Positions 1-64,000 of a DNA stretch of 64,000 nt are shown here, piece after piece. The notes beneath the pieces are model-generated. The model saw only the letters and a list, made by a program, of their open reading frames with translations. It did no database searches and was not told the origin of the DNA. The stretch covers positions 1,240,001 through 1,304,000 of the forward strand of contig OZ017757.1 of assembly GCA_963969365.1 (NCBI GenBank), in the 5' to 3' direction. A program made the translations under genes and the position numbers. Origin of the DNA: Asterochloris sp. CNOR1. Its lineage: Eukaryota > Chlorophyta > Trebouxiophyceae > Trebouxiales > Trebouxiaceae. Each line of letters opens with the position of its first letter. Within the stretch, counting starts at the first letter, position 1.

Positions 1-349
1 CCGTTCTATCTTGACGTCAGAGTCCTCCTGTGGTTCAGGCAAATTCTTTTGGTACTGCTGAATGAGGCCACTGCGGTCCTCAGTGCTTGACTCCTGACCT
101 GAGTGCACTCGACTGATGCAGCCGACCTCTGAAGGCCCTGCCAGATCAAGGCACTGTGGCGTATCAACAGCAGCTCAAGAGCATTGCTGGCGCTGACATC
201 TTGCAGAGACTCAGCCCTTGGATGACGGTGCAGGTGCTCCTTGAAGAAACTGCTGGATGAGGGCACAATGATGGAGAAGCAGTAGCATAGCAGCAGCACT
301 AGGGCTCCTGTTCTGCACACTCAAGACCATATATATGCTGACAACGCAG

Positions 350-1477
350 GCGCTCTCTGGAGGCACTGCTGGACGAAGGCACTGTGGTGCAGAAGCAGAT
401 GATCGACGGCTTGCAGGCAAGCAGCGGCAGATGCTTAAGATCCTGGTGCAATGCACACCTGCTCGTCATCGGTGCAGCCTGCAGTCATCATGCGCAATGT
501 GGTGCATAAGCATTTGGCTGCTGACGTCCAGGCCAGTAGCTGCAATGAAATTTGTCCCCCTCCATCACAGGGCCATGCAGATTTGCTTGCCACTCCGGCC
601 ATGTGCTCTACTCAATTGGGCAGTAGTGCTCAAGCAGCTGGCTGCTGACAGCAGCTGGGGCCGCAGAGACAGCCTGTCCCTTGTTGCAAATCTCCTTTAG
701 ATTTTCCTGCAGAAATCCCTGGGCCACAGGTGGTCGCCACGCATATCACTTGTCAACCAACTTGGATGAGAATTTCACTGAACTGCGCAGACTCAAGCCT
801 TATGGTTATGTGCAGGGCCTGCTGAGGTACCTACACGACAAAGGCCACATGAGCAGCTCAGCGGACGGGGTGCCCTCCCAGGCTGCCTCACTGGACCAGC
901 TGCTGCAGCTCCTGCAGGCTAGCCAGGTGTGAGGAAAGCCCCATCATCTGCTGCCTTGGGAGCATTGACAGCCACTCCAGCTGGCTTGTTGCAGCAGATG
1001 CTGGGCATTGCTTGCAGATGCTGCTGAAATTTGTTGTTGGCTCCTGTTCTGACTGTGCCTGGCGCTCAAGTTGGCCCACCTGCCATGGTTGAGCGGACCT
1101 GCTAAGCCCGCTCCAGGCTGCCTCAATGCTGCAGATATTCCTGTGTGAGAGGTGCTCGCCTGATTTGAGGCGGCAGCATTCAGCCTCCGTCTGCACTTGC
1201 CAGCAACAAAGCCGCACCTGAGGCCAGCAGGCAGTGCGGCAGTGCACCTCACGACTGAGGGGCACTGGTGGCCCAGCTAGCCTGACTGTGTCCCCGCAGT
1301 GTTTGTTTTCTTCTAGCAGCATGCGGAGCTGCTCCAGGCAGCCTGGCTGCCGCAGCTGCTGATGCTTGGACTTGCTGCAGGCCGCCAGTGAGGCTGCGCT
1401 GGGGACGAGAGGGCGCAGCGTGCGCCGCTCGGGCAGCCTCGTGAGCCCGAGGAGCACCCTGAAGGGCACACGCACAG
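350..1477 (+). CDS. Isolated exons, gene not identified (5' part of kinase gene or upstream gene)
   Basis: Three stretches look like spliced exons. Exon 350-416 follows acceptor cgcag and reads RSLEALLDEGTVVQKQMIDG, then ends at CAG|GCAAGC, a GC-type donor. Exon 713-926 follows ctgcag, includes LDENFTELRRLKPYGYVQG and LLRYLHDKGH, and ends CAG|gtgtga. Exon 1381-1477 follows ctgcag, is Ser/Arg/Thr-rich (GRSVRRSGSLVSPRSTLKG) and ends ACAG|gtgcag. The phases do not chain directly (350-416 ends in phase 0 while 713 starts in phase 2), so exons are missing between them. The helical, charged character suggests a coiled-coil or regulatory N-terminus. They may belong to the kinase gene whose chained exons begin at 3355, or to a separate gene. 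I do not recognise a family. The 1480-3354 stretch holds no other exon I can support apart from decayed copies near 3140-3275. Confidence 0.4.
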
Positions 1478-3139
1478 GTGCAGCTGATGCTGCAGCAACA
1501 AACCCTTGCCAGCTGATTGAGACATTGGTCACCAGTAGCAAATTTGACTGCCACAGGCTGGGTTCTTTATGCAGTCCTAGATATGAGACACAGAGCCAGT
1601 TGCCACCCTGCTGTTGAGCCAGTGCTGCTTGTCATCTTTAGCTGTGCCAGAAGCTGGCTGTGAAACAAAGCCAATTGCCACGTTGAAGTCACGTGCAGAG
1701 GCCAGCTGTTCAACCCCCGCGCCCGTGGTGCAGGAAGGCCAGATACATTCCTGCACCAGTGCTGCCTGTAGATGTGTTACCCTTTCTGTTGGTGCTGTTG
1801 CCAGCAACCAGATGAAGCTGACGCAGGCCATCTCAACATTGTAAAGCTGAGCAAAGAAGGTGTCAGTGGCTGCCTGAGCTCTGTTGCTGCTGTTGCAGGA
1901 CGCGCTGGTGCTGCTGGAGGGGCCCACCTGTTCTGTCAAGCTGTGAACTATGGCAGCCTGCGAGTTGGTCTTGAGCCGTCACGCTTGTGGTGCAGGGGAT
2001 CAGATGACGCTGGAGCAGGCCATCCCTCCTGTTGAGCTGGGGGGCAGCAAGTCTGCCAACAAGAGCGGCTCTGTGGACGACAGCCTGCCAGGTGCAGCAA
2101 TAACCTCTTTGTGTGGGGGTAGCAGGGACAGCTGCCTGCCCTGCGTACCAGTCCTGGGGAGGTGCTGAAGTTGCCCTGATGGAGCACGCCTGCCCACAAG
2201 CGCAGGGCTGGGGACAATAGCCTGTCAGGTGCAGCGCTGCGCTTGTGCTGTAGCCTGTGCGTTGGGCTGGCCGCTAGAGGGCTGATAGCTGCATGCACGT
2301 GCTTACCTGCTTGGCCAACTGCCGGGCATGAAAGGGAGCTCTGAAACTGATAGCCACATGCACCTGGTCTGCATGGCATAGCCAGGTGCTCCTTACTCAG
2401 TCTGTCGCTAGAAATGGCATGGTGCATGTCTCAGCCATTTTTGAACGAGCATGCAGCAGGATGCAAGTTGCTCAGTGTCTTGCTGGATACAGCAGCACCA
2501 GGGCGCTGGGCTCACTGCTGGGCCTAGCAAGAGCCTATCAACGCTTGACCCCAATGCTGGAAGTGTTGTCCAGGGCTTTCAGGTGCTTGCCAGAGGTAGC
2601 ATCTGGGCTACTTAGCTGTCCAACGATGGTGCTGCAATGCTGCCAGTGGATGCCTCCAGTCGGGTCAACAGGTGCCGCACGGGATGTCTTGATGGCACAG
2701 GTGACCTATCAAGGCTGCTCTGCCCCATCTGCATCCGGGTCGCACTGCCGATTTGAGTTTGTGCAAGTGCAGGCTCCCGCACGGCTCAGAGGGCGGCACT
2801 CAGGCGCGACAGGACGGGCACCAGAAATGCCCTGTCGCCCGTCCGCGCTGCAGCACGCTACATGCTGCCCAAGGTGCGTCTGGCAGCCCCCTTCCGCCGC
2901 CACACGCTGATAGGGTTGGGGCTGGCAGTGTGGGCGGCGCATTCCCTCAGCTGGCATCCAGGAAGCTGAGTTTAGCCAAGCTGCAGTCTATGCTGCTCCC
3001 ATTTATTGCAGTGCTGCAGCCCCATCTTGGCCAGCGCGCCCATCAAGCTTTCTGCTTAGGCCTGCTGAAGCCCTGACACCAGCAAGTGAGCTGCCCTTGC
3101 CAGCACATCAGCGGTTTCATCGCTGCGGTTCTGGCTGCT

Positions 3140-3275
3140 GCAGGAAGCATTCCAGCGCAAACCAGCATGCTTGGCTAAGATGCGGTTGTGCCCTGCTTCA
3201 TTCCCTCTTGCTCAGTGCAGGGGCCCGAAGGAGCTGCTGGCCCAGCAAATGGTGTTGCAGCGCGAGCTGAAAGAG
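3140..3275 (+). repeat. Decayed copies of exon 3355-3510 start
   Basis: Segments at 3140-3165 (attccagcgcaaaccagc) and 3218-3275 (ggtgttgcagcgcgagctga) resemble the first part of the kinase exon starting at 3355 (tattccagcgcgagccacag). Both sit in the preceding intron, in the same orientation, and are no longer open in a useful frame. Confidence 0.6.
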
Positions 3276-3354
3276 CACCACTTCTTGTACTAGACCTGGC
3301 AGCTATAGCTAGTGGCCTCGCAATGCCTTGAGAGGTTTTGTCTTCACCCTGCAG

Positions 3355-6300
3355 GCTGTATTCCAGCGCGAGCCACAGGAGGAGCACATGTTCAGGGCTC
3401 GCTCAGTGCCCCGCGGCATGTCCCCTCAGCGCAGCCCTGTAGCCGAGTACATCCGCACAGGCAGCCGCCCATCTTCCCCTGCCACCAGCCGCACGGCATC
3501 CGTCATTCCTGTGAGCCTGGACACACTGTACCTGTCCATTGTGCCTGGGCCAGGTGCATTGCGCTTGTGCACCAGCAAGCCATCCATTTGGACCTGCCAT
3601 AAGCTGCATGGCCAGTGAGCTTATCCATGCCATCCGCACTCCCCAACCTGGCCTGTGCCAGTCAGCTGCCTGCATCTGTTGGGCGCAGGAGCCCAGCAGC
3701 GGCTGCGCCCCATCCTTCTGTGCAATCAGCCCGCATTGCCATGATGCAGCATGGTGGCCATTGCAAGCAGCTGCAAGCCTCTCTGACTCCTGCGGCCCCG
3801 TCTGCATTGCCAGGTCTGCAGCCAACACAACCACACGCCCCCCACCCCCGCCCCCTGCCCCGCCCAAGACGGCCTTTGTGGGTCCTGTGAGCCCAACCCA
3901 AGCTGCGCACTTGTGCCAGAATTGCGTCATTGGGCTGCTCCTCTCCGCTGATCAGGGCTGCCATGGTGCTTGGGCAAGCCCACCAGCATGGCACAGAGCT
4001 GTGCCCACTCTGTGCCAAGATGCTGTCATGATCAGGTCGGTCTGCTCTTTGCAGATGTCCCCCAAGGAATCGGCCAACAAGAGGAGGGCGCATGAGCAGC
4101 AGCTCTTCTCGGATGCACCTGGAGAGCAGTTGATTGGGGCATTCAAGGAGCCATCTGACAATCCCTTGACATGGCCCGCCTACGAGGACCAAGCCCACCA
4201 GACCGGCAAGCAACAGGTGGGGTCAGCGCAGGCTGCCTGCCAATACAGACCCTAGCTGAGCAAGCTGAGACGAGATGATTTCTGCATGAGGGCATGTCGG
4301 CAAACACAGCACTGAGGGGTGTCCTCCTGCCTGCAGGCTGTCCATGCAAGCCAAGGCAGCACCTGGCACGCAGAGCAAGACATGGAGGCCTTCTGAGCAC
4401 GTGTAGTTTACAATCATTGACTGCTTATGAAGAAGAACACAACAATCTGATTGCTGAATCACTTTGCGATCACTCCATATGGTCAGTAGTAAAGGGGGCA
4501 CTGTGGGACGGACACAGCGCGTGTGCCCCAATTGGCGTTGAGCCTGTCACTGCTGCAGCCCATCGATTGGGGGTGTGCCAGTCGATGGCCTTGCAGGGCA
4601 GGGATCGGGAGCCTGATAAAGTTCCTGGGGCCGGCTGCACAGTCCTGCCAACCAACTTCAGCCTTCAGAGCTTCAAGAAGGGCCTGCGCAAAAAGCTCAG
4701 TCTCCCAAGATCTCACAACAGGGGAAGGGATGAGCTGGCTGCAGAGCCAGCCCCAAATGGCAGCTCCAAACACCAGCTCTGGCGTATGGGCAAAGGCCCA
4801 CTGTCAGCTCTGCGCCGCAGGGGCCCCTACAAATCTAGCAGGTGACCCTTTTCTCCAGATTGCATCGTGGGCCTGCTGGAGCCTGTGCAGCTGGCAGCTT
4901 TGCCAATGTGAGGCTCCGCTCAGCATTCAGCGACGTCATAGCCTCATGCACATGCGCCTGGGTTGCTTCAGAGGGCGGGTGAGCAAGCAGTGTGCCCCTT
5001 GGCGCATTGGTTGGCTGCATATGATGACGTCACAATGGTATCGTGTGTAATGCCAGCTTCTCGTGCTTCCCTACACATCAGGCTGAACGTCTGAAGCCCA
5101 GCTTGCCGCTGTTGCAATCAGCTTTGGAGTGCCTTCCAATGGCTCATGCTCCACTGCTCCCTGTGGTGCAGTGCCAGCTCCATCTATAATATTCAGCGTC
5201 AGGAGTCTCAGTTTGAGCTGGCATTCGATCAGGCCATGTCGCCGCGGAGGTACGGCATAAGTGGACTCCTGACCCTGCCAGCCTCAACCTCAGCACTTGC
5301 CTGCCGCCTCCTGGCCTCATGCCTGCACAGACTCCTTGTGCCAGCTAGCCCCTTGCCCCGGCAACTGCTGCCACAAGCAGGTGCTCGCAGATGGGATTGC
5401 TACATGTACAGCCTGGCTGTCTGGCTGCAGGCATGCCTCCGTTGACATGATGTGGCGGGCAACCTGCGATGCGGGCAAGGTTCCTGCCCGCATCGACAGC
5501 ATGCGCAGGCTGGCATCTGAACTGGTAAGCAAGCAGTGTACCCACAGCTGTGCTGAGGTCTGACAAGGCAAAGCTGCATGGGAGAGCATCCACGGATGTG
5601 TGCTGGCCTGGCCTGCCTCCAGCATATGAAGCCTCAGCTTATGTGTTTCGCTGCATGACCTGCATCAACAGGGCCGGTCTGCATACTGTGGCGCTGTGGT
5701 CAGCTGTGGCTTTTGCTGGAGGCATGTCATGTCTGGCAGCTGCCTCCTCTCATGGCAGTGACAACAGCATTCAGGCAGAGGGCCCCACTTCCCTGCTGTT
5801 CCCAGCAAACCGCCCAACATGGGTGAGGGGGTCCCTAGAGTGGCACACCTGCGCAGCGTGCTGGCTGACGCCCAGCTCCGGGTGCCTGCAGGATGCCAGC
5901 GGACTGGATCGCCGGTCCTCCCGTGACTTTGTCACGACAGACCGGCTGGAAGTGAGGAAGGCACTGGGGCGAGCCATTGTCAACAGGTGTGCTGGGCTGT
6001 GCTCTGCAACACATATCACCTGCCGGCCTCCCGCCCCTGCTGACAGACGGTGCCTGGTGGTGAATTTCATGGTGCTGGGCAGCAAGCAGCCTTCTGCTTG
6101 TAGTCTGCCATCCAAGCCGCGTGATTGGGCCTGCCTGCAGGCAATTGCGGGTGAACGCCCTGGATTACACACAAGACTACAGCTATCCAACATGCTGGCC
6201 CGCATACAGCAGTCACGTCATGGCTGCCTGCAGGCAGTACCTGGTGGTGAAGGCCCTGGGTGCTGGGCAGTATGGCAGCGTGAAGCTGGTCGTGGATGTG

Positions 6301-9300
6301 GCCGACCTGCAGCCCTACGCGCTCAAGACGGTCAGCAAGATGCAGCTGCAGCGCTCCCTGCGGCGCATGCGCTCCTCCTTGGGACGCAAGTCGCTCAGTG
6401 GGTGAGCCCCGCCCTTCTGCTCCTGTCAAGCCGGCGCAGGGCAGGGCAGTTCCTCACCAAGCCAATGCTTTTGCTGTTCGAGGGATCCCAGTGCTGCATG
6501 GCAGGCTAGGACTACACCAGGGCTGTGTACCACAGCATGCCCGCACTGGCTGGCACAGTCTCACCGCATGCCTGCACTGGCTGGCATGTTCCACAGGGCC
6601 GCCTCTGTGCCTGCCTGCAGATGCCTGCTCACCTGGGTGTATGAGACCCGCTTATCGATCCCCGGCCTCTCTTGCAGCCTGGCCTCAGCCTTGCATGCTG
6701 CCAGGATGGGGAAGACGCAGACCAGAGGAGGCAGTTGCCCCCATCATATCTCAACAAGCTGCATCTGTGAAGGACATTATCCAAGACCCTAAGCCCAGAT
6801 GCTGCCCTTGCAGGATGGTGAGCACGCAGCAGGCAGAGCAGGCATTAGTATCGTCAGACGCGGACAGGCCCGCCTTGGGGGAGGCCCCTGCAGCTGCCAG
6901 CAGTCTGGGGTTGACCTCTCCCCCGCAGCAGCCAGATGCGGGGGTGGCAGTGGCCACAGAGATTTTTGGGACGCAGCCCTCCCTGTCCCGCTTTGGCAGC
7001 AGCCGCCTGCGCAGGCTGACGACTGCAGGCTCCAGCTCGCCCATGCCCATACCAGGGGCCGGCCCTGGCAGCCCAGCAGCCGCTGCAGCTGGCCTCACCC
7101 CTTTCGGCTCCCTCCCCAAGCTGGGCACACCCCGCTCCCCCAGTCGCGCCCCCTCCCGTGGCGCTCTCATGCAGCTGGGGACCAGCCCAGCTGTCAGCCG
7201 TGGCCAGTCCAGCCCTGCCACCAGCCTGGCCACAGTGTCCAGCCTGGGCAGCGCCACTGCTGAAGAGGCAACACATGACGGCGAGCAGGCAGCCGGAGCC
7301 TTCAGCCAGGAAGCAGCAGGCGGGCGCGGGGATGTGCCGGCTGCAGCTGAACCAATGCAGCTGCCCAGCCCTGCCCAGAAGCTGCAGAGCGGGCTGCCCC
7401 TGCCGCCGATCATGCCGTCGCCCTTTGCAGCTCTCACGGGGGTCGGATTTTCGCCGGTGGCCAGCCAGGAGGCCGACAGCTCTGCCTCAAACTCTGGCAA
7501 CAGCCCAGGAGGCATGTCAGGAGGGGGGCCACCTTCTGGGGCTCGGCAGATGCTGCAGGGCAGAACCATGTCCAATCCTGTCATGGTGAGCTTAGCCGTC
7601 AGGGCTGGGCCAGTGGCAGTGGCCTGAGCCATGTAAGATCCGGGTGCAGGGTGTGATGTGCAGCATGTGTGCTGTGGGCCCCAGCCGCTGGCCTGGGTGC
7701 ATGGCTGCTGCCCGCGTGAGGCTTCCTGTGCTGCAGGCTCCCTTGCCCCCACAGCGCCACTGTGACTTGGCTCCTGGCTGCTACTTCTTGGCTGCGCCGA
7801 CCCCGACTAGTGTTACTGCAGGCTTCCTGCAGTCCCAGCCGCCCCAGTGATATGGTGCGCGAGATAGCTGTGATGAAGAAGCTGGACCACCCCAACATCG
7901 TCAAGCTGTTTGAGGTGAGCCACGCGGGCCAGCCAAGCCATGGGGTGAGCCACAAGGACTGCTCTGGCCCTCCAGGCCACTGATCGCCTTCCTGCGATGA
8001 GCACTCCCCTGTCTTAAGGTCTGTCACGCTGCACCTCATGACAGATGGACACCAGCTTCTGCGCACTGAGCGTGTCTGCTGCACTCAGACTTGTGCGCAA
8101 CCTCACCGCGCGGTCTGCTGGCACCCTGAGAGGCTCACAGCCAGCGCACAGTGCATAGGCCACGATGACCCAGCACAGACAGCCAACTGCCGGCAAGATA
8201 TCATGTCTGGGGTTTTGAGTCCTGCACAGCACTCTCACAGTTGCCTGAAGTTGGCTCCTGCAGGGGATCAGTGTCGGTACAGGGAGTCTACAGGCAGTGA
8301 CGGAGGCTCCAGGCACCAGCGTATGCACAGCAGTGCATACCACTTTTAAGAGTGTCTGCGCTGGGCCCTGCAGGTCATTGCTTGGCACCGCCGTGGTCCA
8401 AGCAGTAAGCATGTGCTGCCTGGGCCTGCTTCCTGCAGGTGATTCCAGATTCCAGCACAGACAGCCTGATGATGGGACAATATCATTCTTTGGGCCAGCC
8501 ACCAGCAAGGATGCCCTGAGAGTCCGAGCAGTGCAGAGCATTCGCGCATGCCACCCGCAGGTGATTGATGACTCCAACACGGACAGCCTGCTGCTGGTGA
8601 TGGAGTATGTGGAGGGGGGCTCTCTGGAGGCACCCTACGATCGTGCCACCCGGCGCTGGGATCCCGTGCCCGAGCCCAAAGTGCTCCGCCTGTTCAGAGA
8701 GCTCCTCAAGGTACCAGTCTGCCTGACTCCTCCCTGCCCTGAGCTCTCTGCTTCCTAGCTTTGCCAGCTTTGTGACTCTGTGCCGACAGAGCAGCGTTTG
8801 GAACCTGCGGCAGGGCCTGTTCTGCTCTGACAGACCCAGGAGCCCCTTCTATACACTGGCAGCGCATGCGTTGGAGAGCCTCTCATGGTCTGCAGAGTAT
8901 CTCATCATGGTTCAGGTTCCTGTTGAAGTTGAGGATGTTGAGTCCTCCAGCTTGAGGTGCTTGTGACTGTCGGCAGACGTGTGACTGTCTCAGCTTGGCT
9001 CATTCCATCCTGGAAACCCTGCACGGGAAGCCACGTACTTTGCAGTGGCAGCACTGTGGGCTGCAGCTCATTGCGGCAACTGTGCCTGCAGGGACTGGAC
9101 TACCTGCACTACAACAAAGTGCTGCACGGCGATCTGAAGCCAGCCAACCTGCTGCGCAGCAGCGATGGCCTGGTCAAGATTGCCGACTTTGGCAGCGCGC
9201 TGGTGTACTCAGAGGATGAGGGCATGTTTGAGGGGGCTGTGAACGGGACGCCGGCCTTCCGGGCGCCCGAGACGCTGACGGCTGCCTGCAAACTGACCCG

Positions 9301-12300
9301 CAAGGTTGGGGGGGTCTTGGGTGCCTGCTTGCTGGCATGCATGCATGTGCTTGGCACCAAGCCTGGAGAAAGTGTTGTGCCAGCTCATGTGCCACTTGTG
9401 GGAACAGGGGTTTGCCAACACGCTAAGCCTGCAGAACCTCTTTGTGACCTTGGAACACCTTTTCGGCACACGCAAAGCCTTACGGTGCTCACTACTCAAC
9501 ATTGTGCCCCTTGACATATGTCACGTCTTGGCAGCAGGGACGTGCCAGTCATTTCTGATCTGGGCAGCTTCCTGGCATCATGCTCTGCAGGGCTGTGCAC
9601 AGAGAGCCTCACTGCCAGCTTTTTCACCCTGCAGGTGGATGTGTGGGCGGCAGGGGTGTGCCTGTACGTCTGGATCTTTGGGCAGCTTCCCTTCCAGGCG
9701 CTGTCCATGTTGGACATGTTTGCAGCCATCCGCACACAGGCCTTGGCCTTCCCGGAGAGCCCAGCTGCCTCAGACGAGGTCAAGGATCTCATTGGGCAGG
9801 TGTGCTCACCGGGTTGGTGTGACTGTGCTGTGTGGCATGCAGCCCCACTGGCCCACCCAGGCAGTCCCCAACACACCTCATAGACCGAGTGTGTCAATGC
9901 TGCTGTGGTTTTGTCATGTGGCATGCTGCCCTTGGCCTGTCCAGGCCGCGCAGTCGCCGCCTCACAGGAGGTCAAGAAGCCTCAAGATCAGGGCCGGGCT
10001 GCCGGTCAAGAGTGGTGCAGGCCCAAGATTGTCGCTTCTGCAGATCATGCATCAGATCTTCACTGTGGTCTGTGCTTCCGCCACTGGACTGGGTTGCCTC
10101 GGGCTTGTTCTGTGTATGTCACAGGGCAGCAGTCCGTTCCCTGGCTGCTGTGCCGCTGCTGAGTAGGGAGCCAGCCTCTGGGCTGCTTGGTCATGGCCTG
10201 GTGGTGCATGTGCTGGTGTGTCTCACGCAGGACTGAACGCTGAAAGGAGCTTGCTGGCTGCTGCGCAGATGCTGACGAAGGACCCAGCTGCCAGGGTCGG
10301 GCTGGCGGCGGTGATGGGGCACCCCTGGGTGACCAGCGGGGGTCAGGACCCGCTGCAGAGCATGGAGCAGGCTGGCCAAGTGGTGAGAGGCGGCTCTGCG
10401 CTGGCACCACCACGTAGGGGCTGCAGAACCCTCCTAGTTCGCCTTGCATTGTGTCAGGAGCCCCTGCACAGCCTGGAGCAGGCTGAGCAGGAGGCGAGGG
10501 AGTGCACCAGCCTCAGTGTGCCCTGCTGGGGAGGCTTTAGAGAAATCACTGCAGCAGTGCTTCTGGGTTGTCTGGTGCCTGGCAACATCCTGGTGGCGGT
10601 GTCAGATGTCCCCTGCTCCCTTGTAGGCAAGGTGCATGTCAGGCAGACTGCAAGGCAGGCAACCTGCACCTGAGCTGACTTGGCCTCAGGTGCAGAGGGC
10701 ACGTCTTGCTTGCCTCTACCGTCATGTCACTGAGTAGGATGCAAGGTTCTGGCTTGCCAAGTCTGTGCTGTCACTGAGAGGGTGTGTGGACCTGCATGCA
10801 GGCAGTGCAGGTGACACCGCAGGACATGCGGGCAGCCATCAGCCGTGAGGGACGCTCAATGGTGCCCATCCTGCAGTCCATCTTCCAGGTCTGCCCTGCA
10901 GCCTTCCGTGCTGCATGCCAGTGCAGTGCTACATGGTCATGCACAGTGTGTCCAGCCTGAAGCACATCGTCCAGGTGTGCCTGCTGCGCTCTGCACTTCG
11001 TTCTGCTGCGCGCCAGGTCTGCTTGGTACGCAGCGCTGCCACCCCCAAGTGAACATGCGGTGCACACCGGCCCAATCCTCCGCTGCCCTGATCAATGCTT
11101 CATGCTGGGCTTGCATGTTGCTCTCAGTGCAGCCCATGTCTGGCTGGGTGGTGGTCCCGCTTGTGCTGTGCGTGATAGGCCCTCCAAATCCTGATGGACG
11201 GACACATTCCACAGTCCTGCCCCGTTGCTGCAGGAGGTGACCATCCGCAAAGGGCAGACCCTCGGGCTATACGGCGAAGAGGGTCGCTCCATCTACCTGC
11301 TGGCCCATGGGCACGTCGATGTGGTGATGGTGCCCCCCCGGGGGATACTGCTGCAGGCCAGCAGTGAAGCGGGCAGCACAGTGAAGGAGACTGATGAGGA
11401 GCTCAGCGCCCCAGACATGTTTGGTGAGATAGGAGGGAAGTCCTGGCTGGCCGGGCATGCTGCCTGGTCCGGCATGGCACAGTCAGGACGCTGCAAGCCT
11501 GCAGTCGGGCAGTGTGAGAGGCTGCTGAGTGAACACTGTTGAGCCTTTTTGTCCCAACATGTTAGGTGAGCCTGGCCAAGGGGGAGTTCCCCCTGGCTGC
11601 TTGGGTGCGCTGGGTAAGCAGCAAGGAACCGGCAGAGTAATTCTCGATCCTGCATGGCAGAGACAGTTTGTTGCAGGGACTGTGGGGGACCATCAGGCAT
11701 GGGGCAGGGCAGGCAGCCAGGGAGGCTGATGAGGATTCCCTCTACAATGTTTTGTCAAATTATCTGGTGCTGAGCGCTTGGTCCCACTGTTGTGGGGCTG
11801 TGTGTGGTGAGCTGTAGGACTGCTGCTATTCGACTCTTGGGCCTCAATGGTCTCAGCTGCTGATGGAATGCACGTGGCGGTCTGAACCCAGTTTCCTGGT
11901 CAGCGGCAGCTGCCCAGCCTGTGCAAGCGGCTGGCAATATGAGAAGCATACAAATCTACCACAGGCGATTGCAGGGATCCCCACCTGCTCACTGAGACAC
12001 AGTGCATGACCACAGCCCTGCCCCTCAAACACAGGCTATGCGCTGCAGACATGATGTCGGCCAAGTCGGTGACGGACATGGTCAGCAATGCGCCCCAGCC
12101 CATGCACCTGGGAAACGGCCAGATTGTGCTGTCCACCAGGGGACCTGGAGAGTTTGTTGGTGAGCTGGGCCCCCTCGCAGGCCTACCTGCCACGTGTGAG
12201 CAGTGCAGGCTGAATACAGATGCTGCAGCAGGCACCTGCAGTGCAGACTTCCTGCAGATCTGGCTTGCTGGGCTGGGCTGTGCTGGTTTCTGGATGAACA

Positions 12301-13000
12301 TGATGGCTCTGCCTGTGCACACCAGAGGGATGTGTGGTTGAGCTGGGTTGAGACGCCTCAACAGGCAGAGAGGCTGTGGCCTGCGTTCACCTGAAGCCCG
12401 AGATGACCTTCAGCAGGGCATGCAGGCACAGCGACATGCGACACGCAGGCCTGCTGCGTGTGGGCAGTGCAGGCTTCCCTGCTGGCAGTCTGCTGGAATG
12501 GCGGTGCGCCGCAAATGCCTCAACATGCATCCTGGCGATGTGCGCACCGCAAGCTGGCAGCCTTGTGCTTGGCAGTGCTCACCTGCAGGAATCATACACG
12601 ACAGGCCGGGCAGTCCAAGTTGACCCTGTCACATTGGCATGAACACACATAATTTAAAGTGGAGCAGTGCATGCCCTTGACCTCACAGCCTCCCCTGATG
12701 GACTGTTCTGCAGGGCTGAGCTGCCTGCCCCTGAAAAAGGCAGCCCCATCTGACACAGGCGCTGCAGGCGAACAGCCTGAGGAAAGCAGCCTTACCCCGG
12801 CCAGCCCCACCTTCATGAAGGCTCGCACCCGGGTGACAGCCTTCAAGGCCAGCAAGGAAGCAGTCATTGAGGCCATGCATAAGTACCCTGAGCTGGCTGA
12901 AGCTCTGCAGAATAAGGTCTGGCAGCACAAAAGTGACCAGGCTGTGGCTGAAGCCATCAGTGCTCTTCACCTGCCGCTCCTGGGTCGGCAGGGAGCCTGA
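3355..13000 (+). CDS. CaMKK/SnAK-like Ser/Thr kinase with C-terminal cNMP-binding-like domain
   Basis: Exons in matching phase: 3355-3510, 4055-4216, 5082-5162, 5197-5249, 5431-5524, 5892-5986, 6234-6401, 6814-~7515, 7833-7914, 8561-8710, 9092-9304, 9635-9799, 10269-10382, 10811-10888, 11234-11423, 12049-12159, 12714-13000 (966 codons; the 5' start is not resolved). An N-terminal Ser/Arg-rich region precedes the kinase. The kinase shows glycine loop GAGQYGSVKL, lysine in YALKTV, a ~230-residue Ser/Pro-rich insert between N-lobe strands and the C-helix, helix C REIAVMKKLDHPNIVKLFE, catalytic loop LHGDLKPANLL, DFG in IADFGSA, activation segment GTPAFRAPE and DVWAAGVCLY. The insert position and GTPAFRAPE match the CaMKK/SnAK/GRIK group. 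After the kinase a beta-roll follows (VTIRKGQTLGLYGEEGRSIY, GQIVLSTRGPGEFVG), resembling a cyclic-nucleotide-binding fold but lacking a clear GExALL-type phosphate cassette. The loop has HGD, not HRD. The donor near 7515 is the least certain junction; 7585 is an alternative that breaks phase. Confidence 0.8.
6127..6160 (+). repeat. Decayed copy of the kinase glycine-loop exon start
   Basis: The sequence gcctgcaggcaattgcgggt at about 6134 repeats the acceptor and first bases of the exon at 6234 (gcctgcaggcagtacctggt), about 92 bp upstream of it, and continues with gaacgccctggat against gaaggccctgggt. Confidence 0.65.
8432..8480 (+). repeat. Decayed copy of kinase exon 8561
   Basis: Acceptor plus start of exon 8561 (gcaggtgattgatgactcca, then acacggacagcctgctg) is echoed at 8436-8475 as gcaggtgattccagattcca followed by gcacagacagcctgatg. 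It lies in the intron just upstream, same strand, about 125 bp away. Confidence 0.75.
10455..10497 (+). repeat. Decayed copy of the 3' end of kinase exon 10269-10382
   Basis: The end of exon 10269-10382 (gtcaggacccgctgcagagc, then atggagcaggctggcca) recurs just downstream as gtcaggagcccctgcacagc, then ctggagcaggctgagca. Here the copy lies after the exon, so duplication has occurred on both sides of exons. Confidence 0.75.
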
Positions 13001-13541
13001 ACATCAGCGCTGTGCACGCCATGTCCTCCAACTGGCCCTGGGGGCACCTTAACTGCTGCCCTAAGAGTGCAGCTGAGCACCTGATGCCAGTACCCTGACG
13101 CTGTCCCACAGCTGGCACTGCTGCTGCCTAATTTATCAGGCCCTTCAGCTCTTATCCTCTACACCCGCCTCCATATTTATTTCTGTGCCCTGCCATGTAC
13201 CACCCCTGTCAGCCCCTCCTCTCACATCAGCTGCCCGCCAAGCAGCATGCGCCCAACACAGCCTGTGTCCCAATGTCATGTCCAACACATTGATGCATAC
13301 CTCGTATACCACAGGCCAGCCTGCTGCTGCTGCTTGAGGACTTGGTGGCCTGCACAATAAAGCTTGAGGGGAGACGTCAGCTATTGCTGCCAAGTATGAG
13401 GCCAAACACATCTGCGCAGAGCACTGCTGATCCTCAGGCTACTTGAAGTGCCGTGACAGCGTAGACTGAACAAAATGATGTAAGTAAGCAAGGGGAGTGG
13501 TAGCTCGACACAGCAAGAGCAAAGAGCCACAGCTGCAGCAG
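13001..13541. other. Convergent intergenic region, kinase 1 and PCD-like genes
   Basis: This space holds the 3' ends of two convergent genes (kinase stop at 12998-13000, PCD-like stop at 13542-13544). I see no ORF with family resemblance, no RNA gene and no obvious repeat in it. The text is rich in short pyrimidine runs, as expected for 3' UTR. Confidence 0.5.
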
Positions 13542-14671
13542 TCAATAGAAAAAGGTACGCTTCTTCTTGGGAGCATGAAGATCTGAGAAATCGAGCTGGT
13601 TGATTTTGGCAGCCATGATGAAGTCGTTCTCTGTGAGACCACCTGCAGCGCACAGAGTGAACACTCCTTGATCACCTTCAGAGCCCAGACAAGGCCGTTG
13701 AGCAGGTGCAACCTGCCAGGAGGGCCTGCCTGCAAGCTTGGCAACACCAGACACTGCCTGGCAGGCATGCACAAGAGAGGGTTGCCACCTACCCACTGCA
13801 TGTGTGGACAGCTCGGCGTATACTGTGTTGTAGCTCTCCAGATGGAGGTCTGGGTGGTGGCCCTCTGCCTCCGCAATGGCTGCAATCCGGGTGAACATCT
13901 CCAGGCCTGCAAGCAGGTGAGTGGGCAGTGAGTCACAGCATTGCACGCATGCAACAAGGCAGGTTGCAGGTACAGGCTACAGGGACAGGCTGAGGTGGAA
14001 CCCACCAGCCAGGGTTCCTACTATTCAGGGCGCCATGGCCTGAAGAGAAAGCAAGAGCACCAGAGGTGCTACCACACAGTCTGCTGGTGCAGAGGCCATG
14101 CAGCCAACACTGCAGGGTCCAGACATACACTGATGCAGGACACAGTCACATACTGATCTGGAAGTGGTCCCTGCGCACCCACCTGACGTGAAATTCTTGA
14201 CCTTCCACTCCTGCCGGAGACACTGCACGCCACCGGCATCCTCACTCAATTTCCAGCCAGGCACCTGGTTGCGCAGCCTGGTCACATCGCCAGGGGCCAG
14301 CTTCACGGCCTTGCCAGCCTCGCAAGGGGCACAGCGCTTGGCACCCAGGCCCACAAACTTCTTCATGCCATCAGGGCCCCTGCAGGCGACAACGAGAGGA
14401 CAGTCCAGTGGTGTCCCATTTCTCCATGCAAACAGCCTTCAGCACCAAGGAGCTGTGACTCAGCCTTCCAGCAAGACTCAAGTCAGCCTGCCATGGAGGC
14501 TGTAGGGTGAAGCTCAGGCGGCCTCAGAGAACAGCCTCCGAGAATGTTGGGCCTTTGCTGCCTAGACTTCAGTAGTCACCTCACAATGTGGGCGGTGTCA
14601 TAATGGCCAAGCACCTTGTCACTGAAGTTGCTGGCGAGCTCCTCTGGTCTTGGGTCACGCGCTCCAAAACC
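13542..14671 (-). CDS. Pterin-4a-carbinolamine dehydratase-like protein, RAF2/plant PCD type (5' exon unresolved)
   Basis: Exons on the minus strand: 14671-14580, 14379-14183, 13906-13793 and 13642-13542, with phases that join exactly. The N-terminal block GFGARDPRPEELASNFSDKV with VLGHYDTAHI is the signature of the plant chloroplast PCD-like proteins related to RAF2 (Rubisco accumulation factor 2). The dehydratase domain follows with WKVKNFTSGLEMFTRIAAI, the active-site stretch EGHHPDLHL, a Tyr in ESYN and TVYAELSTHAVGG, then GLTENDFIMAAKINQLDF. The C-terminus is basic, KKKRTFFY. Unlike higher-plant RAF2 (which has a degenerate site, from memory), the HHP motif of active dehydratases is kept. 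The first exon with the start codon and transit peptide is not resolved; an ATG at 14866 opens a transit-like Ser/Ala/Pro-rich frame but no clean phase-0 donor follows. Established role of the family: tetrahydrobiopterin/pterin recycling or Rubisco assembly in plastids. Confidence 0.85.
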
Positions 14672-16318
14672 CTGCAGAGCGGAATGCAATGTCATTCACT
14701 GAATGCTCATGTTGGCGTGCCGACCCCGTGCAGAATGTAGGGCAAGGGGGGAAACTGCATTTGGCCTGGGAGACTGTACAGCAAGCGGCGTGGATAGTAT
14801 GGCACCAGGTGCACTCAAAATAGCCTGTTGCTGGCTGCGCAAGGCGCTGCGATCATCAGTGCACATGCCAAGGCCCTGTACAAAACAGCCTGCAACACTG
14901 CCATGGAACTTGGCCAAGCGCGAGGTCAGCTTACCCCATCATCCCTCTCATCAAAGGCAGTTGTGGTGAGGGGACCCCTTGAACGCCGCTGCAGGCGCTG
15001 TGGTTTGCAGCATTGCAGCGCTCTGTTCTGCATGGCAAGGGGAGTGGACGCATGGACTTCAGAACCAGGCCAGGATGCCCATGTGCGCTGCCACCAGCTT
15101 TAGGACCTGTTCTACGCATCTTGGCCCCACCATGTTAATGAACGGCTGCCTGAGACCGAGTGCACGCCCCGACATGGCCATGTTCGCTGTTGGTTGCAAT
15201 AGTGCAAATCAAGCTGCACGCCCTAATCCTGGGTATGTCACATGTGTGACAGTCAAGCCATGTCCTCAGGTGTGTAGCAGCTTGGTGTGCTCACAGGCAG
15301 CTTTTGGAGGGCACGAGGATCGCGCTCCAATGGGCCCACGAGCAGAGCTTGCCTTGCCCCTGGAGTGACAGTACATGTTCACAAGCGGCACACAGTGGAC
15401 ACCTTGCAGTCCTACAAGGCTGCCCTGGTGGGCCCAACACCTCCCAATGGCCAGCTCATGCCAGGCACCTGAAGGTGCTGAAGTGGGCTTGAGAGCAAGG
15501 ACGGCAAAGAGATGAGTGGACTTGCCACTATGTAGCCTGGGGCGGCCACCTGGCAGTCCTGCTCTGGGCTAGTCAACAGAACCTACCTTGCCCCTGGACC
15601 CACATCACAAGCTCTGAAGCAGCATGGGGTCAAAAACTTGCCAACCATGCATTGGGCCCGCCAGCAGGATTGCAAGTGGAATGCAATGCAATAAAAACCT
15701 GTCCTGGAGCAGACAAAGGAGGCCAGCTCGCAGCACTGCGATGGGCAAGGCAGCAAAGATCCTTTGGGAGTTGCCTCAGCTATGCTCTTGAATCACCCAT
15801 ACTTCTTCACCCACGTCTTTGCGGCTGGTCAAGAAAGCAGCAATCTTTATGTCCTTGGTGGCCAGGTTATCGGCCACCCAGCTTACAGTGAATTGCAGTC
15901 CTGCCACTGTTGCGGCCCAATTTAGTGCATCACTGCTTGGTTGACCAAGCACGGGCCACTTGCAGACTGCTCTACACAACCAGCTCCTGTGTTGAAAATG
16001 CCTATGACTGGGACCATGCCATTGACATCTTGCAGCGAATGTTTTTAGTGGCGCAGAGGTCTAGCAACTTGCGTGTGCAAGCCTGAACCCCATCTCCACG
16101 TTGAAGTCATGGATGTGGCTGTCACACCTTTTTCCATGTATGCAACAGGATTGAAAACGCTTCAGGATGCAAGACGGATGGGGCCTCTTGGGCAGTAAGC
16201 ACAGGGCATGTGTGCGAGGGACTGGTGGGCATTCATAGCAAGGCAGGGGTCAGCACTGGCAGATGCTGCAATGCAATCAAATAGCAGGCAGAGGATACAC
16301 ACAAAAGCTGGCATGGTG
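14672..16318. other. Region between PCD-like and LON2 genes
   Basis: It should hold the missing 5' exon(s) of the PCD-like gene and the 3' UTR of LON2. One minus-strand open frame, 15776-15979, contains SWVADNLATKDIKIAAFLTS and RKDVGEEVWVIQEHS and has a coding-like composition, but I cannot link it to a splice chain or a family. No RNA gene or clear repeat was seen. Confidence 0.35.
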
Positions 16319-19300
16319 TCACAGCTTGCTCTCGGCAAGCAACATGATTGGAGGTGTGAAGGCTGCAGCCAGAACATCCTCAAGGCGCTGCACTGCCACC
16401 ACCTCCAGCTGCTCAGAGACAGACTTTGGGACGTCTGCCTTCACGTCTCGCATGTTTTTGCTGGGGATCAGGATGCGCTTTATGCCTGCACGACCAGCCA
16501 CAGCGTGGTCAGCTAGTGTCAGCAAGACGGCATGTGATCACTGCATTCACCTAGAAGCTCTAAAGCTGCACCCACATCACAGGCAAAGCCAGCATCTGCT
16601 ATAATGCAATCCTCTGACAGTGCATGCCACCTGGGTACAACTTGCAGCATGACCCTGCTGGCACACCAGAACATGTCATAAGCTGCCAGCACAAAGCATC
16701 CTGCCCTCAAGAGCAGGCAATCATTGCTTTCATGGTGCAGTGTGTGTGCTTGAGCAATGATCAGCTGAGACATGTGACATGCCACCCACCTGCATGGTGG
16801 GCAGCAAGCAGCTTGTCCTTCACGCCGCCAATTGGGAGCACAAGCCCCCGCAAGGTCAACTCGCCAGTCATCGCGGTGTCAGCTCTAACACGCCTGCAGG
16901 GAGGGGATGGAGGCAGTGTCTCCCAAGCATTGCCCCTGCAAACATGGACCCCAGCGCAGGGACATGGCGTTTCATCAAGAGGCTGCATGCCGAGGGCAAC
17001 TAATTGCAATTGGGGGTGGTACGTAGTTGCATTTGGGGGCCATGACAGTGGGATCCTGCACGGCTGCACTGGCTTCCACGGCGAGATGCATGGCACTGGC
17101 ATGCACATGCAGGGGTCGCAGCAAGCCAAGCCCAACCACCGCAGCACCAGGATGGGAGGCGCATGGCACCAGCAACGTCTTGCAGGAGATGGAGGATGTC
17201 AGAGTGCGTCTTCCACTACATCCAGCAATGTCCAGGCCTTACTGTGTTCAACCCACCTGCCAGTGAAAAGAGAAACGAGAGCAACTGCCAGGGTGATGCC
17301 TGCAGATGGCCCGTCCTTCTGCACAGCCCCTGCCGGCAGGTGGACATGCACATCCCAGTTTGCAGCGGGGCTGGTGCCTCTGGAAGGACAGGTCTGGCAG
17401 CCTTCAGCGCCAGAGTCCTGGCCAGCACCCTCTGCAACCCACTTCTGCTGTGCAGAAATGTGCCGCAGCGCTGTGGCAGGCAGTGTGCCTGCTGCAGCCG
17501 TCCAGGCGCCTGCACCGCCAGGTCTGGAGGCACAGCCAGCCCACTGGCTGCTTGAGGCAGCAGGGTGGCAGGAGGCTCCTTCTGAGGGTTGTGGGGCGGG
17601 CTGCTGCCGAGGATGCTGCAGCTTGATGCCAGCTGGTGCCCCATCCAGGCCAAGCTGCCAGCTGTGAGCCCGCACCCAGGCCAGAGCCAGCTGGGCGGAC
17701 TCCTGAAGTACGGCGCCGGCCTGGCCGGTGAGGGTCAGCCTGCCCTGCCTGCCAGGCTCCCCCACGCTGGTGCAGCACGCCTCGACATACATGACTGCTC
17801 CGCCCGCTGCTGTCCACACCAGGCCGGCAGCACTGCCTGCAGCAGCAGTGGGGCCCTGAGAATTGCAGCGCACAGATCAGAAGGCAAATGCAAAGCTGTC
17901 GGCCAGCACATGCAAGCCCTACTGCCACTGTACTGCAGACATGCTCCTGAGTTGCAGCACACCAGCAGCAGGGTTGAAAATTCATGTAAGCCTGCTTGTC
18001 CAGTTCAGCTTTGACAGAGACCTCAAAATGAACCTGCACGGTTGGAATATTGGAGTGGAACCTAGCCAGGGACAGTGCTCTTCATCTGCATCTGCTGCAG
18101 TACTTGGGACTCCCCCAGCACAGCCCTGCTTGCACACCTCAGGCATTTAAGTCTCACCTGGGGTCACCACTCTCTCATCAGCATCCGATGCATCAAACTT
18201 GGGCGGCCCCAGAACTGCCTCGATCAAGTCCAGGTCCACCACCCGCGGTGGCAGCGCTGCTGCCAGCTCAGCAATGCTGGGCAGTCGGGGCTGCTGCAGC
18301 TGCTGCGCGGGCTCCTCTGCTGAGGTCGCAGCCTTGCTGCCATGCTCAGAGTGGGCATCGTCTGGCTCTCCCTGTATGCTGTCGGCCTCCCCAGCAGGCC
18401 TCTCAGGCGTGGCTGGCTGCCTGCTGTCCAGGTGTAGCCCAGCCCCTGCCTGCGCAGACATCCCAGCTGTGCTCTCAGGCGAGGCCGCATGCCTACCATT
18501 TGCGCCTGCTTGCCTCGCAGGCGTGTCAGCAGCTGCCAGGCGCTGTGAGGTGGCCTGACGGCTGGGCCACCCTGAGAAGAGGCCGCCAAAGGAGAACCAG
18601 GACTGGCGCCCCTGGTCCAGGCTGTGGTGGTGGCTGGCCTGCAACGCCTCTTGGTGCTGCTGTATGGCGTCCTGGGCATGATCGGCCAGATGGTGGTGGT
18701 CTGCCTGCTCAGCAGGCCCTTCAGGTGGGGGTTGCTCTGCTGCTGCCACTGGGCCCAGCCTGCCCGCTTGCCTCTCCAACCCCCTGCTGCTGCTGCCGGC
18801 GTAGTGTCCTGTTGCTGCAGGGGGGCCAGACCGAACGGCATGCTTGTCAAGCCCCCTGCTGCTGCTGGCAGGCTGCCCACTGGTTGGGCCTGCACCCTGG
18901 CTGTGGGAGGGCATACCTTCTACTGCACCTGCACGCCTGCCTGCTGCTGCCGTGTCTGGCAGGGCAGCTGAGCTCATGAGGTCGCTGTCGTGCTCAGATT
19001 GCAGCCCTGGCACTTCATGCGGCAGGTCTGACGTGTCGTGCTGAGGCTCGCTGAGTCCGCTCTTGGCCTCGGCAGCATGCTTGTGCAGCTGCACATCAGC
19101 CTCAGCCACAAGGTCGGCAGCCACATGCCGACAGATGGCAGCCAGACTCCGCGACAGAGCCCTCACCCCGGCCTGCAGGGCATGCATGGATGACTTGACA
19201 ATCAGCACATGAGATGTAGCCAGGCTTGAGGACAGGGCCTATGCATGAAGTCTGCAGGGCATGCAAGGAGGTATGCAAGCAGTCAGCTGCAGTCTTTCAG

Positions 19301-22300
19301 CTTGGGCAGTGACGAGCTGCCTTGTGACAAGTGCTGGCAAGTTGTGCAGTGATGGGCAGCAAGGCTAGATATGGAGCGCAACAATGTGGGAGCAGTCCTG
19401 CCTCACCTCTCTGGTGTACTGCTGTGCCACCACCTGCAGGTTGGCCCTTGCAAACACGAGCTGCTCGGCCGTCAGACCATGCTCCTTTAGCAGAAGGGGC
19501 ACCAAATACCGCTGCAGCAAGGCAAGCACGGTGTCAGCAGGGTGGGCATGCATCTGCATTGCAGCTGCACATCAAACAAGACCCAGCAAAAGATGCAGAA
19601 GACGTCCCAAGGCCGAGAGTGCACTTGCATACCCGGAAGGACTGAAGCATCCATGCAGGACTCCAGGACATCCAGAGGTGCGAGAGACAGGCACCGAGTG
19701 CACAGGTGCTAAGCTGAGAGCACTTGGCACGCTCATCCAGGTGCCTCACCTCGGCGATGGCCACCTTCTCGTCAAGGGTGTAGCCAGGGAGGGTGATGAC
19801 CTCCAGCCTGTCCAGCAGGGGAGGTGGCACCTCTGACAGGTTATTTCCAGTCGCCACAAAGGCCACCTGCATGCAGGAAAGGCCCAGTGTATCATTTGTG
19901 GCCGACATCCTCCTGACAAGCGTGTTGCTGACGCATGTTTGCCATAATTTTGGAGTATTGGCCACTGGCTATAAAGGCCACTTGCAGGCAGGCAGATGAA
20001 CAGCACTGCTAGCCTTTGGCAAGGTCCATTGTTTCAGACGTGAGTCTGTTGTGGAGAGAGTCAGCACCAGGCACTGCTGTCCAGCAGCAGGCAAGTCGCT
20101 GCAGGTACAGGCAGCATGCGCCTCGCCCACCAAGCTTGGTAGTAAAGGCTTGGCCACCCATGTGTCAGGCATGGGCTATGCACTCACCTTGCTCAGTCGA
20201 CGAGGCATCACTAATAGTTAACATAGCCCGCTACAAGAACACGGCCCGGTAGGTGCTGCGAAGGCAAAAACCCCATGAAGAGGCAGCCCCTGTTTTCACA
20301 AGAGCAGGCGGCAGTGCTCCAGCCCACCATGCTCAGTGTGCAAAGGGCACTGCTTTTCAACAGCTTCACTGCGCGCTGCAGGCGCAGACAGCATGCATGT
20401 GCTGCTGCCCAGGGTTCTGCTTAGGACCTGCACTTGCCTTGTCTAGGTAAGAATCCTCTGAGCAAGTGCCCATGACGAAATTGCTTTCGCTGTGCCTGAC
20501 GGGTTTGGCACCCCAGAACCTACAGGTGCAGGCAGCAATGCACCAGCCCACCTTGCTAAGGTCAAACGGCACTGCCAGATAGTTGTCCACAAAGGCGTGG
20601 TTTTGCTCCGGATCGAACACCTCCAGCAGAGCTGCAGAGGGGTCGCCGCGGTGGCTGGCGCTGCCCATCTTGTCGATCTCATCCAGCAGTAGCATCGGAT
20701 CCCTGACCCCTGTGCGCCGCAGCCCCTGCAGGCAGCCGACACCTGATACATGAGCAGGAGCCTTGAGCAGCAGCATGGGATGCTTGCCCCTGAAGCCGTA
20801 GCCCATGCGAGCCGTTCACAACTGCACACACACAAGGCTTTGCAAGAGGGCTGGCCATCTTGTCACTGTTGCGCAGCAGCAACGCTATATCAGGTGCTTA
20901 CAGCACACAGGAGCCAGCCATTTCAGGGTGCTAAGCCATGATCTGGGTGTTCAAGTGGCAGAGAGCGTGATGCCTGTGGCATTCAAGGCCCTGCACGTTG
21001 CACATCTGTGTTAGCTCCAGCAGCAGTAGCGTGATGTCACAGGCCACCATGTCCTCTAGGCCCTGCACTTGACGTTCACCCTTCCCTCGGAGAAAGACAG
21101 AGGAGGTACAATTTCATACCAAACACAGCAGAGGTGCAGGGTTGGCCTTCAGGTCTCGCTCCTCTGGCCTTAAAAGGAAGCCAAAAGCAAGACTGGATGA
21201 CAGCACTTGCCTGAATTACTCTCCCTGGCATTGCTCCAATGTAAGTCCTGCGGTGACCGCGAATCTCTGCCTCATCATGTACGCCACCCACTGAGATCCT
21301 GCAGCAACAGCAGCAGCAAGTTTGCTAACTTTGCACAAAGTCAAGACCTCTTGTGTGGCGCCCAAGCTGAGCTTTTCTGAAGGTCTAGAGGCTGTCCTGG
21401 CCGTCTGCTGGTGCATGATCTGATGTCCGTTGCAGGCTGTCACAGTCTGTATCCACTTAACAAATGCTAGCTGCTGCCTGTAGACAGCAGCAAGCTTCAC
21501 ACCCACTGCAACAAGGCAGCTTCTTCTAGCCAAAGGGAAGCTTCTCGCGACAAAATGTGAGAAACTTGAAGGGACCGACCTGTGGAAGGGCCGCTGCAAG
21601 ACCTTGGCAATGGACCTTGCCAGCGTCGTCTTGCCAACACCTGGCGGCCCTATGAAGCACAGGATAGGGGCGCTTGCATCCCAGCCTCGCAGGCGGCGAA
21701 CAGCAAGGTACTGAACAATGCGCTCCTTAACCTGCAGAGGCAGATTTGCGATCTAGTAAACATCACATGTCAAGCAACCAGGAGCTGGGTGATGCGCTCT
21801 TAGCCAGCAGACATTTGAGGGCTACTGAGCTGCTTTGAACGAATGTGCAAACCTGCGAACAATTTTCATTTTCAGGTGATAACACTCCGTCACTTGACCT
21901 GCATATGAGCACACCTTGTGGGGTGCTTGGGCAGGCCATCAGCAGTGTACATGTTGGCAGCAGCCAGGGACATGCACAGAAGGAAGTCCCAGAAGTGCCA
22001 CCTCTGGCCGCCTCAGCATGACAGCGCTAACTACGTAGGAAAGTGGCTTGTGCTGCTCACCCTGTCCAGTCGCCGTGCTCATGAACCAGATGACAGCTGC
22101 TCGTTGAAGAAGATCACCAGCAGAGCCCCTATTAAAAAGGAGGCAGCCAGACTCAGAAGCCAATGCAGTGGGCTGGCATTGAGCTGTTACTACGCCACAC
22201 AATTGCACACTTTACTGCTGCCCCTCCTCCCAGCAAAAGCAACAAGCAGATCCAGGTATTGCCCACCCTGTCCAGTCCGAAATGCTCCTTGTCGAGCAGG

Positions 22301-24963
22301 CTGCGAGCCTCAGCAAGACTCAGATCTGTGGCTGCGCCAGTGTCTGGGCCTGGCACAACGGGGCTGCTTGAGCCATGCCCCTGGCTGCCTGGCGCAGCAA
22401 ACTTGTTCCACGGCAGGTCTGCCAGAGTCTCCAGATAGGCTCGTGCCATGGCATGCCCAGGATGCATCTCATTGCTGCGCCGGAGACGCTGGAACTCCCT
22501 TCGTGCCACCTGCACAGCAGTGGCGCCCAACGCCTCAGCAGGGCCTGCCCTTCACAATACTCATCAGCCCCGCCGGTGAAGCGTAACTGGGAACCAGACA
22601 AGGAGGAAAGATGCAGTGAAGATGACACCGGCTGAGACCGTGAGATGGAAGCTGATGTTATAGGCAGAAGAATCTCCTAGTTAGGAGAGTCTCCAGCTGA
22701 CAGGCACTGAGTCAGTGATCTTGGCTTCTCCATTGCCTGCAATACGTGCAAGGTCTGCACAGCCTTGAGGTGCACCGTGAACGCTGGAAGCCAGCTTCGA
22801 GGGATGCCAAGCCCCCCTTGAGCACTGTCCAGAAGGGCAGCGCTGAGCGTCTCCTTGTGCATAGTGCTGTGGTGCAGGCCACGCCAAAATTGGCTGCAGT
22901 GGGGGGCCATGCTCACCTTGAGCACCTCCGGCGGCGGCTGAGCAGCTTTGATGCGCGACATGAGGGCTGGCAACTCCTCCTCAGCCTCAGCCTCATCGTA
23001 GTCGCCTTCCGCTGGTGGGGATGTGGCTTCTTGTGCTGGTCTCGCTGCTGGCAGGCCTGCATTCAAGTGCCACAGACATCTGGCTTCATCCTGGAAAGAG
23101 CCGAGGCAGCCCAGTTGGCAGCGGCGATCCAGGTTGCAGCTGCTGCAGTCTGGGCTGCCATGGCCACTGCAATGGCTGGGCCATGCCTTAAGGAGCAGCT
23201 GTGACCATGGATCCTGGCTGATGCCATGAATCTGATCACGTTGGGCACAGGGGCCGAGGAACGGCCAACGCGGAGACAGGGCACACCTGGCAGCTGGGAC
23301 CCGGCCTGCAGCTGCTGCAGGGCGCGCTGCCTGGCCTGCAGGGACTGCCTTGCCGGCTGGCCCAGAGCACCTGTGTCGCTGACAGCACCAGCTGCACGCT
23401 CCACTGCTTTGTGTGCCTGCAGGCAGACCTCAACACTGAACACTGCAACAACTTCATTGCTGCACTTACTAAGCTTCTGTCTCGCAGTGTCTGTGCTGCC
23501 ACACCACCACAATGTCATGTGATCTGCACAGGGCACCCTTCCCTTGAGTACCCTGTTGTTGAGGCTCTGGGTCTCCTTTAACATGTATGGTTGGGGCTTG
23601 AAGCAAGCCCAGCTTGATCATACGATTCACAGCACATCTGTCTGCACACCATTCTGACAAAGCTAATAGCTCACCTGCTGGCAGATCTGCAGCACGAGCT
23701 TGAGACGTTCATTGACCTCAGTGCACTGCAGCACAGCTGCTCTCAACGCCACAGAGCGTGTGAACATAGCAGTCAACAGGTCCGCAGCAGTCCCCGGCGG
23801 CATCTGGTGCAGCAGCGGCAGCATGCGCGTGGCCGAGGCCAGGCCCAGGCTTTGCTGCAGCAGCGTCAGCAGGCTGGCGGCTGTGGCCATCAGCTGAGAA
23901 GCCAGATGCTGCCCCTCTTTGTCCAGGTCTGCCGGCGGCCACCTGCCCATGTAGAAGCATGTTGTGTCAACTGCAAGTGGCGGCGCTGGACTAGAGCCCG
24001 GCGTGCTAGGCAGCACAGGTGACAATGTGCACCGGTGCTGCAGATGCCCAGCTGCAGAGGCACCCTGCGCTATGGAGCCAGTAAGCATGCTGGCCTTGTT
24101 GAGAGCCATGCAGTGCTGCTGATCCAGCAAAGCGGCTCCTCACGGCTGCGTGCTGTGCCCAGCAGTACTGCTGGCCAGTGCAGCACCCCCTGCGCTGCGC
24201 AACAGATTCTGTGGAGGCATGAGGTGCCTCGAGGAGTCAAAAGCTGGCTATGCAGAGCTCACGTGCCATCCGCATTCTTCATGGGCTCCAGCTGCTTAAC
24301 AGGTGTCCACTGACTGTCCAGGTCTGGCTCCAGTTCTATGCGGCAGCAGCCCTCCAATGTGAGCTGCCAGTCCCCACTCTGCATCATGCAGGCGAGTACA
24401 GCTCACTTTCAAAACCAAGCGTTCAGTCGGCAGGTCATACAGAGTGCCAGGTGCAAGCATGCATGGGACGTTGTAAGATAGCTCCCTTATTGCAGTGAGG
24501 CAGGCTTGGCATTGGTGTGTTGCGCCAGTGGCGTGCCTCGACGATTAGCTTGCTGATTGCATGCTTTGCGAAGAAGTGGTTGCAGACAGACGTACCTGAG
24601 CCTGCCGACTGATCTGCAGCAGCTGTGCAGCTGTTCCAAGCTTGCCAGCCCGCTTTTGGCCATCCTCCAAAACTGGTAATGCCGCCACAAAGACCCGAGC
24701 TCCATTCTGGCGAATAAGATGGAGCATCAAGCCAGCGCTGCATGCCAAGGAGGATGATATGAGGCGCCAGACAGAAAGCTTTCACAACTGCAAACTGGGA
24801 TCCTGCTGACATGGCGGATAATTTCAAGCCATCACCTGTCACTGCTGGAAGGTACTGTCACGCGCTGTGTACTGGCTGGCAGCAGGACCTGCTGCTGCAG
24901 TGGCAGCACAGGCAGCTCGGGGGGCAAAGAGAGCCCCTGCCCATCCCGAGGGGGAACCTTCAT
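16319..24963 (-). CDS. LON2: Peroxisomal ATP-dependent Lon protease (LON2/LONP2)
   Basis: Sixteen exons join in phase to 1219 residues: 24963-24836, 24737-24596, 24378-24263, 23942-23675, 23428-23287, 23035-22917, 22509-22267, 21731-21580, 21298-21211, 20725-20552, 19866-19750, 19511-19407, 19172-18158, 17836-17257, 16893-16790, 16485-16319. The start is ATG at 24963; the open frame above it begins only with TTG. Order: LON substrate-binding domain ([17 protein letters not shown]), helical linker, AAA+ domain with Walker A GPPGVGKT (~414-421), Walker [10 protein letters not shown], sensor FVATGNN and Arg finger PPLLDRLE, then the protease domain with Ser in DGPSAGITL (~1113) and Lys in [10 protein letters not shown] (~1155). 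The C-terminus AESKL is a type 1 peroxisomal targeting signal. It is some 330 residues longer than plant LON2 (about 890), mostly from a low-complexity insert between AAA+ and protease domains. The intron after 21211 uses a GC donor (CAG|gcaagt). Role: peroxisomal matrix protein quality control. Confidence 0.95.
19958..19996 (-). repeat. Decayed copy of LON2 exon 19866-19750 start
   Basis: Read on the minus strand, the intron upstream contains ctgcaagtggcctttatagc then cagtggccaatact, matching the acceptor and start of the true exon (atgcaggtggcctttgtggc then gactggaaataacc) that encodes the sensor-1 strand. It lies about 130 bp upstream in transcription order. Confidence 0.65.
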
Positions 24964-25084
24964 GATAACAAGGCTGCTGATGGACTGCCGAAGCAGGCTA
25001 AAGAGAGGAGTGTCGGAGCTTGCCAAGGTCTTCCCAACCCTGGTTTACCTGTCGTGCTTGCTGCGGTCTAACTTGCAGGCTCTG
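24964..25084. promoter_or_regulatory. Short divergent promoter between LON2 and the MscS channel gene
   Basis: Only 121 bp separate the ATG of LON2 (minus, 24963) from the first well-supported ATG of the channel gene (plus, 25085). Both 5' UTRs and the core promoter elements must fit here or overlap coding sequence. I see no TATA box. A later channel start at 25157 would widen the gap slightly. Confidence 0.5.
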
Positions 25085-28000
25085 ATGTGGCGATGTGCTG
25101 ATACCAAGGGCGGTTGCACCCGCCAGCAGCTCCTATGTCCATGCTCATGCCGGAGCATGTTCAAGCCTCATGTTCAGCAAGGCAGCAGCAGGAGAGGATT
25201 CTGCACTCCCCTCAGGCTGCGCAAGCAAGTCAAGAGGCAGTTGCAGCAATGCTGGAGCGTGCGAGCAGACTCCAGTGAGGGGGTAGCGCAGTCTGACTCC
25301 ACTGCGCAATCCAGCTCTAAGGAGAAGCCCAAGCCAGCCAAGGCAGCAGAGGAGATGCCACAGCCAGTGCTGCAGCTGACTGCCATTGAGTCGCATGGCC
25401 TCAAGCCACTGCACTTGGTCACGTTCTTCATCATTCTCGGAGCTGGCCTGGTCTTCCTCTCGGTGCTGCTGTACTTCACTGCAGACATACAGTTTCAGCA
25501 GGCCTGCTTCAAGGTGCGAGGCAGCCTGCCCTGGTCAGCACAGTGTGCGCAGGGCTTGATGACTGCGCTACCTGCCGCCCCCTGCTGCCTTGGGCTGGCG
25601 GTAGGACGCTGCAGCTACACTGCTGCCTTGGGCTGGCTCTGGGAGGCCACACCTGCAGTGCTGCCCTTAGCTTGGCTGTATGTCCCTGAGACTGATGTGT
25701 TTCAGGATGGCGGGCCGCCCATGCTGTCAGGCTGGTGCTGATGACAGGTTGTGAGCTGCTGGCGCCTGCTGTGCTAAGAGCTGGCATCAGTGTGCTGAGG
25801 GCTGTGTGTTTGTGTCTGCACTGTGCATTGCAGTCGGCCAGGCAGCTGCTGCAGACGGTGGCGCAGAGGCAGCTGCTGCAATGCTGCGTCCCAATGTCAT
25901 GGCCTGCAATGCAGCTGTGCACCGCAGGGGATGCTGCAGCACTGATGGTCAGCCTGGCCATAGCATTGCAAGCTGTGCCCTCATGGAGTACTCTAAACTG
26001 CAGGTAGTGAGGCGGCTGCTGAAGACAGTGGCACTGAGGCAGGTCATGGGCATTCTGGGAGCCATGACCTTTGTGCGCTTTGGGCTGGAGCCTCTTGTCA
26101 AGGCGCTGCGCTCCCTGTTTGCTGTCCAAGGCTCCTGGGAGAAGTCCTCCGAGTTCTACATCCTGAGGGAGGTGAGAACACCAGAAGCTCACTCGAGAGC
26201 AGATCACTTGGAAGTCTTTGAAGGTCTGCCAGCAGCTTACGTTTCTGAGGAGGTTGAGGCCCTCAACAATTGCTTGAGAGGAGAACACTGAGAAGTGTCC
26301 AAGCGCCTGGGATAGCCACAGGTCTGCCTGCACCCGCCTCTGGCGCTGTGCAGCTCACCTGATGAGGACATCACTATGAAGGTCACAAGCTCAGCCAGCA
26401 GCCGGAAGGGGCTCGCTTCTGCCTGGCAGTTCTATCTGGGGGGTCTTAGGGGGGGCCTGTCTGATCCTGGCAGTAGACTCTGTATACCTCAGTGAACAGC
26501 AGATCACTCACGACTTGGGGCTCGCTAGCGTCTGGCAGCTCTGTTGCGTGCCTGTGCAGCTCAATGAGCTTCTGAATGAAAGACTGCAAGCAATCAGCCC
26601 ACAAGTCTTAACACAAATCTGTACTCAAGTACTGTGCCCTGCAAAGAGCTGCATACTGGCCTAACAAAATTGATGCCCAGCCCTGTTCCTGTGCAGGTGT
26701 ACCGACCCCTGGAGTTTCTGTTCACCATTGCTGCCTTCACAACCCTGGCAGAAAATTTTCTGCCTCAGCTGATTGCCCTGCCAAAGGTAAGCTGAAGTTG
26801 TGCCTGATCAGCTGCTCGCTGCCAGGAACCCATCAATCCCTGTGAGGCTTCAGCCCAACTCAGCCGCACCTGCACCCAGACTGGCCTTGTCGGCTGCAGT
26901 CCTCACCTGATGCTGTCTGGACCACCCACGCTGCTCACTGTGCTTCCGCCTTCCTCACGTGAATTGAACCTGATCCAAACCCTTACGTGCCCCCCCTCTT
27001 GTCTGTTCAGGGCATGATTCAGAACTTTGTGCGCTCCACGCTGTCGCTCACGTTTGTCATTGCGGCGGCGCGGGTGGTGTTCAACATCAAAGCACGCATG
27101 ACCCGCGAGACCACCTGGCAGCTGGAGCTCAAGGGGGACCTCACCAAGCAGCGGCGGGTAGAGGCTGTTGACAAGCTTCTGAGCGTGATGACGCTGCTGG
27201 TCTCAGCCGTCTTTGGGCTGCAAGCCATTGGCCTAGACGGTGGGCACCACCAGCTGTGTTTGTCTTTGCTTGCATCTCTTTGACAGGGGCAGCCTGAGGT
27301 GGCAGCTGCCTGCATGGTGCCTAGCCAGCAGCTGACATGCTGGCTCTGATGTGGGTGACATGACATGAAGTAGTTCTTGTCAACTGGCCAGCTACTAGAT
27401 GCCAGTGGCCCCACGTCTGTGGTTCCTTGCTGCAGTCAACAGTGTGCTGGCCATTGGAGGAGTGGGTGGTCTGGCTGTTGGTCTGGCAGGCAGAGAGATC
27501 CTGGAAAACCTCTTCACGGGGCTGATCATTCTGTCCAGCAGCCCCTTTGAGGTTGGAGATGAGGTCCTCTTTGCTGCCTCTGGCAATGTGAGTCCCCCAC
27601 CCATAGTACAAGGGGCGTATGCCTTCACCTATGTTTGGACCTTTGCAACATGAGGTTCTCTCTGCTGCGTCTGGCATTATGAGCCCCCCAACACCAGCGT
27701 GCTGTGCAAGCAGAGCTGGTCATGCATGCATCCACCATCTGCCCGGCCTGGCATCGTTGCCGCTCTTTGCCTTTCACGCAAGGATTTGCAGAGCAGTCCT
27801 GCGCTCGCCCTGCACGCTCTTGTGCAGCTCAAGCTTGCTCCTGCACGCAGCGGGGTTTACCTGCCTTCAAATTCTGCGGTGCTTGGTGACATGTTCGCCT
27901 AACGCGCAGGACATGCCTGCACGCACCGTCCACTTGGTTCAGAGTGCTAGTATGGGATGAGCTGTTGGCCTCCAGCAGCGCTGACCTGATTTGCCACGCT

Positions 28001-30553
28001 GCAGAGCGTGGAGGGTATTGTGCTGGACGTGGGCTGGTACAGGACCACCATCCGCAGTTTCGAGAGAGAGATCTTCAACATCCCCAACTCCGTCTTCTCC
28101 CGCAATGTTGTGCTGAACGTCACCCGCAAGAACAAGGAATGGCGCTTCTATGAGTTTATAGGTGAGGCTGTGCAGCAGGCTGTCGCTGTAAGCTGTGATG
28201 GGCTGACTTGGATGCTTGGCTGGGGTGGGCAGACTGCAGATTTTTGCTGGGGTCACTACATGGGTTGCCTGACTGAGGTAGCGCTCTGCAGCTTCGCCCA
28301 CATCGAGAGCTTGCACTTTGTCTGTATGCCTAGTGAAGCAGTGTGCAACACGGGCAATGCCTGTGCTTGTGCGCCCGCATGAGCAGCTGGACCCAGTCTC
28401 AGCTGAGGCCTCTGACAAAGTGCCGGCGGGTCGCGTGCTGGGACAGTTGCGGCAGACATGTCCCCTCTGACCATGTGCACTGAATCTGTGATCTCCACTG
28501 CTGGGCTGCATGCTCCTGGATGGCGCTGACGGGCAGGCACCATTGTTCACATGTTGTGCTCCTTCTACAGCTCAAGCCTGCATGGCAGTGCTGTGTGTGG
28601 AGGATTCCTCAAGGAGTCCCAGCTGCTTGAGGGAGTTTGAGGTGGAGCTCATGCCTCTTGCAGGCATGAGCTTCACTCAAATTTTGGACTGCATGCCGCA
28701 TGTGGAGACTGTCTTGCAAGCTGGGGCAGCTTCACGCTTGCTGTCAGAACCTCAGCATTTGAGCCTTGCTTGCATTGCTGTGTGTGTGGGGCATTGCTGG
28801 GGTGGTGGCCAACCCACTCAGCAGCTGACCTGGGCTCATCACCTGCTGCACTCCTTCTGAGCTGAGGTCTGCTGCAGGCTTGCATGTAGAGGCCATCTGG
28901 CGCACAGGCGCTGTGATGGGCAGACCTGCATGGCGTCCATTCCTCCATTTGTGAGCAACACCACAAGCTTGCACCTGCACCACACACATCAGGATTTGTA
29001 GGTGGAGGACTTCCTTTGCTGTAAGTCTCAGGCTGCCTGCAGCATGAGCGGCACTCATGCTTGCTCTTCACTGCAAGATGTGGCATACAACTGCTTGACG
29101 GCTCTGCTTCACTCTCCATCCGCAACCTGTACTGCAGGACTGCGCGTGGAGGACATCTCGCGAGCAGGCGCAGTGGTGGCTGACATGCGCAAGATCATCC
29201 GGCAGGACCCCCGGATCATCCAGAAGCTGCACCGCCGAGTGTTCATGGACAAGCTGACGCGGGACCAAGTCAGCATCTACATTTCATGCTACATTGAGGC
29301 CGCCAATCGCGACGCCTTCATGGCCGTCAAGCAGGACCTGCTGCTGGCCTTTGTGGACTGCGTGGAGCGCAACAATGCTCGCCTGGCACGGAACAGGCTG
29401 CAGGTGGGCTCTTTCTACACCTGGGTGGTCATGCCGCTGTGACTGGGGACAGATTGTCATCCTGGCCAGAAACAGGCTGCTGCAGGGGGCCTTCCCCTGC
29501 TGCCTTGATGGTTGTGAAGCAGGCCCTGCTGCTGGCCTCCGTGGAGTGTTGGGAGCGCACTGATGCCAGGCTGAAGAGGAGCAGCCTGCAGGCGGGCTGC
29601 GTAAAGAACCTTCACTTGGGCATGCTGCCTTGGCTGAGGGAACACTACCTGACTTGCTGCTTTGAATCAGGACATGGACCTGCTCTGCTGGAGCGGCCTG
29701 CAGGTGCGCGGTGCAGCAACTTTGAGGGTTGTTGCTGGCAGGGGGGTGAGGCAGTGCAGAGACACTGCTGAGCACTCCCCAGCCTAAGCAGCATTGCTCG
29801 CGCCCCGAGTCAAGTGACATTTCTACCTGTGAGGGAGTCCCCCCACGATATCCTCCTATTGCTTACCAAAGCTTCTGCCTGGTGTTCCTGATCTCAAGCC
29901 TGCAGTGCCCGTCAGTGGAACAAAAGTGTGAACCTACAACACCTGCTCAGCTGACTGGCAGCTGGACTCTGCAGCTTGGCATCCTGACAGCACCTGGCTC
30001 AGCAACTGTGCAGGTGGAGGTTGTACCTGGCAGCTTCTCCCAGCCTGACGGCAAGGCCGCGCAGCAGCTGGCTCAGGCTGCCGCAGAGGCCATGCAGAGC
30101 GACCAGCAGCGTGCGCTGCCAGATGGGGCTGAAGGCCCAGCAGTGGACGTGTCACCCCACGCCAGCAGGGGGCCTGATGGCTCAGCCAAGCATGGCAGCC
30201 AGCCCAGTGAAGCTTCTGGTTCAGACCCAGGCCCCTCAGATGTCCCAGATCCAGGGTTCCAGGAAGTTCCTGAAGAGCGCCCTAGAAGTCGTGAGGAGGC
30301 CTCCAGCACGAAGAGCACAGAAGAGGCTGGGGGGTCTGCTGCCCAAGGCAGCAGCAGTCGGCAGGCTGCCAGTAGTAAAGATCGCCCTGGAAAAGTGATG
30401 ACCCAAGGTCGGGGACACAGGCACGACTCTGAGTCTGAGAACTGGCAACACACGCGCCGAAGCCGGGGCGCAGGAACAGTAGTGGCTGATCAAGTGTCGT
30501 TGGATGAGGCCCAGATGGGGGCAATGATCACGGCCAGCTTTGATGAGCTTTGA
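25085..30553 (+). CDS. MscS-like mechanosensitive ion channel (MSL/MSC1 type)
   Basis: Eight exons chain in phase to 676 residues: 25085-25513, 26004-26171, 26697-26786, 27011-27239, 27436-27587, 28005-28161, 29138-29403, 30014-30553. The basic, Ser-rich N-terminus could be an organelle transit peptide. Hydrophobic segments occur around residues 113-137 (VTFFIILGAGLVFLSVLLYF), in exons 3 and 4, and in exon 5, where GGVGGLAVGLAGREILENLF is the pore helix typical of MscS. The beta domain follows (PFEVGDEV, GIVLDVGWYRTTIR, NIPNSVFSRNVVLN) and then an alpha/beta domain. The last 180 residues are acidic, Ser/Glu-rich and low complexity. Family role: tension-gated ion release protecting plastids or other membranes during hypo-osmotic shock. 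The plastid location is inferred. The start could also be ATG at 24962 or 25157 in the same frame. Confidence 0.92.
25829..25880 (+). repeat. Decayed copy of MscS exon 2 in intron 1
   Basis: The segment cagtcggccaggcagctgct then gcagacggtggcgcagaggcagc resembles the true exon 2 start at 26004 (aggtagtgaggcggctgct then gaagacagtggcactgaggcagg), still preceded by an AG acceptor (gcattgcag). It lies about 170 bp upstream on the same strand. Confidence 0.75.
28590..28935 (+). repeat. Two decayed copies of the MscS exon 7 start
   Basis: At 28871-28935 the sequence gctgcaggcttgcatgtaga then ggccatctggcgcacaggcg parallels the acceptor and start of exon 7 (actgcaggactgcgcgtgga then ggacatctcgcgagcaggcg) at 29132-29170. 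A weaker copy (tgtgtgtggaggattcctca) lies at 28590-28630. Both are frame-broken and lie in the preceding intron. Confidence 0.7.
29455..29712 (+). repeat. Three decayed copies of the MscS exon 7 end
   Basis: Downstream of exon 7 (its end is gtcaagcaggacctgctgct ... cggaacaggctgcaggtggg) come three echoes: 29460-29488 (gccagaaacaggctgctgca), 29507-29600 (gtgaagcaggccctgctgct then ggcctccgtggagtgttggg, ending gcagcctgcaggcgggct) and 29669-29712 (aggacatggacctgctctgc, ending ggcctgcaggtgcgcg). Their order and strand match the exon. Confidence 0.8.
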
Positions 30554-30716
30554 TGAACTGCAGCCCCGGCCATTGCATGCCCCCTTTTCAGAGAACGCAT
30601 CCCTGTAGCAATTTTGCCCTGCTTTACAACATTGTACACGCTCCTCCACTCTAGAACTGTGCACACAAGCTAAGATGCATCACTCAACTTACATGTTAGA
30701 TGCTTGGAGTTCTAAT

Positions 30717-31741
30717 TCAACCATGTTGTTGGAGGTATCGTTCTACACACGCCTTACTGTCAGGCGTAACCTGCTGGGTTTGGAGCAGCTGGCGTACCTC
30801 TGCCCAGCTCATAAATTGCCCACTCTCAACCTCCTCTGGGTCCAGCTTCATTTGCCCATCATATGTGCAGGTGAACAGTCTGCCCCAAAGCCTTGTAACC
30901 TCGTCTGCATGGTAAAAGTCAAAACAATGCTGCAGCTGTGCATTCTGAACACCCATCTCTTCTTGCAGTTCCCTCTCAGCATTCAACTCATAGCTCTCCT
31001 CAGCCCCTGCAGACAAGGGCAACAGGCCTGACCCTAATGCAGACAGCTCGGTGGTTCCTCATGAGCATGGCAGCGGTGCCTCCATGTGATGAGCAGGGCA
31101 GCACTGTGCATCTGAAGGGCAAGCCAGAAGCTCCAGCCCTGATATGCACTTGCAAGCGGTGCCACCCTGCCTTAGTGGGGCAGGCAGAGGGAGCAAAGCC
31201 AGGAAAGGCTGAAGGCAAGGCAGCAGGCAGGCAATAACCTGTAAAGGCAGCATGCAGGTGACAGGCCAGCAGAGCAGGCAGGCAATCTGAACACGTACCC
31301 ACCACGCCGCCAGGTGCCGGGTCATAGAAGCCTGGGTATGTCTCCTTGAAAGAGACCCTTTTCTGGACAAACACCTCATCCTGCAGCTTGAACATGGAGA
31401 GCGTGTGAAACAAAGTCTATAGATGTCGATCGCATGGCAGTGCAGAGACGCAGGCAGGTGCAGCCTGAGCATGGCAAGCTTGGAGACAAATTGGACAGAC
31501 ACATGCAGCCAGCGCATGGCAGCCCTTGAACAAGGGCTGGTGGGCAGAGCTCCATGGCAGCCATCACCTTGCTGTTTGAGACGATGGTGAAGCTGCAGCG
31601 ATGAATGGCATTCTGTGAGCGCATCTCCTGGCGAGTGGCCTGCCCAATCACGTTATTTTGCTCATCGACAATGGCCACCAGCTCCTGAGGCTTTTGGACC
31701 TTGTTTGTGGCATACACAGCCTGCTGTGTGCGTCCATTCAT
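30717..31741 (-). CDS. Nudix hydrolase, YfcD / IPP-isomerase-like type
   Basis: Three exons, 31741-31568, 31380-31299 and 31006-30717, give 181 residues; the start is ATG at 31741 (MNGRTQQ), since the frame above it begins only with GTG. The Nudix box is complete across the second splice junction: G, five residues, E, seven residues, RELQEEMGV. Upstream of it are the strand QELVAIVDEQNNVIGQ, HRCSFTIVSNSK and the loop GFYDPAPGG, which resemble the YfcD/isopentenyl-diphosphate-isomerase-like branch. The C-terminal part has LWGRLFTCTYDGQMKLDPEE. Family members cleave nucleoside-diphosphate-linked or isoprenyl-like substrates using divalent metal; the substrate here cannot be told. It converges on the MscS gene with 163 bp between stops and diverges from the HVA22-like gene. 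Confidence 0.9.
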
Positions 31742-32179
31742 GGTTTCTCTGCAGCACATGGTGTCCACATCATTGCTTGCTTCATGGCTGCTTGATAGTC
31801 CCTCCTCTGCGAGCCTGATGGCAACCTGCTGCTGAATTTCAGGGCAGTCTGAACATTGCGCGCTTGCCTGGGCACAGCTGAATGGGACAAGCTAGATGGA
31901 CAGTGGTGTGAATTTCTGCAACCACTGTGCAGCATTTGCTGGCATGCAACTGGGCCAAGCTGCCCTATTCGCAGCATGGTGTGGTCAAACTCTTCTGCAG
32001 TTGAGGTCAAAGCCAGCTGGGAACTTGCTTGGAAAGGCGCTCATCTAAACAGTAGGCCTCTGCGAGGTCACCGCTGCCTAGAGTTCCCTCTACTCCTGGC
32101 CTTTTCAGCAAAGCCAGTCCTGCCTTCGCAGCTCTGGAGCAATAGGCTTAATATTGAAAGCTGCAGCATCAGGGAGGGG
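31742..32179. promoter_or_regulatory. Divergent intergenic region, Nudix and HVA22-like genes
   Basis: There are 438 bp between the two start codons (31741 minus, 32180 plus). A plus open frame runs through it to 32218, but only its last part is the proposed HVA22 exon 1. I see no repeats or defined promoter elements. Confidence 0.4.
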
Positions 32180-33977
32180 ATGGTGCTTGCTGACTTCTCC
32201 TGCCGCATCCTTCTGTGAGCTTCATTGTCAAAGACCTCCATGGATGTCATGCCAGCTAATAGCGCCTGTCCAAGCTATCAGCTGTCAAGACTAGGCAGCG
32301 GCAAGAAGTGTGGTTCCATGCAAATGTAGGCCTGTCTGCGGCTATGCATGGCCAGCTTACAATTGTTTCAAGGCCATCGAACAGAAGGACGAAGAGTCTG
32401 TCCGGGAGTGGTGCATCTACTGGTGAGCGATGTGCATTCCAGGTGCTTGCTGAGCAGCTTTGCTTGCCAGACTGCAGCAGAACAGATCCAGATCCAGACT
32501 GCCTGACATCTGCCAAACGAGGCAGCTTCAGGGGCCCTTGCAGCAATGGCGCCTCTGTGCTGCTGCAGGTTTGTGCTGGCTCTATTCACCATGGCTGAGC
32601 CTCTTGTAGATGCATTTGCATGGTGGTGAGCCCTGCCTGTCACTGCACCCCCATGGCTCCCCTGTTGGCCATGCGTGGCTGCAGCAGGTGCCTGTAAGTG
32701 TTGGCCTTGCAGTGGCTGCAGCAGATCATGTGCTATGGCATCCTTTGTGGGCCTTGCATTGGCTGCAGCAATGATGCAGGTCTTGAAGCTGTTGCTGCTC
32801 TTATGCAGGGTGCCCATGTACTACTCTGCCAAGGTGCGTAACAGCCCCTGCCTTGACTAAGGGAGTCAGCTGCATGCCAGAATGCCCCAGTGCCTAATGC
32901 AACGTGCATGCACCTCCCAAGCTGATGACTCGAGGCACTGGGCCATCACAAATGATTCTGAACTAAACCTCAATGTCAGAGTTGGAGTGCCGACACTTGA
33001 GCATCTCCAGCTTCTGGGCCCAATGACTGCAGGCCAGATGGGCCTACCAGCAGATTGGAAAACCCCTGTGTCAGTCGAATGACACTGCCCTGAGCGCTGC
33101 TGCTCCTTCTCTGCAGGTGGCCTTTGTAGTCTACTTGTGGCACCCTAAGTTCAAGGGTGCCCTGTCCCTGTACAACAGCACAGTCCAGCCCCTACTGCGC
33201 AAGCATGAAGCTACCATAGACCTGAAGGTTGAGGAGGCTAGAGCCTGGCTAGGCGATGTCTTCTCCGCCAATTTCAAGTGGTGAGTCCAAGACTTGCTTT
33301 GCTGCTCTTGACTGCTGACTTCACGTTGTATCTGTGCTTGTGCTAAAGAAACGATGGCGCACCTCGAATGTGCTGGTCAGTATTGACGGTGCACTTGGGC
33401 TAGCTTCTGAGCAGAAGGCTACTGCTGAGCTGCTCCAATCACGGCACAAACCCCTGTGCTGCAGGTTCATAAGCTATATGCAGTCGAAGGCTGGCTCGGC
33501 AGTGGCACAGCTGCAGAGCATGCAGGGAAGGGTGCGTGGTTTGTTTGGTTCTGGCCGCATCGTGCCCAGACATGCAAGGCCATGCTCTGTGGCCAAAGTG
33601 GCATCACTCAATGCTGCCTGCAGTCGCTGGGCAGCGGGCCTGCAGATGGCTCCCTCAACATGAACTGGCCCAGTGCAGCTCATGCCGCCGAGAACATGGC
33701 AGCAAAGGTGTCGTCTGTGGTCGTCTTAGTTTGCTGAGGTTCCAGGCAAGAGCTAAAGGTCTGGATGGGCTGCAGGTGGTGGCAGCAGCAAATGTGAGGA
33801 AAGACTCGCCCCCTCGCACCCCTGTGAGCAGGATGGTGAGCTAACGCCTGCTGCTTTTGCAGACGATGTGCGCCAGACCCATTGCACAATTCTCTGTGCC
33901 TTTTGTGACAGGCAGCAGCAGCTGATGCAAGCAAAGACTCTCGTCCTGGTAGCCCAGCCAGCAAGAAGACTAGCTGA
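32180..33977 (+). CDS. HVA22/REEP (TB2/DP1) family ER membrane-shaping protein
   Basis: Eight small exons chain in phase to 188 residues: 32180-32214, 32330-32422, 32569-32625, 32809-32833, 33117-33280, 33465-33531, 33776-33835, 33912-33977. Exon 1 (MVLADFSCRILL) was chosen because it is the only ATG frame that ends in phase 2 before the conserved part. The core is typical of the family: YAWPAYNCFKAIEQKDEESV, then REWCIYWFVLALFTMAEPLV, DAFAWWVPMYYSAK and VAFVVYLWHPKFKGALSLYN, with two hydrophobic hairpins. The C-terminal tail is Ser/Lys/Pro-rich (VRKDSPPRTPVSRM and ASKDSRPGSPASKKTS). Family members insert hairpins into the ER membrane and promote tubule curvature, and in plants respond to stress hormones. 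Exon 4 is only 25 nt. The last two exons look like tandem duplicates. Confidence 0.9.
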
Positions 33978-34235
33978 ACCATCAGTCTACCTCGTCATCC
34001 AAGCTGCCCGCAGCTTACCTTCCCTTTTTCTCAAAGTGCCCAATGGATGCTGATGCAAAGAAAAGTCAACACTGCCCTTTCTTTCTACATTGGGCCGTTA
34101 AGTCTGCAGATCTAGCCATCTCGGCAGGAGATCGTCAAGGCACCAGCAAGAATCTTGACATCAGCAGTGGGGCTCAGTAAGTTCGATCTTGACTGCGATG
34201 AATCCTCTGCCCCCTGCTAGTCCTTTGCGTTTGCT

Positions 34236-37200
34236 ATGCAAAGCCCAAATCATGCTGTGACTGCAAGCCAGCCCTCGTACAAGTGCCGTTCTGTTCGCTG
34301 CGTCACAAGTTCAGACAGCAGCGACATGTTCACATTGCAGACTAGGACTGCCAGCCAGGAGCCCACAACCATGACACTGTGCTCTGCAGGCAACGCACCC
34401 AGGATGCGGAACTTTGTCTGCTTTGGCAGGCCAGCAGTGCACGAGGACAGCCCTGGCAGGGTGAAGCCTGAGCTGCTGGCAGAGTCAGACAGCCCAGCCT
34501 ACCACCAGCGGAGTGAGGACCAGAAGGAGGGCAAGCAGGATGTGCAGGTCCTGGAAGATTTTGCTGCACAACAGCAGGCTGACAAGGGTTCCCCTACGCA
34601 GGCAATCAGCTTCAAGACCTTCCAGCCTGCAGCCCACAGCCCGCCCAGGTGAGACAGCACCTGTGGGAGTGGTGTCAACAATGTTGTTTGGTTGGTGGTT
34701 GGAAAAGGTTGGTTACATCTTGTGATGTCACATTTTCCAGCCAGTGATGCCTGCAGTGGGCACTGCAAGGGTGCCTCACCTCGCTGCTTCAGTGCAGGCT
34801 GCTTCCCATGCACAACAGGCGCCTGGGTTGAGCCCGTGCATGCATTGCAGCTGTCCATGGCCACCCCATGCCCTGCAGGGCTTTCATGCACAGCCTGCTG
34901 CGCAGCCTGCAGCACCGCCGTCATCTGGCCCAGCTGCTGAAGGACAACTGCCTGGTGGAGAGCGGGGATGAGCAGATTACTGCCTGGCTGAAAGATGAAG
35001 GTTTTGCCACCACAGTGGGAGAGGTGACCGCTGTGCTGCAGGTCAGTCTGAGTCGGTCTGGCTCAGGTAGCATTATTGTCGGGCTCTGAAGGGGATGTGG
35101 GCCATCCTGCCTTCCTGCATCTCCTGTGAGAGTGAGGGCAGACTGAACCCTGCCAGACCTTCTCTGACACAGCTTTGCAAAAGTCGATCAGCTTGCTTGT
35201 GCTTGGGAACATCAGTCAGTCCTTTGGCTGTGCGGCTGACGTCTGACAGACACCGCCTGTGGCCTGCAGGAGGGCCTGGCGACTGACATCCTGTTCTACG
35301 CAAACAGGTACAACATGTTTGTGAGGTGGAGCGCTGACCTAGAGCACCCCTGGGACGCAGCCAGCAGCCAGAATGCGCCTGCGGCTGTGCTGGAGGTGGG
35401 TTCCTCCAGAAACCCACCCAGAAACTGCTGAGCAGGCCATGCTGTGCACATGCTCAGGGAGGCCAAGTGCAATCCCTGAGGGACCTCTCGAGCTGCACAT
35501 CTCGCCAGTCAGCAATCAGTGCCTCTTGTAGGCGGCCCAAGCTGTGCTTGCCTTGGCAGCCCCTGAGGGCCTTGTGGGCTGGCATGCATGAAGTTCTAAG
35601 CGGCACCTTGCATGGCGGTAATGCACATGTGGGGGTTCTGACACTGCTCAGCCTGGCCAGAGTCACACTTCAGGCTGCGGCAGGTGCCCACGTGCAATCT
35701 GTGATGCCGTTCTGCAGATCAGCCAGCACCGCTTGACAGGGGCTGCCATGATCCACCTGGACAACGAGCCCATTGAGGCCTACACCTTCAGGAACGGCGT
35801 CCTCAGGAGCAGCACCCCGATCGCCTGGAAGACCCCGACTGGCCAGACTGTGGAGGTGAGTCGTCCCTGGCATTTTCTTGGCTGCTGCCAGCATCCTTTC
35901 CCAGGGTCAGGGCCAGCAATCGTCCAGCCATTGGAAATTGCCCACTCACAGCAGGGTGCGCTGCTGGGTGCTGTCCGTTCCCTCCTGAGTTGCTGTTGGC
36001 GGCGACTCAGCCAGTGTCCTCCACATGCAGTCCTCACATCAATAGATAAGTCAGCAGGGCCTGCAGGTTCAAGTCACGCCTGCATTCCCACCAAGTGGGC
36101 TCTGCAGGACTCGTCGCTGCTTTCCAGCCTTGGCCCATCACAGTCTTCTGCTTGCCCACATTGCCAAGCAAGACGTGATGCCTCATGACCACCCTGAAGG
36201 TGGCCATTGAGCTGAGGTTCGGCGCCTTCAGCGGGTACAGCAAGGGCACCGCTGGCAGCAGCGCGGTGGCCCGCATCTACTCAGGGCTGCAGTGCGCAGG
36301 AGTGATGTGGCCCCTGCTGGAGGCTCCCCAGCACTGGCCCATCTCTCCACCCCTGCTGGCCGGCAAGGTCAACATGACAGACAGGAAGGCCATGTTCTCG
36401 CCGGGTGAGGTGTAAGCCTTCAGCCGCAACGCTGAGTTCTGCAAGCTGCCTGGTCTTTGGCAGCCTGACAATGCAGGCTTGACTTCTGGGTAGCCCCAAC
36501 TGCTTGGCAGGTGTCTGGCTCCTGTTGTCACATCAGCAGAGGGACTGAAAGGGACACACAGGAAGCCCTGTCTCTCCCAGGTTGGGTGCTGCTGGCTGAG
36601 GACATCATTGCTGTGGCTGCCATGCTGGCTTTCACAAGGTGCATCTGGGCTGCTGCCAGCGTGTCTTGCGTCTGGTGGCCTGTGCATCTCCCACGTGCTC
36701 CACTGCATGCCCTCACAGGCGTGCCCAAGCTGCAGCAACAGCACAGCCAGCCTCAGTCTGTGGGTGCAGCCATTGCTGCCAGCATGCGCTACTGCGCCTG
36801 TGGCGCTTTCTGATGCTGGGATGGGCCAGCACAACTTTTTACAAACTTACAAGTTTGGCTTGTTTGCTCATACTTGCAGAGCAGCCCATATCTGCATGCT
36901 GCATCTGCAGGCTGGGGAAACCTTGCAGCCCTTGCACGCAGGTGCCATGGACGGACCCATGCCGCAGGCGCCAGTGTATACCGAATGAGGAGCTGCCTGC
37001 AATCTGCATCATAACACATTTTCGATAGTGCAGGCACGGCTCACACTGCCTCAGCTTGTAGCTTGGGTGCCAGCACTGGCCTGACCCCTTTGGGGGAAGT
37101 CATCCCTCTGCTACTGCTCCTGCCCACAGCACGTGCTTGCGCCAGCAGCAGGCTGTCCGCACAAGCTCCTGCCAGTTGGCAGGGCCTGTACTGCTCCCTC

Positions 37201-40200
37201 AGCCTGCGTGCAGGTGCCAATGATGGGCATTCCCCCACCAGGCCCTGCCAATGATGTCTGTACTGCTCCCTGACCCTTTGTGCAGGTGCCAGTGATGGGC
37301 ATTTGCTCACAAGCTCCTGCCAGATGAGGGCTTTACTGCTCTTTGACCCTGTGTGCAGGTGCCAGCGATGGACTGGCCCGTTTCACAGGGACGTACCTCA
37401 CCAAGTTTTTGACCGCTGAGCAGCCCCCTGTGGCTGGGCCCGAGTTTGTGATCACGCCCCGCGGCAGCAGCTTCTCTGTGCAGCTGGATGGGGTGGAGGC
37501 CCCAGCCACCACCTTTGATGCTAGCAATGTGTTGTCATGGCAGGGCGACCCAGCAGCCGACGGCAAGTGGATCGACGGCTGGTCAGGTGAGCAGTGGTCT
37601 GTGGCAGCATGTGGCCTCCTCTGATCAGCACTGACTGTGGGTCAGCACTGCTGGTCCGTCTTGCCCCTGGGAGGTCTCTGCAGGCAAAGAACATGCATGC
37701 ATGTGTCCTGCGCCGGTCTTCTGCTTGGGGCCCATTGCCCACGTGCCTGCTTCCTAGCAAGCAGAGGCATTGTTAGAGGTGAGGAGCAGCTCTCTTCTGT
37801 CTGCAGGCTGGCTGAGCTTTGTGGTGCTGCCTGGCAGCCAGGCCCCTGTCTTCATGGGCAACGTGTTCAAAGCCAACGAGGGAAATGGCAAGGTGCCCAA
37901 GGGCTTCAACTTCTATGGTCAGTCGCTCAGCACTGACTGAACAGACACATGCCTCCACTTCCTGGCACAGTGTCTGCATTGCAAGCTGCTCTAGCTGCAA
38001 TCATGGATGGCTCTCTAAGCTCAGGCTGCTGCTGGCAGTGCAGCGGGTGCACCTGCTGTTCATGAATGTTGATCCCTGTTGCCCTGCACCCTGCACTGTG
38101 CAAAGCGTTGCATCCCTCGACCACAGCCTGCGGGCCAGTCTGGCCCTTCAATCCACGCACCATCTCGGCACTTGTACGGCTCTCCCTCACCTCCCAGACG
38201 CTGGCCTAAAGGTGAGATGAAGACAGACGCGTCGCGCCTCCCCCCCAATGCAGCCATGGACACCCACATCTGCAAGCTTGTGGCCAGCAGCCTGGCGGGG
38301 GCAGCCACTCTGCTGGCTGCCAGCCTGCTGGCCGGAGCCAGCCGCACCTGGGCCATGCTGCGGGCTGGCAGGAGCGCGGATGACATCATGCGCGAGCAGG
38401 AGGACCTGCTAGACCAGGTGAGCGCCAGCTGGCATCGGGGCCTGAGCATGGGCTGTGCATGCTGCTTCTGCAGGCCAGCTGATGGGATGCTGCGCAAACA
38501 GGAGGACCTGGTGGATTCTTGTCCCTAGGGCTTCAACGAGCATCATCCATCTGGGACAGCTACACTGGTTCTCAAACCTCCGGGCGTCCCTTGCATGGTG
38601 ACCTGAGAGGCTCGGCAACGCCCAGCATGTCCTGCCACACCATCTGCCTGAGATGTCAGTCTTCCCTTGTCGTCTGCTAGCAATCCTACACACTGCTTGT
38701 ACCCTGCTGCAGATGGCTGATGATCTGGAGCGCCTGGAGCATCTCAATGCTACAGTGGAAGCAGGCATGCAAACCTTCTACGATGAGACGGACGCCACTG
38801 ATGGGGTCGCCTTTGCACAGCCTGAGGCCGGCATCAATGCCATCCGCGCAAGTGCTGAGGCTGCAGAGGCAGCACAGGTGGGTCCCTGTACTCATGGGAC
38901 ATACCTCTGCAGGACGGTGTTGCGCTCCAAGCTTGCAGACCTAGCCTCCTGCCTATGCGTTGTGGTCTCGGCAGCCATCACTGCTACTACTCAGCTGCAG
39001 AGGCAGCATGGGTAACCAATGGTGGCAGCATAGCTGCCGCAACATGTCTGTCCAGCTTGGAGCATGTCCTGTGCCAACCTGCTGATGTCGCACAAGGACA
39101 AGCTCAAAGCCGGCAGGAACAGCAAGTCTGTGCAGATATGGCTCATGCATAGAGCGCCAGCAAGGTGTATACTGCAGCAACTGCAGGACTGGATGTGGAG
39201 GGTGCCAGGGCTGCAACGAAGTATGGCTGCGTGAATGCCAGTGGTCCCTTAACTGCATCTTTTGCGTGCAGGCTGCCAAGGCTGCAGCGGAGGCGGCCGA
39301 GAGCGCAGCCCTGGCTGCAGAGGATGGAGCTCGTGTGACCAGCCCCGTGGAGGCCACCAGCAAAGCCTCTGCAGCAGCCTGGAGGGCCAACCAGGCGGCC
39401 AGCTTTGAGGCCACCGCGGAGGCTGAGGCTCTGCAGGCTGCCAGCCATGCTAAGGTGGCAGGCACAGCGCAGGCCGTGGCCGCCAGCATGGAGGCTGCAC
39501 AGCACTACAACCTGGTGAGGACTGGGTTGTGCCTTGCCTTGGCTGCTGTGCTGATGCTGACCGCCAGCATGGCAGCTGCCAATGTGCGCCAAGACCTGGC
39601 GAGCTGGGCAGCTGTCTTGCTGTGTGCCTGCCCTGGCCCTGCTTGCCAGGCCAGCTTGACATCCCACCACCTTGCATCACTCACAGGGATGTGCTGGCCC
39701 TTGAGGCTGCTCGCTGCTTTGTGTGCCTGCAAGGTGACTCTGCAGCATCAGCTCTGTGTCCTGCCCTGCAGGCCAAGGATGTGGCCTTTGAGGGTGCGCG
39801 CTCCGGACTGCGCGCTGCCAAGGCGGCCATGCTGACAGTGGAGCAGAGCATCACCATCTATGCGCAGAGGAAGGAGTACCTCAAGCTCAAGGACGCTGCA
39901 GAGGCCTCAGACCTGGCCAACAGGGTAAGTATACTAGTGGAGAGTCAAGACCGGTGCATGACAGAGATACGCAGCTTATCTTCTGGTGGCGCGACCTGCC
40001 CAGCCTGATTGTATATTGCTATGGCTAGGGTATGCATTGCATGCCAGTGCTGCAGCATGGTGGCTGCATGCCCAGTGGCAGGACCTGGTGTCTGCATGGC
40101 CTCGGCATCGCTGTGGGCCTTTGATCTGTCCTTACCTCTCTCTGGCGCAGGCCTTAGTGCACGCAGAGGCGGCCGTGGCTGGCTGGGAGAAGGGTTCAGC

Positions 40201-40321
40201 CGAGGGTCGCTGCGCCGCAGCAGAGGCTGCTCGCAAGGCCGAGGAGGCTTCCAAGGCCTGCGCGAAGCTGCTGCGCCTGCTCAACAAGAATGAATCTGTG
40301 GATGCCGTCGCGGACCTGTGA
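34236..40321 (+). CDS. Unrecognised protein with plastid-like N-terminus and Ala-rich C-terminal helix
   Basis: Twelve exons chain in phase to 773 residues: 34236-34648, 34879-35041, 35270-35395, 35718-35855, 36200-36404, 37359-37586, 37807-37917, 38212-38417, 38713-38877, 39272-39514, 39772-39924, 40151-40321. The N-terminus is Ser/Arg/Thr-rich and could be a transit peptide. Exon 2 (LAQLLKDNCLVESGDEQITA, then WLKDEGFATTVGEVTAVLQ) is faintly reminiscent of a Nif11-type helix pair. The middle contains LFYANRYNMFVRW, VAIELRFGAFSGYSKG and FTGTYLTKFL, probably beta-rich. A hydrophobic helix (LVASSLAGAATLLAASLLAG) precedes about 300 residues of Ala/Glu/Lys-rich predicted coiled coil. Alternatively the first part ends without splicing at the in-frame TGA 37938-37940 (468 residues), and 38212 onward is a second gene. 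No family is claimed. Confidence 0.6.
37208..37365 (+). repeat. 72-73 bp tandem repeat ending in the exon 6 splice acceptor
   Basis: The string gtgcaggtgcca recurs at 37208, 37280 and 37353, spacings of 72 and 73 bp, each followed by atgatgg, gtgatgg or gcgatgg. The last copy is the real acceptor and the first codons of exon 37359-37586. The units also share agctcctgcca and tactgctc; a further partial unit lies at about 37130-37207, and a weaker acceptor-like copy (gcaggtgccatggacgga) at about 36940. Confidence 0.85.
38470..38522 (+). repeat. Decayed copy of the 3' end of exon 38212-38417
   Basis: The exon end gatgacatcatgcgcgagca followed by ggaggacctgctagaccagg is echoed about 95 bp downstream as gatgggatgctgcgcaaaca followed by ggaggacctggtggattctt. 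Its donor site is lost. Confidence 0.75.
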
Positions 40322-41362
40322 AGTCTGACTTTCTTCACGAGAGTGCCTCTGAAGACACCAGTGGCTGCTACCGTCTCTGCAGCAATCCCAACAACAGCAC
40401 TGGCGGCTGCCGGTCTTGACAGCCCCTCCCCTCGCCCCCATGCTGCCAACGCAGCAGCTGCCTATGCAGGGCAGAGCCTCCTCCTGTTCGTAACATTGAC
40501 CCTGACTCTTCTACAGCTGGATTTGCTTTGACTTTCCCTCAGATGATGAGCAAGCTGGCCCACACAGGCATTCGGCCTGTGCACCTTCATTGCTGCATAG
40601 CCAGCTGGAGGTCTTGAAAGCTGCTACTAACGAACTGCGCCTTTGCTGATTCAGTTCCCGTTGATCGCATCCTACTCCCTTTTTTGTGTGTTTTCCTCGT
40701 TTCATTGAAACTGCAGCTAGTAGCTTTCCCTTGTTGATGAGGACATGACTTTTGCATACTACCAAAGCTGAGCATCTTAGCAGTTGCAACATGTCGGCGC
40801 ACTGCAAACCTTGATCGGTGGCAGCTAAGACGTCAAACCGCTTGAGTACAGAGGACAGGGGCCACGGCTTCACTGCCAGTCCCTGCCAGCACTGCCCTCA
40901 CAAAGTCTGCTGGCAACCAGCGCCATTCCCAGGAACCACATGCTGTGCCCCACATCATTGGCTGGCTGGCTGCCTTTGCACAGCTATGCTAACACAGGCT
41001 CCAGCAACAATGCTGAGCTGCAATCTCCTGGTGCAGGTGCTGCCTGGAGCTGCCTGAAGCTGGTTGCTGGGGCACTGATAAACAGCTGGGGCACTGACAA
41101 ACAGCTGGGGCACTGATGAATCGAAGGACATCTGGCTGAAATTCAGTTCCCAGAAAGTCAAGTGGAAAAGGACAATATCCTTTCTGCGAGATCCTCTCAA
41201 GCTTGCGGGGTCCTGCCCATAGTGCACCTGAGGAGTACCAAGATATATCAATTGAGGCAGTGGGCACTAGCGGTGCCGGGTGGGAGCAATTTTGCTGAGC
41301 AGTTTAATAGCAAAGCTTGAGCAAGGCTTGAAAAGCTCTCCGGAGCATTAGCAGCAGCTTTG
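40322..41362. other. Intergenic region before the GGPP synthase gene
   Basis: It holds the 3' region of the 34-40 kb gene and the upstream region of the synthase. A three-copy 19-bp repeat lies at 41066-41122. I see no conserved ORF or RNA gene. Confidence 0.5.
41066..41122. repeat. Three tandem copies of a 19-bp unit
   Basis: The unit gctggggcactgataaaca occurs at 41066, 41085 and 41104, with one to a few mismatches (gctggggcactgacaaaca, gctggggcactgatgaatc). It lies about 240-300 bp upstream of the synthase start codon. Confidence 0.85.
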
Positions 41363-45022
<3,660 letters not shown>

Positions 45023-46007
45023 GGGGCCCACTGTTCTTCAGCAGACTGTGTTGGATTCAGGACACGTCAGAGGTTCTCTGCTGAGACTGGCAGCCCACAG
45101 CGGGTCATGGAACCCGCCACCGGCTCCCCAGCCTCATGAGAGCGGGCCCTGCGCCCATCTTATATGAGCAGGTTGCCATTCAACCCCTCGCTCACATTTC
45201 ACACCTGTAATTCTGTTGAGACACCTCCCCCTTAGGACCCAGAGTGAGGAGCTACATCCTCATCTTTTGCCTGCTGTCGTGCTTGATACCACACATGAAA
45301 GACACTATGTACATGTCACATGCTTCTTCACACTGATATGTGGCACTGGCTGAAGCGATGCTCTCCGTTCATCTCATGGTGTGGGCACAGACTTCACCGT
45401 GATTGGCGTAGCAGGAAACATGCAAGTGCTGTGGACATGCACAGACAACAGCAGCATCGCCAATCTAGAAGGATTGTTGACTGCAGGAGCAAAGCAAGTC
45501 AGCCACCATGCAAGCCTTGCTGAGCTGCACTTCAAGATGACACACTCAGTGCCTTCCAGTGCACCTGACAAAACTTGGTGCAGAGACACTCAGGAGTCAG
45601 CCCCTAGCCTTTCAAAGTGGCGACCAGCAGCTGCAGCTTCGCTGGCAAAGGGCTCCACCTTCTGAGTGTCCCAAATCTGCAGGAGAACGAGCTGGTGGCT
45701 TCAGCACGCAAGACATGATGGCTGGGCATGCAACAGTGCACAGGCCATCGTCCAGGAATGCAGGCCCCAACTGAGGCATCAACAGCAAGGTATTCAGCAC
45801 GCACACCTCCCCACACAGGCCGCTGGCAGGATGGCTGGCCATGCAAGAGTGGCTGGACATGAAGGCTCAAAACCCAGGAGGCCAACAGAGAAGCCTCCCT
45901 TCAAGGGCCGCTGCCAGAATGGCTGGACATGCCAGTCTGGGGAAGCAGCAGGTCCACCATTCCCATCCAGCAAGCCGCTCCTGCACCATGACATGCTGCC
46001 AGACCGC
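45023..46007. other. Convergent region between GGPPS and the ATL-like gene
   Basis: It contains 3' UTR of both genes. Near 45820-46070 a short phrase (ggcaggatggctgg, gccagaatggctgg, gccagaataaccg, each following gccgctg or gctgctg) is repeated about every 75-150 bp, a loose tandem repeat. I see no other coding or RNA feature. Confidence 0.4.
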
Positions 46008-48250
46008 TCAGGCAAGAAATGTGTCTGCAGGACCCTCCCGAGCTGGGCTGCTGCCAGAATAACCGTGCCAGATTGTTAATTCACGTCTTCTTAGAAGTGC
46101 ATGTCTTGACTTCAGACCCACCTTGACACTATCATTGTCAGGTGTTGTAAAGAGGTTGCTCTCATAGGAAGCCACCACCTGAGCACCAGTGCGCTTTGCC
46201 CAGGCTGCCACATCCTCATCTGCAGCCGCAGAAGACCTTGAGATAGGGTCAACACTTGTCAGCGACAGGGAAGCCAGAAGACACTTGTCACAATGCCATC
46301 AATAGGCACAACACATGGGCACAGGTGTGCAACGGATGGCAGGGCAGCTGCAGAGCACAACACCGCGGACCCGATGCCTGCACACCGAAGGCCACACCGT
46401 CAGCAGAGAGTCACAGCATCACAGAGTATGTGATGGCAGACTATCCAGCTGCAAGTGGCCAGGGCAGCATGCAAGCGTAGCTCCAGTGTAGCTGGGGACG
46501 CCCACGCCATGGTGCAGCAGGGGAGGCAGTCATAACCACCTCCTGGCTGCAGCAGCACTCAGGCTGCAGCTCAAGGGCTCTGCCCTCCCTCTCACAGAGC
46601 ACAACAGGTGTACTACCCCAAGTGCTCCGCCTCATGGTGATGGCAGTGCATGCTCACCATCTTGGGGGCGAGCTCCCTCTTCCTGCAGCCTCTTGAGCTG
46701 GGGTTTGCCCCTGGGCAGCTTGCCACTGGCATACACTACCTGCACGGGCAAGCAACAGGTTGTCACAAGGCTGCAGCATATCACAGCAGCCTTGGCAAGA
46801 CCCATGCTGTCACATTACGTTGTCACAGTTTGCAGCACTGGCCGACACCACTTGCCAGGTGGAGCTCAGCATGAGTTGGGTGAAACAAGGGATGTCAAGT
46901 AGTTCAGGCGAAGAGCTCAGCGCAGCACGTGCACACCCAAGATTGTGCTGACAGCCACAATGATGTACAAGGGGCTGCAACTCATGACACCACACAACAG
47001 TGCATGCAAGACCCAGAGCATGCTAAGAAATTTAGGAGCCAGCCAGCTTCTCAAACACTGGACAGCACACAGCTGCTCATGCAAGACACGCATCGTGTTG
47101 CGCTCTGCTGCCATTCCAGAGCATCCCTGTCACTCACGCCAAGCTGAGGCCATTGAGGAGCTGGATGGCAGGACAGCACAGCACAGGGCAGGAAGCAAAT
47201 ACACATCGACACAATTGGCTGATGCATGGCACAGCACACATCAGCGCATCTGAACCATGCAGGGTCTTTCACCCGCCACCAGGGAGCGCTCTCATCCTTG
47301 ATGGAGGCAATGGCCTTGCTCACATGTGCAGGGGAGCCCTTACCAGCATCACTCATGACCTGCAGGCAGCAGCTGGCATGCCTCGCCCTGGATGCTGCTG
47401 CATGCAAGCCAGAAGCGCCTCAGTGCATCAGAGAATTGAGTGCACCAACAAATGCTGGACAGCAGGCAAGCCTGCACTGGCCGACTTGCGAGGTGCACGG
47501 CTGAGAGCCAGAAATGCAATGATGCTGGGTGCTCTGGATTGCTGACGAGGTGCGTCAGCAGCAGCAGCAGGCATGACTGCAGGAGGGTCTGCCGCAGAAT
47601 GCCAGATGTGGGTGGGTGCATTGGATGAAGGCCTGGTCAGGATGATTGCCGACATGTGCCCCAAGCGGAGCCCTTGTAGCAAGCAGGATACGTGCCCAAA
47701 ACCTTGGCCCCAAGCTGACCTCCTGGAAGGTGATGGTGCTACCGGCCGGCACCTTCAGCAGCACTGCCACAAATGCCTCGAGGTCAGCATGCGTCTTCCC
47801 ACCCTTCTTGCCACCCTTCTTTGCCCCTGCTTTCCCTGGCTTGGCCTCTGCCTTTGCTGGTGTGACAGAGGAGGGCCCTGCCCCGCCTGGCTCCTCTGGC
47901 TCTGCAGCCGCCTCAGATGTGGCCTTGCCCTCTGCCTCTGCTAGAGGCTGGTTAATGGTAGGTGTCTCTGCTGCCGCCGTTGGGGCGGGCTCCTCAGTTG
48001 CCTACAGCAAGACAGGGGTTGCCCCATAAGCAGAGAGCCATGCTGGGCGCTCAGTGTTGCTGGAAGTTCTCTTCCAGATCTGCACCTCTTCCACCTTGGA
48101 CTGCTTGACAGGGGGCTGCCTATCCATTGAAACCTCATCGGCAGCCCGCTTGTCGCCAGCATGTGCCTCAGGAGCGGGCTGTATCTCAGCAACCTGCTCT
48201 GCCACCTTGGGCGTGCATTCCATTGCGTCAGCAGCCACAGTGTCCGCCAT
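46008..48250 (-). CDS. Alkyltransferase-like (ATL) DNA-binding protein, MGMT DNA-binding-domain family
   Basis: Five exons chain in phase to 275 residues: 48250-48086, 48001-47720, 47359-47273, 46739-46658, 46219-46008. The start is ATG at 48250 (MADTVAADAMECTPK). The N-terminal half is acidic and Ala/Glu-rich, with a Lys patch (AKKGGKKGGK). The family domain follows: DLEAFVAVLLKVPAGSTITF, then SPAHVSKAIASI, APWWRVVYASGK and KPQLKRLQEEGA. In active O6-methylguanine-DNA methyltransferases the reactive Cys lies in PCHRV; here the position reads PWWRV, so it cannot accept a methyl group and is better called alkyltransferase-like. ATL proteins bind O6-alkylguanine and hand the lesion to nucleotide excision repair. 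The tail from 46219 (DEDVAAWAKRTG onward) is less certain, and the stop at 46008 could change if another intron exists. Confidence 0.8.
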
Positions 48251-48331
48251 GACGACAAATTTTGATGTGGCGGGGCAAAGCTACAATGTAGGTCAATGTT
48301 CAAACCTCTCTCCCAGAAGCACCTGCCAGCG
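48251..48331. promoter_or_regulatory. 81-bp divergent promoter between ATL-like and TauE/SafE genes
   Basis: The ATG codons of the two divergent genes (48250 minus, 48332 plus) are only 81 bp apart, so transcription start sites and both 5' UTRs are squeezed into this span. No TATA box is seen. The sequence contains acaaattttgatg, a small AT-rich patch. Confidence 0.6.
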
Positions 48332-51300
48332 ATGAGGCGGTGCTGCTCCTTCAGGAGGCCTCTGCTGTTGACGGGCGTCTTGGGTCTATCTGCAGCAGTC
48401 TTCGTGAGTGCATATAATCTCACACACAACTCGTGCAAATGATGTCTCACAGGTTCAGGCGGCTGCAAATGAGATGCTGATGTTTTCGCAGGTGGTACTG
48501 CTGCAACTCCATGTTTTTGTCAAACAGAATCATGATGCTTTGGAGAGGTGAGGACCCTCTGACATATACAGTTGCACCACGCAGCAAGTCTGGCAGCATG
48601 CATACAGCTGTACTCAATTGGCCACATTGGTGCAGGTCGTTTCGCCAGCGGCAACTGATGAGTACCCTGTCAAATCACGACCACCACCCGCTGCAGCAGG
48701 ACATCCAGAACCAGCCTTTTGAGTGGACACCCCGTAATATTGGCGTTCTCATCGGGTCATGCCTGGTGAGCATTTGGTTGTGGTTGTCCAGCCTCTCAGG
48801 CTTGTTGTGATGGCAGGGAGCATCACACCGCCATGCAGGAGGCAGCCACAGGTACGGCAGCGCTGGTTTGCAGGGCACCGTCAGGCTGCACTGAATGGAA
48901 GGCGCTTGCATGCATGCAAGAGCTTTTGGCGATGTTGCATGTGTGGGCATGCGCCATCAGGGCTGCCTGGCTTGTTTCTGCTTCCCGCTGCCGTCAGCAG
49001 CATTGCATTGTCCTGTGTGCCGGCAGCAGCGTCTGAGTCTGCTGTAATGACATGAAGCAAGCCTGCTCAGCATGACATAGAGATGCTTGCCGCACTGTAC
49101 GCCAATGGCACAGGTTGCAATGCATCATGAAACACAGAGACAGCCTCTCCAGCTTGGCACAGGGGGAAGAGTGCTCAGCTGAAGCTCTGCCAGCAGGCAG
49201 GCACACCACGAAGCCCTTCCTATTCAAAGCTGTCCTCACTGACTGCAGTGTGCGCTGGCAGCCAACTCTGCAGGCATTGGAGGGGGCCCGCTGTTCATGA
49301 GCCTCTTCAATGTCGGCTTTGGCTTGCCAGTCAAAATCTGTGTGGGGCTGAGCCACTCAGTGGTCACGGTGTCAGCCATGGCCTCAGTGCTGTACGGCTT
49401 GCTCGAGCCTCACCCGAAGTACAGCAACCGCCCCCTGGCTGACATCACCATCGCGCTGACCTTCAGCCCTCCTCTGCTGCTAGGCGTGTCGACAGGCAGG
49501 TTTGGCTGCAGTTTCAGCTGCTATCTGCCTTGCTGTTGTGCAGCTCACTGCTGAGCAGTTTGCAGGGCCAGTTCGGCTGCAAGCCCTGCTGCAGCTTGGC
49601 AAGCTGTCATGCAGCTCTGTGCTGAGTGCCTCGGTAGGCAGCTTCAGCACTCCCAGCTGCGATTTGCTTTTTTGTGCACAGCTTTCCCATCTACACAGTC
49701 AGAACCCACACCTGATGTGCTGTTGTTCTTGCCAAATAAGCTGGGTGAGGTCTCTGTGGTGTCAGCAGCAGCAGAGCTCACTGCTCACACCTGCTGACTG
49801 AGGGCACTGGCTGCCTGCAGGTGTCCTCTGCGTCAATGTGACCCCGGTCTGGGCCCAGACCCTGCTGCTGTCTGTCCTGCTGCTGTTTGTCATCGTCAAG
49901 ACCTTCGGCAAGGCAGTCAGGCAGTGGCAGGCAGAGCAGAAGCACCAGCGGAAACAGCTCCACCAGCAGAGCTCTGCTCCCCGAAATACAGACCAAGACG
50001 TTGAGCATGCCGAGGCCCTGCTCAGCGAGCCAGAGGACAGCGTGGAGAGCGAGTCAAGTTACAACCTCAAGGAGAGGCCCATTGATGCCCACTTTGCCAT
50101 TCATGAGGAGGTGTTCCACCCAAGACACCACAAGCACCTGGTGGCCCACAAGAGCAGGTCAGGTGTAACTTTGCTGTGTGCTGGTGATGGTCGCTCCTTG
50201 AAGCACCAAAGAACACAGGGGCCATGAGCAGCCTGCCTGGGCTGAGCTCTAGACCAGGGCTGCGGGCAGGAGATGCGCATCTTGGGGTCATTGATCTGCA
50301 GCCTGAACAGCCTGCACTTGGAACATTGCATTTGACACCTTTAGTGCTCCAGGGCAGGTGATGCCTGCAGTCGATTTGGGGACAGACTTGCACATTCCGG
50401 ATGTTTGACGTGTCTGCTGCGGGTGGATACTTGCCTCACCTGGCATTCAGCAGCCTGTCACCTGGCTACAGCGTTTGTCGGTGTGACCCTAGCACCGCTC
50501 TGCAGGTTCATACCCTCACAGGACGTGCTGCCCCCACTGGCCTGGGGGCGTGATCAAACCTGCCAAACCTTTTTCTGGGACCTGAGGCCTAACACCTTTT
50601 AGGGGAATCTGCGGCCCACTGGTCTGCAGGTTCAAGCGTTCACGGGAGACGCTGCATGGGGCTGCCACTGGCCTGGAGCATGCCCTGCAGCGCATCCCCT
50701 GGGGAGAGCTGCTGCAGCTCATCGTCATCTGGGCAGGCTTTGTGTCCCTGCAGCTGCTAAAGAGCCAATGGAAGGATGGCGGGAAGCAGTACTGGCTGGT
50801 GTTTGCAGCACAGGTGAGTGTCTGCCTCTCCTGCTGCTGGAGGTTGGCAATCTGCAGCAGTGGGCGCTTTCAGCGGTGCAGGTGGAGTTTTGCCGTATTG
50901 CAGCTGATTGCTGCATCTGGCTAATGCAAGGAGCACTGCAAGTTTGCACGGCAGTACATTTTCCCATTGAGGTGGAATCATGCTGCCGACAGTGTAGACC
51001 TGCTGCAGATAGTCTCCTGGCTGGCTGCTTTGCCTTCTGGCTGGCTGTTTCACCACTAGTATCTGGGTGCTGCAGCAGTCAGGCTGCCCATGCTGTCATT
51101 TGCCCAGCAATCCTACACTGCAGGATCCCTCAGCTGACTGTTGCAACATGACTTTGGGCACTGAAGTGGTCTGGTCGCCTGTGCTGCCATTGCTGTGCGG
51201 TGCAGGCGGCCTTCCTGCTGGCTGCCTCGACCTTCTACATCTGGCGGCAGGCCCAGACAGCCAAGACAGACCCAGACCGGCTGGATCCAGAGCTGCACCA

Positions 51301-52581
51301 TATGCTGATCGGCACCTCCAGTGAGGACCTGCAGCAGAGCACAGGTACGCTGCGCACTACTGGTTGCTGACAGTGACTCCGCACACCAAGAGGTGCACCA
51401 CCTGCTGCTGGGAATCAGCAGCAAAGGACTGGCGGGCACAGCGTGATGCCGGACACACGCCACATCTTGGTACATGGCTGGTTGGCTCCTTCAATGGGGT
51501 CCAGACCAGGGCTGCAGAGCCCTGGCGAGCTGTGCAGATGCCCTGGTAGCCACATGGAATTGCCTGGGCCTCAGATATGCAGGGCACGATGCCAAAGCCA
51601 TTCACGTCTCTGGCATCCTTATGGGGGCTGCCTGTCCTGCTTGAGAGTGAAAGCCATATACCTTGCTGTTTTGTTCATAAGCGTCATGACGCCTGCTTAA
51701 TCTGGCTCCAGGGCTGAAATCGACTAAAAGCAGCCTGCCCTGCCAGATCCTTGGCCCTGATGGCTGACCAAATGCTATGGTGCCTGTGCTGTGCAGAGAG
51801 CCAGCAGCAGCAGCGAGCAGTCAGAAACCTCCTGCTCATTGCTGTTGTCATGGCTCTGGCTGGGGCCTCTGCCGGCCTGCTTGGGATCGGTGGAGCACTC
51901 ATCTTCAACCCGCTGCTCCTTTCGCTGGGTGTGCATCCCCTGGTAAGCATTTGCTGAGAAGCACCTGTTCTGAGGCGCTCTGAAGAGCTCGCACCCTGCT
52001 TGTAGCAGTCAGCTCAAGACTTTATGCAGTTGACAAAGCAGGCTGGCAGTAGGTGCCACACCCTGTTGATTGTTGTTGGCAATCCAGGCCAGCTCGTGCA
52101 GAATTTGTTGCTGCAGCCTCAAGCTGAGTCACACCGCTTCCATTTGCAGGTTGTCGCCTCAACTGCAGTGCTCATCATTCTAATGAGTTCATCTTCAATT
52201 GCGCTAAGCTATTTCTTCAGGGGCGATCTGCCGCTGCACTATGCAGCTGTGCTGGCGCCTGCCTGCTTTTCCAGCTCACTGCTGGGCGTGATACTTGTCG
52301 GCAGATACGGTGAGGCCACCAGCAGGCAGTGGCATGATTGCTAACTAGCACTTTCCTGGACCTCAGCTAAATGCAGTACTGTTGTGTGCTGCCATCAGCC
52401 CCCCCACTGCTGCACGCTTTGCATTCTGGCAAATATGGCAAGCCAGCCTTTTCTGCTGCCTGCAGTGCGCAAGTCGGGGCGCAGCAGCATTATCATTTTC
52501 TTGCTGGCTGTCCTGATATCTATAGGCGCCGCCTCCTTGATCACCAATCAAGTCATACAGATGATTCAGGACATACGGTAG
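48332..52581 (+). CDS. TauE/SafE family membrane transporter (sulfite/organosulfonate exporter-like)
   Basis: Eleven exons chain in phase to 530 residues: 48332-48403, 48492-48547, 48636-48765, 48821-48851, 49274-49495, 49821-50157, 50630-50813, 51206-51344, 51797-51942, 52150-52309, 52466-52581. The N-terminus (RRPLLLTGVLGLSAAVF) is a signal peptide or first membrane helix. The family's two related halves are visible: GIGGGPLFMSLFNVGFGLPV with SHSVVTVSAMASVLYGL, and GLLGIGGALIFNPLLLSLGV with VASTAVLIILMSSSSIALSY. They are joined by a charged loop (~185-260) rich in Gln/Lys/Glu. Plant and algal members are multi-pass proteins with this split; transport of sulfite, sulfonates or other organic anions is known for bacterial relatives, and the substrate here is unknown. 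The intron after 49495 has a GC donor (ACAG|gcaggt), forced by the reading frame. Exon 48821-48851 (31 nt) is inferred from phase and from the AATGIGGG junction. Confidence 0.92.
50501..50560 (+). repeat. Decayed copy of TauE/SafE exon 7 start
   Basis: The intron text tgcaggttcataccctcaca then ggacgtgctgcccccactgg and cctgggggcg matches exon 7 at 50627 (tgcaggttcaagcgttcacg then ggagacgctgcatggggctg, ccactggcctggagcatg). The acceptor is retained; the copy lies about 127 bp upstream of the true exon. Confidence 0.8.
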
Positions 52582-53015
52582 AGCCCTCAAACCACAGGAA
52601 AATCCTTTGACGTCTTTCCTTTATTGAGTTAACCTGTAGCTGAGGCAGCATGCAAATCATGTATCTTCAAGGCATCAATTCAATCCTGGCCCTGTGATTC
52701 AATGGATCCATTGCAACAGGCAATTGAGTGGGGCTGGATTTACATTAAGGGCAGCTCGTGCAACTCTGAGTTGCCAATCCACTTTAGGCGATCATGCTCA
52801 GAATTGAGTAAGGCTATTGTGGCTATAGTGATCACAGCGTTGCCATCGATACCAGCATGGACAAGAGGTGCATGGTTCAGGGCAGCTGCTCAGGTCAGAG
52901 TGCGCCCCTCAGCCGATGAGCAGGTGGCTCTTGCTCATTCTGCCCGCAGATGTGGTCCGTGTGATGCTGCGCAGCGTCAGATGAGGCATTCAAATTTGCC
53001 AATGTGCCACTGCAG

Positions 53016-54630
53016 ACTCTAGGCCTCCCCACAGACATCTTTCAGGCTGTGCTTGCAAAAGCAGTGCAGCAGCATGGCACTGCATCGAGCCTGAGGCTCA
53101 CCAGCCGCAGCATGGCGCGTGAATGTGGAGCAGCACTGGTGACAGGTGAGACAGCGCGCCAAACACCAATCTGCCCTCCTTGCAGAGAGTACACGATGCT
53201 GCTCTGCATACCCTTGAGCTTCAGGGTGAGCTGCTGTACCCACACACTGCAGGCCCCCTTCACCTGGAACCACCGGAGCTGCAGCTCATGACCAGAAGAG
53301 AGTTTCAGCACTGGCTATGGCAAGTGGGCGTCCTCCAGCGCGCCTTCCCCAACAGCACCCTAAAGCTGGACGATGTGGTTCGCGCAACACATGAACACAA
53401 CATCCATCACCTGCTCAGCTGCACAGAGGCTCAGGGATATCACCATCTGTCCCACATCTTATAACAGGCAGTTCTGGCAAACAATTGCCGCTCTGGGCAG
53501 GCTGCACGGCGGCCGCCTGCAGCTCCAAATGCCGGCGCACTCCTTCCTGATGCTGGAGGCAGAGCCTTCGCTGGCCGCTCACGTCTCACAGGCAGAGCTG
53601 CCGGGTACCTGGAGCGCAGATGCCGGCAGCGGCTTGGCAGACCAGGTCAGCAGCTTGAGCAGCCTCACCAAGCTGACACTGAACAACAAGCACACAGAGC
53701 AGGGGGAGGTCACCAGCTTGCGCCTCTACACTCCAATGCTGCACAACCAGGACCCAGTGCTGAGGGAAGCAGGCGTGCTGGGGCAGGCAGGCAGGCTGGG
53801 CGCCCTGCGGCAGCTGTCAGCGCTGCAGACCCTGCACTGCCCGGACGACGTCATGCAGACGCTGCTGGTCAATGCAGTCCCCCGCAGCTGGTCACTGCTG
53901 ACAAAGCTGCAGCTCAGCAAGGGTACTTTCGGTCCGCTCACAGATGGACGTGATGCGCGGGTGTGGTCCCTTGTGGAGCAGCAGTGTCCCCAGCTGCAGG
54001 CCCTGGCCATGAACCATGCCTTCCCCTTGTGCCTGACAGCGCTGACCAGCCTGACCTGCTCAGACTGGTTGCATGACGACACAGACAGCTTTCAGTGCAC
54101 TCGGCTGGGCCACCTCCATGTGCGGTGGTCAGCCAAGCTTCAAGTACTTGCCCAGCACACTCACCAGCCGCTCCCTGCACTACATTAATGGGCAGATGGT
54201 GCCCAGCTGTGAAGATCAGCACCTGATAAGCCAGCAGTTCCTGGTGCAGATCTGTTTCACGATGCTGTTGTGGGATCTTACATCAATCCGGGGCCTTGCG
54301 CCAACCACTCACCTTGTCCTAGCCACTTCTGTGACGCCTGTCGAGCTCACCATTTACGCACAAGCCTTGATCCCACCAGACATTGCCGGCAGCATGGCTG
54401 GGCAACACTTTCGTCAACTTGGGGCATGGTTCCCATACCTGCAGCGCCTGCATATCCACTTGCATGGCTATGGCATGCAACAAGCAGAGAAGATTCTGAT
54501 ATCAGCCCCATGGCTCCCAGCGCATTGCAGACTTGTTTTCACTCACAAGCTGACATGCCCAGTCCGTACTGTGAGGGGTCACTCTGGCTGCTTGTCGCTT
54601 CCCCTGTCTTCACGCCCTGCTCATGAATGA
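53016..54630 (+). pseudogene. F-box/leucine-rich-repeat-like gene with two frame breaks
   Basis: Exon 53016-53138 (LGLPTDIFQAVLAKAVQQHG, SSLRLTSRSMARECGAAL) resembles an F-box-like helix pair. It joins by a gtgaca donor to 53186 onward (RVHDAALHTLELQGELLYPH). The frame then runs into TAA at 53462 but continues one base shifted (QFWQTIAALGRLHGGRLQLQ, DQVSSLSSLTKLTLNNK) with Leu-rich segments. Near 54125 it shifts by one again (FKYLPSTLTSRSLHYINGQM, WFPYLQRLHIHLHGYG) to a stop at 54630. The Leu spacing fits an irregular LRR fold. Two unspliceable shifts argue for a pseudogene, though sequencing errors are possible. An upstream exon with the start codon is not identified; an ATG at 52702 opens a long frame without family likeness. 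Confidence 0.55.
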
Positions 54631-54649
54631 TTGGACACCATGTAACGGG

Positions 54650-54689
54650 AGGTGCACGCCTACAAAACGAAGTGCGTAGGCGTGCACCT
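54650..54689. repeat. Perfect 14-bp inverted repeat (hairpin)
   Basis: The arms aggtgcacgcctac (54650-54663) and gtaggcgtgcacct (54676-54689) are exact reverse complements with a 12-nt loop. It lies 20 bp downstream of the last stop of the F-box/LRR-like locus and immediately after a TGTAA. Confidence 0.95.
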
Positions 54690-55576
54690 TTGCACTCGGA
54701 GTGTTAAATAGGCACAGCGCTGGGCCAGTGAGCTAAGGTCTGCTGCGGGACTAGGCATTTGCGCTGGTCCTCAGCTGATGTAGGAATGGCATCTCCCCCT
54801 CATGTAGTACAACTTAGGCTGTCCTGCAGGCAACGCATCTGCCTCCTGCAAGCTTGGGCCTGCTTAGTGCTGCACCAGCACAGAAGTCTTAGCTCCACAA
54901 GTTTGCGCTCTGCCACACATCACTGCTGCAGGCCATGGTGGTGAAGTTTGGTATACAAAGAACTCCCCATGTACAGAGCGACGTCAAGCTGCTGGCATAC
55001 ACAGCGCACGAGCATTCCCTGGGCTGCTCCAGGCCACAAGATTTGCCTGCTGTTTTGTGCTGGCAGAGGCACTAAAGAGCGCAGAAGGGATGCCTATGGC
55101 TTCTCCAGCAGCAGCTTCTGAGAGACAGTGTGCTGCTGTTGTGCGAATATGGTCCTAAGCAAGGCATGCTACTGTAATTGGACTAGTACCTGCCCTGACA
55201 GCCTTGTTTAGCTTGCCTCGACATTTGTAGTTCACAAACTGGAGCATTGTAACAAACAGTCTTGAACATCCAGGCATCAAACCTGCCATCAATGTCTTCA
55301 ACGTGTGCAATATTGCCATAAACGCTTCAATGTGTTTCCATATGACCAGCATGGCATGGTTACAGCTGGTTTGTGAAAAGAAACCAGCTATTTATGCCAA
55401 CTTCAAGGCAGCCTAGTCCTCTTGAAAAGCTAACTCATTGCACAGCTCTGTGGCTGCTACTCACATGCACAAAGGGCAGACAAACTATGTACCCCACTTC
55501 AAAGAGGCTCAGGTACTTTGGAGCCTCTGTTGCTCATCCAGCTGCATGACATGCCAGGAGAGAGGGGGCTGTGCAC
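54690..55576. other. Intergenic region after the hairpin, before the kinase 2 stop
   Basis: I see no coding exon here. It is more AT-rich than its surroundings at about 55150-55450. The likely 3' UTR of kinase 2 occupies the right part; the minus-strand TGTAA (ttaca at about 55360) could be its polyadenylation signal. Confidence 0.4.
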
Positions 55577-58500
55577 TCACGGTGACAGCATCCCAGGATG
55601 GAGGCGGAGGGCCATTTCCTCTGCAATGTCGGCCATGGTCGGCCTGTTTTGGGGCATGAGGCTCAAGCAGCCCTTGACAACTTTGGTGACCTTATCCCCC
55701 AGCACAGACTCCACCTGCAGGGCACTTAACACATCAGGCCAGGCACCTCTACAGCATCCAAGTGGGGCAGCGCTGGGCCCACATGTGCAACCAGCAGCAT
55801 CCTGGCAGCTTGCATCATCCATCAGAAGTGCATGCTGCCTGCCAGATCCCACCATGATCAGGCTTGAGCACTGGCTGCTGAATGCTGTCACGCAGTGCAA
55901 GCACCCCCAGCTGCCAGGCATCAGCGCCTGCAAGCTTCCGGTGCAACTCGAGCTCGAGGATGGTCTGACAGATGCCGTCAGCCCACAGCAAGCCTGCCCA
56001 GCTCACCATGGCCCAATCAACCTGAAGGCCGGCCCCTCTCTGGGCGAACAACAGTTCGTCCTGCATTTCAGCTGTCACCACTTCAAAGTCATTCTGCGGT
56101 GAGCAACAGTAGAGTCATTGGACCACAACGTCCTTCAAGGTGAAGCGGCCTTTTCCACTGACACTTGCGACATAGTTGCCATGCATGCTCACATGCAGAG
56201 CGCACACCTGAGGCAGCAGATGCCACGAGCCTCAGATACAGTCATCACCGCAGTGGAGCCCCTCTCCAAGCTGGTGACCTGCTGTGCTTACCTGGGCCCA
56301 CATTGCCTTCATCTGCCTTCTCCCAGTCCAGGCTTGCCGCACAGCCACGTCAATGACAGTGGCCCCCAGTGCCCAGACCTGCAGCATGGCAGAATCCTCG
56401 AGGTCTTTGTGGCCCAGCGCAATGCGGTGTGTGTTTTGAAGCCGGTCAGCCTAGGCTGGCAGCGGCAGCTTGCGCCGCAGGGTGCCACTCGCCTGCTTCT
56501 GCCATACCCGCCCAGCTGCAATAACAGAACGACCATAGAAGGGCAGCTGTGCGAGTTTGGCAGAAGCAGGCGAGTGTTGTCTGCTGTACTGGCTGCCAGG
56601 GCACCCATGCAGCAGCTGACACCCTGCAAGTAATGTCTGCCACAACTGGTGGTCAAATTGGCCACCTTTAAATGCAGGCTATGGCACAGCAGCTCACATC
56701 CTGCTTTGGGTCAGCTGAGAAGGTGAAGTCTGCTGGAAATGGTAAGGTCTCCCCAGCCAGGGCCTGCGCCATCTCGGGCGTCATGTAAGGCGCGCACAGG
56801 CTGCAGCCAGATGGGCAGTGTTTGGTGTGCAGACAGAGGTTTGCCCTCTACATTCAGCCCTGAGACTGAGCAATCCCGTGTGCTGCTGGCTGCCAGCGCG
56901 CATGCAAGCAGAGGCGCAATGCCCGGAGCCCTGCACAAGCTGCAGCCTGATTGGCAGGCTCTGTGTGACAAATAGGCCATAGCAAACTGCTGCTCAGCCA
57001 GCTTCGCTACAGCAAGGCCAAGAAGCTGCGCTGCCCAAACGTATTTTGCAATGTGCTTGCAGCTTCATGTGAGCACACACAGCGCTGGCAGCTGACAAGC
57101 CTGGCACGGCGCTGCATGCCAGGGGCGCCAGATGCTGGCAGTGCCCACAGCTCCACTTACCCTCTCGTAATGTTGGTATCACTGCCTTCGTCCTTGGTAT
57201 TTCCAAAGTCAATGACTTTGAAGCGAGGGACCCAGGCAATCCCATCGTAACTCCGCCAATGCCAGCCGATCTGCAGGGCAGTGACATGATGCTTGTGAAC
57301 CGCAAAATGCTGTGCAAGCAGGGATGACCTCTCTGCTGAGCCCAGCTGATCGAAGCTGGAGGTGAGCGCTCCATGCTAAGCAGGTAGAGGCCATTGCGTG
57401 GAAGCACTACACGCATGCAGTCATCAGATGGAGGGGATTGCCAAGCAAATGGGTAAGCTGTGCTGGACATGGCTTGCCCCACACTGGAGGCCTTCTGAGG
57501 TTAGTGTCAGGCTCTGCAGGCAGAACCCTTGCCATGCGGGAGCTGTGGCTGCAGCGCGTCAGAGTAGACAGTACAATCAGGAGACAACCTGTTTGTGGAG
57601 GGGCAGGAGGTGGTGACGAGCTGTGGCCCGGCTGGTCCACAGCCTAAGGGGCTGCACACGTGGTTTGCGCAGCAGTGCAGTGCAGACAATGCCTGCAAGG
57701 CCATGCACAGGTGCAGGCAAGGACAGGGCAGGGGACTCACATTGTTCGACTTGATGTCACAGTGGACGAGGGCGAGACCATGCAGGTGGTGCAGACCGCT
57801 GGACACGTCATGCAGCATCTGCATGATATGGTCCAGGTTCAAGCTCCTGCAGCCACACCACACAGATCGTGGGCGTACATGGGCTTGAAAATTTCCAAAC
57901 AGCAGCGGCAGTGCCATCGGCGCAGATGGTGGGTGAACATGATACCGCAAGCCAGGTGTCCCAACAGCTGCAGGAGTACCACCAGCATCAGACATCTGCT
58001 GTGGTGTATGGGAGCCATGCCAGTGCTTGCATGCCAACTGTTGGAGTGCCTCCACTGCCTGCAGCCACGACAGGGAAGTGCCTCCACTGCTTGCAGCCAT
58101 GCCAAGAGGTAGAACATGATGAAGTGGTCAAGGACCATGGTAGCTGCGGTTGCGCCACAATCAACATGCATCTGCAGCGGCACATGGCAAAGCCTTCCCG
58201 GGAGTTGCTTGTTAATGGCTAGGCTGACAACTCATCTCTGCAGCCAGAAAAGGAGCAGAGCAGTCAATAGAGAAGCTCTGCTGCAGCAGCGTCCCACGAC
58301 TGGGCAGCAGCAGGTGCTTGGGGCAGCTCCCAGGTGCGTGTCACACCCGGTGGCTTACTCTTGGCTATCAGCCGGCGAATATGCTAAACCAGCAGATGCC
58401 AAGGCCACACCCATCAGTCCTGAATTACGAGCACCTACAAAGTCTGGCCAGATGCGCTTGGCACAACAACAATTCCACAGACTGCCGGGCCAGCCAGCCT

Positions 58501-61500
58501 TGTCCATGTCCAAGCTGACCTTGTAAGCACAATACAGTTCTCCTGCCCATGCAGACCACATGAAGCAGCACTGCTGCAAAACAGCTGGTAAAACAGCAGC
58601 TGCACCCACAAGCTACTGCGTGCAGCAGACTCTGTCTGCATGGAAGCCAGCTGCCTGTAGGTGGGCCCCTTAGCCAAAAGTTCTGCGCCTGCTCATGCCC
58701 ATGCCTCACCCGCCCAAGGCCCTTGTGCAGCTGAATGCAATCGCCAGCCTGAGCCAGCTGGCAAGCTCACCCATTTGCGTCCCTTGGCACATCGTCGAGC
58801 GTCCCATCCAGGAGCTCCATGATCATCACCTTGTCCGCTGCGCTTGATATGTGAATCAACCCATAGGACTGCAGACAGGGCATTGCAACATCAGGCATTA
58901 GGGCTTTGGAATGCTGAGATGCGCCAATGACGGCACAGCTTGGGCAAGACAGGCTGGGCAGCATCACCCAGCAGCTGACTCAGCCTATGGGGCTGCCCAT
59001 AGACACCACAGACAGTCAGCTCTGAAGAGAGTGTGCACTTGACAGTCTCAGGCGGCCAGCAGCAAAGGAGAAGCCACACACTGCCTGGCAGGGAGCAGAC
59101 CAGGCAGCAGAACATTGGCAGGGTGCATGTAGCCCATAGGTGCAGACAAGGCAGCCAGCAGTCAGCCAGGATGCAGCAGTGAAGGTCGATGACTTCCACA
59201 GCAGGGCCACATGAGGCCAAGTTTCCCAAAGACCAAAATCTGCAGACACAGCGCAGCTGCCGGCAGGCCTTGTGCAGACAGAGCGCAATGCATTGCCACA
59301 GTAGATTGCCAGGCCTGGGGGCTCTCTTGTCTGAGGCAGTGGGAAGTCAAGCTGCAGCGATGTGCAGGAGCTGGACCTGGGTGACCAGCCACAGAAAGAA
59401 ATTGCAGCGAAGCTGGGCCTCTGCAAGCTGTGCACTTCTTTCATTCATGCAATGCACTCAGAGGGCCAATTGGTACTGCATACTGCATGAAGGCATGGGG
59501 AGGACTATAAAGGGATGGGGAGGGGTACACTTCAAGATGGGCTTGATGCAGCAGAAAGCAGGGTGCAGCGGACAAGGGTGCCTGCATGATGCTGCACATC
59601 TGCCCCTGCGGCAGCCTGGGTGCCAACACACAAGGGGAGCTGGCACACTGCCGCTTAAGCCGAGTGAATCGGCTGGCTAGTGCAAAAGCTGTATGCAGAT
59701 GCGCATCCATTTGTGCCACACAGCTGGAGCTAGGGAGGGATGGCTGGATGCCGCTCCTGCTGAGGCATGCAGTCGACATCCTCTCTTGTGCAGACAGTGA
59801 ATGCTGCAGCGCACCCACCTGGGCAATGCATGGATGGGGCAGGATGCGCCTGTTGATCTCAGCCTCAGCACGAAGAGCATCAGCGCTGATGTTGCTGTGC
59901 TTGAGGGCCACCAGGCCATGCCCTTTGACCCAGCACCCTGTGACTGAGCCGTAGGTGCCTGCCCCTAACAAGCACGCATGGGATACGCCTCGCTGCAGCA
60001 CCGGCCACAGGGGGTTGAAGAGGGTCTTGTGTCTTGACGGGCGCATGCTGTTGCACCCCATGCAAGCAGCCTTTGGCCAGTTTGCAGCACCTTTGCGCTG
60101 CTGCAAGGAAGAGCATGCCAGTTGCTTTGTGCTGGCCTGCAAACGGTGTCTGAGCACCCACAAACAGCCTGTGTCTGGCGGGCGCAACTCTGACATGCTG
60201 CACTGGCACTGTGCGGCCTTGCTGGACCACCAACACAGCAATGACAGGCCCCCTCACCTGAGGATCCACACTAGGCACTGCCAGCGCCTTATTCAGGTCA
60301 GACTGCAGCTTCTGCACTAGTGCATGGGCTGTGTCCCGCTCGGTCTGGGCTGAGGCCAGCAGACCGTTAGCCTGAGCCCGCTCGCACTTAGCTCGGGCCA
60401 GGTCAATTAAGAGCCTCTCGTGAAGGTCAGCTGCAGTCTGCTGCTGCTCAGCTGCAGCCTGCCGCTGCTCAGCTGCCTCTGCGGTCGCTCTGGCTTCAAT
60501 ATTAGCAATCAGGGTAGCGGCTGCCTCCTGCTGGATGCGGGCACCGCCAACCAGCTGCCTGATGTGGGCATCGGCTGCCTGCTGCCGGATGGCGGCCACC
60601 GCGCCCAGATCCTGAATCAGGAGGGCAGGCACACCGGCTCCCGCAGCCAGCTCCTGAATGAGCTGGATCAGTGCCTGCTGCTGCATGGTGGCACTTGCGG
60701 CCAGCTCTTGATAGCCAATGGGGCTGTCAGCAGTAAACAGTGCCACATTAGGCTGCTGCAGGGCAGCGCTGGCACCCAGCTGTGCCTGGCTGGCAGTCTG
60801 CAGCGCAACAGTCTGCTGCTGAGTGCCGTCTTGTGCTGTCAGACCCTGGTCGTGGGTAGCCAGCTGGATGGCCTGCTTGATAGCCAGGTCCTGCAGCTGT
60901 ACAGTCAGCAGCAGGGCGTCCCGCTCCGTGATTTGCGCCTCAGAGGCCACCACCTGGTGGCTGACACTCAGCTGTGACGCCAGGTGCTGCGTGTCCATGG
61001 CAGCGCAGGCCTCCTTGAGGGATCCTTGGCCAGCCTCAGTCCCTGCCCGCAGGGCTGGCCTCTGCACCGGCTGGGGAGCTGCGGGTTGAATTGAGGGCTG
61101 CTGCACAACTGCCGCCTGCACAGGGGAGGCGGAGCGGCAGTGCTTCAGTGGGCTCAATGCTGAGGGCACTCACGGCTTCAGCTGAGGCTGCGGCAGGGTC
61201 TGCAGAGCATGCATCCAACCCCACGCGTGTGTGCGTCAGAGCCCAGCAAGGACAGCAGAGCACTCACACTACCAGGGTGAGAACAGCAAGTTTTGTCTAG
61301 AAGGCTGTGCAGGAAAGACAAGGCAGACCAGGTTACTCTACCCCTACCCAAAGCTGAAGAAGCTGCAACGCATGGAAGGCAGGCTTTCTCTTGATGCCCT
61401 GCAGTATTCACAACAGTCTGCCTGTTGTGGGGCAGGCCAGAGCAAGGCTCAGGCTGCAGTATGGAGAGGCACAGGAGCGGGCACGGTACAGATGCTCTGA

Positions 61501-63531
61501 CTCTGACTCAGACAGCCTGCCTGGGCGCTCACCAGTCTCTCAGCATCGAGCGCTGCAGCGATGGCAGCCGTCACGATGCCACGCGCTGCCTGCAGAGCCC
61601 ACACGATCACATCAAACTTGACCCGAGTCTGTGCAAGAGGCACACACCTGGATGTTGAGGGCTTGCTCTAGCAGCAGCACCATCTCGGAAGAAAGATCCT
61701 TCATGCAGCCTGGTCCCTAAGCCATTGGCAGCAGCGCAACAGCTGCTGAGGCAGCTGTCAAGCCTCAGAGCTTTGCCGCGGATGTGGTAAACCCAAAGCT
61801 GACAACCTGGACAGAGGCAGTGACATGCTGCTGCAGGCAGCCCACACAGCTGCAGGAGACACCCGAATGCAGCTCTAAAGCATATGCCAACCACAATGCA
61901 GCTCTTACCAGCACAGCTGCCCTCTCCTCTGCAGCCACCGCCACCGCCAGCTCTGGCAGCGCAGCGGCAGCTCCCTGCAAGACACGATGGCTTGTTCTAC
62001 TGTGCCAGCATCACATGGGAGGGTGCGACATGTTGTGATCACCATGGCATGCACCTGATGCCCCATGACAAGTGCAACACAGCTAAGCTGTGCAAGCGCC
62101 CACAGGCAAGCAGATCAGAGCTCAGACAGGACAGGACGCTCACCAGAAGTTCGGCCTCCCCTTCCTCTGCGGCCAGTGCCACTGCCAGCTCAGGCAGGGC
62201 TGCTGCGGCTGCCTGCATTGCACAAAGGGCATAAGCTGACGCCCCACGCCAAGCACAACGCAGCTGGGTTGTGCAAATGCCCGCAGGCAAGCATACCACA
62301 GCACAGAGAGGACAGGAGGCCCACCAGCAGCTCAACCTCCCACCCATCTGCAGCGCGGTCTGCAGGTCCCTGCATGACATGACGGGCCATTCACCTCTGC
62401 CAGCATCACATGGGCGAGTGACGACATGTTGTGGTTACCATTGCATGCACCTGATGCCATAAGCTGATGCCCCACGCCAAGCACAACACAGCTGGGCTGT
62501 GCAAGCGCCCACAGGCAAATACATCACAGCCCAGACAGGACGGGACGCTCACCAGGAGCTGGCTCCCCCAATCCTCAGCAGCCTGGGCGGCCGATGCCAC
62601 CGCCTGCTCAGGCAGGACTGGTGCCGCTGCCTGCAGTGCACAATAGAGAGCATGGCTCCGTAGGAAGAAAAATGTTGACGCTGATGGTCATGATGTCATG
62701 CCCCGTGAAACAGGCGCTGGAGAACAATGACGAACATGCCCAATAGGCACAGGCAGTGGAAAGTGCTGCCGCAGGCAGCCCTTCAAGCTGCAGGAGACAC
62801 CCAGATGCAGTTGTCGAGCATTTGCCATCCACAACACAGCTCTTACCAGTTTGGGAGCAGCCTCCTCCTCTGCAGCCACCGCCCCTACCAGCTCCGGCAG
62901 CGCGGCTGCAGCTCCCTGCATGACACGATGGGTTGTCCACCTCTGCCAGCATCATATGGGAGGGTGTCGACATGCTGTGATCACCATGGCATGCACCTGA
63001 TGGCAAAAGCTAATGCCCCACGCCAAGCACAACACAGCCGCGTTGTGCAAACGCCCACAGGCCAGCAGACCATGGCGCAGACAGGACAGGATGCTCACCA
63101 AGAGCTCCGTTTCCCATTCCTCTGCTGCCTGGTCTGCAGGTCCCTGCACGACACAATGGGTTGTTCATGATTTCAGCCCCCTGGCATGGCATCAGAGCAC
63201 ATGCTTCACCTGGGTCAGCAACAGACAGACCCTCACGAGGTGCAAAGCTGCATGGCTCAGCATGCTGTCCCACAAGCCTGCCGCTGTCACATCAAAGGTG
63301 CAACAATGCACCATGGGCGGCCGGCTATCCTGCCTTTCAATTCAATGCAAAGGCTCTCAGCAGACAACATGCGGCATTTACCAAAGCAGGGCAGGACAGC
63401 TGAGCAGCCCCCCACCCCCACCCCCTCCCCCCTGGGGGATCCCGGCCCCTGAGGTCACGGCTCACCATCAGATCTTGAAAATCCTCTCGGAGCAAAAGGT
63501 CCGACTCCAGGGTGATATCACTGGCTGACAT
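55577..63531 (-). CDS. Protein kinase with exon-array N-terminus and long coiled coil
   Basis: Eighteen exons chain in phase to 776 residues: 63531-63466, 63143-63099, 62915-62847, 62630-62553, 62369-62325, 62212-62144, 61974-61909, 61698-61648, 61628-61533, 61115-60258, 59992-59819, 58868-58771, 57846-57741, 57270-57161, 56800-56698, 56378-56292, 56093-56022, 55714-55577. The start MSASDITLESDLLLREDFQD is clear. Residues ~23-130 come from six repeated exons. Residues ~196-481 form an Ala/Gln/Leu-rich coiled coil. The kinase domain has glycine loop LLGAGTYGSV (~489-498), Lys in VALKH (~512), Glu in RAEAEINRRI, catalytic loop LVHCDIKSNN (~598-607), KVIDFGNTK (Asp ~628), YMTPEM in place of APE, DVWALGATVIDVA and MPQNRPTMADIAEEM. 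The weak APE and NRPTM-type tail suggest the TKL or receptor-kinase-like group, cytoplasmic here since no membrane segment is seen. The loop has HCD, a non-RD type. Whether all array exons are spliced in together is not shown by sequence. Confidence 0.85.
61909..63143 (-). repeat. Array of six tandemly duplicated phase-0 exons in kinase 2
   Basis: Two exon types recur. Type A has 15 codons: 63143-63099 (GPADQAAEEWETELL) and 62369-62325 (GPADRAADGWEVELL). Type B has 22-26 codons: 62915-62847 (GAAAALPELVGAVAAEEE..), 62630-62553 (AAAPVLPEQAVASAAQAA..), 62212-62144 (AAAAALPELAVALAAEEG..), 61974-61909 (GAAAALPELAVAVAAEER..). Every copy keeps an AG acceptor and a GT donor and is an exact multiple of three, starting and ending in phase 0. 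The introns are repeated too: ctgccagcatcacatgggag-like text at 62005, 62398 and 62943, and ccccacgccaagcacaac at about 62242, 62470 and 63016. Confidence 0.9.
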
Positions 63532-63549
63532 GGCGCCGACCGCAAACTT

Positions 63550-63960
63550 AGGGCTGCAGGCAGACGAGATGGCTCATGAGGTGCCAGCAAAACATCAGAC
63601 CCTGAAAAGAACGAAGTCACTGAGTCACTTGCAGACCTGCAGGCAGACGAAACAGTCAGAACCTTCCAGCAGAGCACAAGCAACAGATCATTGTGCTGCT
63701 GACCAAGGCAAGCCTGCGAGCGGATGGAGAAGGGCCGGTGACTGCCGACAAGAGTCTGGGGCAGCAGGGCAGCCTTGATGATGGCAGTCTCCCTGTGAGC
63801 ATGACTGGCTCCCTGGCTGGGCTGCTCGGGCCCAGGGGAAAGCAGCATCCGACAGAACTCTCCCTGCAGCATCTGTGGCACAGCCTACAGACCAAGGCAC
63901 ACATGAGGTGGGGTTCAGGGCCTTCATCAATTCCAGCTGCACTTCAATTTTATCTCTAAA
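63550..63960 (+). CDS. Possible 5' exons of a gene running off the right edge
   Basis: On the plus strand, divergent from kinase 2, two stretches have coding-like composition. About 63570-63690 reads GASKTSDPEKNEVTESLADL and QADETVRTFQQSTSNRSL. About 63705-63910 reads ADKSLGQQGSLDDGSLPVSM and TGSLAGLLGPRGKQHPTELS. They are in different frames, and I could not find a junction that joins them. No family is recognised; the opposite-strand frames are less plausible. Confidence 0.3.
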
Positions 63961-64000
63961 CAATGTCATCTTGTTTTCTACTCACAGGTGAGGACCCATG

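Follow-up and report, generated by a model that had tools for sequence, protein, structure and literature searches.

Local duplication that leaves a decayed copy in an intron is a process already known in kind. Its closest described relatives, in the portions of the sources cited here, are internal gene duplication, sometimes with creation of an intron (Gao and Lynch 2009; cited in PMC3443670 and PMC4974935), the short local copies called 'doublets' (Thomas et al. 2004; described in PMC2671141), the tandem and partly tandem insertions of rice (Vaughn and Bennetzen 2014; as described in PMC7407515) and the fill-in duplications by Pol alpha-primase at experimental breaks with 43-bp overhangs (PMC8355091). 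In the sections of the Exonize study cited here, fewer events are generally reported in lower eukaryotes (PMC12343006), and for relatives of Chlamydomonas the driver of conspicuously long introns is, in the part cited, described as unknown (PMC8226300). A literature search of titles and the starts of abstracts, with subscription papers mostly outside it, returned no exon-derived relics in green-algal introns.

The window (the whole stretch of 64,000 nucleotides that was analysed) was combined with 20 loci on 18 large contigs, giving 755 exon/adjacent-intron pairs in 264 kb; gene models were our own predictions made without RNA, and some genes are fused in them. Each exon was scored against 200 pieces from introns of other genes, with all exon-versus-intron controls drawn from introns of this one genome. 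By this measure 72 of the 755 pairs reached p<=0.005 (about 4 expected), and 55 reached SW>=40 (0.29 expected, and 0 in the exons' own inverted introns). As the inverted-intron control was limited to 100 draws, which puts p<=0.005 out of reach, the strand contrast was read at p<=0.01, where 89 same-strand and 4 inverted pairs were found among the 755. The share of pairs at p<=0.05 was 18.1% for the adjacent intron (n=755), 5.1% for the next (n=680) and 1.9-3.6% for ranks 2, 3, 5 and 8, the effect being absent from two introns away onward. Furthermore, p<=0.005 was reached by 10.2% of the 196 window pairs and 9.3% of the 559 pairs from the 20 other loci, in line with a first-pass annotation of the window that had called the pattern genome-style. 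Among kinase loci located via Pfam, outside the gene-finder training set (L002-L008), 10 of 58 pairs reached p<=0.005 and none of the seven loci lacked a pair at p<=0.01; of the 34 predicted gene fragments that have five exons or more, 30 contained one or more local direct duplicates. The check set by that annotation, similarity to own introns against similarity to introns of other genes, was thus run on this sample with a favourable outcome. Exon echoes in introns are real and widespread, and the earlier interpretation of them was half right.

The same annotation had listed 16 intervals as intron copies of neighbouring exon ends. When these were aligned to up to 600 bp on each side and compared with up to 1000 random equal-size regions of the sample, 15 matched nearby DNA beyond chance, 14 of them at p<=0.002 and 50501-50560 at p=0.011 (for five tiled intervals p is the best among 2-12 tiles, uncorrected). 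The claim is unsupported for 3140-3275, which was at chance level against such regions (p=0.1155). The copy in 45-290 is genuine (223-282 resembles 339-398) but lies outside every predicted gene; the best match of 37208-37365 is intron to intron, and 6127-6160 is a further copy at the exon beginning at 6234 (6131-6160 resembles 6224-6256). That copies usually include the splice site also held, with the facing junction crossed by 41 of 66 exon-intron alignments (those among the 72 significant pairs with score >=34). An Rfam scan of the window gave no match at gathering score.

Table 1. Duplicated segments and associated gene models in the window
Position	Strand	Feature	Support
2181..2235	+	intron copy of 2043-2098 (end of exon 1996-2091 and donor), newly found	alignment
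6037..6104	+	intron copy of 6224-6293 (acceptor and start of exon 6234-6401)	p=0.002
7833..10382	+	protein-kinase exons 7833-7914, 8561-8710, 9092-9304, 9635-9799, 10269-10382 (predicted)	own gene model
8396..8475	+	intron copy of 8522-8597 (intron end and start of exon 8561-8710), offset 122 bp	p=0.001
9488..9572	+	intron copy of 9608-9690 (acceptor and start of exon 9635-9799), newly found	alignment
10453..10498	+	intron copy of 10342-10387 (end of exon 10269-10382 and donor), offset 111 bp	p=0.001
19962..19992	-	copy of 19847-19877 (spans start of exon 19866-19750, minus strand)	p=0.001
25820..25872	+	intron copy of 25990-26042 (acceptor and start of exon 26004-26171), offset 170 bp	alignment
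27650..27690	+	intron copy of 27559-27599 (end of exon 27436-27587 and donor), 85% identical, offset 91 bp, newly found	
28843..28929	+	intron copy of 29104-29188 (acceptor and start of MscS-like exon 29138-29403)	alignment
29502..29639	+	intron copy of 29314-29448 (end of exon 29138-29403, donor, 45 nt intron), offset 188 bp	
37160..37371	+	decayed tandem array, period about 72 bp, 2.9 copies, entering exon 37359-37586	
38424..38515	+	intron copy of 38323-38413 (near end of exon 38254-38417), offset 101 bp	
41985..42111	+	64-bp unit x2, 94% identical, intron only	
42246..42377	+	intron copy of 42371-42499 (acceptor side of exon 42410-42608), offset 123 bp	
43540..43597	+	intron copy of 43665-43722 (inside predicted exon 43620-43910), offset 125 bp	
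44038..44312	+	two relics (44038-44138, 44205-44312) of polyprenyl-synthetase exon end (43809-43913)	
50501..50545	+	weak copy of 50625-50676 (start of exon 50630-50813)	p=0.011
61648..63553	-	tandem exon and intron array in kinase-domain gene (predicted)	own gene model

Several of these features are placed by protein domains. The kinase gene at 7833..10382 carries relics in three of its four introns between exons, and its match to Pkinase PF00069 (aa 776-995 to profile 43-263) is unbroken, which is consistent with the modelled splicing; the intron with relic 28843..28929 sits within an Msl2-3_C match (aa 437-517). Relic 29502..29639 has GC where its source donor has GT, and the polyprenyl-synthetase exon end and both of its relics all terminate in CCAG|GTG. 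Part of the first of these relics (44079-44135) was called a 57-nt exon by our gene finder, a call that shows cryptic-exon potential rather than use. The most similar tandem pair of the window, among those of at least 60 bp, is 41985..42111. The array at 61648..63553, with predicted exons of 45, 69, 78, 45, 69 and 66 nt in gene order, would represent an alternative fate of duplication in which the copies are retained as exons; genome-wide search found one further locus for it, a diverged paralogous array on contig C15.

These observations are very probably explained by direct, local and mostly tandem duplication of short segments, without exon preference and masked by splicing. Short segments would be frequently duplicated in direct orientation, mostly in tandem or close to it, the copies typically being separated by 60-250 bp; where a unit straddles a splice junction, splicing would use one junction and the other exon end would stay within the intron. 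The protein would be unchanged, the intron copy would decay neutrally with the exon copy under selection, and the exon echoes would be the tolerated, visible part of a general duplication process. Break repair is probably the source of the duplications, the molecular step perhaps being fill-in and end joining of staggered breaks, or strand-annealing repair. The basis for this reading, in 264 kb with our own gene models, is the strand excess, the adjacency, the spread over 18 contigs, the neutrality of relics, the constraint on exons, the equal excess among introns and the deficit of young copies.

Orientation is one-sided, as had been claimed: self-BLAST at score >=40 and a separation of 30-2000 bp gave 117 direct matches (27 in the window and 90 in the 20 loci) versus 0 separated inverted ones. 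Mirror hairpins, in which the match is its own mirror, stand outside this zero; 10 were found on recount, scored over both arms, and that at 56486-56576 is the sole one whose single arm would pass the threshold by our estimate. The 20 loci also hold 12 inverted pairs of 30-35 nt that are 70-74% complementary. Matches of 8-mers were in excess at lags from 8 to about 300, with inverted 8-mers flat; BLAST returns pairs only from about 60 bp upward, closer matches apparently being absorbed into the main diagonal, and the 8-mer lag test reveals excess at those shorter distances. Local direct pairs are spaced at a median of 152 bp (quartiles 102-242; n=234). Alignment length was at least 0.9 of the separation in 33 of these 234 pairs and in 4 of the 15 pairs that are >=82% identical and >=40 bp. 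Since the aligned copies are not contiguous in most pairs, some of the pairs may have arisen by local capture instead of tandem repetition.

Local capture through synthesis-dependent strand annealing, giving spaced direct copies instead of tandem duplication, is an unlikely but serious alternative: many of the more similar pairs are spaced too, and copies of up to 619 bp have a vertebrate precedent in the part of PMC2671141 cited here. That part also describes a captured human exon inserted in the opposite orientation, yet no separated inverted copies were found here at score >=40. Moreover, homology fades through the unit: beyond the alignments it persists weakly as far as the expected unit extends (z=6.1 over 196 flanks, of which 14.8% fall in the control's top 5%), and outside the unit it is close to background (z=2.2 over 190 flanks, 3.7% in that top 5%). 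In the few pairs whose junctions were inspected (five), the copies overlap by 5 nt in one and are 0, 1, 4 or 13 nt apart in the others, which may likewise favour tandem duplication over capture.

Detected local duplicates cover 8.4% of predicted intron, 11% of exon and 3.6% of intergenic bases. Relative to shifted annotation, boundary-spanning pairs were over-represented (95 versus 70.1 expected; 0 of 300 shifts reach 95), exon-intron pairs numbered 88 versus 74.9 (24 of 300 shifts reach 88), exon-exon pairs 45 versus 22, intron-intron pairs 91 versus 116 and intergenic-intergenic pairs 7 versus 12.9, the intergenic class being small (18 kb). The annotation-blindness of duplication is thus not clean, several pair classes deviating from expectation. 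The excess of spanning pairs and the shortfall of intron-intron pairs would suit a process specific to exons or their boundaries, for example splice-coupled or cDNA-mediated insertion of exon copies into introns. We consider such a process improbable: the copies include flanking intron sequence that had not been spliced out (45 nt beyond the donor at 29314-29448), which makes genomic DNA the template, and the excess of 8-mers, 1.50-fold between exon and intron, is 1.55-fold between intron pieces, contrary to the proposal of a process aimed at exon boundaries. A pair with one constrained copy would stay visible for longer, which may account for the excess of spanning pairs; together with relics mis-called as exons, this can explain part of the annotation bias. 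Duplication hits introns about as often as exons, and exons are not special. Nor are introns 'built from' exon copies, as had been proposed, an exon copy being detectable in 69 of 426 tested introns (p<=0.005).

The fate of the copies points to duplication followed by neutral decay. Exon and relic mismatch at codon positions 1, 2 and 3 was 0.241, 0.217 and 0.276; in 12 three-copy families, changes unique to the exon numbered 0, 3 and 14 at these positions and those unique to relics 40, 37 and 43, and it is this evenness in relics, with third-position changes in exons, from which neutral decay of the intron copy follows. Exon third positions seemed little changed in pairwise comparison, from which arose the idea that copies were born diverged through error-prone synthesis; the three-copy sets rule this out, the exon being altered at 14 of 139 third positions versus about 21 per relic. 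Splice dinucleotides are intact in 8 of 23 relic donors (about 13 predicted from flank conservation) and in 12 of 20 acceptors (about as expected), and selection against decoy splice sites is a weak hint only. Identity was 0.744 in exon parts and 0.734 in intron parts of 22 alignments, no difference where one was expected, in a comparison that is uninformative because alignments end where similarity fades. A role for the intron copies as functional cassette or mutually exclusive exons is very unlikely: the retained dinucleotides and the exon call at 44079-44135 would fit such a role, but relic changes are spread over all codon positions whereas exon changes are not, and the kinase and Msl2-3_C matches span the introns without the relics.

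Most copies are about 20-30% diverged; near-identical exon-intron copies are too few and young ones strongly deficient. This deficit suggests a past, declining wave, and the duplication rate was, we infer, higher in the past, at odds with recurrence as a steady state. Repeat-induced hypermutation behind the missing young copies was ruled out, as ts/tv is 0.80 and all substitution types are present; CpG cytosines, at few sites, are retained at 57% versus 81% for other C. Introns with duplicates have a median length of 442 and those without 292, longer introns also being likelier to score a match, and the share of bases in duplicates by intron-length quartile is 0.123, 0.035, 0.049 and 0.068. 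It is conceivable, though doubtful, that a past genome-wide episode of intense local tandem duplication in this lineage, now largely over, left a cohort of copies from exons and introns that are similar in age and was a main source of long introns here, perhaps in green algae widely. Of the view that exon/intron boundaries are duplicated with one copy kept, there thus stand the local same-strand copying in many unrelated genes and the neutral decay of the spare copy, and there fall the building of introns from exon copies, the aim at boundaries and the steady recurrence.

Similarity is restricted to the neighbourhood rather than shared with other genes. Transposon or introner insertions as suppliers of similar intron sequence are highly improbable: in the two regions searched genome-wide (the array and one relic region, 28162-30013) no supporting evidence was found, the relic region with its relics matching itself alone, and exons score at background against introns of other genes. 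Chance, base composition or codon bias, to which the GC-rich genome, the CTGCAG/CAGGTG signals common to exon ends and the chance-level interval 3140-3275 might lend colour, has next to no probability, being ruled out on this sample by the adjacency gradient, with real introns of other genes as controls and with both the exons' own inverted introns and the more distant introns of the same gene (two or more away) at background.

For intron length, local and mostly tandem duplication provides a mutational source that can be measured in a compact genome of algal type. Within a single gene, each exon/relic pair serves as its own clock and neutral control: since one copy is constrained and the other free, neutral rate, spectrum and splice-site loss can be read without a second species, and the young-copy deficit makes the timing of intron growth answerable from two or three related genomes.

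The pattern resembles internal gene duplication in that a within-gene copy covers exon and intron and the spare is spliced out, sometimes with a new intron; here, in contrast, most events lengthen existing introns. Gao and Lynch are said to have found such duplications in 8-17% of genes, at other thresholds and hence not fairly comparable with our counts. Intron gain by AGGT duplication differs in register: the exon-end image lies within 6 nt of the intron 3' end, as expected for intron creation, in 4 of 36 upstream-exon matches (about 1.5 expected by chance, as an estimate), so that the attribution of high intron density to duplication was not borne out, although these four may be true cases. 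Doublets and repair-mediated duplications are likewise short local copies ascribed to imperfect break repair, but the studies in the part of PMC2671141 cited here concern identical or near-identical copies or copies within vertebrate transposons, whereas most of those here are about 20-30% diverged. Rice and Pol alpha-primase events, as far as the cited parts of PMC7407515 and PMC8355091 describe them, are similar in that the inserted 10-1000 bp are tandem, partly tandem or drawn from sequence no more than 200 bp away from the break; relative to 43-bp overhangs, the duplications here are mostly longer. Exonize, in the sections cited, likewise reports exon-to-own-intron similarity and 'degenerate exons' across 20 eukaryotes (PMC12343006).

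Copies of exon ends in the adjacent introns exist and are widespread across the sample, which comprises the window, positions 1240001-1304000 of contig C12, plus twenty 10-kb loci (one from each of the 18 largest contigs, with two of these giving a second), or 264 kb in total and ~0.5% of the genome of 56.38 Mb in 21 contigs. Self-BLAST without annotation found 117 direct matches (27 belong to the window and 90 to the other loci, 18 of those 20 having at least one) versus 0 separated inverted ones at scores ≥40 and distances of 30-2000 bp; counting mirror hairpins too, which are scored over both arms, adds 10 inverted. Only one inverted repeat of ≥30 nt was reported in the window (Table).

Gene models were built from the sequence alone by a self-trained hidden Markov gene finder, which converged on 39 genes or fragments (some models fusing neighbouring genes) and 467 introns in the window plus the 20 loci, with donor consensus CAG/GTGAGC and acceptor consensus CTGCAG/G. 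The acceptor motif is very strong across the whole sample (T 0.92, G 0.95 and C 0.97 before AG, then G 0.70), and together with the donor CAG/GTGAG it creates overlapping CTGCAG/GTG signals. Intron length in these models has a median of 319 and a mean of 363. In size, GC and intron load the genome matches what passages of PMC6652019 give for Asterochloris glomerata, a lichen alga (56 Mb; GC 56-62% across 98% of the genome; ~9 introns per gene; gene length 4240 versus mRNA 1400, from which ~316 nt per intron was computed). The RuBisCO large subunit was found on a separate contig, C21.

Each exon end (≤150 nt) was compared with its own adjacent intron and with 200 pieces of the same length from introns of other genes. 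Among the 755 pairs from the window plus the 20 loci, 72 and 137 were found at p≤0.005 and p≤0.05, respectively, the former share being 10.2% in the window and 9.3% elsewhere, and 55 reached SW≥40 (0.29 expected). Against own inverted introns (100 controls each), 4 of the 755 pairs were at p≤0.01 versus 89 on the same strand, and none reached SW≥40. At p≤0.05, the share dropped to 5.1% one intron further away in the gene and to 1.9-3.6% beyond that. In seven kinase loci fetched by homology, outside the training, 58 pairs were compared, 10 of which reached p≤0.005. The first-pass annotation had listed 16 intervals as exon copies in the window; 15 match neighbouring DNA beyond chance, and the one at 3140-3275 is at chance level.

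Exon-derived relics at p≤0.005 were detected in 69 of 426 tested introns, while local duplicates of any kind (score ≥22) overlap 98 of 467 introns and are present in 30 of the 34 gene fragments with at least five exons. By bases, the duplicates detected make up 8.4% of introns, 11% of exons and 3.6% of intergenic sequence. In simulation, 76% of relics are detected at a divergence of 0.2-0.3 substitutions per site, 18% at 0.4-0.5 and ≤4% at higher values, so older events escape detection and the actual share exceeds the one observed. Five of the six window models were submitted to Pfam and all five matched domains (kinase; Lon protease with Pterin_4a; MscS channel with polyprenyl synthetase; TauE; kinase). 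The first kinase match runs unbroken from amino acids 776-995 to profile 43-263 across four predicted introns, three of which hold relics at p≤0.005, as would be expected if splicing follows the model.

Mismatches between exon and relic differ little among codon positions 1, 2 and 3 (0.241, 0.217 and 0.276), and only 11 of 202 alignment gaps are multiples of three. In 12 families that each consist of an exon and two intron copies, exon-unique changes at the three positions number 0, 3 and 14 versus 40, 37 and 43 relic-unique ones; thus the exon is under constraint and the intron copy has been in neutral decay since duplication. The facing junction is crossed in 41 of 66 exon-intron alignments, and the presence of intron flank beside the exon part indicates genomic DNA rather than mRNA as template. 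Origin of the copies from transposons or introners is argued against by a relic region (Table) whose sole match in the whole genome is itself, and by the comparison of exons with other genes' introns.

The observed/expected ratio of CpG is 0.33 for introns and 0.50 for exons (window and 20 loci), and relics keep 57% of cytosines in CpG versus 81% of others; this depletion and loss look like methylation-driven decay. Among the 23 relics of upstream-exon hits that carry a copied donor, 8 still have its GT (~13 predicted from flank conservation), with no such loss at acceptors, a weak hint of selection against decoy donors.

At lags of 60-400, matching 8-mers are 1.50-fold in excess of the far-lag level between exon and intron, 1.55-fold between introns, 2.40-fold between exons and 1.71-fold in intergenic sequence (a small, noisy class), while inverted 8-mer matches are flat at every lag. 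Local direct pairs (score ≥18, <800 bp apart) number 234, versus 3 separated inverted matches through the same filter. Against randomly shifted annotation, 88 exon-intron (74.9 expected), 91 intron-intron (116), 45 exon-exon (22), 7 intergenic-intergenic (12.9) and 95 boundary-spanning pairs (70) were observed. Exons are not a special target, and direct local, mostly tandem duplication without preference for exons is very probably the process. Because of the departures from shifted annotation, which speak against perfect blindness, we stop short of certainty and leave a small chance to a boundary-specific process that places exon copies in introns. Longer recognisability of pairs with a constrained copy shifts the counts in the observed direction and, with the mis-calling of some relics as exons, may explain part of the departures. 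Under local duplication, a unit straddling a junction would duplicate exon sequence and leave the protein unchanged, as splicing would remove the spare copy.

Under a constant birth rate many near-identical copies are expected, yet exact-match counts drop with word length far faster than predicted: exon-intron and intron-intron pairs give S16/S8 of 0.071 and 0.115, respectively, versus 0.54 for uniform ages, and a single divergence of ~0.28 fits the exon-intron decay. Exon-exon pairs are less skewed (S16/S8 0.24; S20/S10 0.35), so recent copies are present in that class. A simulation with uniform ages, copies of random length and exons changing at one-quarter the rate of relics predicted 18.5 relics of ≥90% identity among the 62 detected, whereas 2 were observed. 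A fallen duplication rate or a past wave fits this profile, but fresh repeats may instead have been merged in assembly, which would mimic the deficit of young copies. Rapid loss of young repeats cannot yield it, as each old copy must itself have passed through a young stage.

Some repeats are retained as exons in the gene model. Units of the array in the table recur on C15 at 66-83% identity in non-collinear matches, a possible record of array turnover, and duplication within the array would multiply introns. The earlier proposal that relics supply cryptic exons finds one possible case, the triplicated exon end, where the gene finder called part of the middle copy as exon. Elsewhere, an intronless frame in this otherwise intron-rich genome may be a retrogene, foreign or a contaminant.

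Table. Coordinates of repeat-related and other features (window positions unless a locus is named)
Feature	Coordinates	Strand	Description
Exon-plus-intron unit array	61648-63553	-	Repeats kept as in-frame exons of 45-78 nt in the gene model
Polyprenyl-synthetase exon end, three copies	43809-44312		Each copy ends CCAG/GTG
Relic region	28162-30013		
Inverted repeat	56486-56576		Two 34-nt arms, 91% complementary, 23 nt apart, in a predicted kinase-gene intron
Diverged array on C15	L030 1-3500 (C15:2006801-2010300)		Paralogous to the gene at 61648-63553
Repeat protein	L027 1-1200		Predicted coding sequence repeating with a period of ~90 bp; exons match one another over up to 512 columns
Intronless open frame	L001 181-2304 (contig C19, 43,319 bases)		707 aa; cNMP-binding (two stretches) and protein-kinase domains

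Passages of PMC3443670, PMC4974935, PMC2671141 and PMC12343006 between them already describe duplication within genes and its part in intron gain, as well as local doublets and degenerate copies of exons; the new parts are the density in this one genome, the within-gene evidence for neutral decay and an age profile weighted towards the past.

Homology persists weakly through the expected unit (z=6.1) and is near background beyond it (z=2.2), and in five inspected pairs the copies overlap by 5 nt or sit 0-13 nt apart. Spacing, direct orientation, flank homology and these near-abutting pairs fit a tandem duplication that would arise through repair of staggered breaks, a route reported for rice (in PMC7407515) and for Pol alpha-primase fill-in (PMC8355091). 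Capture of nearby sequence may contribute, as just 4 of 15 more similar, longer pairs abut.
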